Shown here piece by piece: positions 1-64,000 of a stretch of DNA of 64,000 bases. The stretch spans positions 1-64,000 of the forward strand of contig JAUIHW010000020.1 of NCBI GenBank assembly GCA_030431775.1, in the 5' to 3' direction. Under the pieces are notes generated by a model. The model worked only from the letters and a program-made list of their open reading frames with translations, did no database searches and was not told where the DNA came from. How positions within the stretch are numbered: the stretch's first letter is position 1; each line of letters begins with the position of its first letter. The position numbers and the translations under genes were made by a program. The DNA is from Gammaproteobacteria bacterium (GTDB lineage: Bacteria; Pseudomonadota; Gammaproteobacteria; Pseudomonadales; JAUIET01).

Positions 1-1271
1 TGGCCCTTGAACTGAAGTCCAGTGGACGCGGTAGTGGTTCTGACATTCTGGTACTGGATAAAACCTCGATTTGCGCTGGCGCCTCCGGTATTGCCTGCGG
101 CGTTGTGCGAAACAATTATTTTCAGCCGGCAATGCGTGAACTAATGGCCCACAGTGTGGCCGTGTGGGAAAGCGATCCGCAAACCTACAGTTATCACCCT
201 GTCGGCTACATGCAGATCAGCTGCGAGAGCATGCACGCGGACATTGTCTCAATTCATGAGCAACAACAGGCAATCGGTTATGACTCAGTATTGATTGAGG
301 GGCAGCAGGATTGCCACCGTTACATGCGCTCACAGTTTGACGACTGGCAGGCCAGGGGCATTACCTCGGTACTGCATGAAAAGCCGGGCGGCTACGCCAA
401 TAACACCAAGGCCATATACGGTCTGGCCGGGAAAGCCGAAGCTGAAGGTGTGCGTATTGTTACCGGTGTTGAAGTTACCGGATTTGTGCGTGACAACGCC
501 GGCGCAGTCAGCACCGTGCAGACCGGCAAGGGCACCATTGACTGCGATTTTGTAGTGATCGCCCCAGGTCCATGGGTGCGCAGCTTCTGGCGGATGCTGG
601 ACTTGCCTGACTGCATTGAAGTCCGTAACCCGCTGACCGGAAAGCTGGCGCCCGATGTTCCCATGTGGGTGTACTGGTCCCTGCAGGAGGGTACGCTCGG
701 CGTGGACCCGCAACTGCAAAAGACCAATGCTGGAGAACCACCACCGGTCATCCATGTCGATAGCGACGCACCCTTGTTCTCGGATGTGGATGGCTCACTC
801 ATTACTGACAAAATGTGGGGCATTTACTACAAGCCGGATTTTCATTTCGACGGAATCCAGGGTGGCGAAGCCCCCTTTATTATCGACAAGCCCGCCGATG
901 AGGTTGCGGTCGATCCGTATGGTCACGAATCGCCTGATTTCATCGTTGGTGATGATTTTGCCCACCGCTGGGTATCTGCATTGGCACACTGCCAGAAGCG
1001 CTTCTCTGGAACCATGCCAAAGTATCGAAATGAACCATCGGGCGGAATCGGTGCGTTTACTCCAGATAGCTTCCCAGTGTTTGATGTCTTTCAGCAGAAC
1101 TGTTTCATCATTGCGGATTCCAACCATGGATTCAAAATGCTGGGAGTGGGTAAACTGGTCGCTGAGGAGATCATTGGGAGACCCAACGGGTTGTTGGAAC
1201 CATTCCGATTCAAACGTTACGCTGAGGGTAAGCTGCATCCGGTCTCCAACAGCCCTTTTCCCTGGAGTTAG
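1..1271 (+). CDS. FAD-dependent oxidoreductase, DAO family (5' end cut by window)
   Basis: The open frame runs in from the window edge, so the N-terminal dinucleotide-binding glycine motif is missing. The visible part starts at the end of the first beta-alpha-beta unit (LVLDKTSICAGASG, the usual Glu/Asp-then-GASG pattern of DadA/SoxB-like flavoproteins) and ends with a typical C-terminal FAD-contact segment, DSNHGFKMLGVGKLVAEEI. The family oxidises amino acids or N-methylated amines with flavin. Its position beside a betaine/sarcosine cluster makes an N-methyl amine such as dimethylglycine a reasonable substrate, but that is inference from context. It reads toward the acyl-CoA ligase gene with a 145-base gap. 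An internal GTG at 105 should not be taken as the start, because coding-quality sequence continues upstream of it. Confidence 0.85.
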   Translation, partial: ALELKSSGRGSGSDILVLDKTSICAGASGIACGVVRNNYFQPAMRELMAHSVAVWESDPQTYSYHPVGYMQISCESMHADIVSIHEQQQAIGYDSVLIEGQQDCHRYMRSQFDDWQARGITSVLHEKPGGYANNTKAIYGLAGKAEAEGVRIVTGVEVTGFVRDNAGAVSTVQTGKGTIDCDFVVIAPGPWVRSFWRMLDLPDCIEVRNPLTGKLAPDVPMWVYWSLQEGTLGVDPQLQKTNAGEPPPVIHVDSDAPLFSDVDGSLITDKMWGIYYKPDFHFDGIQGGEAPFIIDKPADEVAVDPYGHESPDFIVGDDFAHRWVSALAHCQKRFSGTMPKYRNEPSGGIGAFTPDSFPVFDVFQQNCFIIADSNHGFKMLGVGKLVAEEIIGRPNGLLEPFRFKRYAEGKLHPVSNSPFPWS

Positions 1272-1416
1272 CTAGGTAATTATCCGAAAACGTAGATATT
1301 CCCTAATAAACGCGTCATTTCTTCCCATCTCTATTGCACGGGCAGTAATGGTATGATTCGGCTATTTCCGACGGCCTGACAGGATCGGGAAACGAATCAT
1401 CAGGACAGATAGTTTT

Positions 1417-3018
1417 ATGGAGTTGAGCGAATCCCTATTCCCCGCGCAGAATGACAACCCTTTGTTGCGTTTGAGCATCGGCGAGCTTTTACAGCAAACT
1501 GCGCAGAACATAGCAAATGAAATTGCACTGATTGAAATACTGAATGACGGTAGCCGCGGTCGCTGTTGGAGCTACCAGGAGTTACTGCAAGACGCTACTT
1601 ACCTCGCGGTTGCGCTCAATAAGCGTTTTAAGCCAGGCCAGAGGATTACTGTTTGGGCAGATAACCAGCCGGAAAACATGCTATGCCAATACGCTGCCGC
1701 TCTGGCGGGCCTGGTATTGGTGACCGCGAACCCCAGCTACCAGGTGGCCGAGCTGCGCTATGTTCTGGAAAATTCCGAATCCAGCGCTTTATTGTTTCTC
1801 GATAGTGAGCACAGCGACTTGGCCTCTATTGCGGCGCAGGCCAGTGAAGGCCTGCCGCAATTACACGAAGTCATCGACCTGCTGGCCTTCCCGTTGGACA
1901 AAACCGAAACGGCTAGTGCGCTGCCTACAGTAGAAGCGGAGTCCGCCGCACAAATTCATTACACTTCAGGAACCACTGGTCACCCCAAAGGTGCAGTGCT
2001 GTCACACGCTGGGCTAATCAACAATGCCCGCTTTTTTATTGACCGCCTTGGTTTGCAGCAGTCCTCCGTTTGGGCAAACGTCATGCCCTTGTACCATACC
2101 AGTGGCTGCGTGTTGGGTGTTCTCGGTTGCCTGCAGGCGGGCTGCCGAATGCTGTTACTTTCGCACAGCGATGACCCGGAGTATTTTTGTCGTGTTGTGG
2201 CGCGCGAACAAGCCACGGCCTCCTTCACTGTGCCCAGCATGCTAAGTGGAATTGTGGATTTGGTCCAGCAGCAACGCGCGGAAAAACCTAGTAGTCTGGA
2301 GGTAATGGTGTGTGGTGGAGCACAGGTAGCGCCGAAGCTGGTAGAACGGGTGCAGCAACATCTGCAATGCCTTGCGGTTACCACTTATGGCCAAACCGAA
2401 GCCTCCTCGGTCATTACGCAGCACTCCCTGACAGAGCCTGCCGATGCGCTGCGCTTTAGTGTTGGGCGGCCCTTGCCTCACACGGCGCTGTCCATTCGCG
2501 GTATCAAAGACAATCAGGTAGTCGGAACCAATGAAGTCGGTGAGGTCTGCGTAAAAGGCGAATCGGTCATGCTGGGTTACCTTAATGACGACGCCGCAAC
2601 ACGGGACACCATAGACAATGACGGCTGGCTGCACACCGGTGACCTGGGAGCCATGAGCAAAGATGGCTACCTGCGCATAACCGGGCGCATCAAGGAAATG
2701 ATCATTCGTGGTGGTGCCAATTTTTACCCGGCCGAGATCGAAAAAGTATTGCTCGAGCACCCGAAAGTGAGTGACGTGGCTGTGCTCGGCATTCCTGATG
2801 CCACCTGGGGTGAGGCGATCGCCTGTTTTGTACAACCTGAGGCAGACGAGGCCTTACTCGCACAAGAGTTGCATGACTATTGTCTGCAACGCCTTTCCGC
2901 TGCCAAGACTCCCGGAGTTTGGGTTCAGCTGAATGCACTGCCGTTGGCCGAATCCGGCGAGGTTCAGAAATTCAAACTGCGAGAGCGATACCTGGCTGGT
3001 GCCTATCAACCCTTGTAA
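1417..3018 (+). CDS. AMP-forming acyl-CoA synthetase / ligase
   Basis: A 533-residue ANL-superfamily enzyme that would activate a carboxylic acid as acyl-AMP and then pass it to CoA. Visible signatures are the phosphate-binding loop YTSGTTGHPKGAVLSH, the adenine-binding YGQTEASS, the hinge WLHTGDLG and the C-terminal GRIKEMIIRGGANFYPAEIE segment. The length is normal for the family. The substrate cannot be read from sequence; CaiC-like betainyl ligases and short- or medium-chain acyl ligases share these motifs, and the quaternary-amine neighbourhood keeps a carnitine- or betaine-type acid possible. The LysR gene follows after eight bases, so the two are probably co-transcribed. Confidence 0.9.
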   Translation: MELSESLFPAQNDNPLLRLSIGELLQQTAQNIANEIALIEILNDGSRGRCWSYQELLQDATYLAVALNKRFKPGQRITVWADNQPENMLCQYAAALAGLVLVTANPSYQVAELRYVLENSESSALLFLDSEHSDLASIAAQASEGLPQLHEVIDLLAFPLDKTETASALPTVEAESAAQIHYTSGTTGHPKGAVLSHAGLINNARFFIDRLGLQQSSVWANVMPLYHTSGCVLGVLGCLQAGCRMLLLSHSDDPEYFCRVVAREQATASFTVPSMLSGIVDLVQQQRAEKPSSLEVMVCGGAQVAPKLVERVQQHLQCLAVTTYGQTEASSVITQHSLTEPADALRFSVGRPLPHTALSIRGIKDNQVVGTNEVGEVCVKGESVMLGYLNDDAATRDTIDNDGWLHTGDLGAMSKDGYLRITGRIKEMIIRGGANFYPAEIEKVLLEHPKVSDVAVLGIPDATWGEAIACFVQPEADEALLAQELHDYCLQRLSAAKTPGVWVQLNALPLAESGEVQKFKLRERYLAGAYQPL

Positions 3019-3026
3019 TTCGTTAG

Positions 3027-4004
3027 ATGATAAATGATAAAAACATCGAGTTCGGAGCCCTTAAAGTCTTTTCAGTTGTTGCAGAATCGGAAACTCTGAC
3101 AGCCGCGGCAAACCGACTGGGGATTACCCAGTCCGCGGTGTCGCAAACGATCAAGCAACTCGAATCGCATACCGGTGCGCAGCTGGTGGTCCGCAGTACC
3201 CGGCCAATCAAGCTGACTACCAGCGGTGAGATTTTGAATGATTACGCGCAGCAGATACTGGAGCATACCCGCAGTATGCTGGCGGATATTCAAATGCAGA
3301 GCGAGCACCACCTGCGCCAATTGAACATCGGCATGATCGACTCGTTTGCCGATATCGCGGGCGAACAACTAATTCGGGCCATCAGCAACCTGGCCTCGAG
3401 AATTTCCCTGCGCACCGGTTTGGCAAGCCCGCTGACTGATGCGTTGCTACACCGCGATATTGATATCCTGATCAGCAGTGATAGCTTTGAGGAGCATGCG
3501 GATATTTACACATTGCCTTTGCTTCGTGACCCGTTTGTATTGTTGGCGAACAGCGAGCATTGGGAATCCGGCGACAAAACGGCGGACTGGCTGGCAGCCA
3601 ATGTACCCTTTATCCATTATTCTCGTGCCACACGCATTGGTCGACTGGTAGATGTCGTAGCCCGGCGCTTGCACCTGCAGCTGAACACCCAATTTGAATT
3701 GGATAGTACCCAGACTTTATTGCGTTTCGTGCAGGCCGGTCATGGCTGGGCAATCGTTACCGGGCTAGGCCTTGCACGCTATCCGCAGCTGCTGACAGGT
3801 TGCCATATTGCCCCCATCAACAGAGGTGCTCACGCTCGCTACCTCACGCTGCAGTACCGCGACGAAGACCTCGGAGGGCGGCCGACCAAGATCGCACGGC
3901 TGTGTCGGACCCTATTTGACGATGAAGTTGTGCCGCAACTGTGCGAGCGCGCACCATGGATGAAAGAGGAAGCGTACTCAATTACTGAAATGCCGCTTAT
4001 TTAG
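3027..4004 (+). CDS. LysR-family transcriptional regulator
   Basis: A 325-residue LysR-type regulator. The N-terminal winged helix-turn-helix is clear at about residues 10-68 (FSVVAESETLTAAANRLG, then ITQSAVSQTIKQLE), followed by a substrate-binding effector domain. It lies eight bases behind the acyl-CoA ligase and its 3' end overlaps the convergent Rieske oxygenase gene by eight bases. LysR proteins usually control adjacent or divergent genes, so the ligase, the upstream flavoprotein or the oxygenase are the candidate targets. The inducer is not predictable from sequence. Confidence 0.92.
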   Translation: MINDKNIEFGALKVFSVVAESETLTAAANRLGITQSAVSQTIKQLESHTGAQLVVRSTRPIKLTTSGEILNDYAQQILEHTRSMLADIQMQSEHHLRQLNIGMIDSFADIAGEQLIRAISNLASRISLRTGLASPLTDALLHRDIDILISSDSFEEHADIYTLPLLRDPFVLLANSEHWESGDKTADWLAANVPFIHYSRATRIGRLVDVVARRLHLQLNTQFELDSTQTLLRFVQAGHGWAIVTGLGLARYPQLLTGCHIAPINRGAHARYLTLQYRDEDLGGRPTKIARLCRTLFDDEVVPQLCERAPWMKEEAYSITEMPLI

Positions 4005-5196
4005 CCCCGGAATGAGTTTTGTACTGCTGAGCTACCCAGGAATGAAAATGGTGAGTCGGGCCATCAAGCACCGGCGAAAAAACGCCACCTGTAAAACCCG
4101 GTGACTCACGACCGGCCTGCATACCTTCCACGGCGAATACATCTTCCGAAAAGACGACCCGCCAGCTTTCCAACACCGCCCAGCGGCAGGCTGAATATTC
4201 TCTGCTACCCGCTTCCTCACCCACGTAGTACAGTTCCAGCTTTTCCAGAGTTCTGTTTTCCGCCAGCGGCTGCAGAATAATGGCAAACGCGTGATCAACC
4301 TGAACACCTAATAACACATTCGGGTATAGGGAAATGTACTCGCCCTGGCGTGCCTTATCGGCTGGCCATTGGGTAAATTGTGGCAGGCTTGTTCCAGCCA
4401 CTTCTGACAGCGAATAATTGTAGGTTCCCTGCCCGGACATTTGTTCAGACAACACGATATTGAAATGCTGGTCCAGCGGAGAATAGGAATTCAATGCAGG
4501 ATGTACCCAGGGCAGGTGATAGGCCTCGCAGTAATTCTCAACCGCCAGTTTCCAGTTGGCTTCAATTTCCAGTTCCATGCTACTGTCGGTTTCGGCAAGT
4601 TGCAGTTGCGCCAGCCCAGCATCGCCTACATAGCCTGACCAGCGCTCAACCAGCGGGGCAATAAACTGTTCAAATTCCTCAGCATTACCTGAAAGATTGA
4701 CGAATACCATATTCAACCAGACTGCACTTCGAACTTCTCGTAAATTATGCTGGGCGCAATTGAAGCCTTCAACCTTGTGCACGCCGATGCCGCCAATATG
4801 CGGCGTGCCCTTCAACCTACCATTCAGGTCGTACGTCCAGGAGTGATAGCGGCAGCGAATTGAGCCCTCAATTTTGGCCGCCTCCTTGACCAGGGGCATC
4901 CCGCGGTGACTGCAAACATTGTGAAAAACATGATATTCGCCCTGGCGATTTCGCACTACGGCCAGCGGCAAACCCATAAAGTCAACTGGTATCGCAAAGG
5001 AATCCAAAGGTAATTCACTGGTAAATGCAATCGCCGCCCAAGTATTGGCCATAACATGATCGCGTTCAAACTCAAACAGAGCCGGGTCTGTATAGGCTGC
5101 GTTTGGCATACCAACGGCTTGAGAAATCGGTTGGATTACGGCGTCCAGTTCCGTAACGGGAATACACTGAGCTGATCGCTGCGTGTTCATTAGCAT
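3997..5196 (-). CDS. Rieske non-heme iron oxygenase, glycine-betaine/quaternary-amine type
   Basis: A 399-residue oxygenase large subunit. The Rieske [2Fe-2S] motif is C95-x-H97 ... C115-x2-H118, and the catalytic mononuclear iron segment is ENYCEAYHLPWVHPAL. Family knowledge places such proteins with GbcA (glycine betaine to dimethylglycine plus formaldehyde), choline monooxygenase and related N-demethylases. It lies 21 bases behind soxG at the end of the sarcosine oxidase gene run, which favours glycine betaine or another N-methylated amine. A second ATG two codons in (5190) is better spaced from the AGAGG sequence. No reductase gene (GbcB-like) is adjacent, so electrons must come from a protein encoded elsewhere. 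The 3' end overlaps the convergent LysR gene. Confidence 0.85.
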   Translation of the reverse strand: MLMNTQRSAQCIPVTELDAVIQPISQAVGMPNAAYTDPALFEFERDHVMANTWAAIAFTSELPLDSFAIPVDFMGLPLAVVRNRQGEYHVFHNVCSHRGMPLVKEAAKIEGSIRCRYHSWTYDLNGRLKGTPHIGGIGVHKVEGFNCAQHNLREVRSAVWLNMVFVNLSGNAEEFEQFIAPLVERWSGYVGDAGLAQLQLAETDSSMELEIEANWKLAVENYCEAYHLPWVHPALNSYSPLDQHFNIVLSEQMSGQGTYNYSLSEVAGTSLPQFTQWPADKARQGEYISLYPNVLLGVQVDHAFAIILQPLAENRTLEKLELYYVGEEAGSREYSACRWAVLESWRVVFSEDVFAVEGMQAGRESPGFTGGVFSPVLDGPTHHFHSWVAQQYKTHSGAK

Positions 5197-5217
5197 TTGC
5201 CTCTGGTACTGTCGTTT

Positions 5218-5820
5218 CTAGTCCGAAACAGCTTGCGCTGAAAACCCGTATTCGCAGGCAGCATCTGCCAGCCAATAATAGATGTAGTCGGCAAAAGAAC
5301 GCCGTATTACCAGCTCATACTGTTGCGCAGACCGCTTCGCAATTAAAGCGGTTGCCTTGGCAAAATTGGTCTGGACGCATTTGCCGACGGGAAAACAGTC
5401 CGGGTGTACATCGTAAACGCAGGCTTTTTGCAGCAGTTGCTGGACCGCATCACCCGAGAGCAGCAGTAAGGTCTGACCGCCACTGACATCAACGACCGAG
5501 CAATGCCCCGCGTAATGGCCTAGGAATGCGTGTTGCTTAGTGGCGAGCTGTGAATAGTCGACAATTGCTAACCACTCATCCGGTGCGAGCCAATATATTG
5601 TTACCTTGTCGCGGCTTGTGAAACTCAGCGGTTCACCTGGCAACCCAACACCAAAAGCTTTATTCACGGCGGCCTGAAATTCATCATCAAGTGCATTGCC
5701 TTTGATATTGATATGGCCTTTCAGTGAATCTTCCAGCAGAGTGATGCCGACCTTATGCGGTTTAACTTCGGTCTGGAGCAGGCAGTGATGCAACGGTAAC
5801 TGGACATAGGGTTCAGACAT
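5218..5820 (-). CDS. soxG: Sarcosine oxidase gamma subunit
   Basis: A 200-residue protein fitting the small SoxG subunit of heterotetrameric sarcosine oxidase, which resembles a folate-binding GcvT-like half domain and contacts SoxA. I place the start at 5820 (ATG of MSEPYVQLPLHH), where ATGTCTGA overlaps the soxA stop by eight bases; a longer frame runs further upstream but lies wholly inside soxA. The subunit has no known catalytic residues. Position in the order soxB-soxD-soxA-soxG supports the assignment more strongly than sequence motifs do. Confidence 0.88.
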   Translation of the reverse strand: MSEPYVQLPLHHCLLQTEVKPHKVGITLLEDSLKGHINIKGNALDDEFQAAVNKAFGVGLPGEPLSFTSRDKVTIYWLAPDEWLAIVDYSQLATKQHAFLGHYAGHCSVVDVSGGQTLLLLSGDAVQQLLQKACVYDVHPDCFPVGKCVQTNFAKATALIAKRSAQQYELVIRRSFADYIYYWLADAACEYGFSAQAVSD

Positions 5821-8800
5821 TCTGACGCTCCCCGGAAGGATCATAAAATACCGATGGTACGATTTTGGCGGCCACGGTTTGTCCATCCGCGAGGGGACAG
5901 TAAACCGTATCACCCATGCGACTTAGCCCGGCTTTCACAACAGCAAGGGCAATCGAATGGCCGAGTATGGGGCTGAAATAGCTGGAGGTTACATGTCCTT
6001 GCATTCTCATCGGTATGGTTTCGTTTAACGAGTTTACGATTTGAGCGCCTTCGGGTAATACAGTCGCTGCGTCCTGTGTTCGCAAACCAACCAATTGCTT
6101 ACGATTCCCTTTCGTCGTGTCGCTGCGCTCCAGTGATCGCTTGCCAATGAAACTGAATGCCTTGTTTCTGTTGACGGCCCAGCCCATGTTCATGTCATCA
6201 GGGGTCATCGACCCGTCAGTATCCTGCCCGCAAATGATAAAGCCTTTTTCCGCTCGCAGTACGTGCATGGCTTCCGTCCCGTAGGGCGTGATATCGAACT
6301 CTTTGCCGGCTGCGTAAACCGCTTCCCATATGTACCGGCCGAAGTGTGCTGGAACATTGATTTCGTAAGTCAATTCACCGGTAAAACTGATACGGAACAC
6401 GCGCGCTGCCAGGCCGGCCACAGTGCCGGCACGCCAATCCATGAACTTGAATTCAGCGGGCGTGAGATCTATATCAGTCCCCAGCCGTTCCAGCACCTGC
6501 CGTGCTTTGGGTCCACTAACCGTGGTAGTTGCCCAATGGTCGGTAACGGATGTGAAATACACTTGGAGTTCAGGCCACTCAGTCTGTGCCCAGAGTTCGA
6601 GCCAGCTAAGCACCGCCGCTGCACCACCGGTCGTGGTAAACATCAGATAGTGATTGTCACCAAGGCAGGCGGTTACACCGTCATCAAAGATCATACCGTC
6701 TTCTTTCAACATCAAGCCGTAGCGGCAGCGACCTGGTTCCAGCTTCAAGAACGAATTGCTGTAAATGCGGGTAATAAACTCCGCCGCATCCGGGCCCTGT
6801 ATGTCGATTTTACCCAGAGTTGATGCGTCTAACATACCTGCACTGTTCCGAACGGCAAGACATTCACGATTGACCGCTTCGAGCATGGTCTCACCAGCCT
6901 GCGGATAGTACCAGGGGCGCTTCCACTGGCCGACATTCTCCCACTTTGCTCCGTGTCTTTCATGCCATCGATGCATAGCCGTATAACGTTCCGGGTCCAG
7001 CAGCTCGCCGACATCTCGCCCTGCAATTGCTCCGAAGGTGGTTGGCGTGTATGCCGGGCGAAAAACCGTGGTGCCGGTATCGGCAATGCTTTTCCCGAGG
7101 GCGTTCGCTAGAATCGCCATACCGTTAATATTGCCCAGCTTGCCCTGGTCCGTACCAAAACCCAGTGCCGTATAACGCTTGGTATGTTCAATCGACTGAT
7201 AGCCTTCGCGCGCAGCCAGTTCAATTGCAGCGGCTGTTACATCCAGTTGCTGATCAACAAATTGCTTGGGGGCACGGCTGGTAGGCATTTCATGCGGTAA
7301 CAGAAATACAGCCTGCTGAGCACTCTCGATCGTTTCCTTGATATTAACTACAGGGGATTCCAGATCAACGCTATCGAAACCGCCCGCCCGTGCGGCGGCT
7401 TGCCCGGCGAGATAGCCCTGGGAAATACAGGCTTTCAGATTCCACTCACCATTGCTCGCTCCGACCGCCAAAAAATTCTGCAGAGAGTTACCAGGAACAA
7501 AGGCGCCTTTTTCATCATCCCAACGTGGCTTGTTTCCAGTGTGCGAGCTCAGATGAACCACGGGGCTCCAACCGCCCGAACTGGCAATCAAGTCACACTC
7601 CAACTCCTGTATGGCACCTGTGATGGACTGGCCATCCGCACTGAGAGAAGCGATTCGGGCACCGGCTACGGCTTTGCCACCTTTGGCCTCTACCAGTCCG
7701 TAGCCGCGATAAACCTTAATATTGGCCGCTTCTGCTGCTTTCGGCAGACTGCCGTTGCTACCCGGACGGGTATCCAGCACAGCAACCACCTCGCGTCCGG
7801 CGGTCTGCCAGTCAAGTGCGGCCTGATAGGCGGAATCATTATTGGTCACCAAAAGCAGCCGCCGGCCCGGAGCCACTGCCCAGCGATTGAGGTAGGCCTG
7901 AACCGCCGAGGCGAGCATAACGCCAGGCAGATCATTATTGGCAAACACCAACGGGCGTTCAATCGCTCCGCTGGCTAGAATGACCTGCCTGGCTCGAATC
8001 CGATGTAAACGTTGGCGACTTGCCGACGTTGCAGAAAGCCCCAGGTGATCGGTTCGGCGTTCCACAGCCGCGACAAAATTATGGTCGAAATACCCGAAAG
8101 CCGTCGTGCGGGTTAACACCGTTACCCTCGCGTGGCCCTGCAGTTCGGATATCTGGCCGGCTACCCAATCGAGAGCCGGCATACCGTTAACCTCAGAATG
8201 AGAGGCCAGCAACATGCCGCCGAGCTGAGTCTGCTCATCCAGAATGATCACTCGGGCGCCCGCGTTGGCGGCAGCACGGGCGGCTTGTATTCCTGCCACT
8301 CCGCCGCCGACAACTAGCACATCGCAATGTTGATGGAGCTTGTCATAAATGTCAGGATCAGCTGTGTCAGGCGCTTTGCCCAGGCCAGCGGCCTTGCGAA
8401 TGAAATGTTCATAGGCCATCCAGAAGCGCCTAGGCCACATGAAAGTCTTGTAGTAAAAACCCGGTGGCAGCAGCCTACCAACCAAGCCAAACAAACTGGT
8501 GAGGTCCAAATCAAGGCTCGGCCAGCCCGACACGCTGCACGCCTCCAATCCGTCGTACAGTTCAACCTGAGTGGCTCTCAGGTTCGGCACTGTTTCACCG
8601 CCGCGACCAAGTTGAATTATGGCATTCGGTTCTTCTGCCCCGAAGCCAACGATCCCACGCGGACGACCATATTTAAAACTCCGGGCAACAAGCTTCACTC
8701 CATTGGCCAGCAACGCGGAGGCTAGAGTATCGCCCTGGTAGCCGAGATAGGCGGTACCGTTGAAGGTAAATTGCAGTGGTCGGCCACGATCAATCAGTCC

Positions 8801-8827
8801 GCCCTGGTCAAGTCGATTCGGCTGCAT
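5813..8827 (-). CDS. soxA: Sarcosine oxidase alpha subunit
   Basis: A 1004-residue protein with the full SoxA architecture: an N-terminal 2Fe-2S-ferredoxin-like fold (about residues 1-100), an FAD/NAD-binding region starting at VLVVGGGVAGIQAARAA (near residue 170), and a C-terminal aminomethyltransferase (GcvT-like) half that binds tetrahydrofolate. In the complex it receives the methylene group removed from sarcosine and yields glycine plus 5,10-methylene-THF, with hydrogen peroxide from SoxB. The start overlaps the soxD stop as TGATG and the stop overlaps soxG, so translation is probably coupled across the operon. Length is normal for SoxA. Confidence 0.96.
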   Translation of the reverse strand: MQPNRLDQGGLIDRGRPLQFTFNGTAYLGYQGDTLASALLANGVKLVARSFKYGRPRGIVGFGAEEPNAIIQLGRGGETVPNLRATQVELYDGLEACSVSGWPSLDLDLTSLFGLVGRLLPPGFYYKTFMWPRRFWMAYEHFIRKAAGLGKAPDTADPDIYDKLHQHCDVLVVGGGVAGIQAARAAANAGARVIILDEQTQLGGMLLASHSEVNGMPALDWVAGQISELQGHARVTVLTRTTAFGYFDHNFVAAVERRTDHLGLSATSASRQRLHRIRARQVILASGAIERPLVFANNDLPGVMLASAVQAYLNRWAVAPGRRLLLVTNNDSAYQAALDWQTAGREVVAVLDTRPGSNGSLPKAAEAANIKVYRGYGLVEAKGGKAVAGARIASLSADGQSITGAIQELECDLIASSGGWSPVVHLSSHTGNKPRWDDEKGAFVPGNSLQNFLAVGASNGEWNLKACISQGYLAGQAAARAGGFDSVDLESPVVNIKETIESAQQAVFLLPHEMPTSRAPKQFVDQQLDVTAAAIELAAREGYQSIEHTKRYTALGFGTDQGKLGNINGMAILANALGKSIADTGTTVFRPAYTPTTFGAIAGRDVGELLDPERYTAMHRWHERHGAKWENVGQWKRPWYYPQAGETMLEAVNRECLAVRNSAGMLDASTLGKIDIQGPDAAEFITRIYSNSFLKLEPGRCRYGLMLKEDGMIFDDGVTACLGDNHYLMFTTTGGAAAVLSWLELWAQTEWPELQVYFTSVTDHWATTTVSGPKARQVLERLGTDIDLTPAEFKFMDWRAGTVAGLAARVFRISFTGELTYEINVPAHFGRYIWEAVYAAGKEFDITPYGTEAMHVLRAEKGFIICGQDTDGSMTPDDMNMGWAVNRNKAFSFIGKRSLERSDTTKGNRKQLVGLRTQDAATVLPEGAQIVNSLNETIPMRMQGHVTSSYFSPILGHSIALAVVKAGLSRMGDTVYCPLADGQTVAAKIVPSVFYDPSGERQNV

Positions 8828-9132
8828 CAGTCAGTGCTCCCTAGAGCAGCGTCGGTCATCTTTGAGGGCTGGCTCCCGATCGGATAAGTTTCATGAATTT
8901 CGTAGCTGACTGTATCGCGAACTACATTGAAGTAACGCCGGCAGGCCACCGTGTGCTGCCACATCTCGCAATGCAAGCCGCGTGGATTCTTGCGAAAGAA
9001 TAGATAATCCCCCCACTCCTCGTCGCTGAGAGCTTCGGGATTGTCAGGGCGCTTTATATGCGCTTCACCAGAATAGGAAAACTCCTCTTCTTCACGCATT
9101 TCCCGGCAATACGGACAGTATATTTGCAACAT
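8827..9132 (-). CDS. soxD: Sarcosine oxidase delta subunit (zinc-binding)
   Basis: A 101-residue protein with the SoxD zinc site visible as C6-P-Y-C9 near the N-terminus and H60 with C64 further on (QHTVACRRYF). In the known heterotetramer the delta subunit is a small structural zinc protein that stabilises the complex. It lies ten bases behind soxB and overlaps the soxA start, which is the classical soxBDAG order. Confidence 0.95.
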   Translation of the reverse strand: MLQIYCPYCREMREEEEFSYSGEAHIKRPDNPEALSDEEWGDYLFFRKNPRGLHCEMWQHTVACRRYFNVVRDTVSYEIHETYPIGSQPSKMTDAALGSTD

Positions 9133-9142
9133 GAAGTACCCC

Positions 9143-10393
9143 CTAATGCGCTACGCCGGCGGCACCGTGTTCGTCGATCAGTGCCCCACTGTAAAAGCGG
9201 TCGATGCTGAATGGTTTAGCCAATGGGTGAGCGTCGTCATTTGCAACGGTATCGGCAAACACATAACCGGAGCCTGGGGTGGACTTAAACCCGCCAGTGC
9301 CCCACCCGCAATTGAAATACAAGCCACCCACGGGTGTTTTACTGATAATGGGACAGGCATCCGGGCAGGTATCCACGATACCACCCCATTGGCGATTCAT
9401 ACGCACCCGACTGAACGCTGGAAACAGCTCGCAGATTGCCTGAATAGTGTGCTCGACCACGCTGAAAGATCCACGTTGCCCATAACCGTTGTAGCGATCA
9501 ATCCCGGCGCCGATCACCAAATCTCCTTTGTCAGACTGCGAAATATAGCCATGCACCGCATTGGACATTACCACCGTATCCAGGCACGGACGTAATGGCT
9601 CTGACACCAGCGCCTGCAGGGGATGCGACTCTATTGGCAGCCGCAGACCAGCCATGCCTGCCATCACTCCGGAATTACCCGCGGTCACGCAGGCAACTTT
9701 ATCAGCGCCGATAAAGCCGCGACGGGTTTCGACCCCTGTGACGTTTCCATTGACCACTCTGATGCCGGTTACTTCAGTCTGCTGAATCAGATCGACGCCC
9801 AGTGCATCGGCTGCTCGAGCATATCCCCAGGCAACCGCATCGTGGCGTGCGGTTCCACCTCGTGGCTGCCAGGATGCACCCAGTACGGGGTAACGACTGG
9901 ACTGGGAGCAATTCAGCAGGGGGATTTTTTCTTTGATTTCTGCGGGATTGAGTACCACACCATCAATGCCATTTAATCGATTGGCGTTGACCCGCCGTTC
10001 AATATCCCGCATGTCCTGCAAGCTATGGCCAAGATTGAACACGCCCCGCTGGCTAAACATAACATTGAAATTCAGCTCCTGACTAAGACCTTCCCATAAC
10101 TTTAATGCAAACTCGTAGAGCTGTGCGGCTTCGTCCCAAAGGTAGTTGGAACGGATGATGGTGGTATTGCGGCCAGTATTGCCACCACCGAGATAGCCTT
10201 TCTCCAACACCGCAACTTTACGGATCCCGTGGTTCTTGGCGAGGTAATATGCGGTTGCGAGACCATGCCCACCGCCGCCAACCACGATGACGTCATAGTT
10301 GGATTGCGGGTCGGGACTGCGCCAGGCGGCCGGCCAGTTTTCATGGTGACTCAGGGCGTGCCTTAGCAACCCGAAGGCGGAGTATTTCTGCAT
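9143..10393 (-). CDS. soxB: Sarcosine oxidase beta subunit
   Basis: A 416-residue flavoprotein carrying the FAD-binding [16 protein letters not shown] motif at about residues 37-52 and the [11 protein letters not shown] segment typical of SoxB. His184 in the [11 protein letters not shown] segment matches the position that carries covalent FMN in characterised enzymes. SoxB oxidises sarcosine and sends electrons through FMN to oxygen. It is first of the soxBDAG genes, with about 155 bases between it and the upstream regulator gene, enough room for its own promoter. Confidence 0.95.
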
Positions 10394-10548
10394 ACGGTAG
10401 TACCAGGTTGGTGTGCTTGCTGGCCGGGTTAAATCGCAAACCGGGGAATTGTACTGCCTTGGGGCAAGGGTGAATCTGGTATGTGCGACGCATCATTATG
10501 GCACAGCGCCATAAGTAACCCCAGGCTGTCAGCGCCAGGCGCCAACCA

Positions 10549-11541
10549 TCAGGGGCGATTGCCACGCCGCTCCTCCCTTGGCGGCCTACCAAACAGTTCA
10601 CTGTAACATTTGCTGAAGTGCGGGGCGGTGGAAAAACCGCAACTGATTGCCACATCGATAACCGGCATACTGGTTTGCAGAAGCAACAGACGTGCGCGAT
10701 GCAGACGCAGTTCCAGATAGTATCTTGAAGGCGCACAGTGCAAATACTTGTGGAATAACCGTTCCAGTTGACGCCGGGAAATGCTGACGTAATCTGCAAC
10801 TTCATCCAGGCTCAACGGCTCTTCGATGTTCGCTTCCATCAACGACACCGCATCGATCAACTTCGGCTGGCTGGCACCGATCAAATGCTGCAGCGGCACC
10901 CGCTGTGCATCTGTCTCCGTGCGTACCCGCTCATAGACGAACTGCTCAGAAACCTCCTGCACCAACTTGGGCCCGTGTATTCTACCCACCAGATTGAGCA
11001 TCATATCCATGGAACTGACGCCACCGGAACAGGTATAGCGATCACGATCAACCACGAACAAACGTGAACACAATTGAATATTGGGGAACTTCTCACGCAT
11101 GCTGTGCATGTTTTCCCAATGGACTGTGCAGCGATACTCGTTCAGCAAACCAGCAGCCGCCAGCACGTAGGTGCCGGTACACATTGCACCAAGCGGGACC
11201 TGCCGCTTGGCAAACTCGCGCAGCACTTCAAGCACATTGCTATTAGTGTATTTGTCGACATCGATGCCCCCACAGACGAGCAGCATATCTGGGTTGCGCT
11301 GGGCGGCGAGCGGACCGTCGACCTGCATCTGAAGTCCGTCGCTGGATACTGCAGGCTCTCCGCCCGGTGTCACGACAGACCAGGTATACAGCTGTCGGCC
11401 GCTTTGCCGGTTTGCCATGCGTAGCACAGCAATGGCGTTAGCAAAGGTCAGCAAAGTGTACTGGGGCATCATCAGGAATGCCACGTGCACAGGCTTATCG
11501 TCGGCGTTGTTACTTATTGTAACAAGTGGTTGTTGCGCCAC
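10549..11541 (-). CDS. GlxA/GbdR-like transcriptional regulator (DJ-1/PfpI domain plus AraC DNA-binding domain)
   Basis: A 330-residue regulator with an N-terminal DJ-1/PfpI-like ligand domain (about residues 15-190, cysteine elbow in GAMCTGTYVLAAAGLL) and a C-terminal AraC double helix-turn-helix (SLDEVADYVSISRRQLERLF, followed by a second motif around IDVAISCGFSTAPHFSKCY). GbdR, the activator of glycine betaine catabolism in Pseudomonas, has this architecture. Its place between the serine deaminase and soxB strongly suggests that it controls the cluster in response to betaine or dimethylglycine. No operator could be defined by eye. Confidence 0.88.
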   Translation of the reverse strand: MAQQPLVTISNNADDKPVHVAFLMMPQYTLLTFANAIAVLRMANRQSGRQLYTWSVVTPGGEPAVSSDGLQMQVDGPLAAQRNPDMLLVCGGIDVDKYTNSNVLEVLREFAKRQVPLGAMCTGTYVLAAAGLLNEYRCTVHWENMHSMREKFPNIQLCSRLFVVDRDRYTCSGGVSSMDMMLNLVGRIHGPKLVQEVSEQFVYERVRTETDAQRVPLQHLIGASQPKLIDAVSLMEANIEEPLSLDEVADYVSISRRQLERLFHKYLHCAPSRYYLELRLHRARLLLLQTSMPVIDVAISCGFSTAPHFSKCYSELFGRPPREERRGNRP

Positions 11542-11683
11542 TAACAGAGCTCGTCAAACAAGGTGGCACCGCGGTATGCAGTGTCAAAACAGGCGGATTA
11601 TATCTTGCTTGGGCACCAGGTTCGCAATAGGTATTAGTGAGAGTTCTGGCAGCACTAAATGCACTCGCAGTTCCTTAGAGCCG

Positions 11684-13057
11684 CTAGCATTCGATCACAT
11701 TAACTGCCAGACCACCGCGCGATGTTTCCTTGTATTTATCCATCATGTCTTTGCCGGTGTCACGCATGGTACGAATAACATCGTCAAGGGATACGTAATG
11801 GCTGCCATCACCGCGCAAGGCCATCTGGGCGGCGTTGATTGCCTTGGCGGCCGCGATAGCGTTCCGTTCAATGCAGGGTATTTGCACCAGACCACCAATC
11901 GGGTCGCAGGTCAGGCCAAGATTATGTTCCAGCCCTATTTCAGCCGCATTTTCTACTTGTTCGGGAGTCGCCCCCAACACTTCTGCCAGGCCTGCTGCTG
12001 CCATTGCACAGGCTGAACCGACTTCACCCTGGCAGCCAACCTCCGCTCCGGAAATAGAGGCGTTCTTTTTACACAATATGCCTATTGCTGCGGCAGCGAG
12101 CAGAAAGTCGCACACGTCCTTGGCTTGCGGGTTGTCACTGAAGCGCATATAAAAACGTAAGACCGCTGGTACGATTCCAGCGGCGCCATTGGTCGGCGCA
12201 GTCACCATTCGTCCACCGGCAGCATTTTCCTCGTTAACCGCCAGTGCGTACAGATTCACCCAATCCATCGCGGTGAACGACGAGCTGATGAGGTTGTCAG
12301 CAGTCGTGGTCAATGAACGATGGAAGCTTTGCGCACGGCGTTTGACGTTCAAACCACCCGGTAGCTGCCCCTGCTGTTGCAGCCCGCGATCTATACAGCT
12401 GTCCATGGCTTGCCAGATGGTCGCCAGTTTACGGCGAATCTCAACTTCACTTCGCTGTACTTTCTCATTTTCCAAAATCAGTTCACTGACCCTTAGGTCG
12501 TGCTGTTTGCAAAGCGCTAGTAACTCCTCGGCTGACGAAAACGGGTAAGGACTGTTGGGTATCTCGATGGTGGGTTCTGCTTCTTCCAGCGCACCGTCCT
12601 TAACAATAAAGCCGCCACCGACCGAATAATAAGTTTGCCTGGACAGTTCGCTGCCACCCGCATGGGCCACTAAAGACATGCCATTGGGGTGGAATGGCAG
12701 CTCCTGTTCATGAAAGATCATCTGACTGTCTACGTCAAAATCAATCCACCGGCTACTGGCCAGGTGCAGCCGGCCTGATGCCCGCGTATTTTCAAGTAAC
12801 TCACTGAGCAAATCCGGGTCGACTGTGTGCGGTTCAAAGCCCATGAGCCCTGCCAGACAGGCTCGGTCGGTACCATGCCCTCGTCCGGTGGAGCTTAGGG
12901 AACCGTACAGATGAATGTCGACAGTACTGAGCCGATCCAAGAGCCTGCCATGCTGCAATTCATTAACAAACTCAACCGCGGCCTTCATTGGCCCCATGGT
13001 GTGTGAGCTCGAGGGGCCAATGCCGATCTTGAACAGGTCAAAGACGCTGATATCCAT
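11684..13057 (-). CDS. sdaA: L-serine ammonia-lyase (serine deaminase)
   Basis: A 457-residue single-chain iron-sulfur L-serine dehydratase, with the beta-domain start ISVFDLFKIGIGPSSSHTMGP and alpha-domain GCQGEVGSACAMAAAG and LGLTCDPIGGLVQIPC. These cysteine-bearing segments belong to the [4Fe-4S] site that binds serine. It converts L-serine to pyruvate and ammonia. In this cluster it would drain serine made from the glycine and methylene-THF released by sarcosine oxidase, and so link betaine breakdown to central metabolism. It starts 22 bases behind the HD-domain gene. Confidence 0.95.
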   Translation of the reverse strand: MDISVFDLFKIGIGPSSSHTMGPMKAAVEFVNELQHGRLLDRLSTVDIHLYGSLSSTGRGHGTDRACLAGLMGFEPHTVDPDLLSELLENTRASGRLHLASSRWIDFDVDSQMIFHEQELPFHPNGMSLVAHAGGSELSRQTYYSVGGGFIVKDGALEEAEPTIEIPNSPYPFSSAEELLALCKQHDLRVSELILENEKVQRSEVEIRRKLATIWQAMDSCIDRGLQQQGQLPGGLNVKRRAQSFHRSLTTTADNLISSSFTAMDWVNLYALAVNEENAAGGRMVTAPTNGAAGIVPAVLRFYMRFSDNPQAKDVCDFLLAAAAIGILCKKNASISGAEVGCQGEVGSACAMAAAGLAEVLGATPEQVENAAEIGLEHNLGLTCDPIGGLVQIPCIERNAIAAAKAINAAQMALRGDGSHYVSLDDVIRTMRDTGKDMMDKYKETSRGGLAVNVIEC

Positions 13058-13079
13058 TCTTGTCTATCTTAAATGTTGG

Positions 13080-13655
13080 TCAAACAAATTCCCGGGGCTC
13101 GCGAGCAAACAGGGCTCTGACCATCGGTTCAAAGTGGCTCAGCGGCTTGCTAGGGAAATCCGGATCAAAGGAGCACTGATCCCAGCGCTCACAGAAATCC
13201 ACACAGGCCTGATAATAAGGATTGTCGCGGAAGCGGTCGCGCGCATTGCGGTCACGATCGTAATGGTGAAACCAGTAGTAGCCTTGGAATAAGCCATGGT
13301 GGGCAACCACCCAGTAATTTTGTTCGCTGACATAGGGCCTCAACAGCGCAGCGGCTATTTGAGAATGATTAGCCGGGCCCAGCACATCGCCGATGTCGTG
13401 TAACAAGGCGCAGACGATGGTTTCCTGATCCGCGCCGTCCAGTTCGGCGCGAGTTGCCGTTTGCAGCGCATGCTCCAGGCGGCTGATGCGATAAGGCGAT
13501 TCACCTTCCATTTGCTCGAGCCAGCCAAGCGCTCGGTCTGCGATCTGCTGGCTATTGCTGGCCTCATGGGCAAACACCAAATCGTATTCACTGCGCGTGC
13601 CCTGATCCATCGCTGTGAAGCTGACTTTTTTTGTTGTTTGTGAATCTGCAGGCAT
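13080..13655 (-). CDS. HD-domain protein (COG4341-like), possible diiron oxygenase or phosphohydrolase
   Basis: A 191-residue HD-superfamily protein. Visible metal-ligand candidates are H62 (LEHALQTA), H86-D87 (LLHDIGD), H97, H119/H120 (VAHHG) and D159 (ERWDQ). This spacing resembles the predicted phosphohydrolases that include PhnZ and TmpB, mixed-valent diiron oxygenases acting on small aminophosphonates, one of which yields glycine betaine as product. The lysine found after the fourth histidine in some of these oxygenases is not obvious here. It sits between the corrinoid reactivator (gap three bases) and serine deaminase, so a role linked to N-methylated amines is likely, but the reaction is unknown. 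Confidence 0.75.
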   Translation of the reverse strand: MPADSQTTKKVSFTAMDQGTRSEYDLVFAHEASNSQQIADRALGWLEQMEGESPYRISRLEHALQTATRAELDGADQETIVCALLHDIGDVLGPANHSQIAAALLRPYVSEQNYWVVAHHGLFQGYYWFHHYDRDRNARDRFRDNPYYQACVDFCERWDQCSFDPDFPSKPLSHFEPMVRALFAREPREFV

Positions 13656-13658
13656 CTT

Positions 13659-15677
13659 CTATCTCCGGTTACGCCGCCTGCGAGAACGGCCGCTGTTGAC
13701 GGGCTGTGCGTGCAGCGGCTTTGCAACTGGCCTGTTCACTTCGCGGAACAGATTATCAAATGGATCGGACTTATTGGGAAAGGCCATCGCGTCGACGAAG
13801 TACTCCTGAAACTTTGCCTCAACCGCTGTCTCGATCTTCGTGATTCGCCTGACCTGTTGTTCAATCCTATCACGTGCTGCGCTGTTGAGCAGTGCAATCC
13901 GGGCCCCCGTTCCGGCCGCATTACCCGCTGAAGAAACCTTATCGAGTGGGCAATCAGGAATCAACCCGAGTACCATGGCGTGTTTCACGTCAATGTGGCT
14001 GCCGAATGCGCCGGCCAGACGGATACGATCCACTCTTGCAGTGCCCATGTGGTCCATGAGTAATTTGGCGCCCGCATACAAAGCGGCCTTGGCCAGCTGA
14101 ATCTGCCTGACATCATTCTGGGTGACACTGATCGTCACCGTGCCATTATTGAGTACATAGGCAAAGGTTCGCTCGTGAGGCACTATCCGCGTCGACTTGT
14201 CTGTCAGCGACCCATCAATGACCCCGTCTTCACTAATAATGCCGGAAAGATACATTTCCGCGACCACCTCAATAATGCCGGACCCACAGATACCAGTGAC
14301 CCCGGTTGCGGCGCTCTGCTCAGCAAATCCTTCCTCATCGGACCACGGCTCACAGCCTATAACTTTGAAACGCGGTTCGAGCGTGACGGGGTCAATGCGC
14401 ACTCGCTCGATCGCGCCGGCGGCGGCGCGCTGCCCCGAACTGATCTGTGCGCCTTCAAAGGCCGGCCCTGTTGGGCTGGAGCAGGCCAGAAGTTGGCTGG
14501 AATTACCCAGCACAATCTCGGCATTGGTGCCCACATCAACCAGCAGGCTGATTTCATCCAGAGTGGCTGGCTCCTCAGCCAAAATAACACCGGCCGTATC
14601 GGCCCCCACATGACCGGCAATGCAAGGCAACACATAAGCGCGAGCACCGCTATTCATCTCCAGGTTCAAATCAGAGGCTTTACAGCGCAATGCCGAGTCG
14701 CTTGCCAGCGCAAAGGGAGCCCCGCCGAGCTCCACCGGATTAATGCCCAACAGCAAATGGTGCATCACCGGATTAGCAACCAGGCTGATTTCCAGGACCT
14801 CCGAGCGCTTAACCCCGGCTGCTTCGCAAACGTCGCCCACCAATTTATTGAGTGCCGCCTGAATGGCCTCAGTCATTTGCCGCGCTCCTTCAGGCTGCAT
14901 CATCACGTAGGAGACCCTGCTCATCAGGTCTTCGCCAAAGCGAATCTGTGGGTTCATAAGGCTCGCTGAGGCCAGCACCTCCCCACTCACGAGGCTGAGC
15001 AGATGCGCAGCAACAGTAGTAGAGCCAACATCCACGGCAACGCCGAGGGCTTGTTCCTGCAGACCGGGCCAAATCGCGATGATTTGCTGATGGCGGTAAA
15101 CCGCAACAGTCACAAACCAGTCTCCGTTGCGAATGGTTTGCTGAAGCGCAGGCAGCAATGCGAAGTCGACTTGCAGTTCAGGAAGCGCCCACTCGCTCGA
15201 CAATGCATCCAGCAGTCTTTGTAAATCGCCTTTTGGATTGTGCATATCCGCCTGAGCGACTTGCACTGAATACAAATGAATGGTGGGGTCGATGTCAATG
15301 GAGCGAAACTCCGCATCTTTTCGAACCACCTGCCGATGAACCTGGCTTTCAGCCGGTACATCAATGACAACATCACCCTGTAGCAGCGTGTGGCAGCTCA
15401 GTCGCCGCCCAGCAAGCAACGGTTTTTTACGTCTGCTGTAGTGTTTTTCAGTTTCCGAGAAGGGAGACAGGTGTGACTCTGACGACACCAGATTGTGCTT
15501 TGGGAACTCCCCAGCAGTACACACGATCTGGCAACGACCGCACAGCCCACGTCCACCGCAGATCGAATCGATATCGACACCAAGTTGACGCGCAGCGTCC
15601 AGTAGCGGAGTACCCAGCGGGAATTCACCGCGTTTACCTGACGGCGTGAAGACAACTTTAGCAGTATCCCCGCTCAT
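13659..15677 (-). CDS. Corrinoid activation protein, 2Fe-2S ferredoxin plus ASKHA (DUF4445) domains, RamA/RACo type
   Basis: About 672 residues from the ATG at 15677 (MSGDTAKVVFTP); a longer frame exists but would run into the upstream methyltransferase gene. The N-terminal ferredoxin has cysteines C40, C46, C49 and C95 (CGGRGLCGRC ... SCH). The remainder is an acetate/sugar kinase-like ASKHA domain (VAVDVGSTTVAAHLL, LLVDVGTNAEIVLG, ITGICGSGIIEVVAEMY). Such proteins use ATP and electrons to reduce cob(II)alamin back to the active Co(I) state. The protein ends in an arginine-rich tail (GRSRRRRNRR). It follows the methyl-THF:corrinoid methyltransferase by seven bases. Confidence 0.92.
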   Translation of the reverse strand: MSGDTAKVVFTPSGKRGEFPLGTPLLDAARQLGVDIDSICGGRGLCGRCQIVCTAGEFPKHNLVSSESHLSPFSETEKHYSRRKKPLLAGRRLSCHTLLQGDVVIDVPAESQVHRQVVRKDAEFRSIDIDPTIHLYSVQVAQADMHNPKGDLQRLLDALSSEWALPELQVDFALLPALQQTIRNGDWFVTVAVYRHQQIIAIWPGLQEQALGVAVDVGSTTVAAHLLSLVSGEVLASASLMNPQIRFGEDLMSRVSYVMMQPEGARQMTEAIQAALNKLVGDVCEAAGVKRSEVLEISLVANPVMHHLLLGINPVELGGAPFALASDSALRCKASDLNLEMNSGARAYVLPCIAGHVGADTAGVILAEEPATLDEISLLVDVGTNAEIVLGNSSQLLACSSPTGPAFEGAQISSGQRAAAGAIERVRIDPVTLEPRFKVIGCEPWSDEEGFAEQSAATGVTGICGSGIIEVVAEMYLSGIISEDGVIDGSLTDKSTRIVPHERTFAYVLNNGTVTISVTQNDVRQIQLAKAALYAGAKLLMDHMGTARVDRIRLAGAFGSHIDVKHAMVLGLIPDCPLDKVSSAGNAAGTGARIALLNSAARDRIEQQVRRITKIETAVEAKFQEYFVDAMAFPNKSDPFDNLFREVNRPVAKPLHAQPVNSGRSRRRRNRR

Positions 15678-15684
15678 TGGATGC

Positions 15685-16596
15685 TCAGGCGCGTCTTCGC
15701 CGGCGTGGTCGGTCCCCTCGCGCTCCCATGGCTGCGCCGGATGCATCGGTAACCGGCTCCCGGTAGGCTTTAATCCAATTGGTACAATCGGGGTCATGAC
15801 CCATCATCACATCAGCGCCGCGCACAGCCTGCATGACCTCCGGGTGCAGCGGGCTGGTAATCGCCGACGTTAATCCCGCACCAATTGCCATGGTCAGAAA
15901 TGCACTGTTAATACCATTGCGGTTGGGCAGTCCGAAGCTGACATTGGAGGCACCGCAGGTTGTATTAACCTGCAATTCATCACGCAAGCGCTTCACAACG
16001 TGCATCACCTGACGTCCTGCGGTATTGATTGCACCGATCGGCATTACCAGGGGATCAACGACGACATCACTGCGATCTATGCCATAGTCTGCGGCGCGCT
16101 CTACGATTTTTTTTGCCACCAGAAAGCGTTCATCCGGGTCCTCGGAAATACCGGTTTCATCGTTGGAAATGGCCACGACGGCAGCCCCATGCCTGGCGAC
16201 CAGCGGCAGTACACGCTCCAAAACTTCGTCTTCCCCGGTTACCGAGTTCACCAATGCCTTACCGTTATAGACACTCAGACCACGCTCTAGAGCCTCGATA
16301 ATGGACGAGTCAATGCTGATTGGCACATCGGTGATGGACTGCACCAGCTGGATGGCCTGGGCCAGTAAGGCTGGCTCGTCGGCCAATGGAATGCCTGCAT
16401 TGACATCCAGCATGTGTGCCCCGGCCTCGACTTGTGCGATGGCATCTGCCTCAACTCGACTGAAGTCGCCAGCTTTCATCTCCTCTGCCAGTATTTTTCG
16501 CCCGGTAGGGTTGATCCGCTCACCAATAATCACAAAGGGCTGATCGAAACCAATTTTCACTTCTTTGCTGGCAGAAGAAACTATTGTGGTGGTCAT
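15685..16596 (-). CDS. Methyltetrahydrofolate:corrinoid methyltransferase (pterin-binding, AcsE/MtrH-like)
   Basis: A 303-residue pterin-binding TIM-barrel protein. It shows FVIIGERINPTGRKIL at the start, AGAHMLDVNAG, ISIDSS, LVNSVTGE and NTTCGASNVSFGLPNR, all hallmarks of the folate/corrinoid methyltransferases. It would move the methyl group from the methyl-corrinoid protein to tetrahydrofolate. It ends in a strongly basic tail (GARGDRPRRRRRA) beyond the folded domain. It lies 38 bases behind the small PF13769-like gene. Confidence 0.94.
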   Translation of the reverse strand: MTTTIVSSASKEVKIGFDQPFVIIGERINPTGRKILAEEMKAGDFSRVEADAIAQVEAGAHMLDVNAGIPLADEPALLAQAIQLVQSITDVPISIDSSIIEALERGLSVYNGKALVNSVTGEDEVLERVLPLVARHGAAVVAISNDETGISEDPDERFLVAKKIVERAADYGIDRSDVVVDPLVMPIGAINTAGRQVMHVVKRLRDELQVNTTCGASNVSFGLPNRNGINSAFLTMAIGAGLTSAITSPLHPEVMQAVRGADVMMGHDPDCTNWIKAYREPVTDASGAAMGARGDRPRRRRRA

Positions 16597-16634
16597 GTAT
16601 TACTCCAATGTGGGCTGGTTTACGCGGGTGCAGC

Positions 16635-16940
16635 TCAATCGTTCTGCTGCAGGCCTTTATTACGAATTAAGCGTTCCAGATCTTCGTCAGTGAATGAAGA
16701 CTCAAGCTGTTGTACTGCTGCGGTTGCTATTTCCTGCATGTTTGACTCACCGCGAAGGTCATCGTATTCGCGGCGCCAGTCTTCAAGGTATTGCTCACTG
16801 CTACCTTTGCCTGCGCGCATGGCAGCGCGATCGATCGCCTCCTGGAAGCGCGCGCTCAGCATTGCCTTGGCCCGCTGGCGGCCTTTTCGGACCATTATTT
16901 GTGATGGTATATCTCGCCAGAAGATAGTGATTTTCTGCAT
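16635..16940 (-). CDS. Small PF13769-like ('virulence factor' family) protein of the corrinoid operon
   Basis: A 101-residue protein beginning KITIFWRDIPSQIMVRKGRQ and rich in charged helical sequence. It resembles the family annotated as 'virulence factor' (PF13769), whose name is not informative; I recall it being found beside MttB-type methyltransferases and DUF1638 genes. No catalytic or membrane feature is visible. It lies two bases after the DUF1638 stop and before the methyl-THF methyltransferase, so it is almost certainly part of the corrinoid methyl-transfer unit. Confidence 0.75.
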   Translation of the reverse strand: MQKITIFWRDIPSQIMVRKGRQRAKAMLSARFQEAIDRAAMRAGKGSSEQYLEDWRREYDDLRGESNMQEIATAAVQQLESSFTDEDLERLIRNKGLQQND

Positions 16941-16942
16941 GC

Positions 16943-17557
16943 TTACCCAACCTTCGCGATCAACTTGTTTTTCAGAGCCGACTCCAGACCACTGTAACCA
17001 GTGTAATGACTGCTGAATGGAAGGCCAAGATAAGCTGCAGCAGACTGCGCCTTATCCAGCACATCAATGTCTTCAGTCTGCGCCAGATAGGTAAGCTTGG
17101 TGTAATTGGCAAACAGCATTTCCTTCAACTCAGGGTGTTTATCCAAGCGATATCCTCGGATGATAAGACGCTCAAAATGTCGGGCTAGGAAGTCAGTCAA
17201 ATAGAAAGTACCTGGCTCTGCTTCGGCCATGGCCGAGAACTGTGCTTCGCCAGCAAAGAATGCGTAGCAATGCGCACCCGGCAAGCGCGCCAGTCCATAC
17301 TCTTCACACAGTGCGTCAATTGCTCCTCCTGAGCCGCAATCAGCATAGCCGACGAAGAGCTGAGCGTATTGCGGGCGCAGTTGATCAATTCGGCTTCTGA
17401 GTTTATCCGCGATCTTTTCCGGGTGGTTGTGCAGCTCAGCATCCAGACAGCTGAGGTGTATATGTTGCCAGTTATTTAAACGCCTAAGCGCCTGTAATTC
17501 CTTCGCCAGTGCGCCACAGGCTATTATCGCGATGCCGGTGGCGCAGGGCTCAGCCAC
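16943..17557 (-). CDS. DUF1638 protein of the corrinoid methyltransferase operon
   Basis: About 204 residues from a GTG at 17557, which overlaps the corrinoid-protein stop by eight bases (GTGGCTGA); longer starts would overlap the corrinoid gene by more than 100 bases. The sequence has several Cys/Gly patches, EPCATGIAIIACGALAKEL near the start and FVGYADCGSGGAIDALCEEY in the middle, which could bind a metal or cofactor. Family function is unknown. Its location directly behind the corrinoid protein suggests a part in cobalamin loading, corrinoid protein maturation or methyl transfer; this is inference from context. Confidence 0.82.
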   Translation of the reverse strand: MAEPCATGIAIIACGALAKELQALRRLNNWQHIHLSCLDAELHNHPEKIADKLRSRIDQLRPQYAQLFVGYADCGSGGAIDALCEEYGLARLPGAHCYAFFAGEAQFSAMAEAEPGTFYLTDFLARHFERLIIRGYRLDKHPELKEMLFANYTKLTYLAQTEDIDVLDKAQSAAAYLGLPFSSHYTGYSGLESALKNKLIAKVG

Positions 17558-18278
17558 CAGCAGCCGCTCGCTTTTCTGCAACCAGCCGCACACCAGTTTC
17601 CGATGCCTCGGCCGCATCACGACAGTAAGCATCAGCACCGACCGCTTCACCAAATTCCTCATTCAGCGGCGCACCACCCACCATAACGATATAATCGTCG
17701 CGAAGCCCTTTTTCTTGCAAAGCGTCTATAACGACTTTCATGTAGGGCATGGTTGTGGTGAGCAGAGCCGACATACCAAGGACGTCAGGCTTATGGGCTT
17801 CAAGAGCTTCAAGATAGTCTTCGACAGCATTGTTGATACCGATGTCAGTAACATCAAAGCCCGCACCTTCCATCATCATGCCCACCAGATTTTTTCCAAT
17901 GTCATGAATATCGCCTTTCACCGTTCCTATAACCATGGTGCCGACCGGTTTGGCGCCTGTTTCGGCCAATAATGGCCGCAGAATAGCCATGCCACCCTTC
18001 ATTGCGTTGGCCGCGAGTAGCACTTCGGGAACAAATAAAATACCATCGCGGAAATCAATGCCAACAATAGTCATACCTCCAACCAGGGCTTCGGCCAATA
18101 CCTTGTCGGCTGGCCATCCCCGATCCAACAGGATTTGGGTGCCCTCCTCAATCTCTTCCTTGAGACCATCGTACAGGTCGTCATGCATCTGTTCGACTAA
18201 TTCCTCATCGGACAGCTCTGACAGAATTATCTCTTCTTCGTCGTCAGGGCCATTGGGGTCGTTCACGTCATCGTTCAT
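17550..18278 (-). CDS. Corrinoid (cobalamin-binding) protein, MttC-like
   Basis: A 242-residue cobalamin carrier with an N-terminal helical cap domain and a C-terminal B12-binding Rossmann domain. The cobalt-ligand motif DxHxxG is D123-I-H125-D-I-G128, followed by VLGMSALLTTTMPYMK and VMVGGAPLN, the usual SxL and GG motifs. It would shuttle a methyl group from the MttB-type enzyme to the methyl-THF methyltransferase. The N-terminus is exceptionally acidic (20 Asp/Glu and one Lys in the first 45 residues). It lies 53 bases behind the MttB-like gene. Confidence 0.95.
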   Translation of the reverse strand: MNDDVNDPNGPDDEEEIILSELSDEELVEQMHDDLYDGLKEEIEEGTQILLDRGWPADKVLAEALVGGMTIVGIDFRDGILFVPEVLLAANAMKGGMAILRPLLAETGAKPVGTMVIGTVKGDIHDIGKNLVGMMMEGAGFDVTDIGINNAVEDYLEALEAHKPDVLGMSALLTTTMPYMKVVIDALQEKGLRDDYIVMVGGAPLNEEFGEAVGADAYCRDAAEASETGVRLVAEKRAAAGG

Positions 18279-18331
18279 CTGGCATGCCTCGGTTTAGTTG
18301 CGCTGTGCAAAGTTTATTGTGATCGCGGATT

Positions 18332-19876
18332 CTAATAGTCTTTATCCGGAAAATCCGCTTTACGTCTTGTTATAAAGTCCACAAGTTCGTCGTCGATTGC
18401 CGGGTCTAAAGCAGGCGGCTGGTAGTCATTGAGTACCTTTTTGTATTGAGCATTGGCTCGTTGATTGGCATCAAGGCTGCCCTCTGCCTGCCACTGTTCA
18501 AAACTGTTGTTGTCCGCCAGCGGTGAGGCATAGAAAGCCGTCTCGAAATTGGCCCGGGTGTGCGCAGCACCCAGAAAGTGGGCACCCGGACCCACTTCAC
18601 GCAGGGCATCCAAAGCCTGACCATTATCACTGAGGTCAATACCCGACAGGAGAACCCCAAGCATGCTGGCCTGATCAGCGTCCAGCATAAACTTCTCATA
18701 GCCCATGCATAAACCACCCTCCAACCAGCCGGCCGTGTGAAGCATAAAGTTGACGCCCGCCAGAGCGGCAGTCTGCAGGGTATTGGCTGACTCGTAAGCC
18801 GCTTGTGCGTCGGCCACTTTGGAGCCACACAGCCCGCCACCACTGCGAAATGGGACGCCAAGGCGACGTGCCAGTGCAGCGGCTGCATAGAGAACTTTGC
18901 TCGGCTCGGGAGAACCAAAGGTGGGCGCGCCGGATTGCATGGAAACAGCGCTAGCAAAGGTGCCAAAAACGACCGGCGCCCCCGGCTTAACCAACTGAAC
19001 AAACGCCATGCCAGCGAGCGCTTCAGCCAAAATCTGGGTGACCGTTCCAGCTACTGTTACCGGGGACATGGCGCCCGCTAAAATGAATGGCGAGATCACC
19101 GTGGCTTGCATATTTCTGGCATAGACCTTAGCGGCACCCAGCATGGTGTCGTCAAAAGTCAGCGGTGAATTCGCATTGATCAGGCTAATACATACCGTGT
19201 TTTGCTGAACAAAATCTTTGCCAAAAACAATACCTGCAAGATCAACAGTGTCTTGCGCACGTTCAGGCGCAGTGACCGAGCCCATGAAGGGCTTGTCACT
19301 GAATTTGATATGGCTATAAACCATATCAAAATGACGTTTGTTTACCGGCAAATCCACCGGCTCACAGACTGTGCCACCCGAGTGATGCAAGCCAGGTGAC
19401 AGATAGGCGAGCTTGACGAAATTTCGGAAGTCTTCAATAGTTGCATAGCGCCGGCCATGATCAAGGTCTCTTACAAACGGCGAGCCGTAGGCCGGAACAA
19501 GAACGGTGCGATCGCCCCCAATCACGACACTGCGCTCGGGGTTGCGCGCATGCTGCACGAACTCTGCTGGCGCGGACTGCCGGATGATCGAGCGGCACAT
19601 ACCGCGAGGAAACCGCACCCGTTCACCAGCAACATCAGCACCGGCGTTTTTCAGGATTTCAATGGCCTCCGGATCGCCGCGAAACTCGATGCCGATTTCC
19701 TCAAGTACCGTGTCGGCATTGTGCTCAATGAGCTCCAGCGCTTCTTCATTTAGGTACTCGAAATACGGAATTTTGCGTTCGATGAAAGCACTCGCCGCAC
19801 CTTGGGCTTGCCGCCTTGCTGCTTGTTTTGCGTTGCGGCCTCCGCCACCGCGCCTGCCGCCGGATCGTAAACTCAT
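18332..19876 (-). CDS. MttB-family (non-pyrrolysine) methylamine:corrinoid methyltransferase, probable glycine betaine methyltransferase
   Basis: About 514 residues of the trimethylamine methyltransferase family. The reading frame is not interrupted by an amber codon, so it belongs to the non-pyrrolysine branch, which includes glycine betaine methyltransferase MtgB. I start it at the ATG at 19876, six bases after AGGAAG spacing sequence, one codon inside a GTG. The N-terminus is Arg/Gly-rich (SGGRRGGGGRNAKQAARRQ), the rest a TIM barrel. The first gene of the leftward cluster, it probably demethylates glycine betaine to dimethylglycine; other quaternary amines such as proline betaine or carnitine cannot be excluded. 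Confidence 0.88.
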   Translation of the reverse strand: MSLRSGGRRGGGGRNAKQAARRQAQGAASAFIERKIPYFEYLNEEALELIEHNADTVLEEIGIEFRGDPEAIEILKNAGADVAGERVRFPRGMCRSIIRQSAPAEFVQHARNPERSVVIGGDRTVLVPAYGSPFVRDLDHGRRYATIEDFRNFVKLAYLSPGLHHSGGTVCEPVDLPVNKRHFDMVYSHIKFSDKPFMGSVTAPERAQDTVDLAGIVFGKDFVQQNTVCISLINANSPLTFDDTMLGAAKVYARNMQATVISPFILAGAMSPVTVAGTVTQILAEALAGMAFVQLVKPGAPVVFGTFASAVSMQSGAPTFGSPEPSKVLYAAAALARRLGVPFRSGGGLCGSKVADAQAAYESANTLQTAALAGVNFMLHTAGWLEGGLCMGYEKFMLDADQASMLGVLLSGIDLSDNGQALDALREVGPGAHFLGAAHTRANFETAFYASPLADNNSFEQWQAEGSLDANQRANAQYKKVLNDYQPPALDPAIDDELVDFITRRKADFPDKDY

Positions 19877-20008
19877 CACTCGCTTCCTGTGACTGCCGGC
19901 GTGTCACACCGCAGTTTCGCTAATTATCTGAGTTTCATAGAGTTTATGGCTTAGCGCATGCGATTAAACGACATGGGAGTATACGTTCGCGACGCTAGCT
20001 GGGCCGGT

Positions 20009-21607
20009 CTAGAGTAGCGGCGCGAAGGAGTCCGCCGTCGCCATTTTCCAATACCGTTGGTAGCGCTCTGGCACTGCATCATTAGCGGCTCCATCGAGCA
20101 GGCTGTTTTCAGGCAACAGAGGGTAGACTTTACTGGCGACTTTTACCCGATCGGTGTCCAAACGAATACTGAGGTGGTGGGCCTGCAACTCCGCCCCACT
20201 TTCTAGACCCGCCGAGCCAATAATCTTGGCCAAAACCTGCATGGTTTCGCGGTGGTATTCGGCAACCTGCGCGGCCTTTAGATCGATATTGAGGCCCTGC
20301 TGCCTCAAGCGATCATGCGTGGCAATGCCAGTTGGACAGTTGCCCTTATGGCAGTGTTGTGACTGAATGCAGCCGAGCGAAAACATGAAGCCTCTCGCGG
20401 CATTACACCAGTCTGCGCCGAGCGCAAGATTAGCGGCAATATGAAAAGCAGAAATTACTTTTCCGGACGCCCCCAGACGAATGTGCTCGCGTAGGCCGCA
20501 GGCTTGCAGAACATTGTGCGCCAACACCAAGCCGTCCCGCAGGGGCATACCAATGTGGTCGGAAAACTCCGCCGGCGCAGCGCCCGTGCCACCCTCCGAA
20601 CCGTCAATCACGATGAAGTCAGGAATGCAGCCGCTTGCCAGCATAGCTTTAGCAATTGCCATGAACTCCCATGGATGCCCAATGCATAATTTAAAGCCAC
20701 TGGGCTTGCCCCCGGCCAGATCGCGCATACGGGCAAGAAATTCGACCAGTTCCAGGGGATTAGAAAAGGCGCTGTGGCGAGCCGGTGACAAGCAATCTTC
20801 ACCAACTGGAATACCGCGGGCTGCAGCAATTTCGCTGGTTACTTTAGCGCCAGGCAACATACCACCCTGCCCTGGCTTGGCTCCTTGCGACAGCTTCAAC
20901 TCAACCATCTTGACCTGCTCTGAGCTGGCCTGTTCAGCGAATCGCTCACGGTCAAACTTGCCGTTCGCCTGCCGGCATCCAAAATAGCCGCTGCCGATCT
21001 CCCAGATCAAGTCGCCGCCATGGTCTCTGTGAAAGCTGGCAATTCCGCCTTCTCCGGTGTCCTGCGCAAAGCCGCCCAGGGCTGCGCCCTTGTTGAGCGC
21101 GGCAATCGCGTGCGCGCCCAGTGACCCATAGCTCATCGCGGAGATATTCAGTAGTGAGGCGCTGTAGGGCTTGCTGCAGTGCAGCCCCCCAACATCCACC
21201 CGCAGTGTATCCGGATTAACCGTGCGCGGCTGAACCGAATGATTGATCCATTCATAACCGGAACCATAGACATCGAGCTCGGTCCCAAAGGGTTTTTTGT
21301 CTTCGAGGTTTTTTGCTCGAAGGTATACGATGGTTCGCTCTTCACGGTCGAACGGCATGCCATCGGTATCGCTTTCCATGAAATACTGACGTATCTGCGG
21401 CCGGATTGACTCGATCAACGGTCTCAGCCGACCGACTATCGGGTAGTTACGGAAAAGCGCATGGCGCGTTTGCAGCAAATCGTAGACACCCAGAGTGATA
21501 AGGGGCAGGCTCATGGCAAGCAGCAGCCCGGCGGGCGCCACAGGGTAGAACGCCGCTGATCCAATGGAAACCAGAATTAGCAGAATGAATGCTGAGTAAC
21601 GAAGCAC
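20009..21607 (-). CDS. Membrane-anchored GltB-like FMN protein (glutamate synthase domain family)
   Basis: About 532 residues from the GTG at 21607, preceded by AGGGGG at good spacing. Two hydrophobic segments form the first 50 residues (FILLILVSIGSAAFYP and GLLLAMSLPLITLGVYDLL), then comes the FMN-binding glutamate synthase barrel (NISAMSYGSLGAHAIAALN, VIDGSEGGTGAAP, ALGADWCNAARGFMF). The 3Fe-4S motif C-x5-C-x4-C is present as CIQSQHCHKGNC. There is no amidotransferase domain and no GltD partner beside it, so it is unlikely to be a normal GOGAT subunit. It follows the GNAT/FemAB genes by 69 bases on the same strand. The electron donor and substrate are unknown. Confidence 0.88.
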   Translation of the reverse strand: MLRYSAFILLILVSIGSAAFYPVAPAGLLLAMSLPLITLGVYDLLQTRHALFRNYPIVGRLRPLIESIRPQIRQYFMESDTDGMPFDREERTIVYLRAKNLEDKKPFGTELDVYGSGYEWINHSVQPRTVNPDTLRVDVGGLHCSKPYSASLLNISAMSYGSLGAHAIAALNKGAALGGFAQDTGEGGIASFHRDHGGDLIWEIGSGYFGCRQANGKFDRERFAEQASSEQVKMVELKLSQGAKPGQGGMLPGAKVTSEIAAARGIPVGEDCLSPARHSAFSNPLELVEFLARMRDLAGGKPSGFKLCIGHPWEFMAIAKAMLASGCIPDFIVIDGSEGGTGAAPAEFSDHIGMPLRDGLVLAHNVLQACGLREHIRLGASGKVISAFHIAANLALGADWCNAARGFMFSLGCIQSQHCHKGNCPTGIATHDRLRQQGLNIDLKAAQVAEYHRETMQVLAKIIGSAGLESGAELQAHHLSIRLDTDRVKVASKVYPLLPENSLLDGAANDAVPERYQRYWKMATADSFAPLL

Positions 21608-21676
21608 TGGCGACCCCCTAGAAAACGGAGCTGCAGTGTAGCATGCTGACAGTGCCAAGGTGGCCGCAAAGAAAGG

Positions 21677-22741
21677 CTAGGCAGCTGTTACCGCCGCGGC
21701 GAAATGAGTATGCAGGCTCGCATTGCGACGTTGCAGGCCAAACCATTGAGAGTACCTGGCATTTTTCTCTATCTGATCGAGCCCACCAAGCTGTCGGCTG
21801 TCATCCAAACTCGCCGGTGCCGGGCAATCCGCGGTCGCTAATAAGGTATGGCACACCTGATCCAGCTCGGGCTCATAAAGTGGCGCTGCAATCGGATATG
21901 GTGTCTCCTCACCAAGCCAAGCGCAGCGAGCGCCATTGGCCTGTATATGCAATGACAACGGGAGTACTGCGACCAAGCTGTCTTCGCGCCACAGGGTAAG
22001 GATATTGAGTTGCTCGGCAATCCCGAAATGGCGCCACAATTCCCATTGATAATCAAATTGTTGAGTCAGTAAAGTACTGTTTTGCGCGCTCGCAAGAGCC
22101 TGCTGTGCCGAGCGCAAACCCAACCACTGGCGACGATTTCGAATGTTCATGACACTCAGTTGATGACCATTGTCATCTATGAAGTGGTCAGCTTTTGGTA
22201 GCTTATTAACCTTACGAGGCCACCATGTCTCACCTTCTCGCATGTCCCAGCGTAAGCGGCCCATGCTATGGCCTCCACGTTCGCAATCGTTTTCTCTCAT
22301 CTGGGTCTCGTAACCCATGCGGTTTACAACCCGGCCGATGCTAAGCCAATGCTGCAGCGCATCACCAGTCGCGATAGCCTCTATGCCGACTGCTTGCTCC
22401 CAAATATCAATTTCATAAAGCATTCTCGCCAACACCTCACGACCCCGACCGCGAAACTGGGGAGCCACACAGTATTCGTCGATATGCACTATCTTCTCTG
22501 GCCGTTGGTGGTAAAGGCTTCGGTCGTGGAAATAGACCAGCATATAGCCCACCATTGTGTTGCCGCTGTATAAGCCGAAGCTCAAGTTGAAATTACGCCG
22601 CTCCAGATTTACAAACAGGGCGAACAGCGAATGAGTTTTGCGACAGAGTTCACGCGGTAGCAGTTTGTGCGAAAGCTCTATGACCTCCAGCGTGTTCTGC
22701 CAGCCAATTCGCCTGAAAGCGATGTCTGACTTTTTATCCAT
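21677..22741 (-). CDS. GNAT-domain protein of a coupled acyltransferase pair
   Basis: About 354 residues from the ATG at 22741, which overlaps the upstream stop as ATGGATAA. The first 150 residues look like a GNAT acetyltransferase (HIDEYCVAPQFRGRGREVLARML is the acetyl-CoA loop region, with the R/Q-x-x-G-x-G/A-type stretch FRGRGR). The remaining part has no clear family but resembles a partial FemAB/CelD-type domain (RSAQQALASAQNSTLLTQQF, LVAVLPLSL). The substrate is unknown. The coupling to the FemAB-like gene and the neighbouring EPS locus suggest envelope or polysaccharide acylation. Confidence 0.72.
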   Translation of the reverse strand: MDKKSDIAFRRIGWQNTLEVIELSHKLLPRELCRKTHSLFALFVNLERRNFNLSFGLYSGNTMVGYMLVYFHDRSLYHQRPEKIVHIDEYCVAPQFRGRGREVLARMLYEIDIWEQAVGIEAIATGDALQHWLSIGRVVNRMGYETQMRENDCERGGHSMGRLRWDMREGETWWPRKVNKLPKADHFIDDNGHQLSVMNIRNRRQWLGLRSAQQALASAQNSTLLTQQFDYQWELWRHFGIAEQLNILTLWREDSLVAVLPLSLHIQANGARCAWLGEETPYPIAAPLYEPELDQVCHTLLATADCPAPASLDDSRQLGGLDQIEKNARYSQWFGLQRRNASLHTHFAAAVTAA

Positions 22742-23921
22742 TACTGGCCGCCTGACCCCAGAACTGTCCGAGTTGCTCCTCGTCTGGAAAAGCACACAGC
22801 CTTAGCTGTTTCAGACCGGAAGAAATGTTCGCTGTAATCTGATTCCCATTAACATAGAGCCGATAAGTGTTGACCCCCTCAACGCTGAACTCCTGAAGGT
22901 AACTTTGCAGCTGGTCTTCGGTTGCAATATTTCTTGGCAGGAGAATGTGTGCTTCCAGGTCCCGCCCCTTTTTTGAGAGCAAGGGATTGTTTTCCAGAAA
23001 ACGACGAGCGGTGGCATTCAGATGGAGTAATGCGACCGATAGGGTTCCTTGTGGCACAACACCAGCATTGAGCGCAGCGGCCCACTTTTTCTTATAACGA
23101 AGAATGCCATCGGACAGTACGGCACGACTGTGGCCCATATCTACGTAGCGACAACCTTTCTCAAAAGCATACTGCACACAAAAGTAGTCCAGAGCATCAG
23201 CAGCGCCTCGCAGCTCACCTTCGTTTTTAGCGACGCCAGTCCATCCCAGGTTCAAAGTGTCGCCAGCAAAAGTTATCTGTGCAGCGGCTATGACCTCTTG
23301 GTCATGCCATAGCTGCATAATATGACTGTGCTGAATCGTCTGCAAAAACTTGTCCTTGTTGATAATGATCGATGTGTCACCATGGCGCTGCTGAATATAG
23401 GGTTTGTACAGCGTTTCATAAAATTTGGGGCCAAAGCCCAAGCCTTCAACCACTTTGTAGTGCAAATCAAATTTACGAATCATCCGCTGCGCCTCGCGCC
23501 GCGTTTTCCGCCGCATGCGAGCAAGATAGTCTTCCCAGCTGCCAGATAAGGTGATTTTCTGCTTAACCCAGTAAGGCACCGCTACGCCAGCCTCACCAGC
23601 CAGGTTGTTCAGTGGCCAGTCCAGGTCCAGCACTCTGAACTCCGCCGTGGTCTGCGGGTATTTTTTAAACAACAGCCGCCGCAGAGACATTGGTTTTTTT
23701 TGCTGTTCAATTCCTGTACCGTCGAAGAACAGCGAATTGACATAGGCCAGCTGGCTGCCATCACCGATGTATTGTACGACCAGCGGTTCTTCTGAATCGC
23801 TGTCCGGTCGCTGCAACAGCACACTCCAATAATCGGCCCGGAAAGGCTTTACCAAAGCCCGGTACAGCAGGTCCTGCAGTATGCGCAGATAATTAAACCA
23901 ATTGGCGTATTTTGCCGACAT
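22734..23921 (-). CDS. FemAB/BcsL-like acyltransferase (GNAT fold)
   Basis: A 395-residue protein with a FemAB/CelD-like acyltransferase domain (PF13480 type): LARMRRKTRREAQRMIRKF, then HGDTSIIINKDKFLQTI, AAAQITFAGDTLNLGWTG and GCRYVDMGHSRAVLSDGILRYKKKW. Related proteins accompany XrtA-type EPS clusters and add acyl or aminoacyl groups to envelope polymers. It is the first gene of a leftward group with the GNAT gene and perhaps the GltB-like gene. A 148-base divergent region separates it from the rightward GT2 gene. Confidence 0.78.
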   Translation of the reverse strand: MSAKYANWFNYLRILQDLLYRALVKPFRADYWSVLLQRPDSDSEEPLVVQYIGDGSQLAYVNSLFFDGTGIEQQKKPMSLRRLLFKKYPQTTAEFRVLDLDWPLNNLAGEAGVAVPYWVKQKITLSGSWEDYLARMRRKTRREAQRMIRKFDLHYKVVEGLGFGPKFYETLYKPYIQQRHGDTSIIINKDKFLQTIQHSHIMQLWHDQEVIAAAQITFAGDTLNLGWTGVAKNEGELRGAADALDYFCVQYAFEKGCRYVDMGHSRAVLSDGILRYKKKWAAALNAGVVPQGTLSVALLHLNATARRFLENNPLLSKKGRDLEAHILLPRNIATEDQLQSYLQEFSVEGVNTYRLYVNGNQITANISSGLKQLRLCAFPDEEQLGQFWGQAASNG

Positions 23922-24029
23922 AAAGACCGCTCATTCAAGCTGATGGGAAATTCAACAGAGTATTGCCCTGGCATTAAATGAGTATAGCAATGCCAGGATT
24001 CCAACAAGTGCGTGGCAGGAATTATCACC

Positions 24030-24035
24030 TATAAT
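24030..24035 (+). promoter_or_regulatory. Possible -10 box upstream of the first GT2 gene
   Basis: A perfect TATAAT lies 34 bases before the ATG at 24070 in an AT-rich stretch of the divergent intergenic region. There is no good TTGACA at 16-18 bases upstream, so this is a weak, sequence-only candidate. Confidence 0.35.
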
Positions 24036-24069
24036 GAATAAATAAATTTATAGTTTCGTTGATCACCCC

Positions 24070-25032
24070 ATGAGTGACATCATAGATCTGTCCATTATCG
24101 TTCCTCTATATAACGAGGAAGACTCCGTTCCGGTATTGCACGCGAAAATTCGCGAAGCAGTAGAGCCAATGGGGCTGCGCCATGAAATTATCTTTGTAAA
24201 TGATGGCAGTAAAGACAATACCCTGGAAGTAGCTAAAGGCCTGACCAGGATTGACCCCAGCCTGAGGGTTATCGAGTTTCGGAAAAACTACGGCCAAACC
24301 CCGGCAATGGCAGCCGGTATCGACGAAGCTCGGGGTAATGTTCTGGTGACCATGGATGGAGATTTACAGAATGACCCCTCCGACGTCCCCATGCTGGTGA
24401 ATACGCTGCTTGAGGAAAACTACGATATTGTGGTGGGTTGGCGGCACCAACGAGAAGACAAGCTGATTACCCGTAAAATCCCATCCAGAATTGCCAACTG
24501 GATTATTGGCAAAGTGACCGGGGTGCCGATCAAGGATAATGGTTGTTCACTGAAAGCGTACCGCGCAGCGGTCATGAAGAGCCTGCCATTTTACAGTGAG
24601 ATGCATCGATTCATACCTGCACTGCTTTCGCTGTCCGGTGCCCGGGTCAAACAGGTAAAGGTCAAGCACCATGCCCGCCAGTTCGGAGAGTCGAAATACG
24701 GCTTGTCCAGAGTGTATAAAGTTATATTCGACCTGCTGATGATGAAGTCGATCCTTTCCATGCTGACCCACCCAGTCAGGTTTTTTGCAAAGTTTTCGCT
24801 GCCAGTGTTCGCGCTTGGCCTGTTTGCATTTGGCTATGGCTTGCATGCCCAACTGCACGACACTGCAGCAATGGTGAGCATGACGATCGCTGTTATATTG
24901 CTTAGCCTGGGGGCATTTATTCTTGCTTTAGGTTTCATTTGCGAGCTTATCTACGACAAGGGCGATATTAAAATCAAAGAACTTGCGCCTTTGACCGTGC
25001 GGATGCAAAGCCTCACTCATTCCATCGAATGA
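24070..25032 (+). CDS. Family 2 glycosyltransferase, GtrB/ArnC/DPM-like
   Basis: A 320-residue polyprenyl-phosphate-sugar synthase type GT2. The nucleotide-sugar binding segments are VNDGSKDNT (residue 43 on) and the metal-binding M-D96-G-D98-LQNDP. GWRHQREDKLITRKIPSRI and NGCSLKAYR are typical of this subgroup. Two C-terminal hydrophobic segments (FFAKFSLPVFALGLFAFGYG and VSMTIAVILLSLGAFILALG) anchor it in the inner membrane. It would transfer a sugar from a nucleotide donor to undecaprenyl phosphate. A paralogous gene lacking the acidic motif follows after 33 bases. Confidence 0.92.
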   Translation: MSDIIDLSIIVPLYNEEDSVPVLHAKIREAVEPMGLRHEIIFVNDGSKDNTLEVAKGLTRIDPSLRVIEFRKNYGQTPAMAAGIDEARGNVLVTMDGDLQNDPSDVPMLVNTLLEENYDIVVGWRHQREDKLITRKIPSRIANWIIGKVTGVPIKDNGCSLKAYRAAVMKSLPFYSEMHRFIPALLSLSGARVKQVKVKHHARQFGESKYGLSRVYKVIFDLLMMKSILSMLTHPVRFFAKFSLPVFALGLFAFGYGLHAQLHDTAAMVSMTIAVILLSLGAFILALGFICELIYDKGDIKIKELAPLTVRMQSLTHSIE

Positions 25033-25065
25033 AGAAAACGGATTAATAACTTAACAGGTAACATT

Positions 25066-26004
25066 ATGTCACTAGAAATCAGTGTGGTAATCCCCGTTCA
25101 ACACGACCCAGGTCCAAGTTTGTTAGATCTTCATGAGCGATATGTGCAAGTGATTGAATCCGGACAAGTAGAATCAGCTGAATACATCTATATTCTGGAC
25201 CCTAATTCAGATGCTACACGGCCTGAGCTGCTGCAATTGACAGAAAAATGCAACAAGGTTCGCGTTATCGAAATGGCAAGAGATTTTGGTGAAGCTACTG
25301 CAATCAATATCGGTGCTGCACAAGCAACATATGATGTGCTACTAACGCTACCCTCGCAGGAACAGGTTCGTCTGGATAGTCTGCCGAACTTTATCGCTCA
25401 ACTTCAAAATAACGATGTCGTGCTTGCAAAACGATCCGACAGAGTGGACACAACTATACGTCAATTGCCCTCTAGGACTCTTAACAGAATAGTGAATCGC
25501 TTTTCTGATGCTCCTTTTGCAGATGCGAGCTGTTCGGTGCGCCTTTTCAGAAAAGCAGTTTTAGACGAGATAAACCTTTACGGAGACTTTCACCGATTTT
25601 TATCGATGTTGGCTTATGAGCAGGGCTTTAGAATACAGTTAGTTGAGCTACCTCAATCGGAGAGCGACAGGCACGCCTTCAGTTCCCCGATTCTTTATCT
25701 GAGGCATCTTCTCGATGTCCTGACGATTTTATTCCTTACGCGTTTTAATAAAAGGCCATTGCGTTTTTTTGGCAGTATAGGCACGACATCACTTATTATC
25801 GGCTCGGTAGGCATGACGTTCATCGCTATTCAGCGAGTGTTATTTGATATTTCAGCTGCAGACCGTCCATTACTGATTCTATTCGTATTACTGGCTGCTC
25901 TGGGCATTCAGTTGATCGCTATTGGGTTGGTTGGTGAAAGCCTTGTTTTCACTCATGCGAGAGATTTAAAAGAGTACAAGATACGTGAAATTCACGGGGA
26001 TTGA
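25066..26004 (+). CDS. GT2-like membrane protein lacking the catalytic DxD (paralogue of preceding gene)
   Basis: A 312-residue protein with the same layout as its upstream neighbour: a GT-A-like domain, a CSVRLFRKAVLDEINLYGDF segment matching the neighbour's SLKAYR region, and two C-terminal hydrophobic segments. Where the neighbour has D96-G-D98, this protein has P96-S-Q98, and VNDGS is replaced by ILDPNS, so canonical metal and nucleotide binding is probably lost. It may be an inactive regulatory partner, or use a different mechanism. It is 33 bases downstream and probably co-transcribed. Confidence 0.82.
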   Translation: MSLEISVVIPVQHDPGPSLLDLHERYVQVIESGQVESAEYIYILDPNSDATRPELLQLTEKCNKVRVIEMARDFGEATAINIGAAQATYDVLLTLPSQEQVRLDSLPNFIAQLQNNDVVLAKRSDRVDTTIRQLPSRTLNRIVNRFSDAPFADASCSVRLFRKAVLDEINLYGDFHRFLSMLAYEQGFRIQLVELPQSESDRHAFSSPILYLRHLLDVLTILFLTRFNKRPLRFFGSIGTTSLIIGSVGMTFIAIQRVLFDISAADRPLLILFVLLAALGIQLIAIGLVGESLVFTHARDLKEYKIREIHGD

Positions 26005-26041
26005 GCAGTAAGAGGCCGGCCAAACGCTCCAAAAAAAGGAA

Positions 26042-26815
26042 TCAGTCGTCTTTTTTCTTGCGAATCATTATTCCAGGGCGAGATGCAATGGTTGAATTTG
26101 CTGGCAGATTATCCATCACGATACATCCAGCCCCAACCATACAGTCTTCGCCGATGGAAACGCCGTCAAGTATAATTGCCCCGAAGGCTACAATTGAACG
26201 GTCACCTACCACGATTGGCCCCATCGTGTAACGTGTAAATGGTGTCGGATCCTCCGCCGTTACTTCTTTTTGCTCGAAGAGCGCGCAACTCATTTCACAA
26301 CCGCCTGCAATGCTAACCCAATCCCCTATAAAGACACCATTGCCCTGTGCAACTAACCCTGTGCCAGCACCAATAGTTGAATATTTTCCTATTCGAATAC
26401 TACCCAATTTGGAATGAATAAATGCGCCGCGATTAATAACGACATGGTCGTGTATTTCAATTGGCTCATTTATTGCGCCTCGTCCATCTAAAATGGAGTA
26501 ATCATCAAATATGACATTGTCACCAATAATAAAGTTGTCGGGACAACGAATAGTCATAGCACGTCCAAATACCACATTAGAACCAATGTTCTTAAAAAGC
26601 ATCGGATAAAACACCTGGCGCAGGGCTAAGCCCAATGCGCCTGGTATATGTCCGAACAGCAGCGTGATTAACTCTTGCTTGATCAGCTTGGGAATGGAGC
26701 GGTAACCAAGTACTAGTGCACAGTACTTATCCAAAGCGCTGTTACTACCGTGCAATTTATCGCGCATAAAATGCGATTCATCTAGCACCCACTTGGTTTT
26801 TTCGGTGTTTTCCAT
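26042..26815 (-). CDS. Left-handed beta-helix (hexapeptide repeat) acyltransferase
   Basis: About 257 residues from the ATG at 26815 (MENTEKTKWVLDE), with GGAA seven bases upstream; an upstream TTG is less likely. The central region is a hexapeptide-repeat beta-helix (IGDNVIFDDYSILDGRGAIN, IGKYSTIGAGTGLVAQGNGV, IGEDCMVGAGCIVMDNLPAN), as in CysE/WbbJ-like O-acetyltransferases. It probably acetylates a sugar or lipid-linked glycan in the cytoplasm. It is downstream of the flippase-like gene on the same strand with 22 bases between. Confidence 0.88.
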   Translation of the reverse strand: MENTEKTKWVLDESHFMRDKLHGSNSALDKYCALVLGYRSIPKLIKQELITLLFGHIPGALGLALRQVFYPMLFKNIGSNVVFGRAMTIRCPDNFIIGDNVIFDDYSILDGRGAINEPIEIHDHVVINRGAFIHSKLGSIRIGKYSTIGAGTGLVAQGNGVFIGDWVSIAGGCEMSCALFEQKEVTAEDPTPFTRYTMGPIVVGDRSIVAFGAIILDGVSIGEDCMVGAGCIVMDNLPANSTIASRPGIMIRKKKDD

Positions 26816-26837
26816 TTGTTTTCCAAAGTTGATCAAG

Positions 26838-27803
26838 TCATGATCTATTCAAATGCACTGAGTCTGCTGATCGCAGATCAGAGAACAGAAAAACCAGTCC
26901 ACATACTAAACTTGCAGGGATGGTCAATAGTCGTAAGAGAATGGCCGCCAGTATTGCAGGCTGGTAATCCAGTCCAAGAGCCACAGCTGCTCCGGCAATA
27001 GCGCTTTCGTAAACGCCAATACCAGCAATTGAGATGGGAAGCATGACTACCAGACCTCCAAAAGCGACAATAATTGCACAATGTGCAAAGGAGACCGTGC
27101 TACTGGCTGCATCTAGTAGAATCATTAGTATCACCACGGCAGATATTTGAAAAACCATTGAGGCCACAATCAAGAGATTCAGGTTTGAGGTAGAGCGAGC
27201 AATCAAACGCAGATTATTAATGATGGGCTGCAGTTTTGCGCCGATCTTAGGGATATCTTCGACTTTCTTCAGCAAACCGGTTCTTAATCCTGCGATTAAC
27301 GCTAAAGCCAGCAGAGCTATAGCGAAGGCTCCCGCTGGTACAATTAGATCAATAAGTGTATTGCTGCCGTCGATTAGCCAGAGGTATACGGCTGATCCAT
27401 AACCGAGCGATAGTAGAGCCAGCAAGCCGATTGCACGATCCAAAAGTACCGCGGAAACCGCTCGCGATTTAGGTGGAATGTCCGGGATAGTTCTAATAAC
27501 CCTGTACGCGTCGCCACCGACACCGGTAGGAAGGAAGTTATTTAGGAAGTAGCCGATGCAAATCACCGCTTGCAAGTAGGCAAACCCATACACTAATTGG
27601 TGCTGTTGCAAGCTCAAATGCCATTTCCAAGTGCTCAATGGAAACTGTAGCGCAACAATACCAAGTGCCAAAACCAGTAATGGTTTGGATACTTCTTTAA
27701 CCTGGAGAACGACTTCGCTCCAGCCAACATTTACTAGCAGAAACGCTATGAGACCAATGCTGACTAAAGCCTTGACCATAAATACCAGACGGGGTTTACT
27801 CAC
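26838..27803 (-). CDS. Lysylphosphatidylglycerol-synthase-like / UPF0104 integral membrane protein
   Basis: A 321-residue polytopic membrane protein. LLVNVGWSEVVLQVKEV and the conserved NNFLPTGVGGDAYRVIRT match the UPF0104 / LPG-synthase transmembrane family, followed by many hydrophobic helices and ILLRLLTIPASLVCGLVFL. Members of the group act in lipid or glycolipid handling across the membrane. The upstream GT4 gene overlaps its start by four bases (ATGA), which ties it to glycan assembly. No lysyl-transfer domain is present. Confidence 0.85.
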   Translation of the reverse strand: MSKPRLVFMVKALVSIGLIAFLLVNVGWSEVVLQVKEVSKPLLVLALGIVALQFPLSTWKWHLSLQQHQLVYGFAYLQAVICIGYFLNNFLPTGVGGDAYRVIRTIPDIPPKSRAVSAVLLDRAIGLLALLSLGYGSAVYLWLIDGSNTLIDLIVPAGAFAIALLALALIAGLRTGLLKKVEDIPKIGAKLQPIINNLRLIARSTSNLNLLIVASMVFQISAVVILMILLDAASSTVSFAHCAIIVAFGGLVVMLPISIAGIGVYESAIAGAAVALGLDYQPAILAAILLRLLTIPASLVCGLVFLFSDLRSADSVHLNRS

Positions 27804-28948
27804 GACCGAATCGAGGCCTCAAACAAGCTTTCGTATTTGGCTGCACAGGAATCGATAAAGTATTCTTCGACGGTGGATAAACTGCCTGCTGATAGTCTCT
27901 CCTTAAGTTGCCTGTCACTTAGGAGCTGGCGGATCCGGGATTCGAATGTAGTCAGATCGTTAAGCTCAACTAAATAGCCGTTTTCGTCATTAGCGACGAA
28001 GTCAGTTTGTCCGCCATGGTCATAACAGACGACTGGGAGCCCTGCTGCCATTCCTTCCAAGAACACCAAACCGAAGCCTTCATGTTGACTAGTAGATACA
28101 TACAAGTCTGCACAAGCTAGCAAATTTACTTTGTCTTCATCGGAAGCTTGCCCAGTGAACAGAACTCGTTCGCGAACCCCCCTTTGCACACTCAATTCTT
28201 CCAGCTCTTCTTTCTTGGGCCCTCCACCAACGACGACCAGTTTTATGCGGGTGTCAGCCATTCGACGCATCAACTCAATGAGTTGTTCAACCCCTTTTCT
28301 GCTTACGAGGCGGCCAACGGTTATCAGTACAAAGTCTTCATTGGCTAATTGGTAACGCTCACGCGCGGATGATTCGAATTGTACACGAGGGATACCAAGC
28401 GGTATCAATTTGCACTGAACGTCTTCACCATAATAGGTATGCACATTTTCGTTAGTGTTTTTTGACTGGCCAACAACCGCGTTCGCTTTCTTCAGCAGGT
28501 AGCGAGCTGGTAAACGTAAAAAGAAATGTCTGTGAGGCGATAGATATTTACTCGGGTCATATAGATCCCCTCCGTGTACTGACAACACGTTAGGTATCCC
28601 AGCTCTTTTTGCCAATATATGGCCAACAGGCCCAGTAGGAATGACAAAATGAGTATTAATAACATCAAACTGCTGCTCTTGGATAAGCTGCTTGCCACGC
28701 TGAATTCCGTTCACGACAAAGGCAGCGAGTGAGGCTATGTTGGCGGCTTGGAGTTTGTTTCGAAAATAAACTGGTACTCGTACGATACGAACACCATTAA
28801 TCATTTCGTCAGCACTCAGGCCATATGCAGAGGAAGTGAGAACAGTAACATCGTGTTTAACCGCAAGCGCCTCGGCAAGCCATGCGTTCACAACACCGCC
28901 GCCGCCACCAAGCGGGGGGTATTCGTAATTGCAGAAGAGTATTTTCAT
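27800..28948 (-). CDS. Family 4 glycosyltransferase
   Basis: A 382-residue GT-B enzyme. The N-terminal glycine loop is CNYEYPPLGGGGGVVNAWLA; the C-terminal donor site contains VGRLVSRKGVEQLIELM, VVVGGGPKKEELEEL and the E-x7-E motif in HEGFGLVFLEGMAAGLPVV. It transfers a sugar from a nucleotide donor in the cytoplasm; donor and acceptor are unknown. It starts the leftward group with the UPF0104 protein and the beta-helix acyltransferase. Confidence 0.92.
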   Translation of the reverse strand: MKILFCNYEYPPLGGGGGVVNAWLAEALAVKHDVTVLTSSAYGLSADEMINGVRIVRVPVYFRNKLQAANIASLAAFVVNGIQRGKQLIQEQQFDVINTHFVIPTGPVGHILAKRAGIPNVLSVHGGDLYDPSKYLSPHRHFFLRLPARYLLKKANAVVGQSKNTNENVHTYYGEDVQCKLIPLGIPRVQFESSARERYQLANEDFVLITVGRLVSRKGVEQLIELMRRMADTRIKLVVVGGGPKKEELEELSVQRGVRERVLFTGQASDEDKVNLLACADLYVSTSQHEGFGLVFLEGMAAGLPVVCYDHGGQTDFVANDENGYLVELNDLTTFESRIRQLLSDRQLKERLSAGSLSTVEEYFIDSCAAKYESLFEASIRS

Positions 28949-29099
28949 ATGAATGCAACAATCGTCGGGCGCCGAAGGTTAGAATACGTTTGAGAAACAG
29001 TTGCTTGCATTTCAACTCATGGAGTTGTGTTTCTTTCAATGTATCCTTTCTATGCTAGTCTATGAGTTATCGATATGCAATTTTACGAGAGTTTGGATT

Positions 29100-29834
29100 A
29101 TGACAGATAGTTCCCAATTGGCTGCGCAAATGGAACCATTTGATTCATTTTGGGAGGGCCCCGAGAACGTTGAGAAAGGATACTCAAAGTTCCTCGCCTT
29201 TTATGAGAACAATTATCTCGACAAGGTTCCCACCGATAAATCTGCCAAGATATTAGTCATAAGCTGCGGTCCTGGTTATTTTGTAAACATGCTTAATAAG
29301 AACGGCTATGAAAACGTTCTGGGAATTGACTCGACAGCTGAACAAATCGAATGGACTAAACGTAAAGGCTTGAATTGTCAGCAAGCCAGGGCATTTGAGC
29401 ATCTGGAGAGTACTGCGGACGAAGGATACGACGTGATATTTTGTGAGCAGGAGCTTAATCACCTCACTAAGGAAGAAATAATTCAGTTTCTCAAATTGTG
29501 CATGCGCAAGTTATCGCCCGGTGGAACACTTATTGGTCATGCTCTCAACGGAGCCAACCCTATTACCGGTTCCGAAGCGCTGGCACAAAATTTCGACCAC
29601 TACAATACTTTTACAGAATACACATTTAACCAGGTGCTTAGCCATCTTGGTTATCAGAATTGCAAGGTATTTCCACTTAACTTATATGTTTTCTGGAAAA
29701 ACCCTGCCAACTATTTATTGATAGCGTTTACCGGCCTAGTACACCTGTTCTTCCGTACCATGTTCATAATTTATGGTAAAAACAACAAGATATTCACCAA
29801 GAAAATTGCTGCAGTGTGTAATAAGCCCGCATGA
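29100..29834 (+). CDS. Class I SAM-dependent methyltransferase
   Basis: About 244 residues from the ATG at 29100 (MTDSSQLAAQMEPFDSFWEG); a longer frame adds 33 residues rich in hydrophobics with no ribosome site. Motif I is ILVISCGPGYFVNMLNKNG, followed by VLGIDSTAEQIEW and the motif IV-like YDVIFCEQELNHL. The C-terminal end has a hydrophobic stretch (YLLIAFTGLVHLFFRTMFII). It probably methylates a sugar or lipid-linked precursor. The epimerase gene overlaps its stop by four bases (ATGA). Confidence 0.85.
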   Translation: MTDSSQLAAQMEPFDSFWEGPENVEKGYSKFLAFYENNYLDKVPTDKSAKILVISCGPGYFVNMLNKNGYENVLGIDSTAEQIEWTKRKGLNCQQARAFEHLESTADEGYDVIFCEQELNHLTKEEIIQFLKLCMRKLSPGGTLIGHALNGANPITGSEALAQNFDHYNTFTEYTFNQVLSHLGYQNCKVFPLNLYVFWKNPANYLLIAFTGLVHLFFRTMFIIYGKNNKIFTKKIAAVCNKPA

Positions 29835-30808
29835 AGATCTGTGTGACCGGCGCCACCGGCTTTATTGGCAAGCAATTGTGCAACTACTTGCTGACTTCGG
29901 GCCACGATGTTGTGGCATTAGTGCGATCCGACCCCAAGACACTTTCTGGTTTTGATGAAGGAGTAGTATTCGCGCGGGGGGACATTGGTCACCGTGAATC
30001 ACTAGTTACTGCTTTTACAGGATGTGATGTGGTGATGCATCTGGCTGCACTCTTCAACCACCCGGAACTCAGTCTCTCAGACTATAAAAAGGTGAATGTC
30101 GACGGTGTCCAAAACGTATTGGAAATTGCCCGGCAGTCTGGTGTTCATCGTGTCGTGCACTGTAGTACGGTTGGGGTCGCAAGCAGTGGTCCACTGCCCT
30201 ATGCCGAAGATGCACCTTACTCGCCACCGGAATGGGATAAGTACGAAACTACCAAAGCGGACGGTGAGAAGCTGGCTCGCCAATTCTATGAACAGACCAA
30301 ATATCCAGTTGTCGTGATACGCCCAGCACAGGTGTATGGTCCTGGTGATCTGAGCAAGCTAAAATTTTATAGAATGGTCAAGAAAGGCGTAATCGTAAAC
30401 CCCAGCAGCACCTTGAAACATCTAATTCATGTTGCTGACTTGTGCAGGGCATTTGAGTTGGCCGCGAGCAGCGATGATGGGTTCGGCATTCCCATAATTA
30501 TAGCATCTCCAGAACCTACTCCCCTCAAAGAACTAGTCAAGCTGGTAGCCAATTCTCTGGGAGTAGGAAGCCCTAAACTGGTATTGCCAGCGCTGCCGAT
30601 TACACTATCGGCCACCTTGGTGGAAATTCTCTTTGAAATGCTCGGAAAGAAGCCGCCTATTTTTCGTCGAAGCACCCATTTTTTTACAAAATCGGTGGCA
30701 TTTAAAGCGGTCAACGCCGAAAAATATTTGGGCTTTAGCAGCCAAATAGCTACCGAGGAAGGCGTAAAGCAAACTGCCGCCTGGTATAGACGTGAGAACC
30801 TATTGTGA
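29831..30808 (+). CDS. NAD-dependent epimerase/dehydratase (extended SDR)
   Basis: A 325-residue extended short-chain dehydrogenase. It has the nucleotide-binding TGATGFIGKQL at the N-terminus, HLAALFNHP, the catalytic STVG and Y-x3-K (YETTKADGEK) and VIRPAQVYGPGD. It acts on a nucleotide-sugar or a related hydroxy compound; the exact reaction is not predictable. Translationally coupled to the methyltransferase gene before it and convergent with glpD. Confidence 0.9.
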   Translation: MKICVTGATGFIGKQLCNYLLTSGHDVVALVRSDPKTLSGFDEGVVFARGDIGHRESLVTAFTGCDVVMHLAALFNHPELSLSDYKKVNVDGVQNVLEIARQSGVHRVVHCSTVGVASSGPLPYAEDAPYSPPEWDKYETTKADGEKLARQFYEQTKYPVVVIRPAQVYGPGDLSKLKFYRMVKKGVIVNPSSTLKHLIHVADLCRAFELAASSDDGFGIPIIIASPEPTPLKELVKLVANSLGVGSPKLVLPALPITLSATLVEILFEMLGKKPPIFRRSTHFFTKSVAFKAVNAEKYLGFSSQIATEEGVKQTAAWYRRENLL

Positions 30809-30845
30809 ATATATCTCGCCTGTTGTACACATCGGGAAGGATATG

Positions 30846-30863
30846 GACAGCTATTAAGCTGTC
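30846..30863. terminator. Short inverted repeat between convergent epimerase and glpD genes
   Basis: GACAGCT and AGCTGTC form a perfect seven-base stem with an ATTA loop. It covers the glpD stop codon and lies 38 bases after the epimerase stop. There is no long T-run, so it is only a possible bidirectional terminator. Confidence 0.3.
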
Positions 30864-32587
30864 TTATCGAGTAACTGCGTTTGACGGAAACGCAATTGCA
30901 CCTGGTTCAATTCGCGCTTACTACGCTGCTCATCCCAGCCTTTCGCATAAGCCAGAGCTTTCAACGATTCAGCAATAGCTTCCTCACCTGGGTTCGAACC
31001 AGTAGCGATGTCGGTTCGGCGGAAGACCAGGTCTGCTAGACTTTCAACCATTTCGTTCTGAATGACATAGTCCAACTCCGCTCTAGTGGTTGTGGTATTC
31101 GGTAAAACTTTAGCGAGCGTCAGATCTCCATTGATCAAGTCGGCAATTCGATGCGCGCTCGCTCCGTAGTTATGTGCCAAAGCACGTACCACCTCTTCAG
31201 TGCAAACATTTCGGAGGCGCTCTTCGAGCTCCTTCACGCATTCTTCAAAACTGTTAAAGGTCGCTGAGTGCAATTTGATGAAATCAGATTTGTAGTTGCA
31301 TCGAGGCAGGGAAAGCTTCTGTTGGACAAGGTTTAGCGCCTTTTCAGTTTCCCCACGTGCCATGGTGTAGCGTAGACCAATGAGTGAAATGAAATTTTCT
31401 ATTCCTTCTGATTTCGCATGATCTATGAGGTTTGATCGTTTGCCATAGCTTAGGTTTTCCTCGCTACTCTGCTCCTCGCCGAAGGGGACTAAGCCCGCGT
31501 TCCATAGTAATACATCATCGACGGCCAATTGCAGTTGGGGGTAGGCGCTATTGATTTCTTCAATATAGGCTGCCAATTCCTCATTGCCAACTGTAACGTC
31601 CTCTGGCCGTACATCCGTTACTTTGTGCCAAACACCAATTAGCGTATATTCGCGCCAGGGAGCGATAAACAGGTGCCGCTTTTCACGGGCCAATAAAGCA
31701 TCTGGATCTGCTGATTCACCTTGCATTGCTAAAGTGTATTCACTTTTAAAAAGGCGCTTGACTACAAAACAGGCATCGCGGGAGTATACCCCTTCAGCTT
31801 GGTAGCTGCCTTCGGTGACTTCCTCCAACCAGCGTTCGGCCCACGGGCCGGCAGTATTTAATACGCATTTAGCTTTCACTTCGAATTGTCGGCCACAAAG
31901 TTGATCAGTCGCCCGAACACCACATATTTTGTTACCTTCTCTGAGCAGTGAGTCGGCCTTGAGGTAATTTACCGCCGCTGCTCCATCGTTAATTGCAGAT
32001 TCTATAAATGCCCATACAAGTCGAGTTGGGTTATAGAAACGCCCGTCATTAAACACGCAAGCGCCTGTTAATCCGTCGGCGTCCAGGTGTGGAAACTCTT
32101 GTAGGACACTTTCTTTAGAAAGGAATTTTGTTGAAGGAATTTTTCGATCTGGATCGGTTATGCCAATATTGCGCAAGGCAGTAATAGCATCGTACACAAC
32201 GCACCCAGCACCAAGAAATGGCATGCCAAGTTTGCCCCATCCGTAGGTTGGAATCATGATTGGAAGTGGTTTGCACAAATGCGGTGCAATACGCAGGAAA
32301 GCGCTGCGCTCGCGCGCAGATGACAATACTCTGGGGATATCTGCGTGTTGAAGATACCTTATTCCACCATGAATGATCTTATAAGAATGCGCTGAAGAAC
32401 CATGAGCAAAATCCGTTGCCTCGACTAAAGCTGCCTTTAGTCCGCGCGTAGTGGCTTCCCAGACAGCAGTAGCACCAAAGATCCCACCACCGACAACCAA
32501 CAAGTCGAACTCTTCTCGCTCCAGTCGACCCAGGTTGACTTCACGACTACGGTTTTCTACAGGAAATTGCGTAACTTTAGCCACCAC
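30854..32587 (-). CDS. glpD: FAD-dependent glycerol-3-phosphate dehydrogenase, GlpD type
   Basis: A 577-residue aerobic-type sn-glycerol-3-phosphate dehydrogenase: VVGGGIFGATAVWEATTRGL binds FAD, ATDFAHGSSAHSYKIIHGG and RHLFIAPWREYTLIGVW are characteristic, and there is a C-terminal helical domain. It oxidises glycerol-3-phosphate to dihydroxyacetone phosphate at the inner membrane with electrons to quinone. The GTG start at 32587 has AAGGAG ten bases before it, and the gene overlaps the AAA ATPase gene by eleven bases. It lies at the end of the XrtA-type EPS block, an unusual place. Confidence 0.93.
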   Translation of the reverse strand: MVAKVTQFPVENRSREVNLGRLEREEFDLLVVGGGIFGATAVWEATTRGLKAALVEATDFAHGSSAHSYKIIHGGIRYLQHADIPRVLSSARERSAFLRIAPHLCKPLPIMIPTYGWGKLGMPFLGAGCVVYDAITALRNIGITDPDRKIPSTKFLSKESVLQEFPHLDADGLTGACVFNDGRFYNPTRLVWAFIESAINDGAAAVNYLKADSLLREGNKICGVRATDQLCGRQFEVKAKCVLNTAGPWAERWLEEVTEGSYQAEGVYSRDACFVVKRLFKSEYTLAMQGESADPDALLAREKRHLFIAPWREYTLIGVWHKVTDVRPEDVTVGNEELAAYIEEINSAYPQLQLAVDDVLLWNAGLVPFGEEQSSEENLSYGKRSNLIDHAKSEGIENFISLIGLRYTMARGETEKALNLVQQKLSLPRCNYKSDFIKLHSATFNSFEECVKELEERLRNVCTEEVVRALAHNYGASAHRIADLINGDLTLAKVLPNTTTTRAELDYVIQNEMVESLADLVFRRTDIATGSNPGEEAIAESLKALAYAKGWDEQRSKRELNQVQLRFRQTQLLDKTA

Positions 32588-33467
32588 CGGTTTTTTTCTC
32601 CTTCGTGTCTTCCAGGTCTCGCTCGATCTCTTCTACAGATATTTCGTCCTGAACCGGTGCCAGACCGCTTTCTTTATCCTTTATTACATCCTGCATGAGT
32701 TCCAGGTCGATTTCCGGACGTTGCTCGGAAAACCCATAAACTAAGGCCGTATCACACAACACATTTATTAAACGGGGAATTCCTCTAGAGTACTGCCAGA
32801 TCAGGCGGCAGGTATCGTCATGAAATAAAGTGCTTTTACCTCCTGCCATATTCACTCTATGTCTTATGTACTCTAATGTTTCCTCTTCAGAGAGCCGCTT
32901 TAGGTGATAATCCACAGCAATACGCTGAGCAAACTGAACGAGCTCTGGTCGGCGCAATATGTCACGTAATTCAGGCTGACCCACCAGTATAAACTGAATA
33001 AGAAGGTGTTTTCCGGAGTTAATGTTAGACAGCATTCTAACTTGTTCTAGAAGCTCAACACCAAGCTGCTGTGCCTCATCAATAATCATTACGCAACGAC
33101 GGCCTTCCCCATACTCCTCTATTAAAAAATGAATAAAATCGTTATATAGCTCGACATGAGACTTACCTTCGAATTCCAGGCCAAAAGCAAAGGCTATCCA
33201 GCTCAGCAGTTCCTTAAGGTCAGCAACCATTGTGTTATTCAACAATCCCACAGTGACTGAAGGATCGTCATTTTCTAAGAGTTTGCGGATCAAAGTGGTT
33301 TTGCCCGCTCCGATCTCTCCTGTTATGACAGTAAAGCCAGCCTGGCTTGACATACCGTACTCTAGCATTGTTAGCGCAAGCTTATGTTGCTTGGTATAAA
33401 ACAGAAAGTCCGGGTCTGGCAGCAGCGAGAACGGCTTTTCCTGGAGGCCGAAAAAAGATTCGTACAT
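32577..33467 (-). CDS. ExeA/XrtA-associated AAA ATPase
   Basis: A 296-residue ATPase: MYESFFGLQEKPFSLLPDP is the ExeA-type start, Walker A GEIGAGKTTLIRKLL, Walker B CVMIIDEAQQL. This matches the general-secretion-like ATPase found with PEP-CTERM/exosortase polysaccharide loci (the family I know as TIGR03015). The C-terminal 40 residues are highly charged (EEIERDLEDTKEKKTGGG). It follows the tyrosine kinase gene by 66 bases and overlaps glpD. Confidence 0.88.
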   Translation of the reverse strand: MYESFFGLQEKPFSLLPDPDFLFYTKQHKLALTMLEYGMSSQAGFTVITGEIGAGKTTLIRKLLENDDPSVTVGLLNNTMVADLKELLSWIAFAFGLEFEGKSHVELYNDFIHFLIEEYGEGRRCVMIIDEAQQLGVELLEQVRMLSNINSGKHLLIQFILVGQPELRDILRRPELVQFAQRIAVDYHLKRLSEEETLEYIRHRVNMAGGKSTLFHDDTCRLIWQYSRGIPRLINVLCDTALVYGFSEQRPEIDLELMQDVIKDKESGLAPVQDEISVEEIERDLEDTKEKKTGGG

Positions 33468-33533
33468 TATCTAACTGGCTTTAAGCACGAAAATAGATAC
33501 TGGCATGCTAACGCTGCCGTTTTAATCCCGCCC

Positions 33534-34334
33534 TTAATAGTAGCCTCCATATTGTTGTAAATCGGTCTCGGTGGATTTATTAAGCACGGTACCTATTACG
33601 TTTACGTCTGTCAGAAGTTCCAGGGCATTTTGGAATTCGTCGGATTGGGTGACTCCATCTTCTACCACGACCAGCACAGCATCCAACATATTTGCCAATG
33701 TGACCACATCATCGCCTACTAGAATCGGTGGCATATCGAATATCGTTATCTGGTTTCCGTAATCCTTTTTGAGGCTTTCAATCAATGCTGTCATCTTAGG
33801 CCCACCAAGCAATTCGGAGGTCCCTTCGATACTCTGCACACATGGAACTAATTTAAAGCCACCGATACCTGGATCGAGTATTACATCCTGCAGGGCTAAA
33901 TCACGCTGCAAATATTCAGCAATACCGATCTCCGACTGTAAACCAAAATAATTGAGCACACTTGGACGTCTCATATCGGTATCTATCAATAATGTGCTAT
34001 GTTTCTGATCCAGGCCAATCGCCACGCCAAGATTAATAGCTGTGAATGACTTTCCAGCTTTGGGGTGCGAGCTGGTTATCCCAAGAGTTTTCCAACCATG
34101 CTGCCTCATGCGCTGAAGCACTCGCGTTCGTAATAACCGGAAAGCGTCAGAAAAGTAATCATCATCGATGTGTGAGATAACACCTTGCTTGCGCAAGTGA
34201 TTTGGGTCAATCTCCACTCTGCGAATGTCATCATTGGCCACTACGGCAGCTTCTGGCTGCACGCGACCGCCTTGCTCAAGCTTCTGCTTGTTCTTTTCTT
34301 TGGCAAGCTCAATCGCTTTGGTAATCCGGTCCAT
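33534..34334 (-). CDS. CpsD/CapB-type tyrosine autokinase, XrtA-associated
   Basis: A 266-residue BY-kinase. It has the Walker A SSHPKAGKSFTAINLG, Walker A' LLIDTDMRRPSV and Walker B TIFDMPPIL, and ends in a tyrosine-bearing tail (QQYGGYY), the usual autophosphorylation site. The N-terminus MDRITKAIELAKEKNKQ is typical of kinases in XrtA EPS clusters. With the Wzz protein encoded just upstream (35-base gap), it would control chain length and export of the polysaccharide. Confidence 0.92.
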   Translation of the reverse strand: MDRITKAIELAKEKNKQKLEQGGRVQPEAAVVANDDIRRVEIDPNHLRKQGVISHIDDDYFSDAFRLLRTRVLQRMRQHGWKTLGITSSHPKAGKSFTAINLGVAIGLDQKHSTLLIDTDMRRPSVLNYFGLQSEIGIAEYLQRDLALQDVILDPGIGGFKLVPCVQSIEGTSELLGGPKMTALIESLKKDYGNQITIFDMPPILVGDDVVTLANMLDAVLVVVEDGVTQSDEFQNALELLTDVNVIGTVLNKSTETDLQQYGGYY

Positions 34335-34369
34335 AAACTATTCTCTTAAAATATCCGTAAGAACTTACG

Positions 34370-35839
34370 TTAGCCGTTGCCAAATTCATTCTTGGGAATT
34401 ACGCCAATCGGGGGCGCACCGTACAAGCGGCTTAGCTCACGAACACCTCGCACCGTCTTGTCGCCCATCTCAGCCATTATTACAAAACCGACGGCCAGCA
34501 GACCCCCAATAAAAATGCCCAGCGAGAAAATAGCGATTCTATTCGGGCGAACTGGAAGTGCAGGAAGGCTAGCAGGCTCGAGTAAGGTGAACTTCTGTCC
34601 TTTTTCATCCTCTTCAAGATTGCTGGCAAGTTTAGCCGAGAGCTGTTTTGCCTTGATTTCTTCAAAGGCCTTTTTCGCTGTGTCGTACTCACGCAAAAGC
34701 GAAGTATAGTCTCGCTCTACAAGCGGCGCCGACATAAGTCGCTCACTGTATTCCGCAGACTGCAACTCAAGCTCATTAAGTTTTTTTCTTTCTGCGGTCA
34801 GGTCAGTTTCTACGGCGGCAAGCTGGCTACGAATCCGAATGTATTCTGGATTGGTAGCATCATCAGTGATCGCAGAGCGAACGCCCGCCCCCTGAGATTT
34901 GAGCTCTTCCTCAAGGCTACGAATCTGCGCTCTCAGCCTACGAACATTGGGGTGCAGGTCAGAGTATTTCTGCCGTGCCTCGTTCAGGTCCTGCCGCGCA
35001 ATTGCCAATCGTTCTCTGGTAGAGGTAGCATCTTCAGCAACTGCGTTTCTAGCGACGTATTTGTCTACCGTGCTAAGCTCGGCCTGTAATGCTCGACGCT
35101 GATTTTGCAAGGTACGAATGGAATCTTCAGTAGTGTCAATACGTGCTTCCGTTCTCTCCAACAGAGTTTGATTCATTTCCTGTTGCCCAGGAAGCTGCCC
35201 TATCTGAGTGGTTTTGAATTCCGCTAACTCTGATTCAAAACGATCAATCTTATCGGCCAGAATATCAGCCTGCGACTCCAAAAAACGATTAACTTCTGTT
35301 GCCTGTTCTACACGCAGTCGCTTGTTTTCCTGCAGATACAATTCGGAGAGATATCTGGTCATTTTCTGGGCTTTGCCTGCAGTGCTCGCTTCTGCAGCTA
35401 CGATAAATGCAATAGTCAATGTGGTCGCTCTGGCGTTTCCGGGGTCTGTAGCCTCAACATCGACCATCTCAACAATTATGGAATCCTTTAGCCCCGAAAC
35501 CAGACTACTAAGCTCTCGATCACTCATTTCTTCGTGATTTATGCCAGCGGCGGCAGCAGTTGCCAGCAAATTGTCGCGGGTGAGTACGCGCTGAGTTATC
35601 GCCTCAATACGCTCCTGCACAAACCCAGTTACTGTGGTGCCGACGATGTTTTCTGGCACCTCCTGGCGCTCCACCAGAATTGTAGCGTCCGACCGGAAAG
35701 TAGGCGGCAATAACAGAGCTAGCGCTGTAGATAGCGCTATGACTATGGTCAAGGGCAGAAAAAACTGTAGCTTGCGGCGGCCAACTATCGCGAAATAATC
35801 GCCGAAGCTGAGCGCCGCTGCGGATGATTCGTTATTCAT
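34370..35839 (-). CDS. Polysaccharide chain-length determinant (Wzz/GumC-like), XrtA-associated
   Basis: A 489-residue inner membrane protein. One transmembrane segment near the N-terminus (FFLPLTIVIALSTALALL) and one near the C-terminus (NRIAIFSLGIFIGGLLAVGF) flank a periplasmic domain full of long coiled-coil helices. The C-terminal proline-rich ASLPALPVRPNR precedes the second helix, as in the family. It acts with the tyrosine kinase to set polymer length. The outer-membrane barrel gene lies immediately upstream, with a 25-base gap. Confidence 0.92.
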   Translation of the reverse strand: MNNESSAAALSFGDYFAIVGRRKLQFFLPLTIVIALSTALALLLPPTFRSDATILVERQEVPENIVGTTVTGFVQERIEAITQRVLTRDNLLATAAAAGINHEEMSDRELSSLVSGLKDSIIVEMVDVEATDPGNARATTLTIAFIVAAEASTAGKAQKMTRYLSELYLQENKRLRVEQATEVNRFLESQADILADKIDRFESELAEFKTTQIGQLPGQQEMNQTLLERTEARIDTTEDSIRTLQNQRRALQAELSTVDKYVARNAVAEDATSTRERLAIARQDLNEARQKYSDLHPNVRRLRAQIRSLEEELKSQGAGVRSAITDDATNPEYIRIRSQLAAVETDLTAERKKLNELELQSAEYSERLMSAPLVERDYTSLLREYDTAKKAFEEIKAKQLSAKLASNLEEDEKGQKFTLLEPASLPALPVRPNRIAIFSLGIFIGGLLAVGFVIMAEMGDKTVRGVRELSRLYGAPPIGVIPKNEFGNG

Positions 35840-35864
35840 CTACTCCCCAGAATGTGTGATTGGT

Positions 35865-37112
35865 CTACAACTCTCGTAGCGGTGTGTACTGGATACCGAT
35901 AGAGAACTCATTCGAGTCAAAACTACTGCTTTGAGTATCCCGCTTTTGACGTCGATAGCTATAGTTTAGATTAAGATCCCACTTTTCTGACAGTTTGTAT
36001 AATAACGACGGAGAAAATGTGAGGTAGTCCCGGTCATCTAGATTGCCTGCGGCTTCCACCTGTGAGCTGTTTTCAAAATAACGGGTTTGAATACGGCCGG
36101 CAAAACGCTCACTGAAAGCCCATGTCCCGGTAATTCCCACTAGATTGGTTACCACAAAACCGCCTGAGGCGCTTGGGTTTTGCGTGCGCTGCGCCAATAA
36201 CTGATAGCGAGAAGTCTCTCCCCTGCTCCGCCATCGAACACGGCCGGAAATAACTGAATCAGAAAATGAACCAGTATTTGCGTCGAAGTCCATGTCGCTA
36301 AAGCCCAACTCATAAGAAAAGTCTGATATCTCTGAAAGGTTGTGAAGCAAACCTACTCTGAGCTCGTAACCATCCACACTTTGATCGCTTGTAAATGACA
36401 GGTTTGAACTTTTATTTTTAAAATCAAGGGCTTCCAGCTCAACCGTAAAGGCAGTCTTGTCGCTGAGAGCACGACTGGCTCCGAGCGTCAGCTTATGGCG
36501 TTCGGAATCACGCAGGTTCGAATCGGTCTGATAGCTACGATCCCTAAAGCCATAGCCAAGCGTGATGTTCATCTTTTCCGTAAGGTTGTGTGACCAACTG
36601 GCGTCCACTTGAGCAGTATCTCGTTTGAACTGCTCGTCAAGTAAACCCGTTTCGGAGTCGTCAGACACCTCATCATCTAATTCTTCGCTACTGGTGGACT
36701 GGTTGATCAAATCCTCAGTGTAAGTTGCCCGCAGGTTGATTTTTGTACGCTCGGACAGGTTGGAGTCGTAATTTACGCCGAAATAGGGCAAAAGGTCTTC
36801 ATTCAGCCCCTCGGCATCGGTTTCGTATTTGCGGAAGTCAGCGCCCACGTAAAATGTCATTTCAGAGGACTCGGTAAACCGCCCAGCTTCCATCTGCAGA
36901 AAACCCTGTACAGCGGAACTGTCGTCCGCGTCTTCGCGCAATTGGATGGCGTCGTTGTAGCCAGCCTCAAGACCGAATTGCGGCCAGAGTTTCCAAGTTT
37001 CACCGTAAGCGCTGGCCGTTGCGATACCGCCGACGAAAACAGCCACACGGGCAAACCGCTTGCGCTTGTCAGATAATATTGGAGCAGTGAAAAAAGTGTG
37101 TGGTGCGGACAT
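35865..37112 (-). CDS. Outer-membrane beta-barrel protein of the EPS locus
   Basis: A 415-residue exported protein: a signal-like start (KRFARVAVFVGGIATASAYG), then alternating beta-strand sequence with repeated aromatic-ended strands (SEMTFYVGADFRKY, GYELRVGLLHNLSEISDFSY, YKLSEKWDLNLNYSYRRQ) and a C-terminal IGIQYTPLREL. It fits the PEP-CTERM/XrtA-associated barrel protein placed between Wza and Wzz genes. It may serve export of the polysaccharide across the outer membrane; the role is inferred from family and position. Confidence 0.85.
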   Translation of the reverse strand: MSAPHTFFTAPILSDKRKRFARVAVFVGGIATASAYGETWKLWPQFGLEAGYNDAIQLREDADDSSAVQGFLQMEAGRFTESSEMTFYVGADFRKYETDAEGLNEDLLPYFGVNYDSNLSERTKINLRATYTEDLINQSTSSEELDDEVSDDSETGLLDEQFKRDTAQVDASWSHNLTEKMNITLGYGFRDRSYQTDSNLRDSERHKLTLGASRALSDKTAFTVELEALDFKNKSSNLSFTSDQSVDGYELRVGLLHNLSEISDFSYELGFSDMDFDANTGSFSDSVISGRVRWRSRGETSRYQLLAQRTQNPSASGGFVVTNLVGITGTWAFSERFAGRIQTRYFENSSQVEAAGNLDDRDYLTFSPSLLYKLSEKWDLNLNYSYRRQKRDTQSSSFDSNEFSIGIQYTPLREL

Positions 37113-37186
37113 GTCGGACCTCTGAGCGGTAGCGCCTTGTTAAAGCCCTAATTGTATTGGATTTTGTTGCCGCCGGAATATGTGCT

Positions 37187-37834
37187 TTACGGCACAATTA
37201 CGGTGTCGCCGGCTTTCAGGGTAATGTTTTGTGAGAGATTCCTGCCGCGCTCCACATCAGCATAATTGAATTTAAAAACGCGTTCTGAGCTCCCATCGCG
37301 GCGGACAACCTTGATATCCTGCTTCTTGGCATAAGGCGTAACGCCGTCGGCCAAAGTAATAGCCTGCATGACGTTGACGTAACTGCCGAGTACAAATTCG
37401 CCTGGGTTGTTCACTTTTCCTACAACATAAACACGGTACCCTGCTACCTTAGCCACGGTAACTGAAACCACGGCCTCTGGAATATACTTCTGTAGCTTGT
37501 TGGTAATCTCCGCTTCGAGTTCTTTCACCGTACGTCCTTGAGCCACCACCTCACCAGCTAGAGGAAAAGAGATGGCGCCATCAGGGCGCACCACAACTTG
37601 CCGAGTGAGTTCCTCTTCTTCCCAGACAAATATATCCAGAACATCCTCCGGGGCGAGCTGATAGCTGATGCTCGCCTGCAGTTGATTGGCACCGATTCCC
37701 TCTTGTGATTGCTGGTCATCCGAAGCACCGGAATTTGCGCAAGCTGCCAGGAACACAACAGCCAAAAAATGCATTGAAAGTATTGATCGGCGTCGAGTTG
37801 CTGCGCTTAGCATATTTGAGTGAATTTTAGACAT
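37187..37834 (-). CDS. Polysaccharide export lipoprotein (Wza/GfcE-like)
   Basis: About 215 residues from the ATG at 37834. A lipoprotein signal is visible (FLAVVFLAACANSG, lipobox ending at Cys), then the Poly_export (PF02563-type) domain YQLAPEDVLDIFVWEEEEL, and the SLBB-like part VYVVGKVNNPGEF and VRRDGSSERVFKF. It would form the outer-membrane export channel. It starts the leftward export/regulation block Wza-barrel-Wzz-kinase-ATPase-glpD. A longer upstream frame is unlikely, as it lacks a signal sequence start. Confidence 0.9.
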   Translation of the reverse strand: MSKIHSNMLSAATRRRSILSMHFLAVVFLAACANSGASDDQQSQEGIGANQLQASISYQLAPEDVLDIFVWEEEELTRQVVVRPDGAISFPLAGEVVAQGRTVKELEAEITNKLQKYIPEAVVSVTVAKVAGYRVYVVGKVNNPGEFVLGSYVNVMQAITLADGVTPYAKKQDIKVVRRDGSSERVFKFNYADVERGRNLSQNITLKAGDTVIVP

Positions 37835-38084
37835 GAGAGGGCCCTCGGAAAATGAAGTGTAAGCGAGATAAACTCTGCAACTTCCTAGTCTTCTAATCAT
37901 TGCACTAGAAACCGAATTCTAGACTAATCTGCGGAGATCTCAATGCTCGGTCATTCCTGAGATTGGCTGCACTCACCGGCATCAAACCTTTAGTTTACAT
38001 TTGCCATGGTTTTGTAAGCCAACGCTCACGTGATTTTCAGCACCTTAAGTTGCTTGGGGGTCGCATGAGCGTAAAAAAACGACA

Positions 38085-38090
38085 TATAAT
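38085..38090 (+). promoter_or_regulatory. Possible -10 box upstream of a sulfotransferase gene
   Basis: TATAAT at 37 bases before the ATG at 38127, inside the palindrome-like TATAATTATA and just after a run of seven A. No convincing -35 hexamer is seen. The region between 37835 and 38126 carries both divergent start regions and shows no other gene. Confidence 0.3.
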
Positions 38091-38126
38091 TATAGCGAGC
38101 CTGATTCTAATGGCGACCTCAAGTCT

Positions 38127-38807
38127 ATGATTATCTCGAACGAAAAAAAATTCATATTTTTTGCGTTTAATAAAACTGGCTCTACCAGTGTTGAGCAAGT
38201 GCTAAGTAAAGAAAATAGCAAACTCATTTCTGGTTACCTTTGGTTAAATTACAAACTGCTGTTGAGTGGTAAACGCCACTTCAAGCACGTCGATCCGCGA
38301 GACATAAAGCAAATCCTCGGAGCAAGACGCTGGGATAATTACTTTAAATTTACATTTGTCAGGAACCCCTGGAGCCGAGCTGTTTCGCTATACAACTATC
38401 ACCGGAAATCTGACCCGGCTAGATTCCCTTTGGCCCAAAAGTCCTTTAAAGAGTGGGTGCTTGGTGGAGGAACTGGAACCGCCAATCGGTCCATGTCAGA
38501 CTTCATCAGAGACGATAACGGTGCTTTGATACTGGACTTTGTAGGTAGGTATGAAACGCTCCAGCAGGATTTCTCTTACATCTGCAAGGAAATCGGCTTA
38601 CCCGACAGCCTTCTGCCGCATGCTAATCAATCGACCCGTGAGGATTATAGGAAGTACTACGATGATGAAACGCGCGAAATTGTGCGAAACTGGTGCAGCA
38701 CCGACATTGCTGAATTTGACTATCGATTCTGGGAGGATCAGTCGCGTAACACCGAGCTTCCTTCAGGCTTACCTAAGCAAGGCGATCAGTTTCTCGACGC
38801 TTCGTAA
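38127..38807 (+). CDS. Sulfotransferase (Sulfotransfer_2-like)
   Basis: A 226-residue cytoplasmic enzyme with the PAPS 5'-phosphosulfate loop FFAFNKTGSTSVEQVL near the N-terminus and the 3'-phosphate-binding FVRNPWSRAVSLYNYHRK. It is likely to transfer sulfate from PAPS to a carbohydrate. Divergent from the Wza block, and its 3' end overlaps the convergent GT4 gene by 39 bases. Family: sulfotransferases related to carbohydrate sulfotransferases. Confidence 0.88.
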   Translation: MIISNEKKFIFFAFNKTGSTSVEQVLSKENSKLISGYLWLNYKLLLSGKRHFKHVDPRDIKQILGARRWDNYFKFTFVRNPWSRAVSLYNYHRKSDPARFPLAQKSFKEWVLGGGTGTANRSMSDFIRDDNGALILDFVGRYETLQQDFSYICKEIGLPDSLLPHANQSTREDYRKYYDDETREIVRNWCSTDIAEFDYRFWEDQSRNTELPSGLPKQGDQFLDAS

Positions 38808-39875
38808 CGAGTTGTTTTTCTCGGTATAGTCTGCCGCCCTTCTGCCAATTTCTTCGCGCAAACCGCTGTTTTCAATTAGTTTACTAACGGCTTCTTTCAG
38901 CCCAGCATAGCTTTCACCAAGCATTCCCAACTTTTGGTCTTTGAGCAATCCATCAATATCAGCATACAGGCTGACAACTGGCACTCCTCGCTGCCATGCC
39001 TGCACATAAGTATTCGAGTAGCCTTCCGTCAAACTGGTATTAACAAGAATATGGCTCCTCGAAATCTCATAATTGACCCGGGACACATTCTGTTCGCCGA
39101 GAAAATGAAAGTTCTCTATCTTTTTTGCCCGATCCAGAAGAGTCTGATATCCCATCTGCAGCCCGGGTCTGCCGATCATTACAAACTCAATATCCTTTCT
39201 CGCAGAAAGATCCTCTGCCAATTGCACAAAAAGTTCGGGCTGCTTGACGGGCTTCAGGTTGGCCACCCAAATGATACGGATCGGTAAGGCATTGTGATTT
39301 GTTGATTCTTCAGGTGATGGCAGTATATTCTGAAAAACAGTGCACTCCTCTCTACCAAAATTCTTCAGCAATAAGTCGCGCTGTTTATTGGTCTGAACCA
39401 GGATATTGTCGGCATTTCCGATTGCATATCGCGCCAAGCGTTTTTCGATGGATTCCAGTATTTTCATCGGCCAACTTGTCGCAAAGAATTCTCCTGGCAT
39501 AAGGTCATAGTCACTTGCGACGTGATAAATAAATTGCTTCTTATGCCTTTTGGCATAGAACGCGCAATAGCCCGTATGGGCTGTAAGCGCATTCTGATAA
39601 ATAATGTCAGGGTTCAGCTCGCTTAGCGCTGACATAAGGTTAAAGTAATCAAATATCAGACTTTTTTTGTACAGCCAATGCTTGGGATCACTTATTTGCT
39701 TAACATCATATGACAATCCATGGCTTTCAGCCGGCGTACGATTGGCGAGATAGCAGACCGAATGATCTGTTCGCGTAGCCAACTGATCCGCAATAATACC
39801 CGCCTGAAAAGGAGCCCCTCCCATATTTGCTAGTGGATGGGATCTTAAAACAATAGCAATTACCCGTTTTTTCAT
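38769..39875 (-). CDS. Family 4 glycosyltransferase
   Basis: A 368-residue GT-B-fold glycosyltransferase. The donor half is recognisable by RIIWVANLKPVKQPELFVQL, FVMIGRPGLQMGY and SRSHILVNTSLTEGYSNTYVQ, where a Glu lies in the expected nucleotide-sugar motif. The N-terminal acceptor half has GGAPFQAGIIADQL. It adds a sugar to the polysaccharide unit; specificity is unknown. The 3' end overlaps the convergent sulfotransferase gene. Confidence 0.88.
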   Translation of the reverse strand: MKKRVIAIVLRSHPLANMGGAPFQAGIIADQLATRTDHSVCYLANRTPAESHGLSYDVKQISDPKHWLYKKSLIFDYFNLMSALSELNPDIIYQNALTAHTGYCAFYAKRHKKQFIYHVASDYDLMPGEFFATSWPMKILESIEKRLARYAIGNADNILVQTNKQRDLLLKNFGREECTVFQNILPSPEESTNHNALPIRIIWVANLKPVKQPELFVQLAEDLSARKDIEFVMIGRPGLQMGYQTLLDRAKKIENFHFLGEQNVSRVNYEISRSHILVNTSLTEGYSNTYVQAWQRGVPVVSLYADIDGLLKDQKLGMLGESYAGLKEAVSKLIENSGLREEIGRRAADYTEKNNSLRSVEKLIALLR

Positions 39876-40176
39876 TCAATGACTCTTGATTATATTGGTA
39901 AGCACATTTGATTTAGCATCCTTGCCAATGCACACAAATATCAACCGAACTCCATTACACACAGCTAGTTGCGGAAAACTAACCAAAGGAGTAAAGCATA
40001 GCAGCTTGATCTATACTCTACACTCTGCCATCGCAACCACAGAAAGTGCAGGACAATTACTAGCCATCATGATGATTGATTCTTTTTACAGTCTATGAAA
40101 TCAATTCTCTGACAAAGATCAAATTGCAAAAACCACTGCGTCGATAGAAAGTGATTTCATCAAGCTCAAATCTTCT
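39876..40176 (+). other. Gene-free AT-rich interval between GT4 and polymerase genes
   Basis: About 300 bases separating divergent starts. A 70-codon open frame at 39886-40098 has no family signal or ribosome site. No clear promoter pair, RNA or repeat was recognised. Confidence 0.5.
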
Positions 40177-41511
40177 ATGAATAATCAACCAAAAGAATCA
40201 ATGAGATTTACCCGGCTGACTATTTGGTTTGCATTCATATTGGCATACTCAGTTCCATTTTTAGCATTTAACAAATTGCTTCCAAATAGTGCCAGACATC
40301 TGACCGACCTCGGTGCAATATTCATTTTTATTGCATTGGTAGCGGAGGCTGTTAGAACCAGACAGTTTTTTTTGCCGGCTAAATACACTTTATTTGCGAT
40401 TTTTCTTATTATGGCGATAACGCTAAGCGCAATCGTAAGCGGCCAGAGCTTGGGGTCCTTATTGTTTGGAATTAAGATCTATTTTGTTTACATTCCTTAT
40501 TTTTTGTTGCCATTTGCAGTCAGATTCACTCATGGTGAGGTGCAAGGCTGGCTGACCTTTTTACTTTCTATCGCTATTCTTCAGCTTCCGTTGACCCTGT
40601 TCCAACGCTTTATTCAGTTTGGTGACAGAATGCACACAGGGGATTACATTACCGGTTTAATGGGTATATCCTCCTTCCTGTCAATTTTTTTGATTTGTGC
40701 GATCGCCCTAGTTAACGCTTACTATTTGCACAAAAAGATTTCGCTGATCAGTTTACTGGTTCTCACCGTCGTTTTCTTTCTCCCCACAACCATTAACGAA
40801 ACTAAAGGGACTCTATTTCTTCTTCCCCTGGCGCTGACAGTACCTGCTTTGATCTACGTATTGAGAAGCGGATCTCTGGCGAAATTCATTCCAGTTGCTT
40901 TGATTGGCGGACTATTTTTTACAGCCTTTGTCGCCATCTACAATCAGTTTGAGCAAGCGGTGTTTGACCGAACCCTCGCTGAGAAAGACCTTTTTGAATA
41001 TACTTTCAGGGACAGAGAGCAATTTAGAGATTCCAGTGAATCTCCGGTAGCCGCCCAGCGGAAATTGAATAAGACTGGGGAAACTGGCAGAGGCGACGCA
41101 ATACTCATCCCGCTTGAGGTCCTTTCGAGTGACGGTTTGCTCGCCTTCGGCAAAGGGCTGGGCAATATCACCCATACTACAGTTCCATTTTTCCTGGGCG
41201 ATGGCGATAAATATGAGCACCTGAAACCCACCTATAATGTGGTAAGCCGTGTACTATGGGAGCTGGGGCTGATTGGCGTGGTGTTGGCATTTACTATTGT
41301 AGGCCTCGTTACAGCGGACATCTGGTCGCTTTTACAGAGAACCGGGTTCGATGCCATGATTGCTACTGGCTGGCTTGGAGTTACTGCCGTGCTTGCCGCT
41401 TCTATGGTTTATAAAGACCTTATAAATGCGAATGTTCTGAGTGCACCCTTCTGGTTAATCACGGGGTACCTTTGCAGCTTGCAACAAAGCAGACCAGTCA
41501 GCAAAATATAA
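40177..41511 (+). CDS. O-antigen ligase/polymerase-like membrane protein (Wzy-like)
   Basis: A 444-residue polytopic membrane protein with roughly ten hydrophobic helices and a large hydrophilic loop (about residues 265-345). The segment FLPTTINETKGTLFLLPLAL is typical of EPS polymerases. It probably polymerises repeat units on the periplasmic face. It lies alone between oppositely oriented genes, and its GC content is low. Confidence 0.85.
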   Translation: MNNQPKESMRFTRLTIWFAFILAYSVPFLAFNKLLPNSARHLTDLGAIFIFIALVAEAVRTRQFFLPAKYTLFAIFLIMAITLSAIVSGQSLGSLLFGIKIYFVYIPYFLLPFAVRFTHGEVQGWLTFLLSIAILQLPLTLFQRFIQFGDRMHTGDYITGLMGISSFLSIFLICAIALVNAYYLHKKISLISLLVLTVVFFLPTTINETKGTLFLLPLALTVPALIYVLRSGSLAKFIPVALIGGLFFTAFVAIYNQFEQAVFDRTLAEKDLFEYTFRDREQFRDSSESPVAAQRKLNKTGETGRGDAILIPLEVLSSDGLLAFGKGLGNITHTTVPFFLGDGDKYEHLKPTYNVVSRVLWELGLIGVVLAFTIVGLVTADIWSLLQRTGFDAMIATGWLGVTAVLAASMVYKDLINANVLSAPFWLITGYLCSLQQSRPVSKI

Positions 41512-41574
41512 CCTTCATGTTTCTGCCGGCAAACCTTATCTTAATTGAAAAGCCAAGCCAGATAGAAACCTTTC

Positions 41575-42549
41575 TTAAGCCGAGCCGGAATCTATAGATT
41601 GCCAATAATCACGGAGCCACTCCTGTTCATCGGCGAAAAGTAATTCCAAATGATTCCGTAAATCGGGGGGAATGCTTGAGCCACTGGTTGGGTTGACTGG
41701 TCGGTCAAGCCTCGCTGTCACGTGCTCTGGAAGAGGTTCAGACGCTCCCAAATGATCAAGGATTCTTCGCACTAATTTTGCAGGTCTGTTCGCAATATCT
41801 TCATATTTTCCGATGAAAAGGGCACTTTCAGGCAAACAGTGTTGCCAGTTTTTGATCATTTTCGAATACTGGCCGCAAGCAATTTGATATTCTGCGTTGA
41901 AAAAGCTCATAAAGTCTTCGCTGGTTGGCGCTCTTTTTTTCCCATTATGCGCATCACGTACCAAATCTTTTTTGGCATGTGACCATGCCCTGTCAACGGG
42001 ATCTCTTACCATGAGTACAATTTTAATATTAGGGTTCAGCCTGACAATATCTTTAATCATCGACTGGGGCAATGTAGCATATGAAGCCGTAGCTTCCCCC
42101 ATCAGACCATCGCTACGCATCGGTGACTGTACCTTGCGTACCGTATCAATGGTACGTCTTAGGAAATCTGTTTCAAAGAATTTGGAATACCAACGTAGGT
42201 CATGCGCTCCAATCCCAAGTGTGCGAAATGAGTCAAAGTAGGCTATTTTAATCAGTTCCTTAAGGCCATATCCGGGCGAGCTAAGGGCTTGAGACAAAAC
42301 AAATGATTCCTTATGTAAGGATACTGGCAGGCTTTTCTCTGCCACTCTGTTAAAAAAATAGAGCTCTTTCGGGAAGGAAAATACAAGGTTGGGGTGCTCG
42401 CATAAATTGCTGTAAATCCATGTGGTACCGGTCCTTTGGGGGCCTACAATCAAGAAATCTGGAAAATTGATTACCTGCTTTTTGGGAGCAGTATGAACGT
42501 TGAAGTGGTTCAAATTAAGGCTGGCAATACTGTTTATATCAAGTTGCAT
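41575..42549 (-). CDS. Sulfotransferase domain protein
   Basis: About 324 residues from the ATG at 42549 (MQLDINSIASLN). The PAPS-binding loop is FLIVGPQRTGTTWIYSNL and the 3'-phosphate segment VLMVRDPVDRAWSHAKKDL, typical of PF00685-like sulfotransferases. It would sulfate a sugar or lipid carrier intermediate. It converges with the polymerase gene. Confidence 0.88.
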   Translation of the reverse strand: MQLDINSIASLNLNHFNVHTAPKKQVINFPDFLIVGPQRTGTTWIYSNLCEHPNLVFSFPKELYFFNRVAEKSLPVSLHKESFVLSQALSSPGYGLKELIKIAYFDSFRTLGIGAHDLRWYSKFFETDFLRRTIDTVRKVQSPMRSDGLMGEATASYATLPQSMIKDIVRLNPNIKIVLMVRDPVDRAWSHAKKDLVRDAHNGKKRAPTSEDFMSFFNAEYQIACGQYSKMIKNWQHCLPESALFIGKYEDIANRPAKLVRRILDHLGASEPLPEHVTARLDRPVNPTSGSSIPPDLRNHLELLFADEQEWLRDYWQSIDSGSA

Positions 42550-42884
42550 GTCAAAAGAAACTGATAAGCAAACACTGAAGTCTAGCAGCAAATCGCAAGC
42601 ATGATAGTCGGGCTGTTTAAAAGAGGGATGTGAAGCCTGTTGGCCAGGTCACAGCTTGTTTGATTTCCTTCCTCTACCACTGTGACTACTTTCAAAATTA
42701 GAAGAATTCCGGTTAGATAGTATCCTGAGTTAGCTCTACAATTAGCGTAGTTAAAGTCAACACATTGGTTGGTTGTAGGTAGTCCAGTCAAAGCTCAAGG
42801 TAAGGATTTGATTTGGTATTACTGTTGTAGTTGGCTAATCATTAACCGGTTGACTGCCAAACAAAACGGGATCAGGAACAGAAC
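42550..42884 (+). other. Gene-free interval upstream of the exported 420-residue protein
   Basis: About 335 bases without a supported gene. A 69-codon frame on the minus strand at 42582-42791 has no recognisable features. The region probably holds promoters for the two divergent genes, but I cannot define boxes. Confidence 0.5.
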
Positions 42885-44147
42885 ATGCTACCAGCTTTAT
42901 TGAGCTTAAAACGTCCTACTAGCCGAATCCTTTTGGTCGCGGCACTGTTGCTATCGGCAAATTGCTCTTCTGCAGATTATCCAGATGATATCAGACAAGT
43001 TACGGTGCTCGGCTATCAAGTAGACCGGCAAAACTGGAATCGGGGAAGCGACTGGTTTGAAAAAGCCTGGAAAAAGCATCATGCCACTATTTGGCGCGAC
43101 CAGAGAGAGGCCTATCGTTACCACAAACCAGTTGTAATGTTTCCATTCGAATGGAAACAGATTTATAACGATGATTCAATTACCCCTACATCTGAACAAG
43201 CGAGAGATCATAACTGGAAGAACTACCGTTGGAACAACGGCGGAGCAGATGACCCAATCGCCACGGCCAAGCAACACCCAAGAGTTAAAGCTGGTGATGC
43301 CGTAATCATCCCTAAAATAGGCTTCACTGCAACCGCAACTCCTTTTCCGATACCTAGATTTATTAAAGCGAATAAAGATTGGTGGTGGGGTGCTGGGAGC
43401 ACCAGTACCGGACCGGCATCACAGGAGTTTATTCGGCTGGATATTCCGGAAGTAAGGCAGCATGTCGAGAACGTGCTATATGCGATCACACAAAAATGGG
43501 GGTCAGACCCAGCGATAGCAATGTTTGTTTTTGGGGAATATTTTAACGGACCGGCTGAAGAGCACCCGCCGGGTTTTAACTCAACCAAGCATAAGGAGGC
43601 AGTAAAGACCATTCTTCGGAATGTCATAGCAAAAATGCCACGAGACAATAATAACAGAAGGCAAATGTTGGGCCTTGCCAGCCCTAATTTTGGTGGTAGC
43701 TTTATTCGTAAGGACATCATCACAATGGGCCTGGTTCCAGTCGAGTCAAACGTCGAACCACGCTTTCCGCCTGAGAGCTTCAAGCTAACTGAGGATCAGG
43801 TTTACTACGCCGAAAATGGCGCACATCTATTCTCGAAAGGGGATTCAAGATTTTATGATCTCGGCAAGAAATTTGATTGGAGCCGAGCTCCCGACAACCC
43901 TTTTGGCTATGGCCCGCATAGCAAGAATGTACCACTTACCGCGGAACAGTATATGTGGTACAGAACCCATATTATTCCGACTCAAAGCATAGTCTTCGGT
44001 ATTGGTCCTGGAGTGGGCCAAGAGGATATAGAATCGGCCATAAGAAAGTTTGGTAGAGGCGGCACCCAAGCAAACAATTGGGGTGGCAGTCCTAGAAAAT
44101 TGGAGATTGTCTCGCCGCCTGAGCCTCCGAGCATGACCTTTAATTAA
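42885..44147 (+). CDS. Exported protein of unknown family, possibly a TIM-barrel glycan-active enzyme
   Basis: A 420-residue protein with a signal peptide (RILLVAALLLSANCSSADYP, not a good lipobox because Asn precedes Cys). I do not recognise the family. Visible features: VVMFPFEWKQIYNDD, a Trp-rich KDWWWGAGS, IPEVRQHVENVLYAITQKWG followed by IAMFVFGEYFNGPAEEHPPG, in which a Glu follows a predicted beta strand, as acid/base residues do in TIM-barrel glycosidases. A later IVFGIGPGVGQEDIESAIRK could be another strand-end. The position in a sulfated-EPS locus suggests a periplasmic hydrolase, lyase or modifying enzyme; this is inference only. Confidence 0.75.
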   Translation: MLPALLSLKRPTSRILLVAALLLSANCSSADYPDDIRQVTVLGYQVDRQNWNRGSDWFEKAWKKHHATIWRDQREAYRYHKPVVMFPFEWKQIYNDDSITPTSEQARDHNWKNYRWNNGGADDPIATAKQHPRVKAGDAVIIPKIGFTATATPFPIPRFIKANKDWWWGAGSTSTGPASQEFIRLDIPEVRQHVENVLYAITQKWGSDPAIAMFVFGEYFNGPAEEHPPGFNSTKHKEAVKTILRNVIAKMPRDNNNRRQMLGLASPNFGGSFIRKDIITMGLVPVESNVEPRFPPESFKLTEDQVYYAENGAHLFSKGDSRFYDLGKKFDWSRAPDNPFGYGPHSKNVPLTAEQYMWYRTHIIPTQSIVFGIGPGVGQEDIESAIRKFGRGGTQANNWGGSPRKLEIVSPPEPPSMTFN

Positions 44148-44365
44148 GTGCTTAGTTTATTAATGCAGCTGGCTTACTGGTGCAGCGATTAGGATAGCAA
44201 AATCCGTATTTTCTTGCATCATCCCGGGTAAATTGATCCACATCATAATAAGGCTAAATTTATTCGCATCCATGTTCTGCAATCCGTTTGATGCCACTCT
44301 GGTAGTGTACTATATGCGATCATAGCCATCGGAGGCACTACCCCCAAGGTGGGTCGAGCGGACTG

Positions 44366-45046
44366 ATGATCCGACAGAACAAATACGTGAAGCTATTCAG
44401 GCAGCGCCTACGTAATAGGCGGGCTGAAATCTTTCTAAAGCTGCTTGATCAAATAGATGCTAGCGGAACCCTAAGAGTTTTGGACGTGGGTGGAACTATC
44501 AAGTACTGGAAGATGTTGCAGGCCAGCTTGAGTGATACAGAACTGAATTTGGATATCACTTTAGCAAACATAGGATCTGAAAAATCTGGAGAAATTACCA
44601 AGCTGGCTTTCGGAAGTGGGCGAGCAGCGCATATCAAGGAGATAGATGCTAATGCACTGGATCCAAACCTCTATGATTCTAAAAAATATGACGTTATTCA
44701 CTCCAATTCAGTCATTGAGCATGTCGGCAATTGGACACAAATCAAAGTGTTTGCGGACAATATTGTGCAATCAGGTTTACCCTACTTCATACAAACGCCT
44801 AACTTCTGGTTTCCTTTTGAACCGCATTTCGAACTGCCTTTTTTCATGCTATTGCCGTTGCCTCTAAAGCAAATTTTAATCAAACTAAAATTCGGAGGTG
44901 ACCTCGATAGCATTAATAAAAAGCTGGACGGTGTTCGACTACTGACGAGCTCAGAGTTTGAGTACCTATTTTGTAACGCAGAAATTCAACGTGAGAAAGT
45001 ATTGATGATTAACAAGAGTTTCATCGCGACTTTCGTCAGCAGCTAA
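44366..45046 (+). CDS. SAM-dependent methyltransferase-like protein
   Basis: A 226-residue protein with a class I methyltransferase core: LRVLDVGGTIKYWKML in the position of motif I and YDVIHSNSVIEHVGNW, a conserved motif of the Methyltransf_11/23 group. The N-terminal 30 residues are basic (KLFRQRLRNRRAE). It probably methylates a sugar residue. It is separated from neighbours by 218 and 139 bases, both without recognised features. Confidence 0.8.
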   Translation: MIRQNKYVKLFRQRLRNRRAEIFLKLLDQIDASGTLRVLDVGGTIKYWKMLQASLSDTELNLDITLANIGSEKSGEITKLAFGSGRAAHIKEIDANALDPNLYDSKKYDVIHSNSVIEHVGNWTQIKVFADNIVQSGLPYFIQTPNFWFPFEPHFELPFFMLLPLPLKQILIKLKFGGDLDSINKKLDGVRLLTSSEFEYLFCNAEIQREKVLMINKSFIATFVSS

Positions 45047-45185
45047 CTACAGCAGTATTAGCTAGGATTTGGCCACATTCTCCCCACTTTTTTGTATGCC
45101 CGCCGACATCCAGCCAACTTACTAATAGCTAAATACACCATCTACAACTAGACTATCTGGCAGGCTCAACAGTTTTCTACAAACA

Positions 45186-46145
45186 ATGGATTCAAAACAA
45201 AAAAATCCAAATAGTGTTCCAGACTTTATTGGTATCGGGGCAGCTCGCAGTGGCACAACTTGGCTGCACACTCAATTAAAAGCTCAGAAGGATGTCTGGC
45301 TTCCTCCGGTTAAAGAGGTGCATTATTTTGATAGAAGCCCAGACTACAATTCGCCAAACAAACTTGCCATTGAATCACCCGTAAGTAGAATATTGAACCC
45401 AGCCAATTGGGACGCCAGAACCTGCCTAAAGTTTCTGCGTGATGCTTCGCTGTCTTTGGCCAATCGAAACGACGCAAGCATTAGCTGGTGGTTAGATTGG
45501 TATCTAGGTAAATACAACGATACTTGGTATCGGAAGTTGTTTTTAGAGCGCAAAGAAGCCTTGAAGGGGGAAATTACACCAGCGTATGGAATTCTTGATA
45601 AAAAGGACATACAGAAGATTTATCAATTGAATCCCAAAATAAAGCTAATCTATCTATTAAGAAACCCAATTGAGAGGGACTGGTCTTCTCTCCGCAAAAG
45701 TGTCGATCGCGGACATCTGACTCTGGATCTTACCTCGATTCATGAAATTAAGAATACCTTAATCCAGCAACAAACAGCAGACCGAAGTGACTATCTGAAA
45801 ACTATTAGTCATTATCTTGAAGTGTTCCCAGCCGACCAGCTCCTCATTGGCTTTTATGAAGCGATCAACGATGCGCCAGGCAAATTGCTCGAGGAAATAA
45901 TGGCCTTCCTGGGAGTGGAGCCGTTAGCGATTAACTTTTCCTTATTGAGCAGTAAGATCAATGCCTCGCCAAAAGTAGAGATCCCCATAGAGATTCAGAA
46001 GCTGCTAAGCGAAAACCATGAGAAGACAATAAAAGAAGTGCAGCGTGTTATAGGTAGCTATTCAAATGATTGGTTAGGAGATATTTTAGAAGAAGACAGA
46101 AGTACTAGCCTAGCCACTGTTCGTGCGGATCAATTGCAATTTTAG
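45186..46145 (+). CDS. Sulfotransferase domain protein
   Basis: A 319-residue PF00685-like sulfotransferase: FIGIGAARSGTTWLHTQLKA binds the 5'-phosphosulfate of PAPS, and LIYLLRNPIERDWSSLRKSV the 3'-phosphate. Third of five sulfotransferases in this locus. The 3' end overlaps the convergent GT4 gene by four bases. Confidence 0.9.
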   Translation: MDSKQKNPNSVPDFIGIGAARSGTTWLHTQLKAQKDVWLPPVKEVHYFDRSPDYNSPNKLAIESPVSRILNPANWDARTCLKFLRDASLSLANRNDASISWWLDWYLGKYNDTWYRKLFLERKEALKGEITPAYGILDKKDIQKIYQLNPKIKLIYLLRNPIERDWSSLRKSVDRGHLTLDLTSIHEIKNTLIQQQTADRSDYLKTISHYLEVFPADQLLIGFYEAINDAPGKLLEEIMAFLGVEPLAINFSLLSSKINASPKVEIPIEIQKLLSENHEKTIKEVQRVIGSYSNDWLGDILEEDRSTSLATVRADQLQF

Positions 46146-47263
46146 AATTGGCGTTTCTTTTCCCTGAACAATGAGCAAAACAGTTCATATGTAGAATCTG
46201 CAATGCTAGGCCAATCGTAGTGCTGAGCAACCCAGCATCTAATTGCCTCTCTTTCTTGCTGACTATTTTCTTTGGCGCATGCTTCTTCAAGTTTTTTGCT
46301 TAGCTGTTCAGTATCGCCTAATTTAAAATATTGTTGCTCAGGTAGACCAACACATTTATTGGAGGGAATATCGCTAGCCAAGCTAGTTAGACCAAAACTC
46401 AAGGCTTCCAATAAGGCGATTGGTAACCCTTCGTGGCTGGACGGTAATACGAACACGCCAGCATGACAGTAAAGTTGATATAGCTCACGGCCTCTAAGCA
46501 TGCCTGTACACACAATATCCGGATCAATTTCAGCGGCAGCTAATACTTCTTGCTCATAACTGCCGTGATGATCGTCCTCTCCAACCAACACCAATTTCCA
46601 CCCTGGTATATTGGCAATCCTGAAAGCCTCAATGAGGTCCATATGGCGTTTTTCTGGAACAATCCGGCTCACCAGCAGTATATAAGAATGCCGCTTCACA
46701 GCATATCGATCAAGTGTTTGCCAATCTTGAGCCAGATTGGGGATAGTAACCCCGTTTGGTATCAGAGCCGCATTTACACCATGTTTTAATCTGAGCAGAT
46801 CCTTAATCACACCACTAATAGCGATGGTTTCATTAGATGCACGACTACCATAACGTTCTCCTAATCTCAGCACCAGCTTGGCTACCTTACCCCATTTCTC
46901 ACGATCATAGTCGGGGCCGTGGTGGGTCATAACCACTTTTAGCCCAGCCATACGGGCTAGTGGAACCATTATTGCTGGGCCCACAGCATGAATATGAAGA
47001 ATATCTGGTCGTTTAAAAGCGGCATAAAGCACAGCGAGAAATGTATGAATGACTGCCTCAAGAGCCGTTGATTTCGGGCACCAAAGCCTCTTAAATTCAA
47101 TACCCTTCCATTCTTTTAGATCTCGTTCATGGAACCGGTTTCGAGCTACCACTGTAACCTTGCAGCCCCTTTTCACGAGCAGCGGGTAAAGGTTGCTGGC
47201 GTGAGTCTCTACCCCACCCTGAACATTCGGGAAACCCCGCAATCCGCAAACCATGATGTGCAT
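46142..47263 (-). CDS. Family 4 glycosyltransferase (DUF1972-type N-terminus)
   Basis: A 373-residue GT-B enzyme beginning CGLRGFPNVQGGVETHASNL, the sugar-acceptor loop of the rhamnosyltransferase-like GT4 group. The donor domain shows VSRIVPEKRHMDLIEAFR, KLVLVGEDDHHG and the E-x7-E motif within HEGLPIALLEALSFG. It adds one sugar to the repeating unit. Downstream of another GT4 gene (32-base gap) and a sulfotransferase on the same strand. Confidence 0.9.
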   Translation of the reverse strand: MHIMVCGLRGFPNVQGGVETHASNLYPLLVKRGCKVTVVARNRFHERDLKEWKGIEFKRLWCPKSTALEAVIHTFLAVLYAAFKRPDILHIHAVGPAIMVPLARMAGLKVVMTHHGPDYDREKWGKVAKLVLRLGERYGSRASNETIAISGVIKDLLRLKHGVNAALIPNGVTIPNLAQDWQTLDRYAVKRHSYILLVSRIVPEKRHMDLIEAFRIANIPGWKLVLVGEDDHHGSYEQEVLAAAEIDPDIVCTGMLRGRELYQLYCHAGVFVLPSSHEGLPIALLEALSFGLTSLASDIPSNKCVGLPEQQYFKLGDTEQLSKKLEEACAKENSQQEREAIRCWVAQHYDWPSIADSTYELFCSLFREKKRQF

Positions 47264-47295
47264 CGCCTTATCTACCGTAATTATTTGGAAGCTTG

Positions 47296-48525
47296 TTAAT
47301 TATCGATATCGCCGAACTCTTTATATATTTTGATAAGTCGATCTACATACTTCTCTGATGTGAATTCATTTTCCACCCAACTGCACCCGAATCTACCTAA
47401 CTCGGCAATATCCTCAGTTGGCATTTCTTCAATTCGTACTAATGCATTAGCAAGATCTTCTTCATCACCGGCCCTGAAAAGTAAGCCAGAATGATTGCTA
47501 TCAATAAGTTCAGGAATTCCCCCGATATTGGCGCCGATTACGGGCTTACCCAATGCATACGCTTCCATGATGGATATTGGTGCATTTTCGTACCATTCTG
47601 ATGGCAGAACTACACACTTCGACCCAGCAATCACACGATGCAGTTCATCTCCAGTCTGATACCCAAGGAAAGTGATGTCTGCACCGCTAGAAGAGGCCAG
47701 TTGCTGCATTCGATTTAGCTCCGGGCCGGCTCCCGCGATGTGCAATTTTACGCCCGCCTTAGCCGCTGAACGAATAAGTGTGTCAACACCTTTTTCTTCA
47801 GCTAATCGCCCAAAATAAAGAAAATAATCCCCTGGTTCGAAATTGGGTCTAAAGCTTGATGAGTCAACAAAATTTGGGACGTAAACGAAACGCTCGGCGG
47901 GCCAGCCCCATTCAATTAGTTTGTCTTTGTAAAACTTACTCGGAACAACAAATTTTGTTACGTGTTTCTCATAGCTAGAAAGTAACTTGTGCAAACGTGC
48001 TTCTAAATACGCGAGGCCGCTGACGAGTAGAGATCCTTTAAGACATCTATTTCTGATGACCTCCGACAGCCGGCCTCCTTTACAACGCTCACAAACACCT
48101 TTGCTATTCAGCATTTTATAGGCTGGGCAAGCTATTTTCAGATCATGTAGTGTCAAAAAAATAGGCACATTGTGCTGTTTTAATGTCGTTAAAATTGATG
48201 GCGAAATATGGTGATAAATATTGTGACAGTGAGCAATGTCTGGCTTTGTTGCAGCAACTAATTCACTTACCTTTTTCTTGGCCTCAAAGGAGTACAGAGT
48301 TTTAGGTGCAAGTTGAATTTTTTCCCATAAAGAATAGTCTTCTCCAAATTCTATTTCGTCAACAAAGTACTCTTCCCAATCTGATGAGAGATTTTTAGAA
48401 TGTTGCATGCAAAACGTAACAACTTCCCAATCGGTCTGAGCAAACAATCTATTTTGCTCCAAAAATACAACTTCTGCGCCACCGCGCGGATAATGATAGT
48501 TATTGATGCTTAACAGTTTTGGCAT
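47296..48525 (-). CDS. Family 4 glycosyltransferase
   Basis: A 409-residue GT4 enzyme. It starts LSINNYHYPRGGAEVVFLEQ, the acceptor-side glycine motif, and has FGRLAEEKGVDTLIRSAAK, LHIAGAGPELNRM and WYENAPISIMEAYALGKPV in the donor half. A cysteine cluster in the N-terminal half (CPAYKMLNSKGVCERCKGG) is found in some members of this group. Gap of 24 bases after the sulfotransferase gene. Confidence 0.92.
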   Translation of the reverse strand: MPKLLSINNYHYPRGGAEVVFLEQNRLFAQTDWEVVTFCMQHSKNLSSDWEEYFVDEIEFGEDYSLWEKIQLAPKTLYSFEAKKKVSELVAATKPDIAHCHNIYHHISPSILTTLKQHNVPIFLTLHDLKIACPAYKMLNSKGVCERCKGGRLSEVIRNRCLKGSLLVSGLAYLEARLHKLLSSYEKHVTKFVVPSKFYKDKLIEWGWPAERFVYVPNFVDSSSFRPNFEPGDYFLYFGRLAEEKGVDTLIRSAAKAGVKLHIAGAGPELNRMQQLASSSGADITFLGYQTGDELHRVIAGSKCVVLPSEWYENAPISIMEAYALGKPVIGANIGGIPELIDSNHSGLLFRAGDEEDLANALVRIEEMPTEDIAELGRFGCSWVENEFTSEKYVDRLIKIYKEFGDIDN

Positions 48526-48549
48526 GAATCTAAACTCGGGTGGGCAGTA

Positions 48550-49506
48550 TCACTCGTAGCCTAACTGTATATTTAGAGCTCTCGCATGCCGTCCAAAAAA
48601 TTCCAGATCTTCAGCTGACATTTCAGTTTTCCAGCTAGTATCTAGTTTTATCTCTGAAGTTTGGGCAAATCTCATATTATTTCCGTTCGTAATATGAACC
48701 TGGTTGTCCCTGAAATTCATCATTGATGACTCGTAGTCGATGTTCATAAAATCACAAATCTTCCGCATAGCGGCTGTGGGATCTTGTGCAAGCTCTTCAT
48801 ATTTTACTTTCAGCATATGGCTAGCCTTTATATGCTTAGTTAGTACAGGAACAGCACGACGATAGGTATTGGTCCACGCTGATAGAGACTTCTTTCGGCT
48901 AAAGCCGCGTTTCAAGCCAGAATAAAATACAGCACGCCCGTCCCTAACCAGAAATATAATGCGAGTATTTTCCTGGGATTGCTTGTACAAACTAAGCGCT
49001 TCCAGGTAGTGCTTGGAAGAATCAACTACCCAGTCGGATTCAGTATAATCGCGTATCGCTGAAAATAAGGTAACTTTATTTGCCGCCCCCTCATGGATTT
49101 TCGCAACAAACTGCTGCGGTACAATTAAACCATAACGATACTGTAAAAACTGCAGTGCATAAGCCAAGCGGCGCTTCAGGTTCATCCAATTAGTCTGATG
49201 CTTACGATCAACTACTACTCGAGCATTAATATACCCAAGATTCAGTTGATATGGATCTTGTCTAATATCTGCTCCCAATGCCTCCTGGACAATATTTAGG
49301 ATGTCGCACCAAAACTTGCATGAAAGCACAGGTTCTCCACAACAGCACTGTGTATTGAGAGCCAGGTTTTTTGGTAAATGAGTTATTTCTCCTAATGACT
49401 CAACCTTTGAATGAGCGCCAAGTAATAAATCTAGCAACGTAGAGCCAGAATGCCCGGCAGAACATATGAATACAGTACCCTTGGTATGAGTCTGGTTGAG
49501 CATCAT
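48550..49506 (-). CDS. Sulfotransferase family protein
   Basis: A 318-residue protein with the PAPS-binding FICSAGHSGSTLLDLLLG and the 3'-phosphate segment IIFLVRDGRAVFYSGLKRG. Related to Sulfotransfer_3-like proteins. A cluster of cysteines near residues 52-69 (TQCCCGEPVLSCKFWC) is notable and may bind metal or form a structural site. It begins a leftward unit with two GT4 genes. Confidence 0.87.
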   Translation of the reverse strand: MMLNQTHTKGTVFICSAGHSGSTLLDLLLGAHSKVESLGEITHLPKNLALNTQCCCGEPVLSCKFWCDILNIVQEALGADIRQDPYQLNLGYINARVVVDRKHQTNWMNLKRRLAYALQFLQYRYGLIVPQQFVAKIHEGAANKVTLFSAIRDYTESDWVVDSSKHYLEALSLYKQSQENTRIIFLVRDGRAVFYSGLKRGFSRKKSLSAWTNTYRRAVPVLTKHIKASHMLKVKYEELAQDPTAAMRKICDFMNIDYESSMMNFRDNQVHITNGNNMRFAQTSEIKLDTSWKTEMSAEDLEFFGRHARALNIQLGYE

Positions 49507-49748
49507 TGTTACTACTCAAAAATACTAATAATAGTACAGATTATTCCTTGTTGGCCGTCGATTCACCACATATTCTTAACTAGAAACACGACATAGGAAA
49601 ATGGCTGACGGTAATAACTCTTGAAGTCAATTCCAGCTCGTAATGAAGACAACTCGAATTTTGTTCAATGGATGGAGATGTAGACAAGGACATCGAAAGA
49701 CACAGTAGGTACCCACTCCATGATCTGTAAGGAAATCAGCTTCTCACG

Positions 49749-51191
49749 ATGAAAAACAAGATAATTCGGGGGGTAAAATGGGCTTTCGCCGAACAGGCTG
49801 GCGTCCAAATTATCTCCTTCCTGGTATTCCTGCTCCTTGCTAGAGTGCTTGGGCCAACGGCCTTTGGCCTGATAGCTTTGAGCCAGGCGTTTGTCATGTT
49901 TATTACACAAACAGTTCAACAAGGCTTTTCCACAGTAATCATACAGCGAGGCGAGCTGGATGATATGCATGTACAAACTGCGTTCTGGTCAAACCTTATA
50001 TTGTCACTAGTTGCAATAATAGGAGTTCAGCTACTAGCTCCGACGATTGCTCGGGTGTTCAACGAACCTGAACTAGAGGCACTGATGCGGGTACTCTGCG
50101 TTATCTTTGTCTTAACTCCGGTATGGACAATACAGCAGGCTTTGTTTAGGAGGAATCTACAATTCAAGCCTCTAGCCGTACAATCTATTTCAGCATCGAT
50201 GATAGGCAATTTGGTTGCGGTGATTATGGCATTAAACGGTTATGGCGTTTGGAGTCTGGTAGGTCGTGAGATAGTCAGAGTATTGGTTGCGAGCATGCTG
50301 TTGTGGCGTCGCAGCGATTGGCGGCCTAGGCTACAGTTTTCAATTGACAAGTTCATTGAGCTTTGGCAGTACTCGGCGCATGTGATTTGGGGAAATATCA
50401 TTCTCTTCTGTAGCTTGAAGGCAGATAGCCTGATTATAGGATTCGGTCTAGGTTCGAAGGAGCTTGGATATTATCATGTTGCAATGCGATTGATCGCGCT
50501 GCTAAATCAGTTGATATCCCGCACTATTGAAAAAGTCGCCATGCCCGTGTTTTCAAGGTTGCAGGCTGATATACAGCAACTCCGTCAGGCATTTGGCACA
50601 GCAAATCAGTATTCTGCCCTAATAATACTTCCAGTATTCGCAGGTATTGCTCTAACGGTTACTGAGTTTGTGCCCGTAGTTTTTGGAGACAGATGGGATC
50701 CAAGCATTCCTGTAATGCAGGTGCTTCTGATAGCGGGAATCATGCAAAGCTTAATTTATAACAATATTGCATTGGTTATGGGCCTTGGGAAACCTCAAAT
50801 CAGGACCAAGATCATCACCATTGAAGCTGCATTGAAAGTCAGCTTTCTGTTGTTAGCAGTAAGTTATGGATTGATCGCAACCGCGATCGCTGTTGTTGCT
50901 GTCACGCTGATAACCTACCCAATCTGGGTGTTCTCGGCAATACGAATACTCCAGACTCAAATGACTAAGTTTATTTTTTACTTCATCCCTGCTGTCACTT
51001 CTACATTAGTAATGGCAGCAGCTGTAACAGCGGGGAAATACTTTTTGCAAGGTACGGTGCTGGCTATGGAAGTTCTGCTTCTGATCTCTGTTACTGTTGG
51101 TTTTGCAGCTTACACATTATCAACATTGTTGTTGTTTCCCAGACTGTCTAGAGAAATTATAGGAAATATAAATACTGGTAAAGCCAAGTAA
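49749..51191 (+). CDS. Polysaccharide flippase (Wzx-like, MOP superfamily)
   Basis: A 480-residue integral membrane protein with about 12-14 hydrophobic helices. The start GVKWAFAEQAGVQIISFLVF and ARVLGPTAFGLIALSQAFV match PST-type flippases of the MOP family. It would move lipid-linked repeat units from cytoplasm to periplasm. A 242-base region precedes it, with no other supported gene. Confidence 0.92.
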   Translation: MKNKIIRGVKWAFAEQAGVQIISFLVFLLLARVLGPTAFGLIALSQAFVMFITQTVQQGFSTVIIQRGELDDMHVQTAFWSNLILSLVAIIGVQLLAPTIARVFNEPELEALMRVLCVIFVLTPVWTIQQALFRRNLQFKPLAVQSISASMIGNLVAVIMALNGYGVWSLVGREIVRVLVASMLLWRRSDWRPRLQFSIDKFIELWQYSAHVIWGNIILFCSLKADSLIIGFGLGSKELGYYHVAMRLIALLNQLISRTIEKVAMPVFSRLQADIQQLRQAFGTANQYSALIILPVFAGIALTVTEFVPVVFGDRWDPSIPVMQVLLIAGIMQSLIYNNIALVMGLGKPQIRTKIITIEAALKVSFLLLAVSYGLIATAIAVVAVTLITYPIWVFSAIRILQTQMTKFIFYFIPAVTSTLVMAAAVTAGKYFLQGTVLAMEVLLLISVTVGFAAYTLSTLLLFPRLSREIIGNINTGKAK

Positions 51192-51216
51192 GCAAAATAC
51201 AGAAGTTTTAGCAAGA

Positions 51217-53217
51217 TTAAAGGTTGGATGTGTTGTGTTTTGCCTTGATAAAAAATACATCTATCGTATTATCCTTGCTGGTATACACAATAAATTCTGG
51301 ATAATTCTCTCTAAAAAATGTCAAAGGTTCCCCATTCCATTCCTCAGAAAAGGTAACGAGCCAGACGTCATCCGATGCTTCGGATATAACATCGATAACA
51401 TCCCGTTCACGATACAGCAAGGGGAGATCAGTCCATATATCCAGACCTACTGTTGACACATTTCGTTCCCAGAATCGATTTGAACTATGCGGAATATAGA
51501 TGAAATGAGGTCGCTGCTCAAAGTAGATGTCGGCAGGTGTTGGTGCGAAAATTACCAGATCATTTGGCCGCCTGTGTTGGTTCAAATAATCTATGGGGGA
51601 TTCAAAATCTCGCCGCGGTAAAAGATGATTAGCCATGCTATGAGAATAATTCTGCCGATAAATCACCTGGTCCGTGTTGATTTGCAGAAGGTGAGCGTAG
51701 CTGTAGTCTCTAGAGATAACCATGAACGCAACCAGGAAGACCATCATTCCTATCTCTCGAGTTCGTTTTCTAACTTGGAAACGCTGGAATACCAGGTTGA
51801 CTGAAGAAGTAGATGAAATCAAAAATAGTGGATAGAAAAAGAAAGAGTATCTGCTTATTGTCTGATGGGTGCCTGTTACCGAGACAAATAGAATGCAGAC
51901 AATTATAAAAATATAAAGGAATCTCGATGCAGGGTTTTTCTCGTTATTATTAATAATCGTCAAAAACAAACCAATCGCCGTAGTGAGCGCTATAACCGTA
52001 AGTGCTATGGGTACTGAGCGAAACATTGGTGCTGCAAAACGGGGCACAATTTCCGGGAAATTGAAAAGAATAGTAAGCCCCTGCTTCAAACAATCAGGTT
52101 GTTTTTTTACGTTCATGCCTCCAGTCATCAGCCCACACCAATCATCGTTAAATGAAAGGTAACCTACATAGAAAAAAAGCACTATCAGTAAAGGTGCGAA
52201 AAGTAATGCGCCATATTCGGCTATGAGATCAATCAACGATTGACTTCGCTTGGTAGCCAATAAAAGCCCAATGAGTGTAATGGCAAGCGACAATGTGAAC
52301 AAGTTAATAACAGCAGCTACCAGGGACACGGTGAACAAAAGTGGAACTGCCAAGTTAGCGTGATTTCTAGCCCATAGTCGAACGATTGCGTAAAGCACGA
52401 AGAGTGCAGCAAGCGCCAGGGTGGTTGTAGCCGGGATGGAATCAAATATGATTGGAATCAGAATCGGTGGCAGAATTGCAGAAACACCCGGAATTTTATT
52501 ATTTAATGCCGCTAAATCAGCTGGGGATACTGGTTGAGGATAAGGAACACCAAACCTCCAGTATATGAATACCACCACACCAAATCCAATAAGAGCAAAA
52601 TACCAGCCTGCTTTGAATCGTTTTTCGAGAAATGCGGGTACCAAACAAAACAGCAGTAAAAGTAGACTTGCGGCATAAACAAGTATTCCAAAACAGGCTA
52701 GCAGCGCGCAAAAAATCAGAGATCTTTCATGCTTATCAACTACCGCCTTAAACCAGAATACTAAATAAGTTAGAAATAGCAGTTGAAAAGGCGCGTACAT
52801 TCTCGCAAATCTGGCAAACTCTGTTTCCCATAGTGAAAGGGCAAATAATATTACAGATGCACCAGCAACTAACGGCCCGCCCATCCTTTTAGCAAGCAAA
52901 TACAGAGGCAAAATACAAAGGACATTGCACATTGCGGGTATCAGTCGCACCGCGAATTCAAGGTCCATGGGCACCAGCCATAGCAGACCTGCAGTTAAAT
53001 ATTGCTGAGCCAGGCCACGTGTGTAGTAACCACCGCCAGGAAACTCGGGAACACCGCTGCTTAAGATAAAATGAATTGATTTCGCCAGGTAGTATTCGTC
53101 ATCAATCAGAGGTGCAATCCCCAGCCCTGAAAATCTCGCCCAGACGCCAACACCTATGGCAAGGAGAACCGGGAGAAAAAAAAACGATCGGAATTCTTGA
53201 AGTTCTAATTTGCTCAT
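51217..53217 (-). CDS. GT39/PMT-like membrane glycosyltransferase
   Basis: A 666-residue GT-C protein with about a dozen hydrophobic helices and a hydrophilic C-terminal third. The acidic motif in the first periplasmic loop is APLIDDEYYLAKS, the expected D-E position of ArnT/PMT-type enzymes, which use polyprenyl-phosphate sugars. The GtrB-like protein encoded at 24070 could supply such a donor. It starts seven bases after the upstream GT4 stop, so the two are co-transcribed. Confidence 0.88.
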   Translation of the reverse strand: MSKLELQEFRSFFFLPVLLAIGVGVWARFSGLGIAPLIDDEYYLAKSIHFILSSGVPEFPGGGYYTRGLAQQYLTAGLLWLVPMDLEFAVRLIPAMCNVLCILPLYLLAKRMGGPLVAGASVILFALSLWETEFARFARMYAPFQLLFLTYLVFWFKAVVDKHERSLIFCALLACFGILVYAASLLLLLFCLVPAFLEKRFKAGWYFALIGFGVVVFIYWRFGVPYPQPVSPADLAALNNKIPGVSAILPPILIPIIFDSIPATTTLALAALFVLYAIVRLWARNHANLAVPLLFTVSLVAAVINLFTLSLAITLIGLLLATKRSQSLIDLIAEYGALLFAPLLIVLFFYVGYLSFNDDWCGLMTGGMNVKKQPDCLKQGLTILFNFPEIVPRFAAPMFRSVPIALTVIALTTAIGLFLTIINNNEKNPASRFLYIFIIVCILFVSVTGTHQTISRYSFFFYPLFLISSTSSVNLVFQRFQVRKRTREIGMMVFLVAFMVISRDYSYAHLLQINTDQVIYRQNYSHSMANHLLPRRDFESPIDYLNQHRRPNDLVIFAPTPADIYFEQRPHFIYIPHSSNRFWERNVSTVGLDIWTDLPLLYRERDVIDVISEASDDVWLVTFSEEWNGEPLTFFRENYPEFIVYTSKDNTIDVFFIKAKHNTSNL

Positions 53218-53224
53218 TGGGAAC

Positions 53225-54427
53225 TCATAGCAGATCTTTCATAGCTGACTCCACGACGTTCGCAATCTTGCTGTAAGTGCGGTTTGCCATCACATATTCT
53301 TTTCCACGACGACCCATATCGTTTCGCTTACAGGGATCTTCCAGCAAATATAGGATAGCATCTGAGAATGCCTTCTCTTCGTATGGCACGCAAAGCCCAC
53401 CCTGGCTGCGCTCAATCACGAGACTCTGTTCTGGATGGTCATTAGCGACAACGACCTTGCCCATTGCCATATATTCAATAAGTTTGGTCGGTGATGTAGA
53501 GTTCAGTATAGGTGTCGGATAAAAAGGTGACAGGCAGACTTTCGCTCGCTGTACATATTTTAGGGCTTCATCCTGCGGCAGAAACCCAGTTATTGTTACT
53601 GCATTACTTACGCTTAATTCCTGGGCTGCATCAAGTATTTGTTGAGTATCCGCGTCTGCTTCACCGTCGCCAACAAAAATCAGGTTTACATTAGGCTTAG
53701 TTTTTCTAACTTCGGCTAATACACGGACCAGGAAATCCATTCTTCTGGCACCAAGAAGAGTACCGAGATACAGTAAATCGATGTCTTCAGAATTTTTGGA
53801 GCTGTCAGAAAATGCCATTGATCGAAACTTCTCCTCCGAAAAGCCCATTGGTACAGCGGTCATTTTTGTAAGGTCTGCACCGCGAGATTGAAGGTCTTTT
53901 TTCATTTGCTCACTTTGACAGAAAAGATGTTCACACTGATAGACTATGAAACGATAAAGTGCAATATCAAATAACCATCCTCTTATTCGATAAAGAATTG
54001 GATATCGCGCTGTTCCTGTTTTTGCCTCATAAAGTGAAGCTTCAGGAAATGGGTATGAGAGCCAATATATGAACTTGGCAGGCCTATGTCTGCAGGTTAA
54101 GCCGGCGACGATTGCCGCAAGGAACTTATCCTTTACCAATATAAAATCGTAAGCGTTTTCTCGAGACAAGCGAAGCATCCTGCAGTCATTGAGAAAACTG
54201 TACCAGTGCTTACGAAGTCTATTCCACAATCTTTCTCCTGCATCCGTGCGACCTACATATACAGTGGACCCAGACCAAGTTGTGGTAAAGCTTTCATCGC
54301 ATTGTTCCTCAGAATGTAAAAGCCAGTCTACTGTATGCCCCCTGGAAACCATTTCCTTGCCAAAAAGCTCGGTAACATCAACCCGAAAGGGTGGATATTT
54401 ATCAGACGAAATGAAGAGGATATTCAC
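53225..54427 (-). CDS. Family 4 glycosyltransferase
   Basis: A 400-residue GT-B enzyme: ILFISSDKYPPFRVDVTELF at the start, and in the donor half LLYLGTLLGARRMDFLVRVL, LIFVGDGEADADTQQIL and LIEYMAMGKVVVANDH. The start overlaps the upstream sulfotransferase stop by four bases. It probably transfers a sugar in repeat-unit assembly. Confidence 0.9.
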   Translation of the reverse strand: MNILFISSDKYPPFRVDVTELFGKEMVSRGHTVDWLLHSEEQCDESFTTTWSGSTVYVGRTDAGERLWNRLRKHWYSFLNDCRMLRLSRENAYDFILVKDKFLAAIVAGLTCRHRPAKFIYWLSYPFPEASLYEAKTGTARYPILYRIRGWLFDIALYRFIVYQCEHLFCQSEQMKKDLQSRGADLTKMTAVPMGFSEEKFRSMAFSDSSKNSEDIDLLYLGTLLGARRMDFLVRVLAEVRKTKPNVNLIFVGDGEADADTQQILDAAQELSVSNAVTITGFLPQDEALKYVQRAKVCLSPFYPTPILNSTSPTKLIEYMAMGKVVVANDHPEQSLVIERSQGGLCVPYEEKAFSDAILYLLEDPCKRNDMGRRGKEYVMANRTYSKIANVVESAMKDLL

Positions 54428-55269
54428 AAATTATCCCACTGCTTAGCAGGGTCTAACAACTTTTTACACGCACTCAAATAAGCGTCAGCGCACTGAACGT
54501 CGATTATGTTAGTTTCAGCATCCCCCAAACGATTTGCCTTATTGGTACTGGAAGAATGAATCAAGTCGCAATAACTGGACTCATATTTGAGCTTGGCAAA
54601 GTCAAACAATATGGGTAAATGAGTCTTCGGAGCCATGACGAGTGAGTCATAGTCGACTACCAGCAAGCATTCCGCACTCAACCGACTTCCAATTTCATGC
54701 ATTTGGGAAATCTTGGCATTGTACGAAGCACAGGCTTTTTCGACCCTTCTCAATAATTTTTCAGACTCCTCGTCTTGAATGTGTCTATCAAAATGAATGC
54801 CGCACGCGTCGTAAAGCTCGTTAAATGCATACCGGTCCCAATTGTATAGCATGGAGTAAATAACAGACCTTGGGTTTCTCAAAACCCAAACTAATTTAAA
54901 TTCTTTTTGTTGTTCAAAATACTCAACATATCGATCATTTAAATAAGTGGTTTGAAAGCAATATCTCCGGGACCTATCCGCATGCTCCCTACCCGCCAGT
55001 ATAAGAGCTGCATCCAGTTCTTCATCATGGCTAATCCAGAAATTACCAAGTCTGCCTCCTTGGGTTAACAAACGGCTTATCGCCGTTGTGCCCGAACGCT
55101 GGCAACCGGCAACAAGTATCGAATCAGAGTACTGATAAAGGTTTACCAACAGACCGCTTTTCTGAGTTCGCACCTCACGAGCGAACCTCTGCCACGTTCT
55201 GATTCGACCAAAGTAATCTGTATGCTCTCTAAGCCATTTTCTAACTACTACAGGCCGCATAGTCGTCAT
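54424..55269 (-). CDS. Sulfotransferase-like protein
   Basis: About 281 residues from the ATG at 55269 (MTTMRPVVVRKWL); earlier starts would overlap the priming transferase gene. The 5'-phosphosulfate loop is ILVAGCQRSGTTAISRLL and LVWVLRNPRSVIYSMLYNW resembles the 3'-phosphate motif. Fifth sulfotransferase in the locus and in the same transcription unit as the initiating sugar transferase, so it is probably linked to the core repeat unit. Confidence 0.85.
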   Translation of the reverse strand: MTTMRPVVVRKWLREHTDYFGRIRTWQRFAREVRTQKSGLLVNLYQYSDSILVAGCQRSGTTAISRLLTQGGRLGNFWISHDEELDAALILAGREHADRSRRYCFQTTYLNDRYVEYFEQQKEFKLVWVLRNPRSVIYSMLYNWDRYAFNELYDACGIHFDRHIQDEESEKLLRRVEKACASYNAKISQMHEIGSRLSAECLLVVDYDSLVMAPKTHLPILFDFAKLKYESSYCDLIHSSSTNKANRLGDAETNIIDVQCADAYLSACKKLLDPAKQWDNL

Positions 55270-55301
55270 ATTCTTATATTTCACAACAACGCCAGAGAAG
55301 C

Positions 55302-56735
55302 TTAAACAGCACCTTTCTGCAAAAGTACCGCAGGAATGGTCTTCAGAAGTATTCTCAAATCCAACTCCATTGACCAATTATCAATATAAGCCAGGTCTAG
55401 CTCCAGCCATTTATCGAAGGACAGGTTACTTCGACCAGAAATCTGCCAGATGCAGGTGAGCCCAGGCATCACGCTAAAACGCTTTCGCTGTGCTGCCTTG
55501 TCGAAGAGATCAACATCTCGCACTGACATTGGTCGCGGTCCGACGAGGCTCATGGTGCCGGCGAGAACATTAATCAACTGCGGTAGCTCATCGATACTGG
55601 TTTTTCGAATGAAACGGCCCACTCTTGTAACTCTCGGGTCATTGGTCATTTTAAAATTTGGACCTTCAGCCTCATTGTGTTTCTCCAGCTCTTTGATTTT
55701 TTCTTCAGCATTGATGATCATGCTTCGGAACTTGTACATATTAAAGCGACGCTTACGTAAACCGACTCGCTCTTGAACAAAAAATACTGGCCCTCCGTCA
55801 TCAAGCTTGATCGCAACCGCTACTATTGCAAATATCGGTAGTAGAATGGGTAACGCGAGAAGCACTGAGACTATATCGAACAGGCGCTTTGCCAGGAGGC
55901 TACTGTCATCAAATGAGACCGGTGCGAAGGATACAAGCGGTACGCCACCGAATAAGTCCATCTTGATCCTGGATGATCCCATATCAAAGAGATCCGCCAT
56001 AACCCGTAACTCCACCCCTTCCTCATCACAGGCTGCGGCGATCTTGGAAATTGAGCTCAACATATTACGAGGCACGGCAACCATTACTTCATCGACAACA
56101 TTTTCACGAAGGACTTGATGGACATCCTCGATAGTCCCCAAAACCTTGGCTCCGTCAATTGTGTCACCTACAAGATTTTGGTCCATATCCAGGTGGCCCA
56201 CGACACTTATACCCCACTCTGTGTTCTGTTCGATCAAATCACGTAGGCGTTTCGCTCGGCTACCTGTGCCAACAACCAAGACCTTATGAAAATTGATTTC
56301 ACTTTCCACGCGCCTTTTGAAATACCACCAAATAAGGAAATAGCGAACACCGACTATGGCGCTCAAAGCCAGCAGCATGAATACACCAATAACCAGACGG
56401 CTAACGTACTCTATATCCAAAAGAAAAATGCAAACGAGAACGGCGATCAAGCCACCAACCAACCCTCGTACAATTGCCAGAAAGTAGGTCGTTACCGATG
56501 GTGTTGTGAGCGTCTTGTAGGCACCAAAATAGAACAAGCAGAAAGCAGAAGCCGTCACCAGTGGCAGCAGAAAGACAAGATGACGGGTGAAGAAGTCGCC
56601 ACTGTATCCGGTAAACCTGTGGCTGACATGAATCGCCACTAAGTACATCAACGCAATCAGGCAGGCATCCAACGTCACCAGCAGGCGTGTCAGGTACTGC
56701 GTTTTGTTGCTCTGTAATATGAGCGTGCCGGCCAA
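55302..56735 (-). CDS. Undecaprenyl-phosphate sugar phosphotransferase (EpsB_2/WcaJ type)
   Basis: A 477-residue priming enzyme. Four N-terminal helices are followed by a CoA-binding-like domain (VLVVGTGSRAKRLRDLI), a re-entrant helix (LAKRLFDIVSVLLALPILLP) and the catalytic bacterial sugar transferase domain (FFVQERVGLRKRRFNMYKFR, KTSIDELPQLINVLAGTMSL, VGPRPMSVRDVD). It transfers a sugar-1-phosphate to undecaprenyl phosphate and so begins each repeat unit. The form is that of sugar transferases in XrtA EPS clusters. It starts the leftward operon with sulfotransferase, GT4 and GT39-like genes. Confidence 0.93.
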   Translation of the reverse strand: MAGTLILQSNKTQYLTRLLVTLDACLIALMYLVAIHVSHRFTGYSGDFFTRHLVFLLPLVTASAFCLFYFGAYKTLTTPSVTTYFLAIVRGLVGGLIAVLVCIFLLDIEYVSRLVIGVFMLLALSAIVGVRYFLIWWYFKRRVESEINFHKVLVVGTGSRAKRLRDLIEQNTEWGISVVGHLDMDQNLVGDTIDGAKVLGTIEDVHQVLRENVVDEVMVAVPRNMLSSISKIAAACDEEGVELRVMADLFDMGSSRIKMDLFGGVPLVSFAPVSFDDSSLLAKRLFDIVSVLLALPILLPIFAIVAVAIKLDDGGPVFFVQERVGLRKRRFNMYKFRSMIINAEEKIKELEKHNEAEGPNFKMTNDPRVTRVGRFIRKTSIDELPQLINVLAGTMSLVGPRPMSVRDVDLFDKAAQRKRFSVMPGLTCIWQISGRSNLSFDKWLELDLAYIDNWSMELDLRILLKTIPAVLLQKGAV

Positions 56736-56975
56736 GAGGTTTTCCTTCTAGTTATCCATTAAAAGAATAGATCCGCAACAACAGAAATCAACTCGCCAGC
56801 AAAGCGGCTGCCAAAGATAATCGCATTTCAGCATGTGCCTTGGCTCTGTCGTTCACTATGTGTACAAAGCAGACATTTATTGCCCGATCGTTTAGCTTCC
56901 CTGGCAATTTGGGCTAGAATCTAGTGGGGAACAGTGCTTCCTGCGGTCCTAAAGTCGAAGCTGGTACTATAACGA

Positions 56976-57737
56976 ATGCTGAGATTCTTTTTCAAACCTA
57001 AATGGCGACATAGAAACCCGGTCAAGCGTCTGCGGGGCGTACAGGAGCTGTCGGCCAGTAATGATGAACAGCATGAGATATTGGTCGATCTCGCGGCCAA
57101 CGACCTTGATCCACGTGTCCGGCTTAAAGCTGTCGAAAAATTGTGCGACCTGACTACACTAAACCACCTGATTGGCGAAGAGCCGGATGACATTGTGCGC
57201 AGCACGGCACAGAACCGCTACTACTCACTGCTTGCTGGTACGGCTTCTGACAGTACGCCGGAAATCGTCACAGGACGCTACCGAATTGTTGATGAGTCTG
57301 AAGATGAAGACCTGAAGAAATTCATTATTCACCACAGTCCGGACGAAAAGCTCCAGTTCACAGCCTTACAGGCGCTGGTCGATGTGGATGACGTATCACG
57401 AGTAGCAATCAGTGCCCCCAATCTGAAAATTCGCGAAGCAGCAGCGAGAATGGCCGAACAAATGGCCAATAAGCTACCCGCCGCGACTCCACCGTCGAAC
57501 AGTGAAGAGTCGGCAGCGAACGATAAAGAGCGCTCCGAAGACATCTCCGCGTTGCAAGCCGAGGAAACCAAGGCGAAGCTGCGTGAAGAACTCAAAATAA
57601 AGCCAAAGGCAGGCAATAGCGATGCGCCGCTGTTCCGCCCGGGCACGGACGGTACTTTGCAAATAGATGATGACTCAGCCAGTGCGCTGCAGGCGCTTCT
57701 GGACAAGAAGTTAGCGGACCGCAAACAGGCTCAATAA
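56976..57737 (+). CDS. HEAT-like/DUF349-N-terminus-like protein, short form
   Basis: A 253-residue protein starting LRFFFKPKWRHRNPVKRLRG, which resembles the N-terminal part of longer DUF349 proteins. Residues 15-165 contain HEAT-like helical pairs (LVDLAANDLDPRVRLKAVEK, LQFTALQALVDVDDVSRVAI). A charged low-complexity region (about 165-220) and a short C-terminal helix follow. No DUF349 repeats are present, so it is either a distinct short family or a truncated relative. No membrane or signal segments. It converges with the SDR gene four bases downstream. Confidence 0.75.
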   Translation: MLRFFFKPKWRHRNPVKRLRGVQELSASNDEQHEILVDLAANDLDPRVRLKAVEKLCDLTTLNHLIGEEPDDIVRSTAQNRYYSLLAGTASDSTPEIVTGRYRIVDESEDEDLKKFIIHHSPDEKLQFTALQALVDVDDVSRVAISAPNLKIREAAARMAEQMANKLPAATPPSNSEESAANDKERSEDISALQAEETKAKLREELKIKPKAGNSDAPLFRPGTDGTLQIDDDSASALQALLDKKLADRKQAQ

Positions 57738-57741
57738 AGAG

Positions 57742-58446
57742 TCAGCGCTCGATCTGGCCGAGGTTGGCGTCTATGACGGAGCCGTTGACAACCGCGTTGG
57801 CTGCGCAGAAGGAAACAACCGCCGCTATCTCATCGGGTCGTATCAATCGGCCAAAGGCCACATTCGACGCAATCGATGCCTCAACCGCCGGGTCGGTACC
57901 AATATGGCTGCGCAGCATCGCGGTATCGGTAAAGCCCGGGCAAATTGCCGCGGTGTGAATACCCGTGCCCACAAAGTCCTGGCAGGTGGCGCGCATCAGC
58001 CCAATCAGAGCATGTTTCGACGTCACATAGGAACAACTGTTGGCCACTGCCTTGTGGCCGAGCGTAGAGGCAATAAACAAAACCGAACTGCCATCTTGCA
58101 TGCGTGGCCGCAAGGCCTGTGTCAGAGTGAGCGGCGCCACGACATTCAGTTCGAAGACTTCACGCAGGGCTTCGGCTGAAAGCGAATCTGCACTGTCTTT
58201 ACGCAGCGTGGCCGCATTATGCACCAGGCTCAATTGGTCGGGTTCACCAACGGCGGCCAACAGAAGCTCAAGATGCTTGCGATGCCAGTCTTCTTCCAAC
58301 ATATCAACCGCGATATTGCTGACCTCGTTCAGCGGGCATGGATTACGTGAAAGATTAATAACCCGATAGCCAGAGTCGAGAAAGGCTCCAGCACACGCCA
58401 GCCCAATACCTTTGCTGCCACCGGTAATCAGTGCACACTTATCCAT
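57742..58446 (-). CDS. Short-chain dehydrogenase/reductase
   Basis: About 234 residues from the ATG at 58446, which overlaps the upstream transporter stop (ATGGATAA). It shows the NAD(P)-binding TGGSKGIGLACAGAFL, HNAAT in place of NNAG, and the Ser/Tyr/Lys catalytic set (IASTLGHKA, SYVTSKHAL). Being last in an operon with a pterin-synthase homologue, it could be a pteridine or sepiapterin-like reductase, but general SDR features do not prove this. Confidence 0.85.
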   Translation of the reverse strand: MDKCALITGGSKGIGLACAGAFLDSGYRVINLSRNPCPLNEVSNIAVDMLEEDWHRKHLELLLAAVGEPDQLSLVHNAATLRKDSADSLSAEALREVFELNVVAPLTLTQALRPRMQDGSSVLFIASTLGHKAVANSCSYVTSKHALIGLMRATCQDFVGTGIHTAAICPGFTDTAMLRSHIGTDPAVEASIASNVAFGRLIRPDEIAAVVSFCAANAVVNGSVIDANLGQIER

Positions 58447-59227
58447 GGTTGTTTCCCGTTGCATCGGCCACCTGCAGATAATCGCGCAGCCGGTAAGTTA
58501 GCCAGTAAAAAGGTATGGTATCGATGAGCGCAGACAGCATCTTGAACAAATAGTTGCTTCCCATCAACACCAACAGTGTTGCCAGAGTCATTTCACCGCT
58601 GAAAAATACAGCACCAAAGGTGATGCCCACGACCATGATGGAATCAACGGCTTGACTGATCAGCGTGCTGAAATTGTTTCTTACCCATAGGTGTCGCCCC
58701 TGGGTGACCTTCTTCCAGAAGTGAAACATTTGCACGTCCAGATATTGGGCAGCAATGTAGGCAGCCATGGAAGCCGACACAGCCCCGGCCGTGCATGCAT
58801 AAACCAGCTCAAACAGTTCAATGCTGCCCTGAACCACATTCCCATTCGGTAAGCTCAATTCGCCATCGATTTGTAAAATCTGCCAGGGCGGTTGTTCGCC
58901 TACTGGTGCTGCCGGCAACAGATTCCCTATGCTCAGCACGGCAAGGATGAACAGATTTAAAACCAGCCCCACAGAGACCAGAAAATTGGCGCGCTTACGC
59001 CCATACAGTTCGCTGATCAAGTCCGTACACAGAAAGGTCAGCGGGTATGGCAACACCCCAACGGCGACTGTGAGCGGACCAAGCTCCACAAAGCGGGTAA
59101 TACCGATGACATTCAAGAGAGTCATGGCACACAGGAAAAAGCCCGCAAGAACAATAAACACCCTCTCCCGCCGCTCCTGTAAATCGGAGCCGCTGACGGC
59201 CAGCGATGTTGTTTGATTCGATGACAC
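58439..59227 (-). CDS. Queuosine precursor transporter, YhhQ family
   Basis: About 262 residues from a GTG at 59227 with ACAGG upstream; another GTG at 59278 would overlap the preceding gene by 34 bases. Membrane helices and the family motifs PYPLTFLCTDLISELYGRKRAN and FGAVFFSGEMT, with NFSTLISQAVDSIMVVGITF, identify the YhhQ/QPTR family, which imports preQ0 or preQ1 in known members. An inserted hydrophilic loop (NLLPAAPVGEQPPWQILQID) makes it longer than E. coli YhhQ. The gene order pterin synthase-transporter-SDR ties it to 7-deazapurine or pterin metabolism. Confidence 0.9.
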   Translation of the reverse strand: MSSNQTTSLAVSGSDLQERRERVFIVLAGFFLCAMTLLNVIGITRFVELGPLTVAVGVLPYPLTFLCTDLISELYGRKRANFLVSVGLVLNLFILAVLSIGNLLPAAPVGEQPPWQILQIDGELSLPNGNVVQGSIELFELVYACTAGAVSASMAAYIAAQYLDVQMFHFWKKVTQGRHLWVRNNFSTLISQAVDSIMVVGITFGAVFFSGEMTLATLLVLMGSNYLFKMLSALIDTIPFYWLTYRLRDYLQVADATGNNHG

Positions 59228-59244
59228 GATCAACCTGTCGCTTA

Positions 59245-59739
59245 CTACAAACTCGCTGGCCAGACACTGTGTGCCCACTGGTCAGAACCGGAAGAGACTT
59301 CTACTTGCAGCCGGGAAACCTGGTGTTTGGTCAACTGTTCGTCATGCGCCAGCAATCGATGGAGAAGATAGTGGGCCAGTTCCTCAATCGTGATGTTGCG
59401 CACGGGTAACAGTAAGGTGTCTGATTTTAGAAAGGTCATTCGACTGGTGTGGTGAACCACATAATAATGCTGGTCGTCAGCACTGATCTCCAGGTGTGGC
59501 GAATACTCCGGCAGCAGCATGTATTCATCGTGTTCTGCACAGATTTTTTTCAATATTGCTTTGTATTCTGCGTAGTCAAAGCACAGACCATCGTCGCCGA
59601 TGGGGCCGGTTATCAAGGCCGCCACCCGCCAATTGTGGCCGTGCAAACGCTCGCGCTCGGTTGCCGAAAAAACAGTGAAGTGAGCTGCCGAGAAATGCAG
59701 GTACTGCTTTCTAATTTCTATGGTTGCCAGCTTTTGCAT
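59245..59739 (-). CDS. 6-pyruvoyltetrahydropterin synthase/QueD-family protein (PTPS-III-like motif)
   Basis: A 164-residue T-fold enzyme of COG0720. Zinc histidines are H20 (SAAHFT), H33 and H35 (LHGHN). The QueD catalytic cysteine of C-x3-HGH is absent; instead the motif is E30-R-L-H-G-H (ExxHGH), which I associate with PTPS-III, a group that makes 6-hydroxymethyl-dihydropterin and replaces FolB in folate synthesis. The later CFDYAEYKAILKKIC is the conserved DF/DY helix region. First in the leftward operon. Confidence 0.88.
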   Translation of the reverse strand: MQKLATIEIRKQYLHFSAAHFTVFSATERERLHGHNWRVAALITGPIGDDGLCFDYAEYKAILKKICAEHDEYMLLPEYSPHLEISADDQHYYVVHHTSRMTFLKSDTLLLPVRNITIEELAHYLLHRLLAHDEQLTKHQVSRLQVEVSSGSDQWAHSVWPASL

Positions 59740-59864
59740 CTATCGCCTATGGATCGCCCTGTGCGAACTATTATCCAGTTTTTCACGTGACATTGTTAAC
59801 CGCTTTATTTACTGTTGACATCCTATTAGCTTGCCGTGCCGCAAGCACCAGCCGGTTTTTCTCA

Positions 59865-61154
59865 GTGCCCGACTCAGACCGTAACTACGCAGCCAACCAG
59901 AATTCGGATTGGCCACATGCCATTTCCTCGCTGGAAATACGCCAGTTCCGTTGGCTTCTGAGCAGCAATACCGCTTTTTTTCTGGCCATCCAGGGCCAGG
60001 TATTGACCCGCACTTACCTGGCATGGGACCTAACCGGTAGCGAGATGTCGCTGGCCTACATCAATATGGCCTTTGCCTTACCAATGCTGATTTTCTCGGT
60101 CGTCGGTGGGGCATTCTCCGACCGCGCGGATCGGCGCTTTCTGGCTATCTCCGGGCAGGCCGCTATCGTATTGTCCGAGGGGGCCATACTGGCTCTGCTG
60201 CTGGCAGACGCTCTGCAGTTCCACCATCTACTGATCGCGGGCGCTGTCAGTGGGGCGGTGTTGCCGTTCAGCATGCCCGCACGCACTGCGATTGTATTTA
60301 ATGTCGTGGGCACTAAACGGCTTGGAAATGCCACAGCTCTATCTGGCGGCGCGATGAATCTGAGTAGGGTCATGGGCCCGGTCATAATGGGTTTTACAAT
60401 AGATGGCTATGGGGTAACCGGTGCCTATTGGGTTGCGGTATGCATGCACCTGATTGCCCTACTGTTGCTGTTCGGCATACAGAGTTACAAGCCTCAAAAA
60501 CGGGTTGAACGACATATTACCGAAGATATCATGCTCGGTTTTCAGTACGTACTGAGCCGCCGTGACCTGCTGGCCTGCCTGCTGTTCGGCCTGTTACCAA
60601 TGTTTTTGGCCATGCCTTTTCAAAGTTTGCTGGTAGTATTTGCTGATGAAGTCTGGCAGGTTGGCGAGCGCGGCCTCGGCATTATGATGGCGGCCGCCGG
60701 TTTGGGTGGGGTTCTGGGTTCGTTGTGGATGGCCCGCCGCGGCGAAAACACACAGCGGACCCGGTTGATGGTAATTTCAACGCTGTTGTTTCCGCTGTTC
60801 CTCGCCCTGTTTGCGGTCACGCCCGTATTTACCTGGGCCTTAGTGCCGTTAGTGATTGCCAATATTTATGCCAGTGCCGGTCAAACCTTGAACAACACGG
60901 CCTCTCAGCTACTGATCGAGGACAGTTATCGCGGCAGGGTTTCATCAATCATGTTGATGACTTTCGGGTTGATGCCACTGGGCGTGGTACCCATGGCGTT
61001 CCTGGCTGAAATGTTTGGCGTGCAATTTGCTATCGTCGCTGCCTGCGCGGCACTGGTGATTCTCTGCGGTCTGTTTTACGCAAGCAGTAAAAGCTTGCGC
61101 GAGCTCGACCAGCATGTCATTCGGGAGCTGGAAAAGCCCGCCCAGGCTCAGTAA
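59865..61154 (+). CDS. MFS transporter (EntS/MFS_3-like exporter)
   Basis: About 429 residues from the GTG at 59865; an in-frame start at 59724 would add 47 residues and overlap the divergent pterin gene. Twelve hydrophobic segments are visible, with GGAFSDRADRRFLAISGQA as the MFS loop 2-3 motif. The sequence NATALSGGAMNLSRVMGPVI is typical of the MFS_3 group, as in enterobactin exporter EntS. The substrate is unknown. The 3' end overlaps the convergent gamma-glutamyltransferase by seven bases. Confidence 0.87.
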   Translation: MPDSDRNYAANQNSDWPHAISSLEIRQFRWLLSSNTAFFLAIQGQVLTRTYLAWDLTGSEMSLAYINMAFALPMLIFSVVGGAFSDRADRRFLAISGQAAIVLSEGAILALLLADALQFHHLLIAGAVSGAVLPFSMPARTAIVFNVVGTKRLGNATALSGGAMNLSRVMGPVIMGFTIDGYGVTGAYWVAVCMHLIALLLLFGIQSYKPQKRVERHITEDIMLGFQYVLSRRDLLACLLFGLLPMFLAMPFQSLLVVFADEVWQVGERGLGIMMAAAGLGGVLGSLWMARRGENTQRTRLMVISTLLFPLFLALFAVTPVFTWALVPLVIANIYASAGQTLNNTASQLLIEDSYRGRVSSIMLMTFGLMPLGVVPMAFLAEMFGVQFAIVAACAALVILCGLFYASSKSLRELDQHVIRELEKPAQAQ

Positions 61155-62887
61155 CCCGCAACAGCCCCTCCCGGCCGGCGCGCGTCGCTGGCGCCATACA
61201 GGTAACCGCCATTTTCTGCAAACCCCGGATCTAGCATGATTGAATGGGTTCGCCCCATGGTGCGTTTGCTTTGTTTGAGCGAATGCCCCATGTCCTGCAG
61301 CAGACGCACTGTGTCTGGGCTCACACCATATTCCACCCGAAGCTCATCCGGATACCACTGATGATGCACCCGCGGAAGCATGGCCGCAGCGGCGATGTTG
61401 TGGTCGAATAGCATGGCGTTCAGAATAGTTTGTAAAACTGTGGTGATAATAACGCTGCCGCCTGGACTCCCCGTACTCAGCCAGGGTTTGCCATCGCGGT
61501 AAACAATGGTTGGGGACATCGAAGACAGCGGCCTCTTGCCGGGCTCAATTGCATTCGCTTTGCCTCCGAGAAGGCCGTAAGGATTGGGGTGCCCCGGACG
61601 CGCAGAGAAATCCCCCATTTCATTGTTCAGCAGCATCCCCGTGCCCTTGACCACAATGCCGCTTCCATAGCTGAAGTTCAAGGTGTATGTATTGCTCACT
61701 ACATTGCCCTCACCATCAACCACACTGTAATGCGTGGTGTCTGGGCTCTCGGCCAACATTGCTTCTCCAGGGCGTATTTGCTCAGCTGCGCTTGCTTTAT
61801 TCGGATCGATGCGCTGAAAAAGTTTCTTACCGTACTGCTTTGAGATCAGCTCGTCCAGTGGAACCTTGAAGTACTGCGGGTCGCCAAGATAGCGGCTACG
61901 GTCTGCATAGGCGCGCTTCATTGCTTCGGCAAGATAATGTATGTATTTTGCACTGTTATGACCAAACTCGGTCAGTGGGGCCAGCTCCAAAATGTTCAAC
62001 ATCTGCAATATGTGTACGCCACCGCTTGATGGAGGCGGCGCCGATACGATTTCAAAGTCTAGAAATTGACCACTTAAGGGCTCACGCTCAACGACTCTGT
62101 AGTCGGTCAGGTCCTGTGCCGTGATCAGTCCGTTGTTAGCCTCCATGTCCGCTACAAAACGTTGCGCCACCTTCCCACGGTAAAATGCATCGGCTCCATC
62201 TCGCTTTATCTGCTTGAGTGTCCAGGCCAGATCCTGCTGTATGAGGTGGTCACCCGGCTGCAGAAAGGCGCCATCTTCGGCGAGGAATATCCGTTTGGCT
62301 TCCGTATCGGCCCAGGGCGCGTAGCGGTTGCGGCGCTCGATCCCACTGGCAAGCGCGTAATCAACCACAAAGCCTTTGCGAGCAAGATCGATGGCCGGCC
62401 TAATGACCTCGGCGAGCGACAGCCGACCATACTTCTCAAGCGCATAAACAAGACCGGCCACTGTACCCGGCACCCCGGCGCTTTGGCGGCTCATGTACGC
62501 CAGATGCTGGTCGACAGAGCCGTCGGGTTTCAAGTACATATCGCGGTGTGCTGCCCTCGGTGCTGTCTCGCGGTAATCAATGAAGGTTGACTTACCGTCG
62601 ATGTCGAGCAGCATAAAGCCACCGCCGGCGAGATTACCAGCCGTTGGGTGGGTGACCGCCAGTGCAAACCCGGTTGCCACCGCCGCATCCACTGCATTAC
62701 CTCCTTTTTTTAACATCGCAACACCCGCTTCAGCTGCGTGCTTTTCTGCAGCAGCAACCATGCCGTGGCGATGAACCACCGGGAGAGCCCGATGTTCGAA
62801 GTTAATGATCGGGCCAGCCGACGACTGCGCTTTAGCAAACAGAGTGAACGAAATAGAAACAAAGAGAACTAAATACCTGAAAAACAC
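61148..62887 (-). CDS. ggt: Gamma-glutamyltransferase (periplasmic)
   Basis: A 579-residue precursor with an N-terminal signal (FRYLVLFVSISFTLFAKA). GGNAVDAAVATGFALAVTHP and GGGFMLLDIDG belong to the large subunit; autoprocessing is expected before the first Thr of TTHYSVVDGEG, whose Thr becomes the catalytic nucleophile. PLSSMSPTIVYRDG and GSPGGSVIITTVLQ complete the small subunit. It cleaves gamma-glutamyl bonds such as in glutathione in the periplasm. Length and motifs are normal. Confidence 0.95.
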   Translation of the reverse strand: MFFRYLVLFVSISFTLFAKAQSSAGPIINFEHRALPVVHRHGMVAAAEKHAAEAGVAMLKKGGNAVDAAVATGFALAVTHPTAGNLAGGGFMLLDIDGKSTFIDYRETAPRAAHRDMYLKPDGSVDQHLAYMSRQSAGVPGTVAGLVYALEKYGRLSLAEVIRPAIDLARKGFVVDYALASGIERRNRYAPWADTEAKRIFLAEDGAFLQPGDHLIQQDLAWTLKQIKRDGADAFYRGKVAQRFVADMEANNGLITAQDLTDYRVVEREPLSGQFLDFEIVSAPPPSSGGVHILQMLNILELAPLTEFGHNSAKYIHYLAEAMKRAYADRSRYLGDPQYFKVPLDELISKQYGKKLFQRIDPNKASAAEQIRPGEAMLAESPDTTHYSVVDGEGNVVSNTYTLNFSYGSGIVVKGTGMLLNNEMGDFSARPGHPNPYGLLGGKANAIEPGKRPLSSMSPTIVYRDGKPWLSTGSPGGSVIITTVLQTILNAMLFDHNIAAAAMLPRVHHQWYPDELRVEYGVSPDTVRLLQDMGHSLKQSKRTMGRTHSIMLDPGFAENGGYLYGASDARRPGGAVAGY

Positions 62888-62981
62888 AACCTGGACTCAC
62901 TATTAGGAAAGCGCCCATCGTACTGCTTTGGAAACACATGGGAAAGAGAACTGTGACCGGATTCTCTTCTGGCCTGTGGAC

Positions 62982-63012
62982 TTGCCCAGGTCGTTGCGCC
63001 GTGCGCTATAGT
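62982..63012 (+). promoter_or_regulatory. Possible promoter for the exported M14-like gene
   Basis: TTGCCC (62982) and TATAGT (63007) are separated by 19 bases, slightly long for sigma-70. The predicted transcript would have about 150 bases of leader. A weak candidate in a 279-base divergent region without other recognised features. Confidence 0.22.
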
Positions 63013-63166
63013 TGTACAGGTAAATGCGCCGAAGTGGGTTTTCTCAACAAGGAAAACTTTATTTAGTTCATTGGCTTATCAAGCTTTCTTCAGCAGTATT
63101 TTAGGTTTATGATTAACGCCTTTCCGAACAGCTGACAATCACGAGACACTCTCAGTTACACGCAGT

Positions 63167-64000
63167 ATGAAAACTAAGCGCACCAATCTTCTGACCTTTA
63201 CTCTGGCTTTGCTGGCTGGCGGCCTATTGCCACCCTTTAACGTGAACGCCGAGCCAGATACCGTGCCCGAGCCCGCGGGGATCGAAAAGGCTGAGAACAT
63301 TGACCTGGAGGAGCCTATCGAGGCCTTACCGCCCACCGAGGAATCAACTGCTGACACAAGCCCTAAAGCGTCAAACGCAGCGGCAGAACCAACACCTGAA
63401 CCTGAGCCAGAACCAGCCGACCCTTATGAAGAGGGCATGCCAATTGTCCTGCTGGGAAAGGAGATTCCGCCAAGAACAGCGACTCGTCTAGCCTGGTCTG
63501 CTGGCGCATCGCTGGACGGTATCAGCGGCTCAACTCCGGTGCTGGTAGTTAATGGCGCCAAGCCTGGCCCCACTTTATGTCTGACCGCGGCAATCCACGG
63601 GGACGAGCTTAACGGCATCGAAATTGTCCGCCGGCTTGTTTACGATATTGACCCGACCAAACTGACCGGAACCGTTGTCGGCGTGCCCATTGTTAATATC
63701 CAGGGATTTCGACGCAACTCCAGGTATCTCACGGACCGTCGGGACCTAAACCGACATTTCCCCGGACACCCGGAAGGCAGCCTGGCGTCCCGTATTGCCT
63801 GGTCGTTTTTTACTGAAATCATCGAGCACTGCAGCGTACTGGTCGACTTACACACGGGGTCGTTTCATCGCACCAATCTGCCTCAGCTGCGCGCTGATCT
63901 GATGAACCCTGCAGTGAAAGACTTCTCAGAAAATTTCGGTTCCACCGTGGTACTGCACTCGCGCGGCGCCGAGGGAACGCTGCGTTATGCGGCCAGTATG
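63167..64000 (+). CDS. Exported M14/aspartoacylase-like metallohydrolase (3' end cut by window)
   Basis: The first 278 residues are visible. A signal peptide (NLLTFTLALLAGGLLPPF) is followed by a Pro/Glu-rich linker (AAAEPTPEPEPEPADPYEEG), then a succinylglutamate desuccinylase/aspartoacylase-type zinc domain: AAIHGDELNGIEIVRRL holds the first His and Glu ligands, RRDLNRHFPG the substrate-binding Arg region, and VLVDLHTGS the second His. The active form is probably anchored or periplasmic. Possible substrates are N-acyl amino acids or peptides. Confidence 0.9.
   Translation, partial: MKTKRTNLLTFTLALLAGGLLPPFNVNAEPDTVPEPAGIEKAENIDLEEPIEALPPTEESTADTSPKASNAAAEPTPEPEPEPADPYEEGMPIVLLGKEIPPRTATRLAWSAGASLDGISGSTPVLVVNGAKPGPTLCLTAAIHGDELNGIEIVRRLVYDIDPTKLTGTVVGVPIVNIQGFRRNSRYLTDRRDLNRHFPGHPEGSLASRIAWSFFTEIIEHCSVLVDLHTGSFHRTNLPQLRADLMNPAVKDFSENFGSTVVLHSRGAEGTLRYAASM

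What the first reader, a model, noticed from the sequence alone, without database searches (positions are those of the whole stretch)
38127..55269. Five sulfotransferases in one EPS locus: probable sulfated polysaccharide
Genes at 38127, 41575, 45186, 48550 and 54424 each carry PAPS-loop motifs. They differ enough to suggest separate positions or sugars. A densely sulfated bacterial exopolymer from a gammaproteobacterium would be uncommon and might resemble marine algal glycans.
Basis: partly seen in the sequence, partly recalled or inferred. Interest (0 to 1): 0.65.

Follow-up and report, generated by a model that had tools for sequence, protein, structure and literature searches.

The report
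Swappable cassette for a sulfated exopolysaccharide
A sugar-polymer gene locus in this bacterium carries five different sulfate-adding enzymes inside an exchangeable cassette, so the cell very probably coats itself with a heavily sulfated polysaccharide, a kind of polymer well known from animals and seaweeds but documented in few bacteria.

Summary
Genes at 38127, 41575, 45186, 48550 and 54424 are intact PAPS-type sulfotransferases (STs): all exceed Pfam cut-offs and carry both PAPS-binding motifs. They are mutually very divergent. They lie in a Wzx/Wzy-type EPS locus with XrtA-type export genes but no exosortase in the genome.

Three things were added. (1) A same-genus genome has the same locus and flanks, but everything between wza and the PHPT gene, all five STs included, is replaced by an ST-free cassette with UDP-sugar dehydrogenase, lyase and acylation genes. 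(2) ST48550 plus GT4 glycosyltransferases recur with other STs in EPS loci of two Gammaproteobacteria MAGs and a Desulfobacterales MAG (2 to 6 STs each), which ties them to a shared, sulfated core oligosaccharide. (3) STs are about as many as predicted backbone sugars (5 to 5 or 6), against 2 STs to 8 glycosyltransferases for synechan.

Best reading: cytoplasmic sulfation of the lipid-linked repeat unit before flipping, giving regular, dense sulfation. Likeness to algal glycans is untested. Sulfated EPS is known, so this is a new variant of a known kind.

The parts
38127..38807 (+). Sulfotransferase 1 (Sulfotransfer_2 family; PSB at 38169, 3'-PB at 38361)
   Evidence: PF03567 E 3e-13, 50.9 bits over cut-off 22; motifs; about 30% identity to paralogues on contigs C49 and C42
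38769..39875 (-). GT4 glycosyltransferase
   Evidence: PF00534/PF13692; 38% and 35% identity to genes in the SZUA-140 and T3Sed10 loci
40177..41511 (+). Probable Wzy polymerase (11 predicted TM segments)
   Evidence: No Pfam hit; hydropathy, and homologues at 33% and 28% (24% in G368) in the related EPS loci
41575..42591 (-). Sulfotransferase 2 (heparan-ST-like Sulfotransfer_3/1; PSB at 42441, 3'-PB at 42006)
   Evidence: PF13469 6.5e-20; PDB hits 3rnl and HS N-/3-O-sulfotransferases; 43% identity to an ST in the T3Sed10 locus
42885..44147 (+). Orphan protein with a hydrophobic N-terminus; guessed to be an exported glycan-processing enzyme
   Evidence: No Pfam, NCBIfam or PDB hit; no relative in 369 genomes of the class; fold prediction failed, pLDDT 31; role inferred only from hydrolases or lyases sitting in equivalent cassettes
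44366..45046 (+). Methyltransferase-like (possible sugar O-methylation)
   Evidence: Weak PF13489 1.3e-4, below cut-off
45186..46145 (+). Sulfotransferase 3 (same branch as 41575; PSB at 45240, 3'-PB at 45660)
   Evidence: PF13469 3.6e-11; 27% identity to 41575; A3 profile close to HS 3-OST/NDST
46142..47263 (-). GT4 glycosyltransferase, shared core
   Evidence: PF13439/PF00534; 52% SZUA-140, 44% Desulfobacterales, 28% G368; 47% to a T3Sed10 ORF
47296..48525 (-). GT4 glycosyltransferase, shared core
   Evidence: PF00534; 56%, 53%, 50%, 35% identity in four other loci
48550..49506 (-). Sulfotransferase 4, shared core (PSB at 49455, 3'-PB at 48945)
   Evidence: PF13469 2e-20; 43-45% identity in three other EPS loci; model pLDDT 76.5, and the Foldseek hits at E<=0.001 are all sulfotransferases or the related retinol dehydratase
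49749..51191 (+). Wzx flippase
   Evidence: PF13440 9.4e-81; 10 TM segments
51217..53217 (-). PMT_2-type (GT-C) membrane glycosyltransferase, possible side-branch sugar
   Evidence: PF13231 28.6 bits vs 26.1; 12 TM segments
53225..54427 (-). GT4 glycosyltransferase, shared core
   Evidence: PF00534; 54%, 48%, 40%, 39% identity in four other loci
54424..55269 (-). Sulfotransferase 5 (start at 55269; PSB at 55104, 3'-PB at 54879)
   Evidence: PF13469 42.1 bits; 44% and 37% identity in SZUA-140 and Desulfobacterales
55302..56735 (-). PHPT initiating sugar-phosphate transferase; right edge of the exchangeable cassette
   Evidence: PF02397, TIGR03025 421 bits over cut-off; 80% identical in congener G750
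37187..37900 (-). Wza-type OPX export protein; left edge of the cassette
   Evidence: PF02563 85.5 bits; TIGR03027 138.7, below its cut-off of 180; 59% in G750
35865..37112 (-). Outer-membrane beta-barrel (BBP2_2-like)
   Evidence: PF10082 weak; only 27% identical in G750
34370..35839 (-). PCP chain-length determinant (XrtA type)
   Evidence: TIGR03007 207 bits, below its cut-off of 279; 30% in G750
33534..34334 (-). Tyrosine autokinase (XrtA type)
   Evidence: TIGR03018 157.5 bits, below its cut-off; 51% in G750
32577..33467 (-). XrtA-associated ATPase
   Evidence: TIGR03015 315.8 bits vs cut-off 324.5; 89% in G750

Best explanation
The segment 38127-55301 is an exchangeable repeat-unit cassette of a Wzx/Wzy-dependent EPS (or capsule) locus. 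The PHPT at 55302 loads the first sugar on undecaprenyl phosphate, and four GT4 enzymes (46142, 47296, 53225, 38769) extend it in the cytoplasm. The five STs, which carry no obvious export signal, transfer sulfate from cytoplasmic PAPS to different positions of this lipid-linked oligosaccharide. Wzx (49749) flips it, the Wzy-like protein (40177) polymerises it, a GT-C enzyme (51217) may add a branch, and the PCP, OPX and barrel proteins export it. Because sulfation happens per repeat unit, the polymer should be regularly and densely sulfated, up to about one sulfate per sugar. Shown: the genes, motifs, ST fold of one member (predicted), PAPS-synthesis genes, cassette exchange, and recurrence of the ST/GT core. 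Inferred: activity, acceptors, order of steps, sulfate content.
For: Pfam and motif identification of five STs; ST fold of 48550; the 41575/45186 profile matches HS 3-OST/NDST at E about 1e-14 to 5e-19, against about 1e-7 for SULTs. EPS gene set. PAPS supply: Sat, APS kinase. Cassette exchange in the congener with conserved flanks and no STs. Same core (ST48550, GT47296, GT53225, mostly with GT46142) with 2 to 6 STs in SZUA-140, Desulfobacterales and T3Sed10, and a more distant version in G368. Clustering far above chance within the genome. Precedent: synechan, where two STs sit in a Wzx/Wzy cluster and sulfate is measured at 2 per 8 sugars (PMC8205485).
Against: No biochemical data. No characterised homologue of 48550 or 54424, and no PDB relative of 54424 by profile. 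Wzy is assigned only by topology and homologues. PAPS genes lie elsewhere in the genome and also serve sulfur assimilation (CysH). Export proteins fall below the XrtA equivalog cut-offs and no exosortase is present. Acceptors could be lipids or LPS.
Confidence: 0.8

Rival explanations
1. The cassette makes a sulfated O-antigen/LPS or cell-bound capsule rather than a released EPS; enzymology is the same, only the final anchor differs.
For: Wzx/Wzy/PHPT genes alone do not decide; sulfated O-antigen is proposed elsewhere (the Vibrio KMM 8419 O-antigen operon has an ST; PMC11641403).
Against: OPX protein, PCP with tyrosine kinase, and outer-membrane barrel lie next to the cassette, typical of EPS/capsule export; no dedicated LPS ligase was identified in the cassette.
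Confidence: 0.2
2. Only some of the five STs act on the polymer; others sulfate glycolipids or small molecules, or are remnants of earlier cassettes.
For: The genome has about 33 ST genes in all, mostly on other contigs; the five are on both strands; 38127 and 45186 have no close counterpart in the related cassettes.
Against: All five are intact with both PAPS motifs; all five lie inside the exchanged segment; 48550, 54424 and 41575 each recur at 37-45% identity in other EPS cassettes.
Confidence: 0.3
3. The locus is not expressed or the polymer is unsulfated, the STs being decayed or differently employed.
For: No expression data; the cassette has GC 0.42-0.45 against about 0.54 in the flanks and could be a recent arrival.
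Against: All frames are open and motifs intact; the congener's cassette in the same place has similarly low GC, so low GC is a property of the locus.
Confidence: 0.06

Closest known systems
xss cluster / synechan of Synechocystis PCC 6803 (PMC8205485)
   Same: Wzx/Wzy-dependent EPS cluster with STs of different subfamilies and multiple GTs; measured sulfate matches ST number.
   Different: 2 STs to 8 GTs there; 5 STs to 4 GT4 + PHPT (+ GT-C) here; different phylum; here XrtA-type export genes and an exchangeable cassette.
wps-1 cluster of Actinoplanes missouriensis (PMC13390465)
   Same: Wzx/Wzy cluster with two STs of different families, one heparan-ST-like, a methyltransferase and a glycoside hydrolase; sulfation only predicted there too.
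   Different: 2 STs; Gram-positive actinomycete, so no outer-membrane export.
Sulfated CPS clusters of Vibrio sp. KMM 8419 and Cobetia marina KMM 1449 (PMC11641403, PMC11766843)
   Same: Marine Gammaproteobacteria with sulfated surface polysaccharide of solved structure; ST and PAPS genes in the cluster.
   Different: ABC-transporter export; three STs spread over an 80-gene region in the Vibrio; PAPS genes inside the cluster, unlike here.
XrtA/PEP-CTERM (EpsH) EPS loci
   Same: ATPase, tyrosine kinase, PCP and OPX proteins match TIGR03015/03018/03007/03027.
   Different: All below the curated cut-offs, and no exosortase in a 98.3% complete genome.
Heparan sulfate 3-O- and N-sulfotransferases
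   Same: 41575/45186 profile matches them best among solved eukaryotic STs.
   Different: Distant, bacterial, substrate unknown; no heparosan synthase was seen.

Membership tests
PAPS-dependent sulfotransferase superfamily | Curated family score reached by all five proteins | tested here: met
   All above Pfam gathering scores for PF03567, or PF13469 and PF00685
PAPS-dependent sulfotransferase superfamily | 5'-PSB loop and 3'-PB Arg/Ser motif | tested here: met
   Both present in all five; kept in homologues of 48550 and 54424, apart from RDG reading KDA in one row
PAPS-dependent sulfotransferase superfamily | Sulfotransferase fold | tested here: met
   Only for 48550: pLDDT 76.5, Foldseek best E 2e-7 to tyrosylprotein STs
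PAPS-dependent sulfotransferase superfamily | Sulfate transfer to a polysaccharide | not testable with these tools
   Needs enzyme assays
Wzx/Wzy-dependent EPS locus | PHPT, Wzx, OPX | tested here: met
   PF02397, PF13440, PF02563 over cut-offs
Wzx/Wzy-dependent EPS locus | PCP (Wzz/GNVR, TIGR03007) | tested here: inconclusive
   Clear homology (TIGR03007 E 2.8e-61) but below curated cut-offs
Wzx/Wzy-dependent EPS locus | Wzy polymerase | tested here: inconclusive
   40177 has 11 predicted TM segments and homologues in related loci, but no family hit
XrtA/PEP-CTERM system | Exosortase (PF09721) | tested here: not met
   No match in the whole genome
XrtA/PEP-CTERM system | Associated ATPase, kinase, PCP, OPX | tested here: inconclusive
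   Best matches are the XrtA models but all below cut-off
Sulfated EPS producer (synechan-like) | PAPS synthesis genes | tested here: met
   ATP sulfurylase C57, APS kinase C106
Sulfated EPS producer (synechan-like) | Sulfate measured in the polymer | not testable with these tools
   Needs chemistry
Heparan-type sulfotransferases (HS3ST/NDST) | Sequence relationship closer than to SULTs | tested here: met
   A3 profile: HS3ST/NDST E about 1e-14 to 5e-19, SULT about 1e-7
Heparan-type sulfotransferases (HS3ST/NDST) | Acts on a glucosamine/uronate chain | not testable with these tools
   Acceptor unknown

The most novel reading that the evidence does not exclude
Bacteria of at least two phyla share a transferable GT4/ST module that builds a core oligosaccharide sulfated at nearly every sugar, and related strains of one genus switch the same EPS locus between a sulfate-charged polymer and one of acetylated-uronate type by swapping the cassette: serotype-like switching of the charge chemistry itself.
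Probability: 0.4. Interest if true: 0.7.

Novelty: new variant of a known kind. Interest (0 to 1): 0.5.

Why it matters
Bacterial polysaccharide sulfotransferases with known acceptors are few, and papers still call sulfated EPS rare in bacteria or even exclusive to cyanobacteria (PMC13390465, PMC8205485). A single Wzx/Wzy cassette with five divergent STs, three of which recur beside related glycosyltransferases elsewhere, gives matched enzyme/acceptor pairs to test, and a possible biosynthetic source of regularly sulfated polymers. The congener with an ST-free cassette in the same locus is a natural control for what sulfate adds.

Tried and rejected
Exosortase-based protein sorting as the context: rejected, no PF09721 in the genome. 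Absence of PAPS synthesis: rejected. 42885 as a known hydrolase or lyase: no sequence hit, and single-sequence AlphaFold failed (pLDDT 31.5), so left as a guess. PDB profile for 54424: nothing. Surveys with the 48550 profile: 6 of 369 genomes of the class (this genome included) at E<=1e-25 and, at the stricter 1e-40, 1 of 398 of the phylum (this genome itself), so the subfamily is rare and patchy. Plasmid search: only remote relatives of 48550 on S. meliloti pSymB (28%), none for 54424. The class hits G045, G186 and G197 share only the ST at 25-27%, not the GT core at comparable identity.
Full report
Observation. Pfam assigns 38127 to Sulfotransfer_2 and the other four to Sulfotransfer_3/Sulfotransfer_1, all above the gathering scores. 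Each contains a 5'-PSB loop and a 3'-PB motif in the right order. Pairwise BLASTP aligns only 41575 with 45186 over their length (27%), so the five are divergent lineages, not recent duplicates. The genome holds about 33 ST genes in all; five within 17 kb has a Poisson probability of 2e-7, about 5e-5 after allowing for the number of windows.

Surroundings. The locus runs leftward from PHPT (55302) through GT4 enzymes at 53225, 47296, 46142 and 38769, Wzx 49749, a PMT_2-type GT-C 51217, a Wzy-like membrane protein 40177, and then OPX 37187, barrel 35865, PCP 34370, tyrosine kinase 33534 and ATPase 32577. The last group is nearest to the XrtA/PEP-CTERM EPS models but below their cut-offs, and no exosortase is found in the 98.3% complete genome. 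GC falls from about 0.54 to 0.42-0.49 across the region.

Sulfate donor. The genome encodes a homomeric ATP sulfurylase, an APS kinase and one CysH-type reductase carrying an ECGIH motif near its end (reading it as a PAPS rather than APS reductase is from general knowledge of the family). PAPS can therefore be made; the genes are not in the EPS locus.

Exchangeable cassette. The only congener held, G750, has the same locus on C17. Flanking genes match mostly at 48-86% and the ATPase at 89%; kinase 51%, OPX 59% and PHPT 80%; but PCP is 30% and the barrel 27%, and everything between OPX and PHPT is unrelated apart from weak matches typical of large families. The replacement holds a UDP-glucose/GDP-mannose dehydrogenase, an asparagine-synthase-like enzyme, heparinase II/III-like and polysaccharide-lyase proteins, a weak GDSL match, an acyltransferase and a Wzy_C polymerase. 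A 468-aa protein there reads like an MBOAT acyltransferase (my reading of the sequence printed). No ST is found by Pfam, by motif, or by profiles of the ST groups. The divergence of PCP and barrel together with the cassette suggests co-adaptation to the polymer (inference).

Recurrence elsewhere. A genome scan with ST48550 found three loci at 43-45% identity. Fetched more fully, they are EPS loci sharing a core with the window: GT47296 (35-56%), GT46142 (44-52%), GT53225 (40-54%), ST48550 (43-45%), with ST54424 in two, ST41575 in one, and the Wzy-like protein in two. A class member, G368, has a more distant version. ST numbers: SZUA-140 five firm plus one weak, Desulfobacterales six, T3Sed10 two on a short contig, G368 three. 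The Desulfobacterales locus has an exosortase gene and a GH5 hydrolase. The core therefore occurs in two phyla as an ST-plus-GT unit, the best evidence here that these STs act on what these GTs make. In the surveyed class the 48550 family is rare: 6 of 369 genomes.

Relationship of the STs. 48550: modelled with four sequences (pLDDT 76.5), best Foldseek hits tyrosylprotein STs at E 2e-7; the hits at E<=0.001 are all STs or the related retinol dehydratase. 41575/45186: profile closest to a bacterial ST (3rnl) and then heparan 3-O- and N-STs, well ahead of SULTs; this is a resemblance and does not show a heparan-like acceptor. 38127: Sulfotransfer_2, whose seed consists mostly of chondroitin and heparan STs (PMC11625862).

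Mechanism. PAPS is cytoplasmic (established knowledge) and none of the five STs shows an obvious export signal, so they should act before Wzx. Predicted backbone: PHPT sugar plus four GT4 sugars, possibly one GT-C branch; five STs give up to about one sulfate per sugar. In synechan eight GTs and two STs match the measured 8 sugars to 2 sulfates (PMC8205485), so gene counts can track stoichiometry. One ST deletion there left bloom formation and EPS amount unchanged, so a missing ST need not show as a loss of polymer.

Known comparisons. Synechan, Actinoplanes wps-1, and the Vibrio and Cobetia sulfated capsules are the nearest. A full-text search for papers holding sulfotransferase, exosortase and polysaccharide together found only the synechan paper, so I found no prior description of a multi-ST, XrtA-type cassette in the held library; the library is incomplete. 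The algal-glycan analogy has no support beyond sulfation.

Limits. No chemistry, no expression data, one congener, few related loci, some on draft contigs; ST activity, acceptors and sulfate density are inferred.

Noticed in passing
G000 contig C49, about 13.9-33.4 kb (L036, L037): A second sulfotransferase-rich glycan locus in the same genome: STs at about 14.0 and 32.7 kb, a weak one at 22.9 kb, a 1219-aa protein fusing an ST with GT2 and GT4 domains, plus a sulfatase (PF00884) and an MBOAT gene.
   Followed up: partly
G750 C17 about 326.5-343.6 kb (L082, L083): Alternative cassette at the same EPS locus in a congener: UDP-sugar dehydrogenase, heparinase-like and lyase-like proteins, amidotransferase, acylation genes, no ST.
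   Followed up: yes
window 34370-37112: PCP (30%) and outer-membrane barrel (27%) diverge strongly between congeners although the neighbouring ATPase is 89% identical, suggesting they are fitted to the polymer.
   Followed up: partly
window 42885-44147: Orphan 420-aa protein with a hydrophobic N-terminus and no significant relative in the libraries searched or in 369 genomes of the class.
   Followed up: partly
L070/L071 (Desulfobacterales MAG contig) 474-20483: EPS locus with six STs, an exosortase fused to a DUF3485 domain, a radical SAM/SPASM protein and a GH5 hydrolase.
   Followed up: partly
L075 (S. meliloti pSymB, CP073680 763300-782193): EPS-like locus with two annotated sulfotransferases next to chain-length, polymerase/ligase-type and GT4 genes; one ST is a remote relative (28%) of 48550.
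   Followed up: no
window 16943-19879: MTTB-family methyltransferase next to a B12-binding corrinoid protein and a DUF1638 protein: an ordinary-looking methylamine/betaine-type demethylation set.
   Followed up: no
window 57742-59739: Vut_1 transporter and 6-pyruvoyl tetrahydropterin synthase-like gene beside a short-chain dehydrogenase; looks like a queuosine or pterin salvage neighbourhood.
   Followed up: no
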